The position numbers were made by a program, and so were the translations under genes. From assembly GCA_900318465.1 (NCBI GenBank), contig ONKQ01000050.1, positions 1 through 37,197 on the forward strand: a stretch of 37,197 nucleotides of DNA. The letters are read 5' to 3'. Source of the DNA: an uncultured Bacteroidales bacterium. Lineage in GTDB: Bacteria; Bacteroidota; Bacteroidia; Bacteroidales; F082. The notes beneath the pieces were generated by a model that did not search any database, was not told where the DNA came from, and saw nothing but the letters and a program-made list of their open reading frames with translations. Below are positions 1-37,197 of this stretch, one piece after another (positions within the stretch are counted from its first letter, which is position 1; every line of letters begins with the position of its first letter).

Positions 1-148
1 CGTGAAGAAGGGCGACAAGCTGCTCATGTACGAAGCCATGAAGATGGAAAACAACCTGCTGGCCGAAGCTGACGGTACCATCACCGCCATCAACTGCCGC
101 CAGGGCGACAATGTGCTGCAAGGTGATACTTTAATCGTAATTGGATAA
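1..148 (+). CDS. Biotin carboxyl carrier protein, C-terminal part
   Basis: The window opens inside this gene; 48 residues and the stop TAA (146-148) are visible. The protein carries biotin covalently and shuttles CO2 between the carboxyltransferase and the membrane beta subunit of a Na+-translocating decarboxylase or acyl-CoA carboxylase. The biotinyl-lysine motif EAMKMEN is intact; the second-half hammerhead fold (ADGTITAI, then GDNVLQGDTLIVI) follows it and the protein ends at the expected place. The OadB-type beta subunit starts 4 bases after the stop, so the two are almost certainly one operon. The carboxyltransferase gene should lie upstream, outside the window. Whether the complex acts on methylmalonyl-CoA or oxaloacetate cannot be read from this fragment; mutAB nearby favours methylmalonyl-CoA (inference). 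Confidence 0.95.
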   Translation, partial: VKKGDKLLMYEAMKMENNLLAEADGTITAINCRQGDNVLQGDTLIVIG

Positions 149-152
149 GACC

Positions 153-1892
153 ATGTTAGGAAAGAAAAGTATTTACAGAAAACCTGCGGTCATCCTCGGC
201 TCCTTGGTGCTCTTGATGCTGCTCAACCTTGTGGTGGTCAACAACCCGATGTTTGCCACCAAGGTTGCCGACTTGGGCAAAACCGAGCAAGTGAGCGAGA
301 TGACCCCAGAGGAAAGCAATGCCCAGCTGGCTGAGTTGGCTGACGCGATTGTCGCGGAACAGCAAAAGTCAGCCGAATTGGGTCAGCAAATCCAGAACCT
401 CGACAAGCGCGTGACGAATTTGGAAAACAAGAACGTCAAAGCTCATGCCGCGAAAGAGGAAGTTAAGGAAATGTCCACCAAAGAACGTCTGAGTGAAGGT
501 CTGCACAACTTCTGGCTGCTTACGGGCTTCCGCAACTGCAAGATTGGCAACATCATCATGATTTTGGTGGGTATCCTCTTCATCTTCTTGGCTATCCGCT
601 TTGAGTTTGAACCTATGTTGCTCATCCCGATTGGCACGGGTATCATCGTGGGTAACATCCCGTTCTTCCAAGGCTTTGGTGTTACCTTTGCCGATGCCAT
701 GGCCAATTTGCAAGCGCTAGATCCAGCCACACTCAATTTCGATTTGGACACGGCTAAAGCCCTGTTGGTGGCTGTCTTTGGCGACAACCCGGGCGACAAA
801 CACATGGTGCTGAGCGAAGCCATCAAGCAGGTTGAGCATCTGAACATGTCTGATTATGGCTTAGTCAACAACGACATCGAAAGCGTGAAAGGCTTGATGA
901 CGAGCGTGTTCCAAAGCGGAGAACTGAACCTTCAGACGGGTCTTTATCAGAAGGGCAGTGTGCTGAACTACTTGTATTTCGGTGTGACCTCTGGTGTGTA
1001 TCCGCCCTTGATTTTCTTGGGCATCGGCGCCATGACCGACTTCTCGTCGCTCATCGCCAACCCGAAACTGATGATCCTCGGTGCCGCCGCCCAGTTGGGT
1101 GTGTTCATCACTTTCATCGGTGCCTTGTATCTGGGCTTCAACCTGCGTGAGGCTGGTGCCATCGGTATCATCGGTGGTGCCGACGGTCCTACCGCCATCT
1201 TCCTGTCCTCGCGTCTGGCCAACGGTATGAACGGCACGCGCAACCTCATCGGACCCATCGCCATTGCAGCTTATTCCTACATGGCTTTGGTGCCCGTGAT
1301 TCAGCCGCCTATCATCCGCTTGCTGACCACCAAGGAAGAACGCCTCATCAAGATGGGTGCCCCGCGTATGGTCAACAAGACCGAAAAGATCATGTTCCCC
1401 ATCGTCGGCCTCATCCTGACCACCTTCATCAGCCCTACGGCTCTGCCGCTGTTGGGTATGCTGTTCTTTGGCAATATCATCAAGGAATCGGGCGTGGTGA
1501 AGCGTTTGCAGAACACGGCCTCCAACCCGTTGATTGACATCGTTACCATCGTCTTGGGTCTTACCGTGGGTGCCTCAACGCAGGCCTCCGTGTTCTTGAC
1601 CTCGAGCTCCATCAAGATCTTCGTCCTCGGTGCTGCCTCGTTCTGCGTGGCTACTGCTGGCGGTTTGCTCGGTGCCAAGTTGATGAACCTCTTCCTGAAG
1701 GAGAAGATTAATCCGATGATCGGTGCCGCTGGCGTTTCGGCTGTGCCGGATAGCGCCCGCGTCGTCGAAGTGGAAGGTCAGAAGTACGACCCGTCGAACC
1801 ACCTGCTCATGCACGCTATGGCCCCCAACGTTTCCGGCGTTATCGGCTCGGCAGTGGCAGCTGGTGTGATGATGTCGTTCCTGATGATGTAA
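153..1892 (+). CDS. Na+-translocating decarboxylase beta subunit (OadB/MmdB family), N-terminally extended
   Basis: This integral membrane subunit decarboxylates carboxybiotin and couples the reaction to Na+ export. The core matches the family: YPPLIFLGIGAMTDF, IGIIGGADGPTAIFLSS, AAYSYMALVPVIQPP, GVSAVPDSARV and the closing APNVSGVIGSAVAAGV. It is 579 residues against roughly 400-435 for usual members. The extra length is mainly an N-terminal block of about 115 residues: a membrane helix (about 10-30), then a charged, Gln/Glu-rich predicted coiled coil (about 50-100), before the first canonical helix (about 130-150). A region of about 95 residues separates helices near 170-265; enteric OadB also has an insert there. 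I chose ATG 153, 4 bases after the biotin carrier stop; an in-frame TTG at 141 would overlap that gene. The extension could replace a separate gamma subunit (inference). Confidence 0.93.
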   Translation: MLGKKSIYRKPAVILGSLVLLMLLNLVVVNNPMFATKVADLGKTEQVSEMTPEESNAQLAELADAIVAEQQKSAELGQQIQNLDKRVTNLENKNVKAHAAKEEVKEMSTKERLSEGLHNFWLLTGFRNCKIGNIIMILVGILFIFLAIRFEFEPMLLIPIGTGIIVGNIPFFQGFGVTFADAMANLQALDPATLNFDLDTAKALLVAVFGDNPGDKHMVLSEAIKQVEHLNMSDYGLVNNDIESVKGLMTSVFQSGELNLQTGLYQKGSVLNYLYFGVTSGVYPPLIFLGIGAMTDFSSLIANPKLMILGAAAQLGVFITFIGALYLGFNLREAGAIGIIGGADGPTAIFLSSRLANGMNGTRNLIGPIAIAAYSYMALVPVIQPPIIRLLTTKEERLIKMGAPRMVNKTEKIMFPIVGLILTTFISPTALPLLGMLFFGNIIKESGVVKRLQNTASNPLIDIVTIVLGLTVGASTQASVFLTSSSIKIFVLGAASFCVATAGGLLGAKLMNLFLKEKINPMIGAAGVSAVPDSARVVEVEGQKYDPSNHLLMHAMAPNVSGVIGSAVAAGVMMSFLMM

Positions 1893-1916
1893 TTACACCT
1901 TATTATATTATGCAAA

Positions 1917-1954
1917 AGAGGGTGTGTCTGTTTTGGACACATCCTCTGTTTTTT
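1917..1954 (+). terminator. Rho-independent terminator after the decarboxylase beta gene
   Basis: A 12-bp stem with one G-T pair (AGAGGGTGTGTC / GACACATCCTCT) and a 7-base loop is followed by a run of six T. It lies 25 bases after the stop at 1892 and closes the biotin carrier/beta subunit operon. Confidence 0.85.
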
Positions 1955-1994
1955 CGAATCGAAAAAAAATTAGGCAGCGAAACGAAAAAAGCCG

Positions 1995-2002
1995 TATTTT
2001 TG
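1995..2002 (+). promoter_or_regulatory. Bacteroidota -7 promoter box TATTTTTG
   Basis: The box matches the Bacteroidota primary sigma factor consensus TAnnTTTG and sits 28 bases before the ATG at 2031, just after a terminator. No convincing -33 TTTG was found at the usual distance. Confidence 0.65.
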
Positions 2003-2030
2003 CCGCGACATACAAATTAAAATCATCACG

Positions 2031-2606
2031 ATGAAAAAATCAATCATTCTTTTAGCTCTCTTTGCTTTGACGATGGGTACGGCCAAAGCTCAGTGGTTCG
2101 ACTTCGCGTACAGCCGTAATAATGCAAGCATCGGCCTCAATCTTGGTGTTGTGGGCTATCACTTAGGCCAAGGCCAGATCGACAAGACCTATGCAGGTTT
2201 AGGAATTGGAGTAAACCTCACATTGTCAGGTGTTTATCTTGATTTTATCTATCAAAGTCCCGAACATCGTTGGAACAGCAAGGTTTCTCCAGTCGTGTAT
2301 CATGACCACACCGCCTTGACCATTAATTTGGGTTACAAGGTTCCTGTCACGCATTGGCTGTTCATCACTCCCATGATTGGCTACAGCAACGAGACCACGG
2401 GATTGACGGATTGCAGCACGATCAATGTGGATTACGAGAGACGTTCCATCTACCACGATTACAAGCGTCAAACCATCAACAACCATTTCAACTATGGCGT
2501 TGGCCTTTCGTTGAAGCTCTTTAATTATATCGAAATCGGTGGCGTTTGCACTTCACATGCCGTATTTGGCAGCATTGCGCTGAGTTCGAATAATAAAGGG
2601 AAATAA
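2031..2606 (+). CDS. Small secreted, probably outer-membrane beta-barrel protein
   Basis: I do not recognise a named family. The 191-residue product has a clear signal peptide (MKKSIILLALFALTMGTAKA, cleavage before QWFDF). The mature part alternates hydrophobic and polar residues in amphipathic stretches with many Gly and aromatic residues (IGLNLGVVGYHLG, YAGLGIGVNLTLSGVYLDFIY, YGVGLSLKLFNYIEIGGV), as in small outer-membrane barrels of Bacteroidota. The next gene, a lipoprotein, follows after 56 bases without a new promoter, so the two may be co-transcribed. The role is unknown. Confidence 0.75.
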   Translation: MKKSIILLALFALTMGTAKAQWFDFAYSRNNASIGLNLGVVGYHLGQGQIDKTYAGLGIGVNLTLSGVYLDFIYQSPEHRWNSKVSPVVYHDHTALTINLGYKVPVTHWLFITPMIGYSNETTGLTDCSTINVDYERRSIYHDYKRQTINNHFNYGVGLSLKLFNYIEIGGVCTSHAVFGSIALSSNNKGK

Positions 2607-2662
2607 TTTATCGAATATTGAACTTAATCAACTAATTATTAACCATTTAAATTTCAATTATT

Positions 2663-3091
2663 ATGAAGAAATTTAGCTTATTGTTCGTTTGCGCTGCCTG
2701 CTTCCTTTTGGCCAGCTGCAATGTTTACCGTCACAACGTGAAGGAAGCCCAGGCCTATGTTCAGTATCATGCTGCCGACTTTGACCTTTCAGGTCAAGTG
2801 ACAGGCGAGGCTACTGTCGTCCGCGTCATTGGTATTGACTGGGAGCACCTCTTTGGTGACAAAGAGTCGGCCACCACTCCCGATTTCGGCACCATGATCC
2901 CCGTCATCGGCACCAGAATTGAGAGCGGCGCCAATTACGCTCTCTTCAACATGATGAAGAAGAACCCTGGCTACGACGTGGTTATCTATCCTCAAGTGGA
3001 AGCACATCGTCACGCCCCGATTCTCGGCACTGACATCTATTCAAAGACCACCTATAAGGTGACGGCTCGCTTGGGCAAACTGAAGAAGTAA
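2663..3091 (+). CDS. Small putative lipoprotein of unknown function
   Basis: The 142-residue product starts with a lipoprotein signal peptide (MKKFSLLFVCAACFLLASC, lipobox LASC with the lipidated Cys at residue 19), so it should be membrane-anchored and face the periplasm or cell surface. The remainder is a compact domain of about 120 residues (GEATVVRVIGIDWEHLFG, then GANYALFNMMKKNPGYDVVIYPQVEA, then a basic C terminus). The pattern recalls small periplasmic lipoproteins whose family I cannot name with certainty. It lies 56 bases after the barrel-like gene and ends in a strong terminator, which suggests a two-gene unit. Confidence 0.78.
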   Translation: MKKFSLLFVCAACFLLASCNVYRHNVKEAQAYVQYHAADFDLSGQVTGEATVVRVIGIDWEHLFGDKESATTPDFGTMIPVIGTRIESGANYALFNMMKKNPGYDVVIYPQVEAHRHAPILGTDIYSKTTYKVTARLGKLKK

Positions 3092-3127
3092 TTTGCTTCA
3101 CCGTCCAATCGGACTATTTGATAACGG

Positions 3128-3158
3128 AGGCTGCTCGTTTCGGGCGGCCTTCTTTTTT
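3128..3158 (+). terminator. Rho-independent terminator after the lipoprotein gene
   Basis: A 10-bp stem (AGGCTGCTCG / CGGGCGGCCT, with G-T pairs) and a TTT loop is followed by TCTTTTTTG. It lies 37 bases after the stop at 3091. Confidence 0.85.
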
Positions 3159-3201
3159 GTGCAAATTGGGACAACAAATGGATTGGTTTGTGGAAAAACC
3201 G

Positions 3202-3209
3202 TATTTTTG
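3202..3209 (+). promoter_or_regulatory. Bacteroidota -7 promoter box TATTTTTG
   Basis: The box lies 29 bases before ATG 3239. Its position argues against the longer reading frame that opens at 3188, because that start would lie upstream of transcription. The same string TATTTTTGCCGC occurs before the gene at 2031. Confidence 0.65.
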
Positions 3210-3238
3210 CCGCCTATTATTGTCAAATTCAGAATGAT

Positions 3239-5545
3239 ATGAAGAAAATCTGTCTTTTAATCATAGCTTTAGCCGCTTCTTTCATGCTTCAAGCCCAAAA
3301 CGAACTTATTCGTTCTCCACGTCCGAAAGTCGGTGTGGTGCTTGGTGGCGGCGGTGCCAAAGGCGCATCGCATATCGGAGTGCTGAAATATATTGAGGAG
3401 ATGGGCATCCCCGTCGATTATGTGGCGGGCACCAGCATGGGTTCCATCCTCGGCGGACTTTATGCCATGGGCTACTCGCCCGACGAGATGCAGAGACTCA
3501 TCGCCAGCATCAATTGGGGCGAGTATATCGGCAACCAACTCGACCGCTCGACAATGTCGATGGAAAGCCGCAAACGCAGTAGCACTATGTTGGTCAACAT
3601 TCCGTTCAGCCTTGAGAGCCTCCTCGACAATGACCCCAATTCCAAGTTCATCAATAGCCTGCCGAGTGCTTACGTCAACAACAGTTCGTTGGTCAACCTC
3701 TTCAACGACTTGTGCATTGGTTATCAGGAGGAGATGGACTTCAACGACATGCCCATTCCCTTTGCTTGCGTGGCCACCAACATTGTCACGGGTGAAGAAG
3801 TCGTGTTGCGCAACGGCATTGTGCCTACTGCAATGCGGGCCAGCATGGCCATCCCGGGCGTGTTTTCGCCCGTCGCCATTGGCGATATGCTGCTCGTCGA
3901 CGGCGGCTTGGTCAACAACTTTCCCGCCGACGTGCTTCGCGAGATGGGTGCCGACATTATCATCGGCGTAGAAGTTACCAGCGAGAAGAAAATCACCCGC
4001 GACGACATCCAATCGCTGCCCCAACTGCTCGGACGCTTGGTCACCAACAGCACCAGCGGCAAGCGCGAGGAGAACCGCAAACTCTGCAATGTGCACATCG
4101 TCCCCGATATACAAGGTTTTGGTATGCTCAGCTTCACGCAAGAGGCCATTGACACGTTGGTGGGCAGAGGCTACAAAAAGGCGCAGCAATACCACGACCA
4201 ACTGTTGGCCATCAAGCAATACATTGAAACAGAGGCTGGTCATCCTGTCAAAAAGGAACTTCATGCGCCTAAGGCATACAATCTGTTGGCAGACAATGTG
4301 TTGATTCATTCCATCAATTTCGACAACGTGAGTGATAGCGATAGCCGTTGGCTGGTACGCAAGAGTGGCCTCCAATTGGGGAAACGCTATTCGAAGGACG
4401 ACATCGAACATGCCATCAACATTTTCCGTGGTACCGGCTGCTACGACGAAATCACCTATAATATCAAGGAATGCGACTCCATCCATGACAAGAACGAACT
4501 CTCTGATTCATACGATCTGAACATTCGTGTTACTCCCGCAAAGCCACATGTTGTGGGCTTGGGCTTGCGCTACGACACCGAGGATGGTGCCGCCTTATTG
4601 CTCAACTTTGGCATGAACGAGAAGAAGTTTGGCGGCTCGAAACTCAATTTCGGCGTAAAACTGAGTTACAATCCCAAGATTAATCTTACCTATACCTATT
4701 CCCAACCGTCGTTAGCCAATTTCAGCCTTGCCTACGATTATAGGAACGAGCATTTCAGAATATTGAATGCCGACGGCAAGTCCATAAACTTCCATTATAG
4801 GCAGCAAAAAGTCAGTGGCTACATCTCGCAGTTCCATTTGCTCAACTTTAGCACTGCCGTTGGCGTGTCGTATGTCAGCACTACCTACGATCCGACCGGA
4901 ATCGATAGTGAATCTTTTTGGGACACTATCATTTTTGCACAAAACAGGCTGCTCTCGCCTTTCGTCAACTTTGAATACGACAACCTCGATGAAACCTATT
5001 TCGCCAAACACGGCATCTCGTCGCACCTGAGCAGCCATTTCTATTATGATTCACACCATGATGAATACTCGACAGGCAGGTATTTAGACATCTGCTATGA
5101 TTTTCAATCCTACATCACGCCGAACAATGGCAGGTTTACCATCATCCCCCAGGTTTATGGACGCTATATATATGAAGGTGGTGGATCGTATTTCAACCTA
5201 TACAACATTTGTGGAGGCGATACACCCGGGGTGCATTTTGATAACCAAATGCCTTTCATTGGCAGAACTTCTGTGGTGTCATTAGATTACAATTCCAGCA
5301 TATTGCGCTGCGACCTGCGATACAATTTCTACGGAAAGCACTATCTGACCGCCATGTACAATATGGCCGTGTTTTGGAACGATCTCAAATCTGGCGTAAA
5401 CTATTTGCTGAAATCCGTTTGTCACGGAACGGGGTTGAAATATTCCTACAATAGTCTTCTGGGTCCCATCTCACTGACGGCCCATTGGTCGAATCTTTAC
5501 TACTCTCACTTTGGGGTTTACTTTTCGTTCGGATACACGTTCTGA
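3239..5545 (+). CDS. Patatin-like phospholipase fused to an Omp85-type outer-membrane barrel
   Basis: This 768-residue protein is predicted to be a lipase exposed through, or held at, the outer membrane, comparable in layout to PlpD-type (type Vd) autotransporters. In order it has: a signal peptide (residues 1-19, ending LQAQ); a patatin domain (about 28-330) with oxyanion loop GGGGAKG (36-42), nucleophile elbow GTSMG (Ser66) and the catalytic DGG (Asp221); a POTRA-like segment (about 355-430); and a beta-barrel (about 435-768) ending in an aromatic residue (FGYTF). All three catalytic motifs are intact, so I expect activity on phospholipids or acyl esters. I chose the start at ATG 3239, where the signal peptide begins and the promoter is well placed. 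It is transcribed alone and converges on mutB. Confidence 0.93.
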   Translation: MKKICLLIIALAASFMLQAQNELIRSPRPKVGVVLGGGGAKGASHIGVLKYIEEMGIPVDYVAGTSMGSILGGLYAMGYSPDEMQRLIASINWGEYIGNQLDRSTMSMESRKRSSTMLVNIPFSLESLLDNDPNSKFINSLPSAYVNNSSLVNLFNDLCIGYQEEMDFNDMPIPFACVATNIVTGEEVVLRNGIVPTAMRASMAIPGVFSPVAIGDMLLVDGGLVNNFPADVLREMGADIIIGVEVTSEKKITRDDIQSLPQLLGRLVTNSTSGKREENRKLCNVHIVPDIQGFGMLSFTQEAIDTLVGRGYKKAQQYHDQLLAIKQYIETEAGHPVKKELHAPKAYNLLADNVLIHSINFDNVSDSDSRWLVRKSGLQLGKRYSKDDIEHAINIFRGTGCYDEITYNIKECDSIHDKNELSDSYDLNIRVTPAKPHVVGLGLRYDTEDGAALLLNFGMNEKKFGGSKLNFGVKLSYNPKINLTYTYSQPSLANFSLAYDYRNEHFRILNADGKSINFHYRQQKVSGYISQFHLLNFSTAVGVSYVSTTYDPTGIDSESFWDTIIFAQNRLLSPFVNFEYDNLDETYFAKHGISSHLSSHFYYDSHHDEYSTGRYLDICYDFQSYITPNNGRFTIIPQVYGRYIYEGGGSYFNLYNICGGDTPGVHFDNQMPFIGRTSVVSLDYNSSILRCDLRYNFYGKHYLTAMYNMAVFWNDLKSGVNYLLKSVCHGTGLKYSYNSLLGPISLTAHWSNLYYSHFGVYFSFGYTF

Positions 5546-5549
5546 AATC

Positions 5550-5580
5550 AAAAGGGGCTCACAATCGTGAACCCCTTTTT
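5550..5580. terminator. Bidirectional terminator between the patatin gene and mutB
   Basis: The inverted repeat AAAAGGGGCTCAC / GTGAACCCCTTTT with an AATC loop has T runs on both strands. It lies 5 bases after one stop and 10 bases before the other, and serves convergent genes. Confidence 0.85.
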
Positions 5581-5589
5581 GCTTCAGCC

Positions 5590-7683
5590 TTAGGCTTTCC
5601 GTGCTGCAATCAGCAACTCAAGCATCTTGATGGCTGACTCGCTGACGGGGGTGCCAGGACCAAAGATGGCCACAGCTCCGGCATCGTAGAGGAACTGGTA
5701 GTCCTGGGCGGGAATCACACCACCCACGGTGACCATGATGTCGGGACGACCGAGTTTTTCCAACTCTTCAATGACTTGCGGCACAAGGGTCTTGTGACCA
5801 GCAGCTAATGAACTCACGCCCATGATGTGGACATCGTTCTCAACGGCCTGCTTTGCAGCCTCAGCGGGCGTTTGGAACAGCGGACCCATATCCACGTCGA
5901 AACCAATGTCAGCATAACCCGTAGCTACCACTTTGGCGCCACGGTCGTGGCCGTCTTGACCCATCTTGGCGACCATGATACGCGGACGGCGACCTTCCAT
6001 CTTGGCGAACTCGTCGGCCATCTTGCAGGCCTCCTCAAATCTTGCATCGTTTTTCGTTTCCATAGAATACACTCCTGAAATTGAACGGATTACTGCTTTG
6101 TAACGACCAGCGACTTTCTCGCAAGCCATTGAAGCCAAAAGGTTGCCCTCGTGGGTCTCTGCGCACTTGGTGATGGCATCGAGGCAACGCTGCACATCGG
6201 CTTCATTGCGGTTGGCGCGGAGTTCCTTCAAGCGCTTGATCTGCGACTCACGCACGGCGGTGTTGTCGATTTCCAAGGTCTCGATCGGGTCTTCGTGGTC
6301 AAGGCGGTACTTGTTGATACCTACGATGGTCTCGCGACCCGAGTCGATTTGGGCCTGCTTGCGGGCCGAAGCCTCTTCGATACGCATCTTCGGCAGACCC
6401 GTTTCGATGGCTTTGGCCATGCCGCCCATGGCTTCCACCTCTTGGATGTGATTCCAAGCGCGGTGGGCAATCTCATGAGTGAGCGACTCCACATAATAGG
6501 AGCCAGCCCACGGGTCAACCACGCGGCAAACGTTGGTCTCTTCTTGGATGTAAATCTGCGTGTTACGGGCGATACGGGCACTAAAGTCGGTGGGCAGGGC
6601 GATGGCTTCGTCCAAAGCGTTGGTGTGCAGCGACTGGGTGTGACCCAAAGCGGCCCCCATAGCCTCGATACAGGTACGGGCCACGTTGTTGAACGGGTCT
6701 TGCTCGGTGAGCGACCAACCGGAGGTCTGCGTGTGGGTACGCAAGGCCAACGACTTGGTGCTCTTCGGGTTGAAGGTGCTCACAATCTTGGCCCACAGCA
6801 TACGGGCGGCACGCATCTTGGCAATCTCCATGAAGTGGTTCATGCCCGAGCACCAGAAGAACGACAAGCGCGGCGCAAAAGCATCGACATCCAAACCGGC
6901 CTTGACACCCGTGCGGAGGTAATCCCAGCCGTCGGCCAAGGTATAAGCCATCTCAATGTCGGAGGTGGCGCCGGCTTCCTGCATGTGGTAACCCGAGATG
7001 GAGATGCTGTTAAACTTCGGCATGTTCTGCGAGGTGAACTCGAAAATGTCGGCGATGATGCGCATCGAGAACTCAGGCGGATAAATATAGGTGTTACGCA
7101 CCATGAATTCCTTCAGGATGTCGTTCTGGATGGTGCCTTGCAGCTCTTCGTATTTGGCACCTTGCTCCAATGCAGCGACGATATAGAAGGCCAAAATCGG
7201 CAACACGGCGCCGTTCATGGTCATGGAGACGGACATTTTGTTAAGCGGGATCTGGTCGAACAGGACCTTCATGTCCTCGACGGAGCAGATGCTCACGCCA
7301 GCCTTACCCACGTCGCCCATAACGCGCTCGTGGTCGGCGTCGTAGCCACGGTGTGTGGCCAAGTCGAAGGCCACGGACAGACCTTTCTGACCAGCCGCGA
7401 TGTTACGGCGGAAGAAGGCATTGGATTCCTCGGCGGTGGAGAAACCGGCGTACTGACGGATGGTCCAAGGACGCATCACATACATCGTCGAGTAAGGTCC
7501 ACGGAGGAAGGGCGCAATGCCAGCGGCGTAGTTGAGGTGTTCCATGCCTTCGAGGTCTTTCTCGGTGTAGGCAGGCTTCACCATGATATGTTCGTGGGTC
7601 TCCCAATTTTCGCCATTCGGCAAAATGAGGCCACTATGCTTAGGTATAGCGTTGATATTGATGTCTTTATAATTCGGTTTCAT
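5590..7683 (-). CDS. mutB: Methylmalonyl-CoA mutase, large (catalytic) subunit
   Basis: This adenosylcobalamin-dependent enzyme interconverts succinyl-CoA and (R)-methylmalonyl-CoA in propionate formation. The 697-residue chain has the substrate-binding TIM barrel ([26 protein letters not shown] in pieces, then [17 protein letters not shown] and [10 protein letters not shown]) and a C-terminal cobalamin domain with the base-off motif D577-x-H579-x-x-G582 (DGHDRG), where His579 is the lower axial ligand. Length and motifs are typical, so it should be active as a heterodimer with MutA. It lies downstream of mutA on the same strand across a 113-base spacer filled by a 7-bp-period inverted repeat. 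Long frames on the opposite strand across this gene are codon-bias artefacts. Confidence 0.98.
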
Positions 7684-7707
7684 CGTATTACTCCTTTCCT
7701 TATTTTA

Positions 7708-7798
7708 ATTCGGAATTCGGAATGCTGAATTCGGAATATCGCGATGCGACGCTGGGCTTCGCCCTTATTCCGCATTCCGCATTCTTAATTCCGCATTC
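7708..7798. repeat. Inverted array of 7-bp repeats between mutA and mutB
   Basis: The left arm 7708-7737 reads as heptamers ATTCGGA, ATTCGGA, ATGCTGA, ATTCGGA, AT. The right arm from 7767 reads ATTCCGC, ATTCCGC, ATTCTTA, ATTCCGC, ATTC. The arms are imperfectly complementary, and the middle contains a small hairpin GGGC-TTC-GCCC (7754-7764) and the palindrome ATCGCGAT (7738-7745). The last heptamer overlaps the mutA stop codon (7797-7799). In the mRNA this would form a hairpin between the two cistrons. Confidence 0.8.
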
Positions 7799-9647
7799 AT
7801 TTTGTTATACCTAATTGCATTTGGAACTCTTTTAAGGTCTCAAGCACATTGCTCTTGACGTGGATGAAATACTTCAAGCCAGCCTCTTTTAGGATGTCGG
7901 CGGTGCCTTCGGGGTTGCCGGCCAGCACCACGATGGTGTCGTTCTTCAACTCCTCGAAAACCTTGAGGGCGTTGCCTTCGCCATATTCCTCATCGGAGGA
8001 GCAGATGACCACGATTTCGGGTTTCTCCTTGCGGGCAGCAGCGATGCCTTCGTCCAAGGTCTTGAAGCCCGGATTGTCGACGACTTGGAAGCCGGCGCAG
8101 GCGAAGAAGTTGGAGGCGAAGTTGGCGCGGGCCTTGCGCATGGCGAGGTTGCCGTAAGTGAACATCCATGCCACAGGACGCTTGTGGTCTTTGGCATAAA
8201 CATCGGTGGCATAGCGCAATTTTTCAAACTGTTGCGCAGCGCGGAAGGTGACGATGGTCTCGACCTCGGCCTTCTCGTCGCGGCGGTCGTCAGCTTCGAA
8301 CACCCAAGCCTCTGGCGTGAATTTCATCGTTTCGGTGAAGTTCGGGAACTGGTTGGTGCCGAGGATGGTCTCGCGGCGGGTGGCCACGTTGCTGAACTTC
8401 TTGGCAGCACTTTCCTTGATAAGGCCTTGAATCATGCCCTTGCGGACGGCTTCGAGATAACCGCCTTCGTCCTGGATTTTGTTGAACAAGTCCCAAGCGG
8501 CGGTGGCAAGGCTCTCGGTGAGGTTCTCAATGTAATAGGAACCTGCGGCGGGGTCGGCGACTTTGTCGAAATGCGACTCTTCCTTGAGGATGAGTTGCTG
8601 GTTGCGGGCGATACGGTCGGCGAAGTCGGTGGGGATTTCAAACGGCGTGTCGAACGGCATCACAGTGAACGAATCAACGCCACCGAGGACGGCTGACATC
8701 GTGCCCGTGGTGGTGCGCAACATATTCACATACGCATCGTAAAGGCTCATACCTAATTCAGCATTGGTGGCGTGGATGTGCATCTTTGCGTTCTCTTCCT
8801 TGCCGCCGTAGGCTTTCACGATGTTGGCCCAAAGCAGACGATAGGCACGCATCTTGGCCATTTCCATGAAGTAGTTCTGTCCAACGGCCACATTGTAGCG
8901 CATCTTTGGAGCAATCTCGTCGATGGTGAGACCTTTCTCGGTGAGTTTGTCTAAATATTCGGCACCTACGGCAAGGCTGAAGGCCATCTCCTGAACGATG
9001 GTGGCTCCAGCATTAGTGAAAACGTGGCTGTTGATACCAATAGTCTGGAAATCAGGCATATCAGCTTTCACCACAATGTAAGCCAGTTCCATATCGGCAC
9101 CCTCGTTGATATACCACACGCCTCGACGGATGTAGCGCGTCAGCGGGTCATAGTTCAACGAACCTTTGATGTTCGGAATCTTCGACAGCATCTCAAGTAT
9201 CGGCAAATGGTACTTGTTGTTGTAGAAGTTGATTTCCACCGCCTTCTGGTCGATGCCGTTGAGCAACGTCGAGATGGCGATGGTGTCGTAAACCTTGTCG
9301 TACTCCAACTTGAAGCCGATGCTGTTGGCTCCACGGCTGATGGCATTGAGGGCAGTTTTGTTGGCTTCATGCACGTCCTTCACGATGATGTCCTGACGGA
9401 CGAGCCAATTGTTGCCTTCGGGCTTATTGCCACGGACGTATGGGAACTCGTTGGGTTGCTGACCTGTCCACGGGATGTCGGCGAGGTTTTCGGCACGATA
9501 GTAGGGCCTCACATTGAAGCCTTCGGCTGTGCGCCAAACCAGTTTTTTGTTGTAGTCTGCCCCTTTGAGGTCCTTCTCAATGACGGCTTCCCATTCCTGG
9601 GTGCTCACTGGAGGAAATTCCTCAAAGAGTCTCTTTTTTTCTTCCAT
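7797..9647 (-). CDS. mutA: Methylmalonyl-CoA mutase, small (non-catalytic) subunit
   Basis: This is the partner of MutB in the heterodimeric mutase. The 616-residue chain has the same barrel-plus-flavodoxin layout, but the cobalamin lower-ligand motif DxHxxG is absent: the equivalent region reads ICSSDEEYGEGNALKV, as in known small subunits that do not bind cofactor. Recognisable blocks are FPPVSTQEWEAVIEKDLKGADY at the N terminus (in pieces), NAGATIVQEMAFSLAVGAEYL, and DPAAGSYYIENLT. It is the first gene of the mutAB operon. The start ATG 9647 is 73 bases after a TAnnTTTG box. Its stop codon is embedded in a short-repeat array. Confidence 0.97.
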   Translation of the reverse strand: MEEKKRLFEEFPPVSTQEWEAVIEKDLKGADYNKKLVWRTAEGFNVRPYYRAENLADIPWTGQQPNEFPYVRGNKPEGNNWLVRQDIIVKDVHEANKTALNAISRGANSIGFKLEYDKVYDTIAISTLLNGIDQKAVEINFYNNKYHLPILEMLSKIPNIKGSLNYDPLTRYIRRGVWYINEGADMELAYIVVKADMPDFQTIGINSHVFTNAGATIVQEMAFSLAVGAEYLDKLTEKGLTIDEIAPKMRYNVAVGQNYFMEMAKMRAYRLLWANIVKAYGGKEENAKMHIHATNAELGMSLYDAYVNMLRTTTGTMSAVLGGVDSFTVMPFDTPFEIPTDFADRIARNQQLILKEESHFDKVADPAAGSYYIENLTESLATAAWDLFNKIQDEGGYLEAVRKGMIQGLIKESAAKKFSNVATRRETILGTNQFPNFTETMKFTPEAWVFEADDRRDEKAEVETIVTFRAAQQFEKLRYATDVYAKDHKRPVAWMFTYGNLAMRKARANFASNFFACAGFQVVDNPGFKTLDEGIAAARKEKPEIVVICSSDEEYGEGNALKVFEELKNDTIVVLAGNPEGTADILKEAGLKYFIHVKSNVLETLKEFQMQLGITK

Positions 9648-9719
9648 TTGTTGTTTATTTAATTGATATTCTGTTTGTTAAATATTGTTTTCTTGCAAAA
9701 GTCGGTATAGAATCCATTG

Positions 9720-9727
9720 CAAAGTTA
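9720..9727 (-). promoter_or_regulatory. Bacteroidota -7 promoter box TAACTTTG for mutAB
   Basis: Read on the minus strand, the box matches TAnnTTTG and gives a leader of about 65 bases before mutA. I see no recognisable cobalamin riboswitch in this short leader. Confidence 0.55.
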
Positions 9728-9834
9728 GGAAATAAAGCGATTGGAATGGTAGGAAAATGCGCTATCGGTGAAATTTTCCTTGATTTGAACGTTTTTTGAA
9801 ACTGATTCTCGTCATTTTATCGATTATATACGAT

Positions 9835-9868
9835 AAAACAAAACCCGCAAGAGGTTTTCCTGCGGGTT
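9835..9868 (-). terminator. Rho-independent terminator after the lipocalin-like gene
   Basis: On the minus strand AACCCGCA pairs with TGCGGGTT across an 11-base loop, followed by a T-rich tail (complement of 9835-9843). It lies about 30 bases after the stop of the gene at 9898-10332. Confidence 0.75.
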
Positions 9869-9897
9869 CGTCGTGTTCTTTTGAGGTGTTTGGACTA

Positions 9898-10332
9898 TTA
9901 CCTTTTGAATTCCATTGATGTGGAGATTACATGTGAAGAAGAAGGATCTTCTGCGGATGCTTCCAATAATAACTTTCTGTTAGTCAGTTCTTTTATGGTG
10001 TAAATGATTGTTTGGCTTTCATCCGCATGATTTAATCCAGTGATAGTTACTTGATTGTCTTTCACAACATAAGTTGCTGGATTGGAAGAAGCATTGGCGT
10101 TAGGGTCTGGATTTTCTGCTGACTCACCGGTTAGAGTTCCGTCAGCACCGAAAATCCAAAACGCTCCGACCATGCCAGGTATGGTTCCAGTTTCGCCGTC
10201 CATGGTCACGGTTGCGGTTACACATTCCCATTTGCCGATGATGAGTTGTTCATTGGTCTTGTTGCATGAAGTTAAAGTAGTCAACGATAACACAAAGAGC
10301 AGCATTGCAAATACTTTTGTTGTCTTTTCCAT
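9898..10332 (-). CDS. Lipocalin-like lipoprotein
   Basis: The 144-residue product has a lipoprotein signal peptide (MEKTTKVFAMLLFVLSLTTLTSC, lipobox LTSC, Cys at residue 23). The mature part starts with the hallmark IIGKWECVTATV and continues in short beta strands (FWIFGADGTLTGE, TYVVKDNQVTITG, TIIYTIKELTNRKLLLEA), the pattern of the lipocalin-like domains common in Bacteroidota lipoproteins. Ligand and role are unknown. It stands alone, with its own terminator downstream and the 10333-10710 spacer upstream; no clear TAnnTTTG box was found before it. Confidence 0.8.
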   Translation of the reverse strand: MEKTTKVFAMLLFVLSLTTLTSCNKTNEQLIIGKWECVTATVTMDGETGTIPGMVGAFWIFGADGTLTGESAENPDPNANASSNPATYVVKDNQVTITGLNHADESQTIIYTIKELTNRKLLLEASAEDPSSSHVISTSMEFKR

Positions 10333-10408
10333 TCTTAATCCCTAAATACGTGACGGGCGCAACTTTTAATTCTCCTTCCCAATGCCTCAAAGGACAATTG
10401 TCTACAAA

Positions 10409-10584
10409 AGAAGCGTGGCACTGATATACCACATTCATGGATTTGGAGGTCGTGAGAATTACCTAATAATAACAGAATGTAATAATTAGCCCACGCAAAA
10501 TGCGAGAACCTATTACACTCTCTTGTTATTATAAATATTGGAAGTTTCTCACGTTTCCAAATCCAAGACGAGCATAACGCTTCT
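10409..10584. repeat. Long imperfect inverted repeat in the 10333-10710 spacer
   Basis: Nested arms pair in order: 10409-10416 with 10577-10584 (AGAAGCGT/ACGCTTCT), 10439-10447 with 10556-10564 (GGATTTGGA/TCCAAATCC), 10451-10458 with 10546-10553 (CGTGAGAA/TTCTCACG), 10466-10474 with 10524-10532 (ATAATAACA/TGTTATTAT), and 10478-10484 with 10511-10517 (TGTAATA/TATTACA). A small CGCA-AAA-TGCG hairpin (10494-10504) sits at the centre. No convincing reading frame is inside. It could be a MITE, a remnant of an insertion sequence, or a structured RNA. Confidence 0.75.
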
Positions 10585-10678
10585 TGATTCTTTTATGTCA
10601 GCGGCACAAAGGCCACCAAAGAACCGCTGCAAATATACCGCTTTTTTGCAAAAGCAAACGGAATTGACGAAAAAAATG

Positions 10679-10686
10679 TATCTTTG
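10679..10686 (+). promoter_or_regulatory. Bacteroidota -7 promoter box TATCTTTG for the toxin-antitoxin pair
   Basis: The box lies 24 bases before ATG 10711. The frame could be extended upstream to 10684, but that start falls inside this box, which supports 10711. Confidence 0.6.
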
Positions 10687-10710
10687 CGGTCAGAAACTAT
10701 TTGGTTTGAA

Positions 10711-11007
10711 ATGGATAAACAACAAGTACAGCAAATTGTTGCAGCATATTTTGCCAACCAGCCTGTGCTGAAGGCGTGGCTTTTCGGGTCTTTTGCCCGA
10801 GGCGAGGAAACACCCTTGAGCGATGTCGACATTCTCGTTGTTCTCGATCGCTCACAACCTATTGGGCTGAAGTTTTTCGGCATGTGGGATGATCTTGAAA
10901 AATTGCTTGACAGGAAAGTGGATTTGGTAACGGAGGGATCCTTGGCTCCTTTTGCCGTAGAAAGTGCTAACCGTGATAAAATATTGATTTATGAGAGAGC
11001 CGCTTAA
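10711..11007 (+). CDS. MNT-domain nucleotidyltransferase antitoxin (MntA-like)
   Basis: This 98-residue minimal nucleotidyltransferase has the signature GS (26-27) followed by DVD (Asp38, Asp40) in GSFARGEETPLSDVD, with a third acidic residue in KVDLVT (Asp71), so the metal-binding triad is complete. In characterised MntA/HepT pairs this protein neutralises the HEPN toxin by transferring AMP to a tyrosine next to the toxin's catalytic His. The following HEPN gene starts 17 bases before this stop, a typical coupled arrangement. The function is inferred from family and neighbour. Confidence 0.9.
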   Translation: MDKQQVQQIVAAYFANQPVLKAWLFGSFARGEETPLSDVDILVVLDRSQPIGLKFFGMWDDLEKLLDRKVDLVTEGSLAPFAVESANRDKILIYERAA

Positions 11008-11491
11008 AGACAAAAGCCGATTAGAACATATTCTCGGTGCAATTGATACTATTTTGGTTAGGGCAAACGGCCTGACATACGAGGGGCTGACCTCTGACAA
11101 AATATTGTTTGGGGGCATTGTGTATTATACAATGATTATCGGTGAGGCTGCTTATCACCTTAGTATGCCTTTCAAGAAAAAATACAATGAAACCAATTGG
11201 ACCCAAATAACTAAAATGCGCCACAATTTGGTGCATGGTTATTATCAAGTTGACCCAGATGTCGTTTGGTCGGTGATTCAAGACGATTTGGTGCCTCTGC
11301 GTGACCAAGTGATACGTTACATCACTGAAACAGATTGGGAAGAATGGGAGAAAAGTTATAAGGTTGTTACGGAAACCGCTGTCCATAAGAATCTAATTCA
11401 AACTGCAAGCCGCATGAAAAAAGACGGCATGGATACCAAACAGATTTCGAGATACACAGGACTAACCGCTGAGGAAATCGAGGAAATTTGA
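10991..11491 (+). CDS. HEPN-domain toxin (HepT-like, DUF86) with an extra C-terminal tail
   Basis: The product has 166 residues. The all-helical HEPN domain (about 5-115) carries the RNase motif Rx4HxY: Arg77, His82, Tyr84 in RHNLVHGYY. Tyr84 is in the position that MntA-type partners AMPylate. Most HepT proteins stop after about 110-145 residues; here residues 128-166 form a helical tail (NLIQTASRMKKDGMDTKQ, then ISRYTGLTAEEIEEI). That tail strongly resembles the C-terminal motif of Rpn/PD-(D/E)XK transposase-like proteins, where a short HTH-like unit follows the nuclease. It overlaps the antitoxin gene by 17 bases, and GH89 starts 12 bases after it. Toxin activity is predicted, not shown. 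Confidence 0.88.
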   Translation: MREPLKDKSRLEHILGAIDTILVRANGLTYEGLTSDKILFGGIVYYTMIIGEAAYHLSMPFKKKYNETNWTQITKMRHNLVHGYYQVDPDVVWSVIQDDLVPLRDQVIRYITETDWEEWEKSYKVVTETAVHKNLIQTASRMKKDGMDTKQISRYTGLTAEEIEEI

Positions 11492-11503
11492 AATCACTAT
11501 ATT

Positions 11504-13726
11504 ATGAAAAAACTCTACTTAATCACAGCATTAAGCCTCGTGCTTTGCGTTTCATGCACGAAAAAAGAAACCGACCCCGAAGTCATCGCCATGCGCGGAT
11601 TGGTGAACCGCGTGGTGCCGGAGTATTCACAAGGCATTGTCCTTGAACGGCTTGCTGACACCATCGACCGCTTTGAAATTGAAACACAGGGCAAGAGCCT
11701 CGTCATTCGTGGCAACAACGCCAACAGCATGGCCGTGGGCCTGAACCATTACCTGAAATATTATTGCAAGGCGCAATATTCATGGTTCATTGAAGAGCCT
11801 TTGCAGATTCCCGTCGCGATGCCCAAGGTGACTGAAAAAGTCAGCCTGAGTGCCCGTGTGCCTGACCGTTTCTTCCTGAATTACTGCACTTTCGGTTACA
11901 CTTTGCCTTGGTGGAATTGGTCACAATGGGAGCACTTCATTGACTGGATGGCACTCAACGGCATCAACTTGCCTTTGGCCATCACGGGACAAGAATCCGT
12001 TTGGTACGAGGTGTGGAGCGATTTCGGTCTAACCGACGAGGAAATCCGCAGCTATTTCACGGGTCCGGCGCACCTGCCGTGGCATCGTATGCAGAACATC
12101 GACCGCTGGGGCGGGCCTTTGCCCATGTCGTGGCTCGAAAACCAAAAGGAACTGCAAAAGAAAATCGTGGCTCGTGAGCGCGAACTGAATATGAAACCTG
12201 TTTTGCCGGGCTTTGCTGGTCACGTTCCGCCCTGCATCACAAGGATTTTTCCTGATGCACCTTTGGCCTCTTTGGGCGACTGGGCTGGCTTCGACAGCAT
12301 CTGTTGGTGCAAGTTCCTCGACCCGCTTGACCCGCTTTACACTGAGATTCAGAAAAAGTTCATCGCCAAGCAGACCGAATTTTACGGCACTGATCACATC
12401 TACGGCATCGACATTTTCAACGAACTCATCCCGCCGAGCTGGGAGCCTGAGTACCTCGCTCGCGTGAGCCGTCAAGTGTATGAATCCCTCGAAGCCGCCG
12501 ACCCCGATGCGAAATGGCTCGAGATGGCATGGCTGTTCTGGAATGAGCGTCAATATTGGGAAGTCGACAACCGCATTGAGGCTTACATCACCTCTATGCC
12601 GAAGGACAGGCACATCATGCTCGATTACTACTGCGAAAGACAACCCGTGTGGGAACGCACCAATGCTTATTACGGTGTGCCTTACATTTGGTGCTATCTT
12701 GGCAATTTTGGCGGCAACTCTATGTTGGCTGGAAACCTTGACACTGTGAACGTTAGGGTTGAACGCGCCTTCGAAAAAGGTGGCGAAAACTTCGTCGGCA
12801 TCGGCTCCACATTGGAAGGTTTTGACTGCAATCCGTTTATGTATGAATACGTCTTCGAGAAGGCTTGGGACAACCCGCTTACCCGCGATGTGGACGCTTG
12901 GGTGGAACGCCTCGCCGACCAACGCGCTGGAAAGGAAGAACCGAACATGCGAGCCGCTTGGACTTTGCTTGCCGACAGCGTATATAATAAGGTGTCGTCG
13001 CCGGGCCAGACCGTCCGCATCAACCAAAGGCCGACGATGGGCGACATTAATGAATACCGCCAATATTATGTCGCGCCGACTTATCTATACAACAATATCA
13101 TGCTTTTGGATGTGTTAGATAAGCTATTAGTCGCCGACTGCAACACCCGCACACGCCATTTTGATGTGGTGAACATCACAAGGCAACTGTTGGGCAACTA
13201 TTTCAGCGACCTTTACGCCGATTATGTAAAAGCCTATCGCGAAGGCGATTACGAGAAACTCCATCAAATCGAACAAACGATGACCAACATCCTCGACGAT
13301 ACGGACAAGATTTTGGCCACAGAAAGTGCATTCTTGGTTGGTCGCTGGATTCGCGATGCAAGAGCCATCGGCACGACGGAGGAAGACAAGGACTACTTCG
13401 AGAGCAACGCCCGCAACATCATCACCACATGGGGCGAGGAGGATGCCTTGCTCAACGAATACGCCAGCCGCGCTTGGGCGGGTCTCATTGATACCTATTA
13501 CGCTTATCGTTGGAAGGAGTTCTTCAAGGATGTGGATGCCGCCATCGAAGCGGGTCAGTCTTTCGATGAGAAGGCTTATCACGAGCGCATCTGCAAGTAC
13601 GAAGGCCAGTGGTGGCGTGAGCGTCTTGGTAATTTTAGTGCTGAGCCTCAAGGTGATGGCGTGGCTTTGGCAAGAGGTATTGCCGAGAAATATCGTGCTG
13701 AATTGGAGGCGAGATATAGGAAGTAA
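11504..13726 (+). CDS. Alpha-N-acetylglucosaminidase lipoprotein (GH89, NAGLU family)
   Basis: The 740-residue enzyme is predicted to release terminal alpha-linked GlcNAc from host glycans such as heparan sulfate or gastric mucin. The lipoprotein signal (MKKLYLITALSLVLCVSC, Cys18) places it on a membrane. The three GH89 parts are present: an N-terminal small alpha/beta domain (about 25-105), the catalytic barrel starting at NYCTFGYTLPWWNWSQWE, and a C-terminal helical domain. The likely catalytic acids are Glu307 (GIDIFNELIPPS) and Glu438 (GSTLEGFDCNP), both conserved. No SusCD pair or other glycosidase is near, so this is a stand-alone gene. It follows the toxin gene by 12 bases and may be read with it. 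A 44-bp repeat array begins 7 bases after its stop. Confidence 0.96.
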   Translation: MKKLYLITALSLVLCVSCTKKETDPEVIAMRGLVNRVVPEYSQGIVLERLADTIDRFEIETQGKSLVIRGNNANSMAVGLNHYLKYYCKAQYSWFIEEPLQIPVAMPKVTEKVSLSARVPDRFFLNYCTFGYTLPWWNWSQWEHFIDWMALNGINLPLAITGQESVWYEVWSDFGLTDEEIRSYFTGPAHLPWHRMQNIDRWGGPLPMSWLENQKELQKKIVARERELNMKPVLPGFAGHVPPCITRIFPDAPLASLGDWAGFDSICWCKFLDPLDPLYTEIQKKFIAKQTEFYGTDHIYGIDIFNELIPPSWEPEYLARVSRQVYESLEAADPDAKWLEMAWLFWNERQYWEVDNRIEAYITSMPKDRHIMLDYYCERQPVWERTNAYYGVPYIWCYLGNFGGNSMLAGNLDTVNVRVERAFEKGGENFVGIGSTLEGFDCNPFMYEYVFEKAWDNPLTRDVDAWVERLADQRAGKEEPNMRAAWTLLADSVYNKVSSPGQTVRINQRPTMGDINEYRQYYVAPTYLYNNIMLLDVLDKLLVADCNTRTRHFDVVNITRQLLGNYFSDLYADYVKAYREGDYEKLHQIEQTMTNILDDTDKILATESAFLVGRWIRDARAIGTTEEDKDYFESNARNIITTWGEEDALLNEYASRAWAGLIDTYYAYRWKEFFKDVDAAIEAGQSFDEKAYHERICKYEGQWWRERLGNFSAEPQGDGVALARGIAEKYRAELEARYRK

Positions 13727-13732
13727 AGGAGT

Positions 13733-13908
13733 CCCGAAGGGACGACAGCGATATAGGCAGGTGGTGTAAACCCCTGCCCGAAGGGACGACAGCGATATAG
13801 GCAGGTGGTGTAAACCCCTGCCCGAAGGGACGACAGCGATATAGGCAGGCGGTGTAAACCCCTGCCCGAAGGGACGACAAATCAATAAGCAGGCGACGTT
13901 AGTCCCTG
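13733..13908. repeat. Four tandem 44-bp repeats with a conserved hairpin
   Basis: Units start at 13733, 13777, 13821 and 13865. Units 1 and 2 are identical, unit 3 differs by one base, and unit 4 is diverged in its second half. Each unit begins CCCGAAGGGACGACA. Units 1-3 can fold as GGCAGG-(T or C)-GGT-GTAA-ACC-CCTGCC, with a GNRA-type loop. In unit 4 the inner pairs change on both sides to GAC/GTC with loop GTTA, so pairing is kept. The array fills the gap between GH89 and guanine deaminase. A weak partial copy (GCGAGATATAGGAAG) lies at the very end of the GH89 gene. Confidence 0.93.
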
Positions 13909-13925
13909 CACTAACACACACAGCT

Positions 13926-14405
13926 ATGAACATCACAGAACAAGATAAAGAATACATGCGCGAGGCCATCCGATTGGCCGACGAAAGCGTGAAAAACGGT
14001 GGCGGTCCCTTCGGGGCCGTCATCGTGAGAGATGGCGAAATCATCGCGGGCAGTGCCAACAGCGTAACCCGCGACAACGACCCTACCGCCCATGCCGAGG
14101 TGAATACCATCCGCCAAGCCTGCCGCAAACTCGGCACTTTCGACCTCTCGGATTGCGTCATCTATACCTCTTGCGAGCCTTGTCCGATGTGCCTCGGTGC
14201 CATCTATTGGGCACGTATCGGACGTATATATTACGGCAACACCAAAAAAGATGCCGCCGACATCGACTTTGCCGATGACTTCATTTACAAGGAGTTGGAG
14301 CAACACATCGGAGAGCGTTCAGTGCCGTTCATCCCTTTGCTGCGCGATGAGGCCATTAAGACCTTCCGCACATGGGAGGCGAAACAGGACAAAACGAAGT
14401 ATTGA
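13926..14405 (+). CDS. guaD: Guanine deaminase
   Basis: This enzyme deaminates guanine to xanthine in purine salvage or catabolism. The 159-residue protein has the cytidine-deaminase fold with zinc ligands His56 (in HAE, proton shuttle Glu58) and Cys86/Cys89 (EPCPMCLGAIYWARI). The blocks GGPFGAVIV, NDPTAHAEVNTIRQAC and the C-terminal DAADIDFADDFIYKEL closely follow the Bacillus GuaD pattern, rather than the tRNA adenosine deaminase TadA. Its length is typical. It starts 17 bases after the 44-bp repeat array and converges on cysQ with a 13-base gap. I found no clear promoter box, so transcription may come through the repeats from GH89. Confidence 0.9.
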   Translation: MNITEQDKEYMREAIRLADESVKNGGGPFGAVIVRDGEIIAGSANSVTRDNDPTAHAEVNTIRQACRKLGTFDLSDCVIYTSCEPCPMCLGAIYWARIGRIYYGNTKKDAADIDFADDFIYKELEQHIGERSVPFIPLLRDEAIKTFRTWEAKQDKTKY

Positions 14406-14418
14406 CAGTAGCTTGTCG

Positions 14419-15189
14419 TTATCTTCCCTTTGCCCACGCCACAAATGGTGGGTTGGGATATTCCATTTTGCTGTATTCCAAAGGCTTCCCATTGCTAATG
14501 CGGAGCACCTTGCCGCCTGAGGCGCAAAGAATGGCTTCGGCAGCGGCGGTGTCCCATTCCTTTGTTTTGCTGTAGCACACATACACATCGGCAGAGCCTT
14601 CGGCTAATCGGGCAAACTTGAGGCTGCTGCCCTGCGTGTCAATCACCAAGTCGGGGTGGGAGGGACGCAATACCTTATTAATATAATCGTCTACTTCCTG
14701 AGTGCGATGCGAGCGGCTGACTAAAACCGTAAATGGACACGAGACGTGAGACTGCGGGACGCGAGGCAAAAGACACACAGAAGTCCCGTGCCCCGTGTCT
14801 TTATATACCTTGTCGTTATCGTTATACCATAAAGTTTCAGTTACTGGGGCATAGATGACTCCCAACACTGGCCGTTTGTTATCAATCAGCGCGATGTTGA
14901 CGGTGAATTCGCCGTTGCGTTTCACAAATTCCGCCGTACCGTCCAAAGGATCGACGAGCCAATATCGCTCAAATGTGGAACGGTCGGGGGGCAAGTCCTC
15001 TTCGCTGACGAAAGGCAATCCTGTAGGCGCCAATGTCTCTTTGATGATGTGGCTCGCTCGCAAATCGGCCTGCGTAACGGGCGAGTCATCGTCTTTGGTG
15101 TAGACTTCAAAAGGTGTGGCATACACTTCCATGATGGCTTTTCCGGCCTTGAGTGCTGCTTTTTTTGCGATGGTGAGTAGATTTTCCAT
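14419..15189 (-). CDS. cysQ: 3'(2'),5'-bisphosphate nucleotidase, with an in-frame repeat insertion
   Basis: The enzyme hydrolyses 3'-phosphoadenosine 5'-phosphate (PAP) to AMP, a clean-up step of sulfate assimilation. The 256-residue protein has the inositol monophosphatase-family metal sites: PVTQADLRAS, SEED (62-65), WLVDPLDGTAEF (Asp80, Asp83) and WDTAAAEAILCASGG. Residues 131-151 (DTGHGTSVCLLPRVPQSHVS and the next residue) are encoded by a palindromic, short-word repeat at 14735-14799 and do not look like family sequence; they fall in a loop before VLVSRSHRT, where CysQ lengths vary. The enzyme is probably still folded. The promoter-like TATTTTTG ends only 4 bases before the ATG, suggesting a leaderless or very short-leader mRNA. 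Confidence 0.92.
   Translation of the reverse strand: MENLLTIAKKAALKAGKAIMEVYATPFEVYTKDDDSPVTQADLRASHIIKETLAPTGLPFVSEEDLPPDRSTFERYWLVDPLDGTAEFVKRNGEFTVNIALIDNKRPVLGVIYAPVTETLWYNDNDKVYKDTGHGTSVCLLPRVPQSHVSCPFTVLVSRSHRTQEVDDYINKVLRPSHPDLVIDTQGSSLKFARLAEGSADVYVCYSKTKEWDTAAAEAILCASGGKVLRISNGKPLEYSKMEYPNPPFVAWAKGR
14735..14799. repeat. Palindromic short-word repeat inserted inside cysQ
   Basis: The ends are imperfect inverted repeats: GACACGAGACGTGAGAC at the left and the complement of GACACGGGGCACGGGAC at the right (12 of 17 positions agree). The left arm reads in steps of 7 (GACACGA, GACGTGA, GACTGCG) and the right arm likewise (GTCCCGT, GCCCCGT, GTC). The element is read in frame as part of cysQ. 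A related element lies at 19782-19856. Confidence 0.8.
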
Positions 15190-15193
15190 AATG

Positions 15194-15201
15194 CAAAAAT
15201 A
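15194..15201 (-). promoter_or_regulatory. Bacteroidota -7 promoter box TATTTTTG before cysQ
   Basis: On the minus strand the box matches TAnnTTTG, but it ends only 4 bases before the cysQ ATG. Transcription would then begin at or near the start codon. Confidence 0.45.
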
Positions 15202-15278
15202 GGTGTTTTTATAATTCTGATAACCAATTAAATAAGAAAAACTTTCAAAAAAATTTCTTTTGTCCGCTTTTATTCTGC

Positions 15279-15286
15279 TAATTTTG
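15279..15286 (+). promoter_or_regulatory. Bacteroidota -7 promoter box TAATTTTG for topA
   Basis: The box lies 50 bases before ATG 15337. A TTTTG (15258-15262) is upstream at 16 bases, slightly closer than the usual -33 spacing. Confidence 0.6.
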
Positions 15287-15336
15287 CAGCCGAAAATAGG
15301 GGATTTTAACCCCCCAAAAACTAAATAATCAAGACT

Positions 15337-17658
15337 ATGGCAAAGAATTTAGTGATTGTGGAGTCACCCACCAAGGGCAAAACCATCGCTGGTTTCCTTG
15401 GAAAAGAATACACGGTCATGGCGACCCAAGGACACGTCCGCGACCTGAACAAAAACACATTGAGTGTCGACATCGACAAGGATTTTGAACCGGAATATGA
15501 GATTCCGGACGACCGAAAAGGTATCGTGGCCGAATTGCGAAAACTGTCGAAATCAGCTGACACAGTGTGGCTTGCATCCGATGAGGACCGCGAAGGAGAG
15601 TCGATCTCGTGGCATCTGTATGAGGTGCTTGACTTGAAGAAAAAGGATACGAAACGTATCGTTTTCCACGAAATCACTAAAACGGCCATCCAACATGCCA
15701 TCGAGAATCCGCGCAGCATCAATATGGGCCTCGTCAACGCACAGCAGGCGCGACGTGTGCTCGACCGCTTGGTGGGTTATGAGCTTTCGCCGCTGCTTTG
15801 GAAGAAGGTGAAGCCGGCTCTTTCGGCAGGCCGTGTGCAGTCGGTGGCTGTGCGTCTCATCGTTGAACGCGAGGAAGAAATCAAGAACTTTGTGCAAAGC
15901 AGTGCTTTCCGTGTGACGGCAGAGTTCTCTTTTGTCAAGGATGGACAGGAATACAACCTTCTTGCTGAGTTGCCACATCGCTTTGATACTGAGGAAGAAA
16001 CGAAAAAGTTCCTGGAGTCGTGCATCAATGCTAACTACAAGGTTGACAGCATTGAGAAGAAACCCAGTGTGCGCTATCCTGCACCGCCATTCACCACTTC
16101 CACTTTGCAACAGGAGGCTGCCCGCAAACTTGGCTTCTCGGTGGCCAATACCATGCGCATCGCGCAGCAACTTTACGAATCCGGTAAGATTACTTATATG
16201 CGTACCGACTCGGTCAATCTGTCTTCGCTTGCCCTCGGCATGGCCAAAAAGGAAATCATCGAAAACTATGGTGAGGGTTACGTCAAGACGCGACAATACC
16301 ACACCAAATCGAAGGGCGCACAAGAGGCCCACGAAGCCATCCGCCCGACCTACCTCGACCAGCATACGGTGAAAGGTACTGCCGACGAGCGCAAGCTGTA
16401 TGAGTTGATTTGGAAGCGCACCATCGCCTCACAAATGGCTGATGCACAGGTGGAACGCACCAATGTCAACATCGGCGTTTCGACCAACGGAAAGCAGTTT
16501 GTCGCCACGGGCGAAGTCGTCCTTTTCGACGGTTTCTTGAAGGTGTATCGTGAGAGTTACGATGATATGCCCACGGAGGATGCCGCTGCCTTGCTGCCAC
16601 CTGTCGAAGTGGGTATGCCATTGGACATGGAAAAGATGGAAGCCCAGCAACGTTTCACACGCGCTCCGTTCCGTTACAACGAGGCCAGCCTCGTCAAGAA
16701 GATGGAGGAACTTGGCATCGGACGTCCTTCCACCTATGCCCCCACCATCTCAACCATCCAAAAACGCGAGTATGTCACAAAGGGCGACATCAAGGGCAAT
16801 GCGCTTGAGTTTCAGATTATCACATTGAAAAACAATAAGATAACTGAAAAGAAAGGCAAGGAAACCTTTGGCGCGGAAAAAGGAAAACTTATCCCTACCG
16901 ATGTCGGCGTGTTGGTCAATAAGTTTTTGTTGCAGTATTTTGAGAACATCATCGACTACAACTTTACCGCCAACGTGGAGAAGGAATTCGACCAGATTGA
17001 GGAAGGCCAGCGCGAATGGAACGCCATGATTCGGGACTTCTATAGCGTTTTCCACAAGCAAGTAGTCTCCACCACTGAAAATTCGGGTAAGTTCAGCGGC
17101 GAGAAGTTGTTGGGCGTCGACCCTGCAACGGGCAAGAATGTCTATGTGAAAGTCGGTCGCTTTGGCCCAGTGGCGCAGATTGGCGACACCGAAGCCGAAG
17201 AGAAGCCTCGTTTTGCCGGATTGAAGAAAGACATGAGCATCGAGACGGTCACGCTTGAGGAAGTGCTGAAACTCTTTGAGTTCCCGCGCTCGTTGGGCGA
17301 ATACGAAGGCAAGGAGATGACCGTGGCCATCGGTAAGTTCGGCCCCTACGTGAGGCATGACGGCAAGTTCTACAGCCTCGCCAAGACCGACAATCCTGCC
17401 CTCGTGGAATATGACCGCGCCGTGGAAATCATCAATGAGAAACGCGAGAAAGACCTCAACAACATCATCCGCACCTTCGACGAAGACTCCGATTTGCGGG
17501 TGCTTGATGGCCGTTTTGGGCCTTACATCAGCTACAAGAAAACCAACTACAAAATCCCGAAAGGCACCGACCTGCATACATTGGGCTATGCCGATTGTCT
17601 TGCCATCATCGAAGACCCGAAGAACGCGCCTAAGAAAAAATCGGCGAAGAAGAAATAA
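15337..17658 (+). CDS. topA: DNA topoisomerase I (type IA)
   Basis: This enzyme relaxes negative supercoils through a transient 5'-phosphotyrosine link. The 773-residue protein has a TOPRIM domain (VIVESPTKGKTIAGFLG, with Glu9; SDEDREGE at 81-88), the topoisomerase IA central gate domains, and the active-site Tyr287 in ITYMRTDSVNLS. The C-terminal region has no tetracysteine zinc fingers. Instead it carries repeated GRFGPY-type modules (VGRFGPVAQIGD, IGKFGPYVRHDGKFY, DGRFGPYISYKKTNYK), followed by a lysine-rich end (PKKKSAKKK), as is common in Bacteroidota TopA. It is a housekeeping gene with its own promoter, and it converges on the SprT-like gene with a 7-base gap. Confidence 0.98.
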   Translation: MAKNLVIVESPTKGKTIAGFLGKEYTVMATQGHVRDLNKNTLSVDIDKDFEPEYEIPDDRKGIVAELRKLSKSADTVWLASDEDREGESISWHLYEVLDLKKKDTKRIVFHEITKTAIQHAIENPRSINMGLVNAQQARRVLDRLVGYELSPLLWKKVKPALSAGRVQSVAVRLIVEREEEIKNFVQSSAFRVTAEFSFVKDGQEYNLLAELPHRFDTEEETKKFLESCINANYKVDSIEKKPSVRYPAPPFTTSTLQQEAARKLGFSVANTMRIAQQLYESGKITYMRTDSVNLSSLALGMAKKEIIENYGEGYVKTRQYHTKSKGAQEAHEAIRPTYLDQHTVKGTADERKLYELIWKRTIASQMADAQVERTNVNIGVSTNGKQFVATGEVVLFDGFLKVYRESYDDMPTEDAAALLPPVEVGMPLDMEKMEAQQRFTRAPFRYNEASLVKKMEELGIGRPSTYAPTISTIQKREYVTKGDIKGNALEFQIITLKNNKITEKKGKETFGAEKGKLIPTDVGVLVNKFLLQYFENIIDYNFTANVEKEFDQIEEGQREWNAMIRDFYSVFHKQVVSTTENSGKFSGEKLLGVDPATGKNVYVKVGRFGPVAQIGDTEAEEKPRFAGLKKDMSIETVTLEEVLKLFEFPRSLGEYEGKEMTVAIGKFGPYVRHDGKFYSLAKTDNPALVEYDRAVEIINEKREKDLNNIIRTFDEDSDLRVLDGRFGPYISYKKTNYKIPKGTDLHTLGYADCLAIIEDPKNAPKKKSAKKK

Positions 17659-17665
17659 GAGGGAA

Positions 17666-18283
17666 TCAGAGTAGTTTTGCTTCAGCCAATGCTGCCACCA
17701 TGTAGGTTTTTCCGTTGGTCTCGCAGTAGCATTTGTAGCGTGTGCGTTGCTTTTCGCCTTTTTGGAACACCATGCCGTTTTTCAAGACAAACCTTGCGCC
17801 TGCGGGTAGGTTTTCTACCGTGCTTATTCCCAAAGTTTTGTTGTCGTATTGCTGCAACACCCTTTGCAACCTGACATCGGCGGTGCTGCTTGCCTTGATG
17901 TGCTGGAGGTGGTGATGCAATGCATCCAAAACGTCTTGAGGGAAGATGGTTGTGGTCATAAATGGTTGTAGCAGCCTGGTAAAGTTGTTTTGCCATTCCG
18001 TTCCATGAGGTTGCACACGGTGTGAGCCATATTGTTGATACACATCGTAATGCGCTACCTCATGGACGTAGGTGATAAGCATTTGATATGGATTCAAGTC
18101 TATGTTGAGTGTGATGGTACACAGGCTTTTTTGGGTGCGGGGCGGACGGAAATCGCCCAACTTGGAGCTGCGTGGCCGCTTGAAGTGCAGGATGAAACGC
18201 CGCTGCTCATAGATTTGGCCGACCATGGCCACCGCCGATTCGGGGAAATGGCGTTTCAGCATTTCGAGTTCTTCAGCCTTCAT
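17666..18283 (-). CDS. SprT-like zinc metallopeptidase-family protein
   Basis: The 205-residue protein has a zincin motif H74-E-V-A-H78 in ITYVHEVAHYDVY, with a likely third ligand at His93 (QPHGTEWQNNF). This is the SprT-like pattern HExxH...HGxxW. A C-terminal beta-rich part (FVLKNGMVFQKGEKQRTRYK) ends in CYCETNGKTYMV, where a small zinc-ribbon-like end is possible. Members include human SPRTN and bacterial SprT; the bacterial role is not settled. I chose ATG 18283: it overlaps the stop of the preceding small lipoprotein gene by 11 bases, so translation is probably coupled. A start 24 bases upstream (18307) is possible. Confidence 0.88.
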   Translation of the reverse strand: MKAEELEMLKRHFPESAVAMVGQIYEQRRFILHFKRPRSSKLGDFRPPRTQKSLCTITLNIDLNPYQMLITYVHEVAHYDVYQQYGSHRVQPHGTEWQNNFTRLLQPFMTTTIFPQDVLDALHHHLQHIKASSTADVRLQRVLQQYDNKTLGISTVENLPAGARFVLKNGMVFQKGEKQRTRYKCYCETNGKTYMVAALAEAKLL

Positions 18284-18452
18284 CGTCGTGCAAAAGTTCG
18301 TATTCAATGGTTTCTTGTGGCACGTAGCTCCACTTGGTGCAGGTGTTGCAATGGCGCGGTGTCCTGACGCGACCTGGCACTTCCTTGGTCTTGCAGGAGG
18401 CTGCCAACAAAACCAAACTTAGTAATAACAGAATGAACAATTTACTTTTCAT
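18273..18452 (-). CDS. Very small lipoprotein with a CxxC motif
   Basis: A 59-codon frame runs from ATG 18452 to TGA 18273. The product begins MKSKLFILLLLSLVLLAASC, a textbook lipoprotein signal with lipobox AASC (Cys20). The mature part is only about 40 residues: basic at first (KTKEVPGRVRTPR), then a HCNTCTKW cluster, then an acidic end (IEYELLHDDEG). It lies 48 bases after the envC-like stop and overlaps the SprT-like start by 11 bases, so it looks like a genuine member of this operon. I know no family name. The CNTC pair could bind metal or be redox-active (inference). Confidence 0.75.
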   Translation of the reverse strand: MKSKLFILLLLSLVLLAASCKTKEVPGRVRTPRHCNTCTKWSYVPQETIEYELLHDDEG

Positions 18453-18500
18453 TTTTTTCCATTTGGTTTTGTGAGTTTTGCAGGTTTTGTGACATGTTTT

Positions 18501-19883
18501 TCATTTCGACAACCAATTTTCGGGGTTTTGTCTGACTTGTTCCTTCAGCAGTTCAAAGTGCAACTCGGTCTTGCCTTCGGTCTTGCTTGTATGTATGGTG
18601 CCGAGGTTTTGCTTGGTCTTTACCTTGTCGCCGCGCTTCACGGTGACGTTCTCCAAGTTGGAATAGACTGTGAAATACTCGCCGTGGCGGACGATGACCA
18701 CCGTGTTGGCACCGGTCAATTTGGTGACGCTGGCCACTTCGCCATCGAACACGGCGCGGGCTTGTGCCCCTTCGGTGGTGGCGATGTCGATTCCGTTGTT
18801 GGTCACGGTGACTTTGCTCGACACCACGGAGGCGTGTTTGCCGTAGGACGAAGAGATGATGCCGCGTTCCACGGGCCAAGGTAGTTTGCCCTTGTTGCCG
18901 ACGAAGTCGGACGAGAGTGCTTTTTCGGCGGGTGTCAGGGCCATTCCTTTTTCCTTGGGTGCAGGTGCGGTGGTCTTGCCTTTTTCTTTGGCTTGCTTTT
19001 CGGCTTCCTTGCGTTTGCGTTCGGCTTCGGCGTTGGCCTTGCGTATTTCCTCGGCGATGATGTCGTCGATGGCCTTTTGCAACTTCTTGGCCTGCTTCTG
19101 CTTGTTAGTGATGTCTTGCTGTATGCTGCCTTCCTTTTTCTTCAGCTTGGCCACCTGGAGGTTGAGGTCTTCTTTCTCGGTTTTGAGGGCGTCTTGCTGA
19201 GCCTTCTCGTCTTTCAGTAGGGCGGCTTGTTCTTCGCGGGCTTGTTGGTTGGCTTCCACTTCGCCAGTAATGCGTTGCTCGGTGGCGGTGATTTGATCCA
19301 TCTTGATTTTTCGGGCATCGTTGAACTGTCGGATGTAGCGAAGGCGGCTGAAGGCTTGGTTGAAGTCTTTGGAAGCGAAAACAAAGCCCAAACGGTCGTA
19401 ATGGCTGCGGTTGCGGTAGGCAAAAGTAATCATCTTCGCGTATTCCTTGCGCAGCGACTTCAAATCGGAGTTCAGGGTTTTGATGTTGTTTCGTCCGGCA
19501 TTGATTTCTTTGTCAAGTATGGCGATTTGTTCGTTGTAGGCTTTGATAAGGTTCTCGCGTTGCTTGATTTTCTTGTCCAACAGCGAGACCTCGTTGAGGG
19601 TCATCTCCTTGTCTTTTGTGGTCTTTTTCAGCAATTGGTTGGCGGTCGAAATCTCCTTCTGTAAAGAGGTGATTTCGTTTTGCAACTGTTGCTTCGATTT
19701 GCCTTTCGTCTTTTGAGCGTATGTTGGAGAAACTGATAATACTATTGCACATACAACTGCCAATAAGATGCGTATGTAGTTGACGCGAGACTGCGAGGCA
19801 CGAGACGCGAAGCTTTTTAGGAACGTCTCATGTCCCGAAGTCTCGAGTCCCGAGTCAAATAATATGATACCTGGTTTCTTCAT
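18501..19883 (-). CDS. EnvC-like murein hydrolase activator (coiled coil plus degenerate M23/LytM domain)
   Basis: The 460-residue periplasmic protein has a long coiled coil (about 62-300) and a LytM domain (about 345-455). The LytM metal site is degenerate: the HxxxD position reads NNGID (Asn362, Asp366), the YAHL His is Asn409 (VYSNL), and HxH reads ELH (only His442 kept). This matches EnvC/NlpD-type activators, which switch on amidases during septum splitting rather than cutting murein themselves. The signal peptide core (RILLAVVCAIVLSVSPTYA) starts unusually late, near residue 38. Residues 10-34 before it are encoded by a palindromic repeat (19782-19856). No ATG lies between that repeat and the signal core, so ATG 19883 is needed; it overlaps the DUF4292 stop by 4 bases. 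Confidence 0.9.
   Translation of the reverse strand: MKKPGIILFDSGLETSGHETFLKSFASRASQSRVNYIRILLAVVCAIVLSVSPTYAQKTKGKSKQQLQNEITSLQKEISTANQLLKKTTKDKEMTLNEVSLLDKKIKQRENLIKAYNEQIAILDKEINAGRNNIKTLNSDLKSLRKEYAKMITFAYRNRSHYDRLGFVFASKDFNQAFSRLRYIRQFNDARKIKMDQITATEQRITGEVEANQQAREEQAALLKDEKAQQDALKTEKEDLNLQVAKLKKKEGSIQQDITNKQKQAKKLQKAIDDIIAEEIRKANAEAERKRKEAEKQAKEKGKTTAPAPKEKGMALTPAEKALSSDFVGNKGKLPWPVERGIISSSYGKHASVVSSKVTVTNNGIDIATTEGAQARAVFDGEVASVTKLTGANTVVIVRHGEYFTVYSNLENVTVKRGDKVKTKQNLGTIHTSKTEGKTELHFELLKEQVRQNPENWLSK
19782..19856. repeat. Palindromic short-word repeat inside the 5' end of the envC-like gene
   Basis: The left arm has words GACGCGA, GACTGCGA, GGCACGA, GACGCGA; the right arm has GTCTCAT, GTCCCGA, GTCTCGA, GTCCCGA, GTC, the imperfect complement. 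The words are mostly spaced by 7 bases and resemble those of the element within cysQ. It is read in frame and lengthens the n-region of the signal peptide. Confidence 0.8.
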
Positions 19884-20443
19884 TGTTTCATTGGCAATTG
19901 GATGCGTTCCATCTTGTTGGTAATTTTCAGCGGAAAGGTGGTGGGTTGGTCCAATTTGATGTTGGAGTATTTTAGCTTAACTTTAATATCTCCTGTATAG
20001 TAATCGTATTGATTCCACCCAACCGTTTGGTTTTCAACGGGTGGAATGCCTTCGATATTGTCCAAAAGCACAAATTGCGCAAACGGTAGTCTCAAACCAA
20101 ATAAAGGTCCGATTTGCTGATCGAGGCTGTCTACATGCTCGGCCAAATAGGTCTTTTCCAAGCGGTTGAGAATCCAGATGGAATCGTTGCTGATTTTGGC
20201 ACGTAATACTTCCACACCCATTGTGGCGGTCACGCTGACCCAGACAAGGCTGTCTTTCCTCATCCTGAGTTGCCCTGATAAGTCATTGAAAGACTGTCCG
20301 TTGACTTCGGCTTGGATGGCCATGTTGGCGGTGAGCCATTCAAAAGATTGCGGCGGTGCAGGTGCCACGGTTTTCTTGCGTGAGGCGCAGGAGGAAGCCG
20401 TGAGCAGCAGGGCGAGGAATGATATTTTTATTAGGTTATTCAT
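19880..20443 (-). CDS. DUF4292-family lipoprotein
   Basis: The 187-residue product (from ATG 20443; 20458 would add five residues) has a lipoprotein signal MNNLIKISFLALLLTASSC with lipobox ASSC. The mature protein is beta-rich (ANMAIQAEVNGQSFNDLSG, then MRKDSLVWVSVTATMGVEVL, then ISNDSIWILNRLEKTYLAE), the pattern of the DUF4292 family, whose fold resembles LolA/LolB-type lipid-binding half-barrels. Its molecular role is not established. It overlaps the envC-like gene by 4 bases. In Bacteroidota this gene commonly lies between a TPR gene and the M23/EnvC gene; here the TPR gene is separated from it by a restriction-modification pair. Confidence 0.85.
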   Translation of the reverse strand: MNNLIKISFLALLLTASSCASRKKTVAPAPPQSFEWLTANMAIQAEVNGQSFNDLSGQLRMRKDSLVWVSVTATMGVEVLRAKISNDSIWILNRLEKTYLAEHVDSLDQQIGPLFGLRLPFAQFVLLDNIEGIPPVENQTVGWNQYDYYTGDIKVKLKYSNIKLDQPTTFPLKITNKMERIQLPMKQ

Positions 20444-20497
20444 AGAGGTGTATCTCATCCTCAGTTCAAAACAAGTTTTGATATTTTGCGAACAGTC

Positions 20498-21610
20498 TTA
20501 TACGATCATTCTGTTTGCCATGGTTTTTTTGCTTAAAGCTGCAATCAAAATATTGCGTGGAGGACAAACCGAAGCTAAAACAATGTCTTGAAAACAAGGT
20601 TGAGGACTATTATTATTGTCGGCTCTTATCGGACCAGAATATAGAACAGTTTTGCCCAAAGAAATAGTTTGATTTGGCTTTACATGTTTATAATTGTCCC
20701 CGTATGAGAAAGCAAGGATATTTACTTCATCAGTATGTTCTGCGATGAACTTATGTAAATCAAGTGCAGTGCTGGAAGAGATATAGTCGGCAAGCAGGTC
20801 TTGCAAAACCCAAATTGTTTTGCCGCCCCAAGTCATAGCAGCTTGCGATTTGACAATCAGTTGACTTGCCATTCTTGCCCAAACTTGTCGGTAATTAATG
20901 CCGGGTGCTAAATGTGGCTTCCCTAACACACAATCTTCAAACGCTTGTGGAATACAGCTTCTTTTTTTCTTGTTTCCGCCAGAAGTGCTTGAAGTCATAA
21001 CTTCTACTATTACAGGATTTCCTATAGGGAAATCTTCGATATAAAGGTCTTCGTTTCTCTTGGCAAAAGTATGTCCACTATCACGCAGATATTTTTCCAA
21101 AACACTCCATTCCAAACCAGAATCTACGACCGCCCTTTCTTTTGTTACCTTTCCCAAAGGCATTAACACATAATCGAATGTATAGTCGAAAGCCGAAGTG
21201 TCATCATCTTCATTGTCATAGATATACTTTACTTTTAATTCCGCCCAAATTCCAATCTCCATGCCTTTTGGGATGCCGCATTTTTCTAGAAGTTTTGTTT
21301 GTGTTTCTCCTTTCAAAACGCTTTTATTAGCTTTCTTCCCCATATACAATAAACGTCGAGGGCAAATAATCCAAGGAGCGGTGTCATCCGATAATTGAAT
21401 GGAACATACGCCCGAAGGAACGCTATCCAAATTTGGGAACAATTTCTTCAATTCATCGTGGTTGCTCAAATCTATTTCCGACATGAAACGGTTGCCGCCG
21501 CCGTCACATCTGTCAGAAATAAACGGGCAATAAGCTTTTTCCCTTGATTTGATTACAGCAGGGCTGTTGTCATCTATCGGGTATCCGAGCAATTCATAGA
21601 TTTTTGGCAT
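20498..21610 (-). CDS. NotI-family type II restriction endonuclease
   Basis: The 370-residue protein matches the layout of R.NotI. Four cysteines, which in NotI hold a structural iron, are at 28 and 35 (YCPFISDRC), 69 (SGVCSIQL) and 83 (WIICPRRLL). The nuclease core follows: an acidic residue in FDYTFDYVL (about Asp146) and Glu203 in VIVEVMTSSTSGG, corresponding to NotI FDWTL and LEIQTMD. NotI uses E-x-Q; here the third residue is Met205 (E-V-M), an unusual substitution at the catalytic Lys/Gln position. The later helix block (YRQVWARMASQLIVKSQ) also fits. It overlaps the methyltransferase gene by 37 bases. The recognition site cannot be read from sequence. The gene is visibly richer in A and T than its neighbours. 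Confidence 0.85.
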   Translation of the reverse strand: MPKIYELLGYPIDDNSPAVIKSREKAYCPFISDRCDGGGNRFMSEIDLSNHDELKKLFPNLDSVPSGVCSIQLSDDTAPWIICPRRLLYMGKKANKSVLKGETQTKLLEKCGIPKGMEIGIWAELKVKYIYDNEDDDTSAFDYTFDYVLMPLGKVTKERAVVDSGLEWSVLEKYLRDSGHTFAKRNEDLYIEDFPIGNPVIVEVMTSSTSGGNKKKRSCIPQAFEDCVLGKPHLAPGINYRQVWARMASQLIVKSQAAMTWGGKTIWVLQDLLADYISSSTALDLHKFIAEHTDEVNILAFSYGDNYKHVKPNQTISLGKTVLYSGPIRADNNNSPQPCFQDIVLASVCPPRNILIAALSKKTMANRMIV

Positions 21611-22713
21611 AAGATAATCTCCTTTACTTTTATGGCTACGGCTTTGGCAAGAGGCGGAGGCACGGAGTTCCCCACCTGTCGGTGTTGGTCTAAACTTTTT
21701 ATGGTTCCTGTCCTACCGCGAATAGGGCCTCTTAATACATAACTATCAGGGTAACCATGTATTCTCATGTATTCTCGTGGCGTTAAATATCTGTCTTCAG
21801 TTGGGTGGAAAAAAATCTCTCCACCACGCAAGGTGTTTGATGGGCGATTGCGGTCAAGACGCAAAAACTTGGTTGTGTCTTTTTGTGTCAATCCACCAAT
21901 TTGTTCTTTGGGAAGATGGGTTTGTGAAGATAAGTTTTTCCCTTCTGGCACTCCGTGTATGCGTTCCCTGTCGCGGCAAGGTGTCACATCATAATGGCTG
22001 TTATCAGGGATAATATCAGTTTCTGCTTTTAATATTGGTTGTCCGAGTCCACTGATAACTTCGCCGACGGTACTATAAGGCAGCAGACCAAACAAACTCA
22101 TGGTTTCAGAAGGTTGGGAATGTGTTGGAAAAGGAAATTGGAAACCATTAGGCTTTTTTGTGGCAACTATGAAAACCCTTTCTCTCAATTGTGCGACTCC
22201 GTAATCAGCAGCCAGCATGACGCGCCATTTCGGAACATAATCTAATGCTTCAAGCTCTTTTATGAATTGTTCAAAAACTCCTCCACTCTTTCCGTTTAAA
22301 TCTTTTGCATTGAGAAGCCCCTTCACTTGTTCTACCATCAAGGCTCGTGGTTGTATGGTTTTTGCATACCTGATCATTTGGAACAACAGCACACCGCGCT
22401 CGTCAAGCATAGATTTTTGTTTTCCTATTTGAGAAAAGGCTTGACAAGGAGGACCACCAAAAAGTAAATCCACTTCACCCGATTTATAACCTAAATCATC
22501 AAGAATTTGTTGGGGGGAAATATCTTTTATATCTCCTTCATAAACAAAGGTTTCTCTTTCTCCTCTTGATATGTTTTCTCTCAGCGTTTCACAACAATGT
22601 TTGTCAAGTTCGACACAGGCGAGGATTTCAAATCCCGCCTGTTGCACTCCGATATCCATACCTCCGGCTCCAGAAAACAGAGAAATTGCTGTCAAACCAT
22701 GTTCTGCTGTCAT
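21574..22713 (-). CDS. C5-cytosine DNA methyltransferase of a type II R-M system
   Basis: The 379-residue enzyme carries the ordered C5-MTase motifs: I FSGAGGMDIG (13-22), IV GGPPCQAFS with nucleophile Cys90, VI VEQVKG (Glu128), VIII QLRERVFIVA (175-184), then RPSNTLRGG and X QVGNSVPPPLAKA. Motif VI is usually ENV; here it is EQV, with the catalytic Glu kept. The target-recognition region lies between motifs VIII and the C-terminal blocks (about 190-290). It protects the host DNA against the overlapping NotI-like nuclease. A TAATTTTG box 31 bases upstream gives the pair its own promoter, with the methylase first, as expected for safe establishment. Its A/T-rich bases suggest transfer. Confidence 0.95.
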   Translation of the reverse strand: MTAEHGLTAISLFSGAGGMDIGVQQAGFEILACVELDKHCCETLRENISRGERETFVYEGDIKDISPQQILDDLGYKSGEVDLLFGGPPCQAFSQIGKQKSMLDERGVLLFQMIRYAKTIQPRALMVEQVKGLLNAKDLNGKSGGVFEQFIKELEALDYVPKWRVMLAADYGVAQLRERVFIVATKKPNGFQFPFPTHSQPSETMSLFGLLPYSTVGEVISGLGQPILKAETDIIPDNSHYDVTPCRDRERIHGVPEGKNLSSQTHLPKEQIGGLTQKDTTKFLRLDRNRPSNTLRGGEIFFHPTEDRYLTPREYMRIHGYPDSYVLRGPIRGRTGTIKSLDQHRQVGNSVPPPLAKAVAIKVKEIILCQKSMNCSDTR

Positions 22714-22743
22714 GCTCTTTGTGGATAAAAACTATTCAAACCG

Positions 22744-22751
22744 CAAAATTA
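22744..22751 (-). promoter_or_regulatory. Bacteroidota -7 promoter box TAATTTTG for the R-M pair
   Basis: On the minus strand the box matches TAnnTTTG, 30 bases before the methyltransferase ATG. It sits in the 102-base gap after the TPR gene. Confidence 0.6.
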
Positions 22752-22815
22752 GCACTTTTTTGGGAATTGTCAATATCTAAGATGATGGCAGAAAGTTTTC
22801 GTTCCATCTCTTAAA

Positions 22816-24432
22816 CTACTCAATTTTTTTCAGTTTATCCATAATCGCCTCATAATGCTTAGTATAGGTTTCGTCAGGCTCTTTCAGCAGTTTCAGGGCT
22901 TTTTTCATTTGCTTTTCGGCTTCCTTGTAGTCGCCCTTCATATAAAGCACCCAAGCGTGAGTGTCCAAATAAGTTGGGTTGTCGGGTTCGGCGGCGATGG
23001 CTTTGGTTGACATTTCCAAGGCCTTGTCCAAGTCTTGGCCTTTCACGGCGAGATAATAGGCGTAATTGTTGAGAACCAACACATTGTCGGGGTCGTTGCG
23101 CAAGGTGCGCTCGTAGGCATCGAAGGCTTTCTCCTCGTCGCCTTGCTCGTGGTAGAGGTCGCCAAGGAAAGCGTCGAAGTTGGATAACTGAATCTTGTCG
23201 GTGGTATAGCGTCGGCCTTTTTCCAAATAGTTGATGGCCTCGTCGTTGATTTTCAGGACGGCACTGGCCACGCCCGCATACCAATAGAAAACGGGCTGCA
23301 TCGGGTAGTATTTCAAAGCCTTGATGGCGTGTTCGCGAACATTCTCGTTTTCGTTCAGTCTTGACTCGCTGATGACAAGGTTTTGCCATCCGTAGAAGTC
23401 GGTGCTGTCAATGTCCAACACTTGTTGGTATATCTCCTTGGATTTCACGGCGTTTTGTTCCACTATGTAATAGGAGCCGAGGATAAGGTAGCCCAATTTG
23501 TTGTCGGGATGGGTTTCGATGAAGGCCTCGCCGCATTGCCGCGCCTGCTCGTCGATTTCGTTGGATTTTTCGTTTTTCCCCATCCAATAGTCCCAGATGT
23601 TAGCTTTTGTGGCAATGTCGAGGTTTTTGTTTCGGATGGTGGCCAGGAGTTCGTTGAAAGCCTTTTCCTTGTCGCCGTTTTTCTCGTAAAACTCCAACAA
23701 TGAGACGTTTATGTAAGGGTCGTTTGGGTTCACTTCCTTGATTTTCTCGTAGGTTTTTAAGGCTTCCTTGTCCTTGCCCATTGCGGAATATTCTTGTGCG
23801 AGCAAGGAATAATAGCGCACGTTTTCAGGGTTTTCCGAGATGAGTTTTTCGAGTTCTGCAATCAGTTTTTTGCTGTTGTTTTGGCGTTTGAGCACGTTGA
23901 GGCGTTGCTCGGTGATGATTTCGTTTGGCCCAATCTGCTGTTCCAATTGGTTCATCTTTTCCAAGGCCTTGTCGTAATTCTCAGTAATCAGATAGGCATC
24001 GATTAGCTCGCTAAGCATGTCGAGGTCGTCGGGATATTTCTGGACGAGTCTCTCATACAGGCTGATGAAATCGTCATATTGCTCCAAATTGCGGTAGAAT
24101 TGGCCGAGGCGCAATTGGTACCACTTGTTCTCAGGGTCGAGGTTGGCGGCTTGCTTTATCATCTTGAAAGCCTCTTCCATGCGGCCGGCGTTGTAGTATT
24201 GTTCGCTCAACTCGAACATCGAGGCAGCATCGTCGGGCATATAGCGCAAAGCCTGCTCAAAGTTGCGAATGGCACCCTCGGTGTCCTCGCGGTACTTGCT
24301 TTGGAGGCCGTTGGAGAAATAGGTGGCGTTTTTGCGTTTGTCGGGCTTGCCGTTATACTCCGATTCCATCGTTTGGGCAAAGCACCACATCGAGCAACCC
24401 AAAACCAGAAACAATAAAACTTTATATCTCAT
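22816..24432 (-). CDS. Secreted tetratricopeptide-repeat protein
   Basis: The 538-residue protein begins with a signal peptide (MRYKVLLFLVLGCSMWCFAQ), which alternatively could be read as a lipoprotein signal. The rest is a nearly continuous solenoid of TPR units, for example AIRNFEQALRYMPDDAASMF, AFKMIKQAANLDPENKWYQL, AFDAYERTLRNDPDNVLVLN and ALEMSTKAIAAEPDNPTYLD, with the usual Ala/Pro positions. It should act as a periplasmic scaffold. Bacteroidota commonly keep this gene between dut and DUF4292/EnvC, suggesting a link to cell-envelope assembly (inference). Its 5' leader is made of a 7-bp repeat array that runs into the end of dut. Confidence 0.92.
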   Translation of the reverse strand: MRYKVLLFLVLGCSMWCFAQTMESEYNGKPDKRKNATYFSNGLQSKYREDTEGAIRNFEQALRYMPDDAASMFELSEQYYNAGRMEEAFKMIKQAANLDPENKWYQLRLGQFYRNLEQYDDFISLYERLVQKYPDDLDMLSELIDAYLITENYDKALEKMNQLEQQIGPNEIITEQRLNVLKRQNNSKKLIAELEKLISENPENVRYYSLLAQEYSAMGKDKEALKTYEKIKEVNPNDPYINVSLLEFYEKNGDKEKAFNELLATIRNKNLDIATKANIWDYWMGKNEKSNEIDEQARQCGEAFIETHPDNKLGYLILGSYYIVEQNAVKSKEIYQQVLDIDSTDFYGWQNLVISESRLNENENVREHAIKALKYYPMQPVFYWYAGVASAVLKINDEAINYLEKGRRYTTDKIQLSNFDAFLGDLYHEQGDEEKAFDAYERTLRNDPDNVLVLNNYAYYLAVKGQDLDKALEMSTKAIAAEPDNPTYLDTHAWVLYMKGDYKEAEKQMKKALKLLKEPDETYTKHYEAIMDKLKKIE

Positions 24433-24434
24433 AA

Positions 24435-24490
24435 CTGATAACTATAAACTTTCAACTCTCAACTTTCAACTTTCAACTATTAACTCTCAA
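24435..24490. repeat. Eight phased 7-bp repeats (CTnnnAA) between dut and the TPR gene
   Basis: Read on the plus strand the units are CTGATAA, CTATAAA, CTTTCAA, CTCTCAA, CTTTCAA, CTTTCAA, CTATTAA, CTCTCAA, without a break in phase. They start 3 bases before the TPR start codon and contain the dut stop codon (24487-24489). Confidence 0.88.
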
Positions 24491-24924
24491 CTCTTCCCCG
24501 TATGTCCAAAACCTCCCGCGCCGCGCTCTGTTTCCGATAAAACTTCCACTTGAACAGGTTTAACTTGTTCGCATTTGGCAATGACCATCTGCGCGATACG
24601 GTCGCCACTATTGATGACGAAAGGCTTGTCGGACAGGTTGATAAGTATGACGCAAATCTGCCCGCGATAGTCGGCATCGATGGTGCCGGGCGAGTTCAAG
24701 ACGGTGATGCCGCTTTTGAGCGCGAGACCGCTGCGGGGCCGCACTTGGCCTTCGTAGCCTTCTGGGATTTCCATATAGAGACCCGTCGGCACGAGGCCGC
24801 GTTGCATAGGTTCAAGCGTTATCGGGCCTTCGGGCAGGAAGGCGCGGAGGTCCATACCGGCCGAGTTTTTGGTCTCGTAGGCAGGCAGGGGATTGTTTGA
24901 GGTGTTGACGATGTTGAGTTGCAT
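24487..24924 (-). CDS. dut: dUTP diphosphatase (dUTPase)
   Basis: The enzyme cleaves dUTP to dUMP and pyrophosphate, keeping uracil out of DNA and supplying dTMP synthesis. The 145-residue trimeric-type protein has all five motifs: [35 protein letters not shown] (uracil-binding hairpin with catalytic Asp), RIAQMVIAK, and the C-terminal [10 protein letters not shown] arm. I chose ATG 24924 ([16 protein letters not shown]), which gives the family's usual length; a frame opening at 24954 would add ten residues. It follows the U32 gene closely and precedes the TPR gene, so it is mid-operon. Its last codons and stop lie inside a 7-bp repeat array. Confidence 0.97.
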
Positions 24925-24961
24925 AACGGCGAATTTGACGGGTTTTGCTATCACTTTAACG

Positions 24962-26200
24962 CTAAAACACGGTTATTATTTTATACACCTTGTCGCCTCT
25001 TCTGACCAGCGACTTCACGGGAATGGAACAATACTCGCCCTTGACGGTCTGCTCGACAGAGCCCAAGTCGACGCGGATTTCGCTGAGTGTGTCTTCATAA
25101 ACGCCTGTCGTCGGGCCGATAATCATGATTTGTTCGCCAAGTTTGAGGTCGTGGCTGTCCATTCGGATTTCGGCCACGCCCAACTTGCTGTAGTAGTTGG
25201 TAATCAGGCCGATATACTCTTTGCTTTGGGTGGCGTGTGAGCCGTATTGCTTCGACCACTCGAAGGTTCTCCGACCCAAATAATAACCGTCCCAGAAGCC
25301 ACGGTTGTAAACGCTGCGCAAGCGTTCCATCCACGCATCAATCTTGTCTTGGGTGAAAGTGCCTTCCTGGATGGCTTTCACGGCCTCGCTGTAGACCGCC
25401 ACAGTCACTTTGGTGTATTCCGGCGAGCGGCCACGTCCTTCGATTTTCAATACTTCCACTCCTGCGTCCAAAACTCTGTCCAAGAAAGGCAAGGTGCAGA
25501 GGTCTTTCGGCGACATAATGTATTCATTGTCAAGGGCTAATTCGTAGCCGTCCTCGCGCTCGCGCACATCGTAGCCACGACGACAGAGTTGCAAACAAGC
25601 GCCACGGTTGGAGGAAGAATTGAACAGGTCTTGGCTGAGGTTGCACTTGCCCGAAATGGCCATGCACAAAGCCCCGTGGCAAAACACCTCGATGCGCACC
25701 AATTCTCCCTTCGGGCCGCGAATCTGCTGTTTTTCAATTTGTTCGGTGATATAACGAACTTGGTCGATATTCAACTCTCGTGCGGTCACCATCACATCCG
25801 CGAACTGCGAATAATAGCGCACGGCTTCCAAATTGGTGATGTTGCATTGCGTGGACATGTGTACCTCAACGCCAATTTGCCGGGCATATTGGATGACGCT
25901 TTGGTCGGAGGCAATAATGGCCGAAATGCCGTTAGCCTTAATCGCGTCAAGCAATTGGTGCATTTCCTCCATTTCCTCGTCGTAAATCACAGTATTCACT
26001 GTGACATAGCTCTTTACGCCGTTTTCGTTGCAGGTTTCGGCGAGTTGGCGCAGGTCGTCAAGGGTGAAGTTTTTTGCCGAGCGCGAGCGCATGTTGAGTT
26101 TGCCGATGCCGAAATAAACGCTTCCCGCACCGGCTTGTATGGCGGCTGCCAAGGCTTCATACGAGCCAACGGGAGCCATGATTTCGATGTTGTTTTTCAT
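24962..26200 (-). CDS. Peptidase U32-family protein (TrhP/YegQ-type)
   Basis: The 412-residue protein has the U32 signature [19 protein letters not shown], with a conserved Cys cluster continued in [14 protein letters not shown]. The N-terminal barrel begins [25 protein letters not shown], and a C-terminal beta domain ends in [13 protein letters not shown]32 proteins were named as collagenases, but characterised TrhP and RlhA members take part in hydroxylation of tRNA uridine-34 and 23S rRNA. I favour an RNA-modification role with Fe-S chemistry on the Cys cluster (family knowledge; not shown here). It starts 9 bases after the stop of the beta-propeller lipoprotein gene and lies just ahead of dut. 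Confidence 0.92.
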
Positions 26201-26208
26201 CTATTTAA

Positions 26209-27924
26209 CTAATAATTTCTTACAGTTTGCACCGCCCAATCATTCACCAAACCAGAATCAATGGATTTGGTAAGGACGTAGATTTCGTTGCCGTTGGAAT
26301 TGGCAAATACGAAGAACGGCTCAACGGTGTAAATGTTGGGTTGCGCATCAAGAGTAGGTATCATGTAATCTTCCAATCTGATTTTATTCAGATAGGCAAG
26401 ATTGGCGGCATCAAGCACATAAACGTAGGGCAAGATGGGTCTGATTCCGAAGTTGGCGTAATCTGTTTGGGACAGGGCAAAGAATCTTCCCGATGCTTCG
26501 GAATGATCAAGGCATTCGATATGTGAGACAGATTGAAGTTTCCCTACATTAATGATGTCTTCACTTTGGATTTCGGAGAGTTTCATCACATCTCCTCCAT
26601 AAGTGACAAGTCGATCCCCATTCTCTGTAATCCACAAATTATTATAATTGTAACCACCTGTGTTGTAGATATGTGATGCTGTGTCGTTTTGGATGTCGTA
26701 TTTTTCAATCCTATTCGGACTAATGCTATAATCAGCACCATAAATGTATTTTCCGGAAGGATGCATTTTGGCGTGAGTCCCGGAACGAATCAAGTACCCA
26801 GTATGCTGCACCTCTGTTTGATTCGAGGTTGCCATGTTGATGCAATGAATATGGCACCATTGGTCTCGCCGTGGAAAAGCGTATGCCCAACCGTTGTTGC
26901 CCAAAACGATGTCGAAAGCATCACATGAAATTTCGTTTGTGGAAATCACCGTTTTTGTTTGCAAATCAACACAAGAGACATGGGCATCGTGTCCGACAAC
27001 AGCTTTGGTGCCATCAGCAGACACCGATACACAGTTGGGATAATAGGGGAGTTGGACAACGTCAATAGCCTTGGTATCAGGATGATAGATGTTGAGTGTG
27101 GCATCAGCTGCCACGTAGACCATGAAATCCATTGCCTTTGAATATTCCGCATCAATCACCTCGTTGGGCAACATTTGTTTCTTCTCAATCATCAGTAATA
27201 CTGTATGGGTTTGTCCGCCTATCGTCACATTGAGGAAGGGATTGTTTTCATCCATCAAGTTTTCCCTGTCGATATGGATGGAAACTTCCTTTTGCTCCCC
27301 AATTAGCACGGTAATAGCTGATTCTGATAGATTTACTGCGTTAGAAGATGGGGCGATGGATGCGTCAAAGTCCACATTGCCGTCGTTTTTGATGGTAAAG
27401 GTGACATCGTCATGCCCATAGGGAAAGTAAACTGTGTCGGGAAAACTAAACAGCAGTTGGTCGATGGGTTGGTAGACTAAAGTTGCAAAAGCCACTGTAG
27501 CTGCTGGATCATAATATTCCAACTCTGCATACAATTCGTTTATGTATGGTTCGAATAGCACACTGTCCAAATGTGCAGTCAGTTCCAACCGGACTGTGTC
27601 ACCTTTTCTGATTACTCCTGAAGTGGGATGTACGTCAAGCCACTCATAAGTGTAAGGACTATAAATGTAATACTCTGGATCTTCGGTAAACATAAAACTG
27701 TCTCTCAAGGTCATAAGCAACGTTTTGGTCTCATTGCCATTGAAAAACACAGTATCGGGCATAAGCACCAATGGTGAAAGCCATGTCGGTTCAGGCTCAT
27801 CGGGTTCTGGTGTAGGGTCGACTGGGGTTTTCTTACAACCTATCATAACAGGAAAAACCATACAAATCGACAAAAAGATGACTACTAAAATTCTGAAGAA
27901 CAACGCATAAGATTTTTTTTCCAT
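26209..27924 (-). CDS. Lipoprotein with a C-terminal beta-propeller-like domain
   Basis: The 571-residue product starts at ATG 27924 with a lipoprotein signal (RILVVIFLSICMVFPVMIGC, Cys at about residue 29), followed by a Pro/Glu linker (PVDPTPEPDEPEPTW). Residues about 45-265 hold two immunoglobulin-like segments (TVFFNGNETKTLLMTLRDS; DTVYFPYGHDDVTFTIKNDG). The C-terminal half (about 275-571) has repeated YVTN/WD40-like blades (YPNCVSVSADGTKAVVGHDA, MHPSGKYIYGADYSISPN, NLWITENGDRLVTYGGD). A surface-anchored binding role is likely, but the ligand is unknown. A longer frame opens at 27987, but the promoter box and the signal peptide support 27924. It is the first gene of the run with U32, dut and TPR. 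Confidence 0.87.
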   Translation of the reverse strand: MEKKSYALFFRILVVIFLSICMVFPVMIGCKKTPVDPTPEPDEPEPTWLSPLVLMPDTVFFNGNETKTLLMTLRDSFMFTEDPEYYIYSPYTYEWLDVHPTSGVIRKGDTVRLELTAHLDSVLFEPYINELYAELEYYDPAATVAFATLVYQPIDQLLFSFPDTVYFPYGHDDVTFTIKNDGNVDFDASIAPSSNAVNLSESAITVLIGEQKEVSIHIDRENLMDENNPFLNVTIGGQTHTVLLMIEKKQMLPNEVIDAEYSKAMDFMVYVAADATLNIYHPDTKAIDVVQLPYYPNCVSVSADGTKAVVGHDAHVSCVDLQTKTVISTNEISCDAFDIVLGNNGWAYAFPRRDQWCHIHCINMATSNQTEVQHTGYLIRSGTHAKMHPSGKYIYGADYSISPNRIEKYDIQNDTASHIYNTGGYNYNNLWITENGDRLVTYGGDVMKLSEIQSEDIINVGKLQSVSHIECLDHSEASGRFFALSQTDYANFGIRPILPYVYVLDAANLAYLNKIRLEDYMIPTLDAQPNIYTVEPFFVFANSNGNEIYVLTKSIDSGLVNDWAVQTVRNY

Positions 27925-27966
27925 AGGATTAAAACTTGATGTTTGATTGCAGTTTACTATTTCTTG

Positions 27967-27974
27967 CAAAAATA
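27967..27974 (-). promoter_or_regulatory. Bacteroidota -7 promoter box TATTTTTG for the propeller-lipoprotein operon
   Basis: On the minus strand the box matches TAnnTTTG, 42 bases before ATG 27924, directly after the tRNA-Pro terminator. A start at 27987 would lie upstream of it. Confidence 0.6.
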
Positions 27975-27975
27975 A

Positions 27976-28005
27976 ACAAAAAAACAACTCGAATGACTAT
28001 TCAAG
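27976..28005 (-). terminator. Rho-independent terminator after tRNA-Pro
   Basis: On the minus strand CTTGAAT pairs with ATTCGAG (one G-T pair) around an AGTC loop, followed by a long T-rich run. It begins 14 bases after the 3' end of the tRNA. Confidence 0.75.
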
Positions 28006-28018
28006 CTGTTTTTCAAAG

Positions 28019-28092
28019 TCGGGATGACAAGATTCGAACTTGCGGCCTCTTCGTCCCGAACGAAGCGCGCTACCGGGCTGCGCTACATCCCG
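28019..28092 (-). tRNA. tRNA-Pro (anticodon CGG)
   Basis: The 74-base cloverleaf is complete: acceptor CGGGATG/CATCCCG with discriminator A; D stem GCGC/GCGC; anticodon stem CTTCG/CGAAG with loop TTCGGGA (anticodon CGG, reads CCG); T stem GCAAG/CTTGT with loop TTCGAAT. The 3' CCA is not encoded, so it must be added by the CCA enzyme. The first 23 bases overlap the 3' end of the mntP reading frame, whose TAG stop is the GGTAGC of the D loop/stem. A terminator follows. Confidence 0.97.
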
Positions 28093-28672
28093 AACCGTTT
28101 TGCGCTGCAAAAGCTCCAAGATGCTCCAAAAAGATTTTCAAACCTATGAGAATCAGTATGATACCACCAAATATGCCAGCCGATTTCTCATATTTCGAGC
28201 CGAACACATTTCCGATTTTCACGCCCAAAACCGAGAATATGAAGGTAGTTACACCTATTATTATTACTGCCAACCAAATATTGACCTGAATGCAAGCAAA
28301 CGAAACACCCACCGCCAAAGCATCAAGGCTGGTGGCAATAGCCAAAAGAAACATGGTCTTGAAATCGAGGGAGTTGCTGCTTTCGCCTTCTTCCTTTTCG
28401 CCCCAAACGGCTTCGCGAATCATGTTGGCACCTATCAAAATGAGCAAACCGAAAGCAATCCAATGCGCGTATGCATCAACAAAGCCCTCAAATTGCTCGC
28501 CCAAAAAATACCCAATGATGGGCATTACGACCTGAAAGAAGCCAAACCAAAGGCCACAAGTCAAGGCCATGCGCAAGGAGAATTTTCTGGTAGTCAAGCC
28601 TTTGCAGATCGACACCGAAAAAGCATCCATGGAAAGCCCCACGGCAATCAACAACAATTCGAGGAGGTTCAT
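28070..28672 (-). CDS. mntP: Manganese efflux pump MntP
   Basis: This small inner-membrane exporter (200 residues here) protects against excess Mn2+. It has six hydrophobic helices in two related halves, each with the family's Asp motif: LLLIAVGLSMDAFSVSICKG in the first and LLAIATSLDALAVGVSFAC in the second. I chose ATG 28672 because the promoter box TATTTTTG at 28715-28722 overlaps the longer start at 28717. The last 13 or so residues (AFAAQNGSGCSAAR) lie beyond the usual family end and are partly encoded by tRNA-Pro, whose 5' end overlaps the gene by 23 bases. I saw no yybP-ykoY-type Mn riboswitch in the short leader. Confidence 0.94.
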   Translation of the reverse strand: MNLLELLLIAVGLSMDAFSVSICKGLTTRKFSLRMALTCGLWFGFFQVVMPIIGYFLGEQFEGFVDAYAHWIAFGLLILIGANMIREAVWGEKEEGESSNSLDFKTMFLLAIATSLDALAVGVSFACIQVNIWLAVIIIGVTTFIFSVLGVKIGNVFGSKYEKSAGIFGGIILILIGLKIFLEHLGAFAAQNGSGCSAAR

Positions 28673-28714
28673 TTCGTTTGGATTAACTACATTGAATGAT
28701 TCGCAATTGTGGCG

Positions 28715-28722
28715 CAAAAATA
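28715..28722 (-). promoter_or_regulatory. Bacteroidota -7 promoter box TATTTTTG for mntP
   Basis: On the minus strand the box matches TAnnTTTG, 42 bases before ATG 28672. The mntP and Omp85-like genes are divergent and share this intergenic region. Confidence 0.6.
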
Positions 28723-28729
28723 GATTATT

Positions 28730-28761
28730 TTTGGCGACAAACGATAAAAACCATACTTTTG
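28730..28761 (+). promoter_or_regulatory. Complete Bacteroidota promoter (-33 TTTG, -7 TACTTTTG) for the Omp85-like gene
   Basis: TTTG ending at 28733 and TACTTTTG at 28754-28761 are separated by 20 bases, the spacing known for the Bacteroidota primary sigma factor. The ATG at 28784 follows 22 bases later. Confidence 0.7.
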
Positions 28762-28783
28762 CAACTCATAAAACTATTTCAAC

Positions 28784-30106
28784 ATGAAAAAGACCTTATT
28801 AATGATGCTCGCCCTGCTGTTGGCTGCGGGCGGTTTTGCACAAGACAAGCCAAAGAAAGCCAAGAAAGAAAAGGTTTACAACGAAAAAGGCGAAATCATC
28901 AAAACGGGCTGGAACATTGGCCCGCTGCCCGTGGTGGGCTTCGACAGCGACTTGGGCTTCCAATACGGTGCCTGCGTCGACTTCTTCAACTTCGGCGATG
29001 GCACACGCTATCCGCGATACAACTACAAGTTCAATGTGGAGGTTTCGCGCTACACGAAAGGCTCTGGCGTGTTCCGTTTCTATGCCGACATGCCTTATTT
29101 GATTAAAGACACCAAACTGTTTTTTGACCTCACTTACAATTATTCCAAGAAATTCGAGTTTTTCGGCTTCAACGGCTTCGAAGCCAGCGTTTTCGACCCG
29201 TATGAAGACTTTAACAAGGATGGCTACCATTTCATCAAACGCAACACGCTCCGTTTTGTCGGCTCCATGCAACGTCCTCTGTTCTTTGTTCCCAATCTGA
29301 ACTGGGTGGCTGGTTTGGCTTACTACAATGTGGTGACTGACCGCATCAACCTTGACGGCTATGAGGGCCAAGTGACGCTTTACGAGAACTATGTGAGCGC
29401 AGGCATCATCAAGGAAAACGAGAAGAACGGCGGCAACATCGCCCAACTGCGCCTCGGCCTCAACTACGACAGCCGCGACCACAACAGCGACCCGTCGAAG
29501 GGCATTTATGCCGAATACACCCTCACCGGCTCTTCCGACTTTATCGATGGAAACGGCTATAACAGCTTGATACAGACCTTCATGTGGCGGCATTATGTTC
29601 CACTTTATAAGGACAAGCTGACTTTTGCCTATCGCTTGGGTGTGCAGCACAAGATTGCAGGCAACGTGCCGTGGTACATGATCAACAACATCAATACGCC
29701 TTTCTTCCAGAAGATGTACACGGAAGGTTTGGGCGGCGTGGTCACCATGCGCGGCGTGAATCGCAACGGCGTTCTCGGCGACGGCTTCGTGTTGGGCAAT
29801 GCCGAATTGCGTTGGCATTTCCTTGATTTCAAGTTCATCAACCAAAACTGGCAACTGGCTTTATCGCCCTTCTTCGATGCGGGCATGATTATCCAGCCTT
29901 TCCGCGAAAAGGAACTGAAAGAGGCTGACATTGAGAATATTGAATTGTACAGCGGCGACAAGGAAGGCTTCCATACCAGCGCGGGTCTTGGCTTCAAAAT
30001 CATCATGAACCGCAACATGATTCTCGGCGTAGATGCAGGTCGCGCCCTTGACCCGCGCGACGGCGAAAAGGTCAAGATTTTCGTTGGGTTCAATTATATT
30101 TTCTGA
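28784..30106 (+). CDS. Omp85-superfamily outer-membrane barrel (D15/BamA-like, without POTRA domains)
   Basis: The 440-residue protein has a signal peptide (MKKTLLMMLALLLAAGGFAQ), a short lysine-rich linker (DKPKKAKKEKVYNEKGE), and then a beta-barrel to the end (last residues VGFNYIF, with a terminal Phe). The segment GGVVTMRGVNRNGVLGDG, followed by GNAELRWHFLDF, is the counterpart of the BamA/TamA L6 loop, whose usual VRGF reads MRGV here. No POTRA domain fits before the barrel, so it is a short Omp85 form like those often seen in Bacteroidota. Substrate and partners are unknown. The next gene begins 25 bases after its stop. Confidence 0.88.
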   Translation: MKKTLLMMLALLLAAGGFAQDKPKKAKKEKVYNEKGEIIKTGWNIGPLPVVGFDSDLGFQYGACVDFFNFGDGTRYPRYNYKFNVEVSRYTKGSGVFRFYADMPYLIKDTKLFFDLTYNYSKKFEFFGFNGFEASVFDPYEDFNKDGYHFIKRNTLRFVGSMQRPLFFVPNLNWVAGLAYYNVVTDRINLDGYEGQVTLYENYVSAGIIKENEKNGGNIAQLRLGLNYDSRDHNSDPSKGIYAEYTLTGSSDFIDGNGYNSLIQTFMWRHYVPLYKDKLTFAYRLGVQHKIAGNVPWYMINNINTPFFQKMYTEGLGGVVTMRGVNRNGVLGDGFVLGNAELRWHFLDFKFINQNWQLALSPFFDAGMIIQPFREKELKEADIENIELYSGDKEGFHTSAGLGFKIIMNRNMILGVDAGRALDPRDGEKVKIFVGFNYIF

Positions 30107-30131
30107 GTTGACTCCCCTCTGATTCTGTTGC

Positions 30132-31535
30132 ATGAAAGCCGCATGGCAGATAGTATTGTTTTTCGCCTTGTTGTTTTGTCTCGCCTGTGGCAAAACAACA
30201 AGACGACATTCAATCGAAGCCTTTCAAAATGCTCAAATCGAGTATGATAGCGGTTTCATTTGCCTTCAAAATGACAGTTTGATGGAGGCACTTCCGCATT
30301 TCTTTGCCGTGGCCAACCGTTTGGAACGGCTGCCCGAGGACATGACGGAGGACGAGATGCTACTCACCTCGAAGGCGTATTTCCAGATGGCGGATGTTTT
30401 CAGGCAAAAAATGGAACATAACGCTGAAATTGACGCGCTGCGACAGGCTTTGCGTTATCAGACTGCCATCTCCGACACCGTTTGGATTATCCGCTCAAGC
30501 CTGCAATTGGCCAATGCTTTGGAAGTCATCCAAGAAAGCGATTCCGCCTCGTTTTATCTCAACCGTGTGATGCCGTTGATAGACACCGTTTCAGGCGATG
30601 TGGAGGATTATATCAGTTCCCAATTCCTGTTGTCGTGTCTGTATTACGACAAGGGAGAAATCGACTCTTGTGTGATGGTGCAGAAACAAATTATCGACTT
30701 CAAGGCACGGCGCGGTATGGACACCAAAAACGATTCGATAGGCATTGGAATCAACCTGTTTTTCGCCAATTTCCATGCAGCGGCGAAGCCGTATCTACTG
30801 AAGGTGATGGAGGCCGATTTCGATGATGTGAAACGCGGCGCCGTCATGTCGCTGTTGGGGCAGATTTACGAAGAGGAGAACCAACCCGACAGCGCGGCGA
30901 TGTTCCATGTTTTCAGCCCAACCTATGTGCAAGCCGAATCGGAGCGGGTGAGTGACGGGATGTTGGCCGTAAAGCAATACGAGCAGTTCAAGGCGGAACG
31001 CGATGCGCAATTGCAGGCTTTGCGGGAGGAAAAGGCCTTGCGGAAACGGATGGCCGCCTTGCTTTGGAGCGGGTTCGCTTTGGTGATGTTGGCCATCGTT
31101 GTTGCGGCAATCGTCAAGCGGAGAAGAAGGCGCAATGCTTCTTTCGCGGCGGGTTGGACGCAGTTTGAGCAGTCGGACATTTTCGTGCGCATCCGTCAAC
31201 GGTTGGCTAACGATGCCCCCAAGATTTCCTCGAAGAATGTGGAGGATTTTTCCCATTTGGCCTTGAGCCAGGCCGACTTTGCAGCCTTAAAGGATGCCGT
31301 GGACGCAGCGTTTGGCGGTTTCGCCACCCGTTTGGCTGCACGCTACCCCGACCTCAGCCCCGCCGATCTCAATGCCTGCTGCCTTGCCCTGACAGGCTTA
31401 AGCCATGCCGAGATGGCCGTGCTGCAAGGCGTGAAATACAACTCGTTCACCAACCGCATCACGAAAATCAAGAAAACCCTCGGTACCGAAGAGAGCCTTT
31501 CGGCTTGCCTGAAAAACATGCTGAAAGAGGGCTAA
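30132..31535 (+). CDS. Membrane TPR protein with C-terminal helix-turn-helix (one-piece regulator)
   Basis: The 467-residue protein has an N-terminal lipoprotein-type signal (FALLFCLACG, Cys19) and helical TPR-like repeats (about 30-265; for example MLLTSKAYFQMADVFRQKM). A basic coiled stretch follows (280-306), then a membrane helix (about 308-328, MAALLWSGFALVMLAIVVAAIV), a stop-transfer run KRRRRR, and a cytoplasmic part. The end (about 400-452, YPDLSPADLNACCLALTGLS then HAEMAVLQGVKYNSFTNRIT) matches the LuxR-like HTH found in Bacteroidota TPR-membrane regulators. It probably senses an envelope signal and acts on DNA from the membrane (inference). It lies 25 bases after the Omp85-like gene, so the two may be co-transcribed. 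Confidence 0.8.
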   Translation: MKAAWQIVLFFALLFCLACGKTTRRHSIEAFQNAQIEYDSGFICLQNDSLMEALPHFFAVANRLERLPEDMTEDEMLLTSKAYFQMADVFRQKMEHNAEIDALRQALRYQTAISDTVWIIRSSLQLANALEVIQESDSASFYLNRVMPLIDTVSGDVEDYISSQFLLSCLYYDKGEIDSCVMVQKQIIDFKARRGMDTKNDSIGIGINLFFANFHAAAKPYLLKVMEADFDDVKRGAVMSLLGQIYEEENQPDSAAMFHVFSPTYVQAESERVSDGMLAVKQYEQFKAERDAQLQALREEKALRKRMAALLWSGFALVMLAIVVAAIVKRRRRRNASFAAGWTQFEQSDIFVRIRQRLANDAPKISSKNVEDFSHLALSQADFAALKDAVDAAFGGFATRLAARYPDLSPADLNACCLALTGLSHAEMAVLQGVKYNSFTNRITKIKKTLGTEESLSACLKNMLKEG

Positions 31536-31592
31536 TGGGTTGCGAAAAGTGGTTTTTTTTTTCGAGATTTCGCAAGGGTTGAAGATATTTTG

Positions 31593-31600
31593 TAATTTTG
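31593..31600 (+). promoter_or_regulatory. Bacteroidota -7 promoter box TAATTTTG for the AAA ATPase
   Basis: The box lies 22 bases before ATG 31623, in the 87-base gap after the TPR regulator. An 8-bp inverted repeat TTGCGAAA/TTTCGCAA (31540-31547, 31568-31575) lies just upstream and could be an operator or part of a terminator. Confidence 0.6.
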
Positions 31601-31622
31601 CATCCAATTAAAACACAATAAT

Positions 31623-33041
31623 ATGGCCTATACGAAAACCATTATTGGACGGCATGAAGAACAAGATATTTTGAGAACCTGTGTGGCTTCAGACAAAGCG
31701 GAGTTTATCGCTGTTTATGGCCGTCGCCGCGTTGGAAAAACTTACTTAATCAAGCAGTATTTCAAAAACCAGTTTGATTTCTATACTTCTGGCATATACA
31801 ATCTCAGCAACGAAGATCAATTGGAAAATTTCCGCGAACAATTGTTGGCAAGCGGAGCCACGGAGGTGCCAAGGCTGAAAAACTGGTTTGAGGCGTTTGC
31901 CATGCTCAGGAGGTTGCTCGAAAAGAAAAGGGGAAAGCGGATTGTGTTCATCGATGAGTTGCCTTGGCACGACGCTCCACACTCCAATTTCATCCGCGCC
32001 TTGGAGTCGTTTTGGAACATGTGGGCGGCTGACCAAAAAGGACTGAAACTTATCGTATGCGGGTCGTCGACCACATGGATGACCAACAAACTGTTGGGTG
32101 ACAAAGGCGGTTTGCACAACCGTGTGACAAGACGCATCAAACTTCGTCCGTTTACGCTTGAAGAAACCGAATCCTATCTGAAACGGCAAGGGTTCCAATG
32201 GGACAGGTTCCTCATCTTGCAATGCTATATGGCCATGGGCGGCACTCCGTTTTATCTCAGCATGTTGCGTCCCGACCAAAGTGTTGACCAAAACATTGAC
32301 CGACTGTTCTTTTCGGAAGATGCGGAGTTGAAGATGGAATACGACTTCCTTTTCCGTTCCCTGTTCAATGATGCGTTGGGCTACAAGCGGGTTGTTGAAA
32401 CGCTGGCCAAGAAAATGAAAGGCATGACCCGGCAGGAGTTGGTCGACGACCTGAAAATCACGGACAACGGACGCCTCACCGTCATATTGGACAACCTTTG
32501 CCATTGCGACTTCTTGAGGAAATATAGCCCCTTCGGGAAAAAACAGAAAGGGATGCTCTACCAACTGACGGATTTGTACACCTTGTTTTATCTGCGCTTC
32601 GTCAGTGGCTATCAAGGTGCCAACCCTAACGCTTGGAGCCGAATGGAAAGCGGAGCTAAAAAGGCATGGTTAGGTTATGCTTTTGAGCAGGTATGTCTTT
32701 GCCATCTTCCGCAACTCAGGAAAGCCTTGGGCATCTCGGTCATCTCCAACGATGTTTACTCATGGTATGGCCGCACGGAAGAACAGACCGCCCAAATCGA
32801 TTTGATCATTGACCGCGCCGACGGAATAATAAACTTGTGTGAGATGAAGTTTAGCACACACTCTTTCGAAATCACGAAGGATTATGCGGAACACCTGCGC
32901 GAGAGGATGGGCTTTTTCGCCGACGTGACGCACACCAAGAAAACCTTGTATCTGACCATGGTGACCACATACGGATTGAAGCGCACCAAATACGCGGGCA
33001 TCGTCCAAAACGAGGTGGAAATGGATCAATTGTTTGAATGA
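31623..33041 (+). CDS. AAA ATPase of the archaeal-type/DUF234 family
   Basis: The 472-residue protein has an N-terminal P-loop ATPase domain with Walker A GRRRVGKT (33-40) and Walker B RIVFIDE (106-112), plus the sensor-like LIVCGSSTTWM. A winged-helix-like middle part follows (MTRQELVDDLKITDNGRLTV). The C-terminal DUF234-type domain has a PD-(D/E)XK-like core: Asp393 (QIDLIIDR) and E407-x-K409 (CEMKFS), consistent with a nuclease site. Such genes are common as single copies in Bacteroidota and archaea. The function is not established; a defence or mobile-element link has been suggested for relatives, but nothing here proves it. Confidence 0.88.
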   Translation: MAYTKTIIGRHEEQDILRTCVASDKAEFIAVYGRRRVGKTYLIKQYFKNQFDFYTSGIYNLSNEDQLENFREQLLASGATEVPRLKNWFEAFAMLRRLLEKKRGKRIVFIDELPWHDAPHSNFIRALESFWNMWAADQKGLKLIVCGSSTTWMTNKLLGDKGGLHNRVTRRIKLRPFTLEETESYLKRQGFQWDRFLILQCYMAMGGTPFYLSMLRPDQSVDQNIDRLFFSEDAELKMEYDFLFRSLFNDALGYKRVVETLAKKMKGMTRQELVDDLKITDNGRLTVILDNLCHCDFLRKYSPFGKKQKGMLYQLTDLYTLFYLRFVSGYQGANPNAWSRMESGAKKAWLGYAFEQVCLCHLPQLRKALGISVISNDVYSWYGRTEEQTAQIDLIIDRADGIINLCEMKFSTHSFEITKDYAEHLRERMGFFADVTHTKKTLYLTMVTTYGLKRTKYAGIVQNEVEMDQLFE

Positions 33042-33178
33042 TTGCCGAGGGATTCCCCTTTCTCTTTTTTGTCAAAAACGCCCAATTTTCGGGAAAAAGT
33101 GTCTTTTGTGCGGCAAAAACGCGCAAAATGTGTGTGAAATGTGTGTGTGATTTTTGCAAATGGCGTTGTTTTTTGCTA

Positions 33179-33186
33179 TAATTTTG
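33179..33186 (+). promoter_or_regulatory. Bacteroidota -7 promoter box TAATTTTG for the T9SS cargo pair
   Basis: The box lies 25 bases before ATG 33212. A TTTG at 33153-33156 is 22 bases upstream and may be the -33 element. Confidence 0.6.
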
Positions 33187-33211
33187 GACGCAAATACCAA
33201 TTCTTATCACT

Positions 33212-35068
33212 ATGGAAAAAGCAAGACTAAGAATTTACACCCTATTTGCGCTCCTGTTATTGGAATCGGCGTCTGCGTTTGCACAAGTCACTACTGGGCG
33301 CGATTTTTGGGTGACACTGCTGCCCAATAGCAGAGAAGGCGAAATCCCTGAGCCTGCCCTGTGGATTAGTGCCAACGAGTCAACTACGGGAAGCGTGACA
33401 AACCCCAACACGGGCTGGCAGGAAGACTTTTCGGTGGAGGCCGGATGTAGCGTCTATATTCCCATTCCATTAGAACAGGCTTTTGAGATGCACCTTTCGG
33501 ATACGGTGCTCAACATCGGCCTGCATGTGACGGCCAAACAGCCTGTTTCCGTAGTCGTGGCCAATTACGAAGGGGCCTGTTTCGATACATCCAAAGCCTT
33601 GCCAACCAATACATTGGGCAGCGAATATCTGGTGCAGACCTACGAGAATTTTGGAACGTATGATTTTGTGCGCTCTGTTTTGTCCGTCGTCGCCACAGAG
33701 GACAACACCACCGTGGATTTTCAGTTGAGTTGCGAAACGATGAACCACCATCAGGCCAACCAGCCTCTTTCGGTGACCTTAAATGCAGGGCAGATCTATC
33801 AGTTGCAATCGGAGCATTTGTGCAATTTTTCAGGAACGCGCGTGACCTCCCGCGACGGGAACCCCATCGCCGTGTTTGCAGGCAACCGAGGCTTGGGCGT
33901 ACCTTATTTCAACACGCCCTACATCGACCATGCTGAAGAAGTGATGCTGCCTGCGTCCACTTTGGGCCGCCATTTTGTGGTGACGCAATCCCTTCGCCGC
34001 CCTGTTGATTATGTGCGCGTTACTGCCATGAAAGACCATTGCGAGGTGCGCAGGGACGGCACTTTGGTGCGTACCCTCAACGCAGGGCAGTCCTTCGTTT
34101 TTGAACTTACCGACGACTATCCCGCCATCTATCTCGAAACCTCTGAACCCGCCATCGTCGGCAAGTTCTTTTATGGCCACGACGATATTCCAGGTGCTAT
34201 AGGCGACCCCGCTATGGCCACCATACTCCCGATGGAGCAGCAAACAAATCGCGCCCTGTTTTGCGCCCACAATACCCTCATTTCAAAATGGCATTATCTC
34301 AACATAGTGACCGAAACCGCTTCAGTATCAGGGATGCAACTTGATGGCGAGCCTATTGACGACCTTTTTGAAGTGGTGGCAAGTAAGCCCGAATATGCCT
34401 ACGCGAGATTCCAAATTGCCGACACGACACACATCTTGGAGAATACGGAAGGCTACTTTGTGGCTCATGTTTATGGCATGGGTGGTGCCGAAGCCTATTC
34501 CTATTTCCTTGACGCGGCGATGCACACAACCGCGCTGACGGTGAACGACACAAGCGAATGGCTTCACCCCGATGGCTTCTATTTTGACCTGAATGAACCT
34601 TTGAACCTCGATTTACACTTGAATTATGAGATGACCGAGGCTCATTGGACATACGGCGACGGCATGACGGAAATCCTCACCGACACGGAGGCTTGGCATA
34701 CCTATTCCACACAAGGCAACTATCCCGTGACTTGCGAGGTGTTCAGAACCGACGCACAAGGGCGGCGCGTCTTGGCTGGCTATGTGAGCACCATAATTCA
34801 CGCGGGCTATGAAAGTGTGGAAAGCCACGACTATACCAAAGAATGTAACTTATTTCCCAATCCAGTCAACTCGAAAGTGAGCATCAAAGGCCAAAACATC
34901 ACTTCTGTCCGGCTGACGAACTGCTACGGGCAAGTGGTCATGGAAAAGGCTTGTGAGCCCGCTGACTCTATGACGCTTGACTTAACGGAATTGCCGATAG
35001 GCATTTATATTATTGAAGTCGTTGCATCGAGCTATCGTACTATAAAACAATTAGTTATAAGTAGATAA
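33212..35068 (+). CDS. T9SS cargo protein with an IgGFc-binding-like N-terminal domain
   Basis: The 618-residue secreted protein has a signal peptide (ending ESASAFAQ) and an N-terminal region of about 350 residues beginning TTGRDFWVTLLPN. That start and the later VVANYEGACFDTSKALPTN and TLGRHFVVTQSLR resemble the IgGFc-binding domain of the FCGBP family. A PKD-like segment (about 470-520; AHWTYGDGMTE, HTYSTQGNYPVTCEV) follows, and then a 72-residue type A sorting domain (547-618; LFPNPVNSKVSI ... LPIGIYIIEV ... TIKQLVISR). It should cross the outer membrane by the type IX system and be cell-attached or released. Adhesion to a host glycoprotein is plausible but unproven. The next cargo gene starts 23 bases later. 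Confidence 0.9.
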   Translation: MEKARLRIYTLFALLLLESASAFAQVTTGRDFWVTLLPNSREGEIPEPALWISANESTTGSVTNPNTGWQEDFSVEAGCSVYIPIPLEQAFEMHLSDTVLNIGLHVTAKQPVSVVVANYEGACFDTSKALPTNTLGSEYLVQTYENFGTYDFVRSVLSVVATEDNTTVDFQLSCETMNHHQANQPLSVTLNAGQIYQLQSEHLCNFSGTRVTSRDGNPIAVFAGNRGLGVPYFNTPYIDHAEEVMLPASTLGRHFVVTQSLRRPVDYVRVTAMKDHCEVRRDGTLVRTLNAGQSFVFELTDDYPAIYLETSEPAIVGKFFYGHDDIPGAIGDPAMATILPMEQQTNRALFCAHNTLISKWHYLNIVTETASVSGMQLDGEPIDDLFEVVASKPEYAYARFQIADTTHILENTEGYFVAHVYGMGGAEAYSYFLDAAMHTTALTVNDTSEWLHPDGFYFDLNEPLNLDLHLNYEMTEAHWTYGDGMTEILTDTEAWHTYSTQGNYPVTCEVFRTDAQGRRVLAGYVSTIIHAGYESVESHDYTKECNLFPNPVNSKVSIKGQNITSVRLTNCYGQVVMEKACEPADSMTLDLTELPIGIYIIEVVASSYRTIKQLVISR

Positions 35069-35091
35069 TTGAGAATAAAACCCAAAACACC

Positions 35092-36972
35092 ATGAAGAAA
35101 CTAATCACCATCCTCATCGCCCTGTGCGCAACATCAGCGCAAGCGCAACTCATCGTCACCTCGGCTGACTCCATCCAGCAATGCACCCCCGAATGGTTGG
35201 TGCGTAACGTGCTGCTCGAAAGCGGCGTGACGGTTTCCAACGTCCGCTTCAACGGCTCGTCGGACATCATCGACTGCAACAGCATCGGCTACTTTGATAC
35301 AGGCAACAGCCCGACCAACTTGGGCATCGAGGCGGGACTTATCCTTGCCACGGGTGGCGTTTCGGTTGCAGTCGGGCCGAATGATCGCGACGACAAAATC
35401 GTGCGAACCACTTGTGGAGAATACATCGACGAAACCCTCGAAGCCATTTCTTATGCTCCAGATTCGGTCTTTGACATGGCCGTGCTTGAGTTCGACTTTG
35501 TGCCTTGGGACAAAGAGGTTTCGTTCAACTATGTGTTTGCCTCGGAGGAATATTTGGAGTGGGTTGGTTCGTATTACAACGATGTTTTTGGCTTTTTCGT
35601 CACGGGCATCAACCCTGAAGGCGGCTACTACGAAAACCAGAACATGGCCCTAATCCCAGGCACTGACGAAACAGTGAGCATCAACAGCGTCTATACCCAG
35701 CACAATTCGGAATATTTCGTGAACAATGCAGGCGGACAAACCATTCAGTTTGACGGTTTTACGACAGTGTTGACCGTGAGTTTCAGGGTGGAACCCTTCA
35801 CGGAATACCATATCAAAATGGGCATTTGCGACGTGGGCGACCCCGACTGGGACTCGGGCGTTTTCCTTGAGGCGCACAGTTTCATGTCGAATTTCACCTA
35901 CGACATGACCATCGACAAGACACCATATCAGGAAATCCCTGAAAACCAATATTTTTGCACCAACCATAGCATCGATTTCAGTACCGTTACCGAGTGGAAT
36001 TACGACGATGTAGTTTGGTATTTTGGCGACGGCACTTCGGCTCATGGTGCCAATGCCTTGCACACCTACGCCGAAGATGGCGTTTACGAGGTCGTGAATG
36101 TGTTGCGCAATCCCCATCGCGCCCAAGATTCGCTCTTCCTGACCACCACCATCGAAACAAGGTCGTTTTCCTCATCGGAGGAGGCTGCCACTTGCCAAAG
36201 CGAGCCTTACCTTTGGCATGGGCAACTTTTGGAGCAAACGGGTGTTTACACAGACACCCTGCCGTCCATTTCTGGCTGCGACAGCATTGTTACATTGCAT
36301 CTTGTTGTCTATGAGGATTATACAACAGAAATCGATGAAACACACTGCGAAAAGTTTGATTGGAACGGCCAAACCTACATGGAGTCAGGAGTTTACGAAT
36401 ACCTCGGACAAAGCATTCACGGCTGCGACAGCACGGCCATCTTGAACCTTACCATCAAACACAATTACGTTTCAGCCTTGCAAGGTCCTGAATGGGTGGT
36501 TGCGGAAGGCATCTATAGCTATGCCGTCCCCGATTCCCTGACCATCGCGCCCGGCACCTTGACTTGGACGTGCAGCCGCCCCGAATGGCAAATCACACCT
36601 TCCAACGACGGCTATCATTGTGACCTTGAGGCAACTACCCTTGGGCAAGGCATCCTCACCGCCCGAACTGGCGTGGAATGTGACTCAGTTTTCAGCATTA
36701 CCGTCAATGCATCAGGGTTTGATGTGGAAGAAAACAAAACGACCGAGATACAACTTTTCCCCAATCCCGCCCATTCACAGGTGAGTATTGTAGGCACACA
36801 AATCAACCAAATCCGAGTGATAAACAGCCTTGGACAGGTGGCTTTAGAGCGTGTTTGCGAATCAGAAAGCCTCGTTGTTTTAGAAATCGGTTCGTTGCCG
36901 AAAGGCGTTTATTCGGTGGAAATCGCCACAGCGAGGGGGAGGACGGTCAAACGGTTACTATTGACGCAATAG
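35092..36972 (+). CDS. T9SS cargo protein with choice-of-anchor L and PKD domains
   Basis: The 626-residue secreted protein has a signal peptide (MKKLITILIALCATSAQAQ). A choice-of-anchor L domain follows (about 30-270: SGVTVSNVRFNGSSD, GIEAGLILATGG, LEFDFVPWDKEVSFNYVFAS, YNDVFGFFVTG). Next comes a PKD domain (about 300-350: VVWYFGDGTSAHG ... HTYAEDGVYEVVNV). Two short paired-cysteine repeats (about 360-460) share the form C-x(n)-W-G/N-GQ...SGVY...GCDS. A 72-residue type A sorting domain ends it (555-626: LFPNPAHSQVSI ... LPKGVYSVEI ... TVKRLLLTQ). The sorting domain is equal in length and closely similar to that of the preceding gene, so both use the same T9SS. The role is unknown; a surface matrix or adhesion function is likely. 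Confidence 0.9.
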   Translation: MKKLITILIALCATSAQAQLIVTSADSIQQCTPEWLVRNVLLESGVTVSNVRFNGSSDIIDCNSIGYFDTGNSPTNLGIEAGLILATGGVSVAVGPNDRDDKIVRTTCGEYIDETLEAISYAPDSVFDMAVLEFDFVPWDKEVSFNYVFASEEYLEWVGSYYNDVFGFFVTGINPEGGYYENQNMALIPGTDETVSINSVYTQHNSEYFVNNAGGQTIQFDGFTTVLTVSFRVEPFTEYHIKMGICDVGDPDWDSGVFLEAHSFMSNFTYDMTIDKTPYQEIPENQYFCTNHSIDFSTVTEWNYDDVVWYFGDGTSAHGANALHTYAEDGVYEVVNVLRNPHRAQDSLFLTTTIETRSFSSSEEAATCQSEPYLWHGQLLEQTGVYTDTLPSISGCDSIVTLHLVVYEDYTTEIDETHCEKFDWNGQTYMESGVYEYLGQSIHGCDSTAILNLTIKHNYVSALQGPEWVVAEGIYSYAVPDSLTIAPGTLTWTCSRPEWQITPSNDGYHCDLEATTLGQGILTARTGVECDSVFSITVNASGFDVEENKTTEIQLFPNPAHSQVSIVGTQINQIRVINSLGQVALERVCESESLVVLEIGSLPKGVYSVEIATARGRTVKRLLLTQ

Positions 36973-37133
36973 GAGTGATAGTATGATACACTGATTATCA
37001 AAAATATAACAATTGATGGTTCAGGGACCTTGGTGGAAATGGGGAAGTGGATTAAGGAATGAAAATACCTTTGGAGGGATGAAAACAGATTGCGTATCGT
37101 CAAAAAAAATAGGGACAAGCCGTTTTTCTGCTA

Positions 37134-37153
37134 TTTTTCAAATCATTGAAAAA
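37134..37153. promoter_or_regulatory. Perfect 8-bp inverted repeat, possible operator
   Basis: TTTTTCAA and TTGAAAAA are separated by ATCA in the A/T-rich stretch after the last gene. It may be an operator for a gene starting near the window edge, or a weak terminator. Otherwise I see nothing in the 225 bases after 36972. Confidence 0.3.
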
Positions 37154-37197
37154 CAATATTTTGAAAAGTTGGCAACAAGAAAAAGTATGGACAAGGC

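Follow-up and report, generated by a model that had tools for sequence, protein, structure and literature searches.

Four heptamer arrays in the window

The window analysed here, 37,197 nt of the rumen Bacteroidales (F082) genome GCA_900318465.1 (contig ONKQ01000050.1), carries four arrays built from short units phased by 7 bp, all of which were found where an earlier note on this DNA had placed them (Table 1). The right arm of array 1 abuts the stop codon (7797–7799) of the upstream methylmalonyl-CoA mutase ORF, and array 4 occupies the whole spacer from dut (24487–24954) to a TPR ORF (22816–24432), including the dut stop codon. Arrays 2 and 3 lie within coding frames, and coding insertions had been mentioned in that note.

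Table 1. Positions and organization of the heptamer arrays in the window
Feature	Position	Strand	Description
Array 1, left arm, class A	7707–7738	+	Five AAT anchors, spacing 7,7,7,7 (L188); AATTCGG/AATGCTG units
Array 1, class A core	7739–7765		Includes the dispersed core 7740–7764
Array 1, right arm	7766–7798	-	Inverted; five anchors
Array 2, class B (GAC anchors)	14736–14799		Decayed palindrome, in frame within a CysQ-like ORF, 14419–15189 (-)
Array 3, class B palindrome	19782–19856		In frame, N-terminus of an EnvC-like M23 ORF, 18501–19883 (-)
Array 4, class C direct array	24433–24492	-	Nine AGTT anchors on the minus strand

Tandem Repeats Finder called period 7 at 7707–7737, 7767–7798, 19832–19856 and 24447–24492, and made no period-7 call at 14735–14799, the most degenerate array. 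The inverted arms that had been claimed for three of the four arrays were recovered as complementarity of 84% in array 1 (7707–7738/7766–7797), 72% in array 2 (14736–14753/14782–14799) and 81% in array 3 (19782–19807/19824–19849), and the same comparison gave no inverted arms of note in array 4. As RNA, arrays 1 and 3 folded far better than shuffled sequences, at z -4.3 and z -4.2 respectively; the gain was weak for array 2 (z -1.9) and absent for array 4 (z +1.6). An arm of about five anchors with period 7 is present on both sides of array 1 and on the right of array 3 (L200), where five exact GAC anchors are spaced 7,7,8,7. Under strict period scoring inside the window array 4 alone passes, so the window by itself is weak evidence, and the matter was settled by the wider scan described below.

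A PF05635 search of this genome placed no match in the window, and the arrays are too short to hold a PF05635 ORF between their arms; since there is neither such a gene nor room for one, they are classed only as miniature derivatives of the elements considered below. The sole Rfam match in the window at gathering thresholds was a tRNA, and the arrays do not lie in an rRNA gene.

Period 7 across the genome and the genus

The earlier note had supposed a single cause behind all the arrays and had asked for a period-7 autocorrelation scan. A single cause is borne out, and in our scan the period proved real and genome-wide, with period 7 far above periods 6 and 8. In the window plus 40 further stretches of the same genome (525,140 non-N bases, three stretches being wholly N) we counted 41 period-7 segments, against 0–5 for each other period from 4 to 13; besides 7, only periods 14, 21 and 28 were high, and one order-2 Markov control gave 0 period-7 segments. 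The count of 41 is biased, as seven of the stretches had been chosen around pattern hits; recounted without these and the window, 347,943 bases contained 25 period-7 segments, 0 of period 6, 3 of period 8 and at most 4 of any other period from 4 to 13. A genus sample (20 stretches, 365,430 bases, 11 genomes) held 38 period-7 segments versus 0–5 for other periods, with at least one in 9 of the 11 genomes, and syntenic genus sequence held 28 versus 0–4 (703,665 bases, orthologous copies included). At the genus-sample threshold no period-7 segment was found in 14 other families sampled. Contig number decided which stretches of the genus and of other families were taken, and several of the contigs were known to carry a cysQ relative.

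In this genome and in the genus the arrays are degenerate head-to-tail heptamers dispersed in spacers, as are the STRR heptamer repeats of cyanobacteria. Intergenic groups of arrays lie between co-directional genes in 30 of 34 cases and in divergent spacers in 1 of 34. The class B pattern occurs in 36 of 60 genus genomes, with 0 to 54 matches each and 2 control matches in all, and these numbers look burst-like.

Length, anchors and words of the arms

Array lengths peak at 30–34 bp (13/44 in this genome, 19/66 in the genus) and have a shoulder at 23–29 bp (17/66 in the genus), a length of about 31 bp corresponding to five anchors at 7-bp intervals; given this preferred length, the arrays do not show the steady fall-off of a simple slippage microsatellite. 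Exactly five anchors were present in 19 of the 24 class A arms. Among 90 gene-flanking arms five anchors are the mode (31), and copy number often differs from five (four in 14, six in 18). The class B counts are less telling than those of class A because, once a mismatch is tolerated, five-anchor chains also arise in random windows. Within the arms the anchor is constant and a spacer of about 4 nt is variable. The words also give the impression of a purine rule (A-R-T).

The arrays had been thought not to derive from one copied sequence. This holds between word classes and fails within class A, whose 25-bp core (7740–7764) recurs at 12 genomic places with at most 3 mismatches (control 0).

Inverted arms flank genes for a four-helix-bundle protein

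Inverted heptamer arms flank genes of the PF05635/TIGR02436 family, annotated as ‘23S rRNA intervening sequence protein’. We counted this association as period-7 arrays within 300 bp of the gene, using genes of 200 aa or more as controls. Among 47 Bacteroidales four-helix-bundle genes, 31 had an array upstream, 36 downstream and 27 on both sides; the corresponding figures were 12, 11 and 9 for 17 plasmid genes from other phyla, and 16, 11 and 10 for 27 Bacteroidota genes from elsewhere in the phylum, 17 of which did not have arrays on both sides. By comparison, 434 control genes of the genus gave 52, 57 and 9, and 204 control genes from other families 3, 3 and 1. In the Bacteroidales and plasmid sets no gene had arrays of period 5, 6, 9 or 10 on both sides, and period 8 did so at 3/47 and 2/17 genes, respectively. 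Arm pairs were inverted in 30 of 36 cases, the other 6 scoring better as direct repeats. The plasmid loci L274 and L277 have 8-bp arms and L278 has no clear arm, while another plasmid case, from Azospirillum, is an intervening sequence (IVS) within the 23S (LSU) rRNA gene with inverted 7-bp arms.

The Bacteroidales set was obtained from 54 hits by removing duplicates on the last 100 residues, and it includes L019, L058 and L033, first met through sampling of this genome or pattern hits and also returned by the family search. The plasmid set covers 17 of 37 records with a match, mostly the best-ranked, some being near copies of each other (L272/L273, L279/L280); the phylum set takes the best match per genome with a given locus, the ORF being found in 27 of 29 loci. 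A PF05635 match at E 1e-20 or better was present in 37 of 61 genomes drawn across the phylum.

To our knowledge, PF05635 proteins have no known function. A Pfam and NCBIfam scan of three of the four-helix-bundle proteins returned no transposase, nuclease or polymerase domain. Two solved relatives, BT_0352 of Bacteroides thetaiotaomicron (2rld, titled ‘unknown function’) and XCC0516 of Xanthomonas (2gsc, ‘hypothetical’), have five identical chains each, which describes crystal content and is not proof of a pentamer in solution. Class B arms were seen beside a four-helix-bundle gene at none of 49 class B loci (L199–L218, L316–L344); a class B gene search, which obtained 29 loci from 60 genus genomes (30 sought), met a single four-helix-bundle gene, of class C type with AGTT anchors. 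Among the matches listed from the open-licence literature, we found no paper joining four-helix-bundle or S23 proteins with heptamer, inverted-repeat or IVS terms; a search of the same literature for Avd pentamers gave nothing relevant.

Occupied and empty sites

At one gene junction L063 and L076 have no element, L081 and L085 share a four-helix-bundle element, and L084 and this genome have a different one. The near-identity of the genes in L084 and in this genome (L251) had been read as a sign of transfer, a reading that we rejected because the sites are orthologous. Orthologous arrays differ by one 7-bp unit in L087 versus L081/L084/L085, in L097 versus L110 and in L078 versus L086. At the place of array 2 in the CysQ-like (Inositol_P) ORF, all 15 relatives examined have an insert, differing from that of the window.

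At dut, where the host end AGAGTTGA or AGAGATAA matches the array word, and at cysQ, where host AATGTGG adjoins AATGCGG arrays, a plausible reading was that nearby host sequence alone had seeded the words. We dropped it as the main cause because the words recur at unlinked sites and match the arms of four-helix-bundle genes.

The word follows the protein among close relatives

Across 37 loci, with homologous sites collapsed, the distance to the word of the nearest protein neighbour was 2.41, against 3.42 when permuted (0/5000 permutations as close) and 3.73 in a reverse-complement control. Words go with proteins among close protein relatives. With every protein pair included, the correlation is weak (rho -0.12), and no trend is seen below 45% identity. 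Free arrays of this genome, taken from stretches not chosen for arrays (n = 24), lie at a distance of 1.04 from the arm words of its own four-helix-bundle genes, versus 1.65 from the words of other genomes (0/500) and 1.75 from shuffled words (0/200); a hit-biased sample (n = 43) had given 0.86. The distance is 1 for array 1 and 0 for array 4, and the class B words of arrays 2 and 3 lie at distance 3 from the nearest such arm words. In G009, G017, G018 and G021, with 1 to 8 arrays each, the arrays do not match the words of the genome's own four-helix-bundle genes.

Origin of the arrays

We propose that the arrays are probably the terminal arms, and gene-less miniatures, of small mobile elements from a family that codes for a four-helix-bundle protein. 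Support comes from the arms, the gene association, the link between word and protein among close relatives, the preferred length, the occupied and empty sites, and the five chains of the crystals. A full element would have a single PF05635/TIGR02436 gene set between an arm of about 31 bp and its inverted copy, each arm typically having five anchors at a spacing of 7 bp, sometimes 8. Every protein subfamily would pair with its own word, and several words would be found in one genome because several subfamilies reside there. The protein may assemble as a pentameric ring in which every subunit binds one arm anchor as single-stranded RNA or DNA, in the way that TRAP wraps repeated triplets, and such binding could mark the ends of the element for mobilisation. 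Insertions would persist chiefly at co-directional gene junctions and in tolerant protein segments, where the arms would later alter by gain or loss of single units and by substitution in the spacers.

The earlier note had suggested slippage or an enzyme with a 7-base step, which fails on the lengths of about five anchors, the inverted arms, the words shared by unlinked sites and the flanking of four-helix-bundle genes. In the form of the LSSR proposal of Mrazek (2007), as given in the part of MacGregor 2015 (PMC4679880) available to us, ordinary slippage with a 7-base preference would make and enlarge the arrays and the four-helix-bundle link would be incidental. The one-unit differences between orthologous arrays and the 14-bp and higher harmonics of long arrays fit this explanation, but lengths that gather near 31 bp contradict it, and class A arms constant at five anchors around a common core, inverted arms with words common to unlinked sites, a link to one protein family across phyla and an other-family sample with no arrays at threshold make it unlikely as the origin. 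Slippage is a secondary process, and we keep it as such because single-unit gains and losses occur.

It is also doubtful that the arms are RNA regulatory or processing sites, acting in autoregulation of the four-helix-bundle gene or as RNase III hairpins that remove the insert from transcripts, with the solo copies as decoys or terminators and not miniature elements. Such a role would suit the strong hairpins of arrays 1 and 3, the preference for co-directional over divergent spacers and the arm-bearing gene within 23S rRNA, yet no hairpin forms in the class C array, the in-frame cysQ and envC copies have no evident regulatory use, and the numbers per genome are lineage-specific. REP-like palindromes moved by a Y1 (RAYT-type) transposase would likewise be dispersed at gene ends, and Y1 transposases were present in 32 of 40 genomes searched; however, G015 and G017 carry arrays with no Y1 match, and 12 of 14 genomes sampled from other families lack arrays at threshold in spite of having Y1 genes. 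As its presence does not track the arrays, we rejected this transposase as the driver, and consider such an origin very improbable.

Returning to the mobile elements with a four-helix-bundle protein, we lean, if only slightly, towards a broader view, namely that they form a widespread bacterial class in which one pentameric protein is paired with inverted arms holding five copies of its own word, one per subunit, protein and word changing together. Members of this class would be what is seen here in Bacteroidota, Cyanobacteriota, Alphaproteobacteria and Gemmatimonadota (with 8-bp units), its miniatures would be the source of bacterial heptamer repeats, and the 23S rRNA IVS would be one landing site. 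The family may account for many puzzling 7-base repeats of bacteria. If so, the joint change of protein and word would amount to a readable recognition code of one repeat per subunit, and two questions, heptamer repeats with no agreed source and the widespread PF05635 proteins, would become one testable system, which predicts that each subfamily has its own words and that five subunits go with five anchors. It would also illustrate how short insertions can spread through a genus, at operon junctions and within proteins.

Comparison with known systems

The 23S rRNA IVS, which RNase III cuts out of the transcript, can carry an S23/PF05635 ORF of the same protein family, and that of Azospirillum has inverted 7-bp arms. 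In contrast, the copies in the window are ORF-less and occupy spacers and the reading frames of proteins rather than rRNA, and we know of no description of IVSs with five-anchor, subfamily-specific arms. The Rickettsia palindromic elements also insert palindromes in frame into protein-coding genes, but they are sequence families with no heptamer grid, whereas here the words vary between orthologous sites. The Avd protein of diversity-generating retroelements has the same fold (4dwl, 8ub7), and the four-helix-bundle proteins scanned gave bAvd matches below the curated cut-off. Heptamer arms are absent from L286, the single phage Avd locus examined.

The cyanobacterial heptamer repeats to which the arrays had been likened are the right comparison. 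In the parts of two papers available to us, bacterial heptamer repeats are 7-bp units that are mostly intergenic, near start or stop codons, with some within ORFs, as are the arrays here. For the TAACTGA repeats, S1, Csp or CsrA-like binders were proposed and no transfer mechanism was found (MacGregor 2015, PMC4679880). The GGGNATC repeats of Xanthomonas and Nostoc have heterogeneous units with positions 1–4 and 6 highly conserved, include some inverted pairs and had no general link to mobile elements (Rehm 2015, PMC4692102). Four-helix-bundle genes go unmentioned in those parts of both papers, whereas here the repeats are tied to them, and a preference for five anchors is a feature of the arrays described in this work.

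Results

All four heptamer arrays that the earlier note had described in the window are present, and so are the inverted arms it saw in three of them; the fourth, unlike these, is a direct array. The 44-bp tandem repeat in the table (3.3 copies, 99% matches) was also called as an 88-bp version.

Heptamer arrays and a neighbouring repeat in the window
Feature	Position	Word class	Setting	Arms (complementarity)
Array 1	7707-7798	A		inverted (84%)
Array 2	14736-14799	B	in CysQ-like ORF	inverted (72%)
Array 3	19782-19856	B	in EnvC-like ORF	inverted (81%)
Array 4	24433-24492	C	beside dut	direct
44-bp tandem repeat	13733-13899		just past end of ORF 11504-13726	

The period on which the note rested its case is a property of the genome as a whole. 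In the window plus 40 further stretches (525,140 non-N bases, seven stretches being picked around pattern matches) there were 41 segments of period 7, none of period 6 and 5 of period 8; periods 14, 21 and 28 were harmonics of period 7, and one order-2 Markov control had no period-7 segments. The less biased count, without the window and the seven picked stretches, was 25, 0 and 3 in 347,943 bases. Relatives behave likewise: 20 stretches from 11 genus members held 38 period-7 segments against 0-5 for the other periods from 4 to 13, with at least one in 9 of the 11 genomes. Twenty stretches covering 14 further families of the order, one genome each, had no period-7 segments at the genus threshold; a lower one gave a single weak segment. 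Two Bacteroidota records further removed (L106, L107; L-numbers denote loci read, G-numbers genomes sampled) contain heptamer palindromes. The close relatives compared are uncultured Bacteroidales/Bacteroidia MAGs, several of them labelled as ruminant-derived.

Several word classes lie side by side in the genome: A (AATGCGG type), B (GACNCGA), C (AGTTGAA), D (AATCTTG), E (TTAGCTN) and others. The class B pattern occurs in 36 of 60 genus genomes, with 0 to 54 matches per genome (control matches, 2 in all), an uneven spread as expected of lineage-specific bursts. In a sample of the window's genome that includes pattern-picked stretches and is 82% coding, with ORFs called by a codon-usage script and arrays 2 and 3 under the scan threshold, 34 of 44 array groups were intergenic, 8 within called ORFs and 2 unclear. 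The intergenic groups occupied 30 co-directional, 3 convergent and 1 divergent spacers; for comparison, the gaps between 20 and 600 bp as a whole were 156 tandem, 31 convergent and 43 divergent.

The oppositely oriented arrays several hundred bases apart that were inspected enclose a four-helix-bundle gene whose protein matches PF05635 and TIGR02436 ('23S rRNA intervening sequence protein'). The Bacteroidales set below came from a family search and loci already read.

Genes with a period-7 array within 300-bp flanks
Gene set	n	Upstream	Downstream	Both sides
Four-helix-bundle, Bacteroidales (distinct)	47	31	36	27
Four-helix-bundle, plasmids	17	12	11	9
Four-helix-bundle, separate phylum-wide draw	27	16	11	10
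Controls of at least 200 aa, genus	434	52	57	9
Controls of at least 200 aa, other families	204	3	3	1

The arms were inverted in 30 of the 36 genes having both; by eye, some of the six other pairs (L219, L281) consist of a complete palindrome on either side of the gene. Plasmid hosts were Nostoc, Anabaena, Calothrix, Trichormus and other cyanobacteria, Gemmatirosa (8-bp arms) and Azospirillum. Cyanobacterial copies also occur at operon junctions, including cas6/cas4 and cas10/Cmr3-family gene within CRISPR-cas operons on plasmids (L271, L277, L281). The armed Azospirillum locus is an intervening sequence (IVS) within LSU rRNA, so the armed-element class includes one IVS of the kind behind the name of PF05635. 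Among 49 class B loci read, class B being the class of two of the four window arrays, there was no four-helix-bundle gene with class B arms.

The word follows the protein. Across 37 loci, once those with homologous outer flanks were collapsed, the words of nearest protein relatives differed by a mean of 2.41 letters, against 3.42 (sd 0.18) when permuted (0/5000 permutations as low). The reverse-complement word differed by 3.73, and thus word orientation relative to the gene is fixed as well. Differences were 1.7 letters at protein identities of at least 60% (10 pairs), 2.9 at 45-60% (31 pairs) and 3.3-3.6 below; the rank correlation across all pairs was only -0.12, and the link is limited to close relatives. 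By eye, MEVFGYRKL proteins go with AGTTTAG/AGTTGAG, MRDFHNYKVW with AGC-anchored words and SYKRFEDLP with AATCTTG-like words. In stretches of the window's genome selected without regard to arrays, free arrays lay at a mean distance of 1.04 from the arm words of the genome's own four-helix-bundle genes (one letter or less in 17/24), against 1.65 for other genomes' words (0/500) and 1.75 for shuffled words (0/200). Elsewhere, in small numbers, the own-word match was favoured in G011 and G020 and not in G009, G017, G018 and G021.

Array lengths cluster near 31 bp with no steady fall-off. In unbiased stretches of the genome, 7 of 44 segments were exactly 31 bp and 13 were 30-34 bp; the genus sample (66 segments) had 17 of 23-29 bp, 19 of 30-34 bp and 7 of 35-41 bp. 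About 31 bp corresponds to five anchors (the constant motif) and four spacers. The class A core has 12 copies in the genome (control count 0), and class A arms carry exactly five anchors, spaced 7,7,7,7, in 19/24. Several class B copies have one arm with five exact GAC anchors spaced 7,7,8,7 (L200, L202, L204, L208, L209). Arms vary: anchor number is sometimes not five, and not every gene is flanked by arms on both sides.

Discussion

We propose that the arrays are arms, or gene-less miniatures, of putative mobile elements. At one gene junction, L063 and L076 have no element, and stop overlaps start. L081 and L085 carry an AGTTTAG element with its gene there, whereas L084 and the window's genome carry a GCCAATA element whose four-helix-bundle gene is a different one. 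That the same site has two distinct elements, and none in some relatives, supports their arrival there by insertion. Two further observations were made by eye: at L084:14730-15215 the element's right arm continues in frame into the following gene, extending it at the N-terminus in place of its usual start, and at about 1500 in L340 (G110) a class B element lies at a junction occupied in the window's genome by a class A element (L194).

The window's own sites also differ among relatives. At the CysQ position all 15 relatives examined have an insert differing from the window's: other-word heptamer arrays in six (L119-L122, L124, L125), another sequence in one (L123) and, in eight, in-frame REP-like hairpins replacing the heptamers (L092, L112-L118; seven alike, L092 and L112-L117). 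This position looks like a general landing site. L067 shares the EnvC insert in decayed form, and the insert is absent from L063, L064, L069, L070, L071, L073, L075, L084, L085, L087, L089 and L093. Among the relatives listed, the spacer behind dut is array-free in L065, L072, L080 and L091 and holds arrays of several words in L070, L071, L073, L081, L084, L085, L087, L090, L096, L097, L104 and L110. The earlier note had offered slippage as one example of a generator. Close pairs do differ by single 7-bp units (L087 vs L081/L084/L085; L097 vs L110; L078 vs L086), so unit-level slippage exists, but it is not the source of the pattern. Separately, TCGGGAC is duplicated in tandem at about 998 in L093 relative to L070, L071 and L073; the stretch is apparently coding, and the duplication may be an assembly error. 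A second dispersed palindrome, around CTTCGACAGGCTCAGGG, varies among close species, apparently inside coding genes (L070, L071, L072, L074, L077, L078, L080, L086).

The L081 protein has four helices in an AlphaFold2 model (mean pLDDT 76). Foldseek matches included every one of the five chains in both 2gsc and 2rld, with the DGR Avd protein as a weaker match. Sequence comparison pairs 2gsc with the L081 protein (2.4e-18) and 2rld with the class A protein (4.3e-35); both entries contain five identical chains. A putative ring of five subunits, set beside an arm of five anchors, suggests that the protein may bind its arm with one anchor per subunit.

Heptamer repeats and PF05635/IVS are each already known, separately. 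A literature search of limited coverage found no report joining them and, because of that coverage, the newness of the link is a judgement. The fixed anchor, the variable spacer and the room for an extra base are reminiscent of TRAP.
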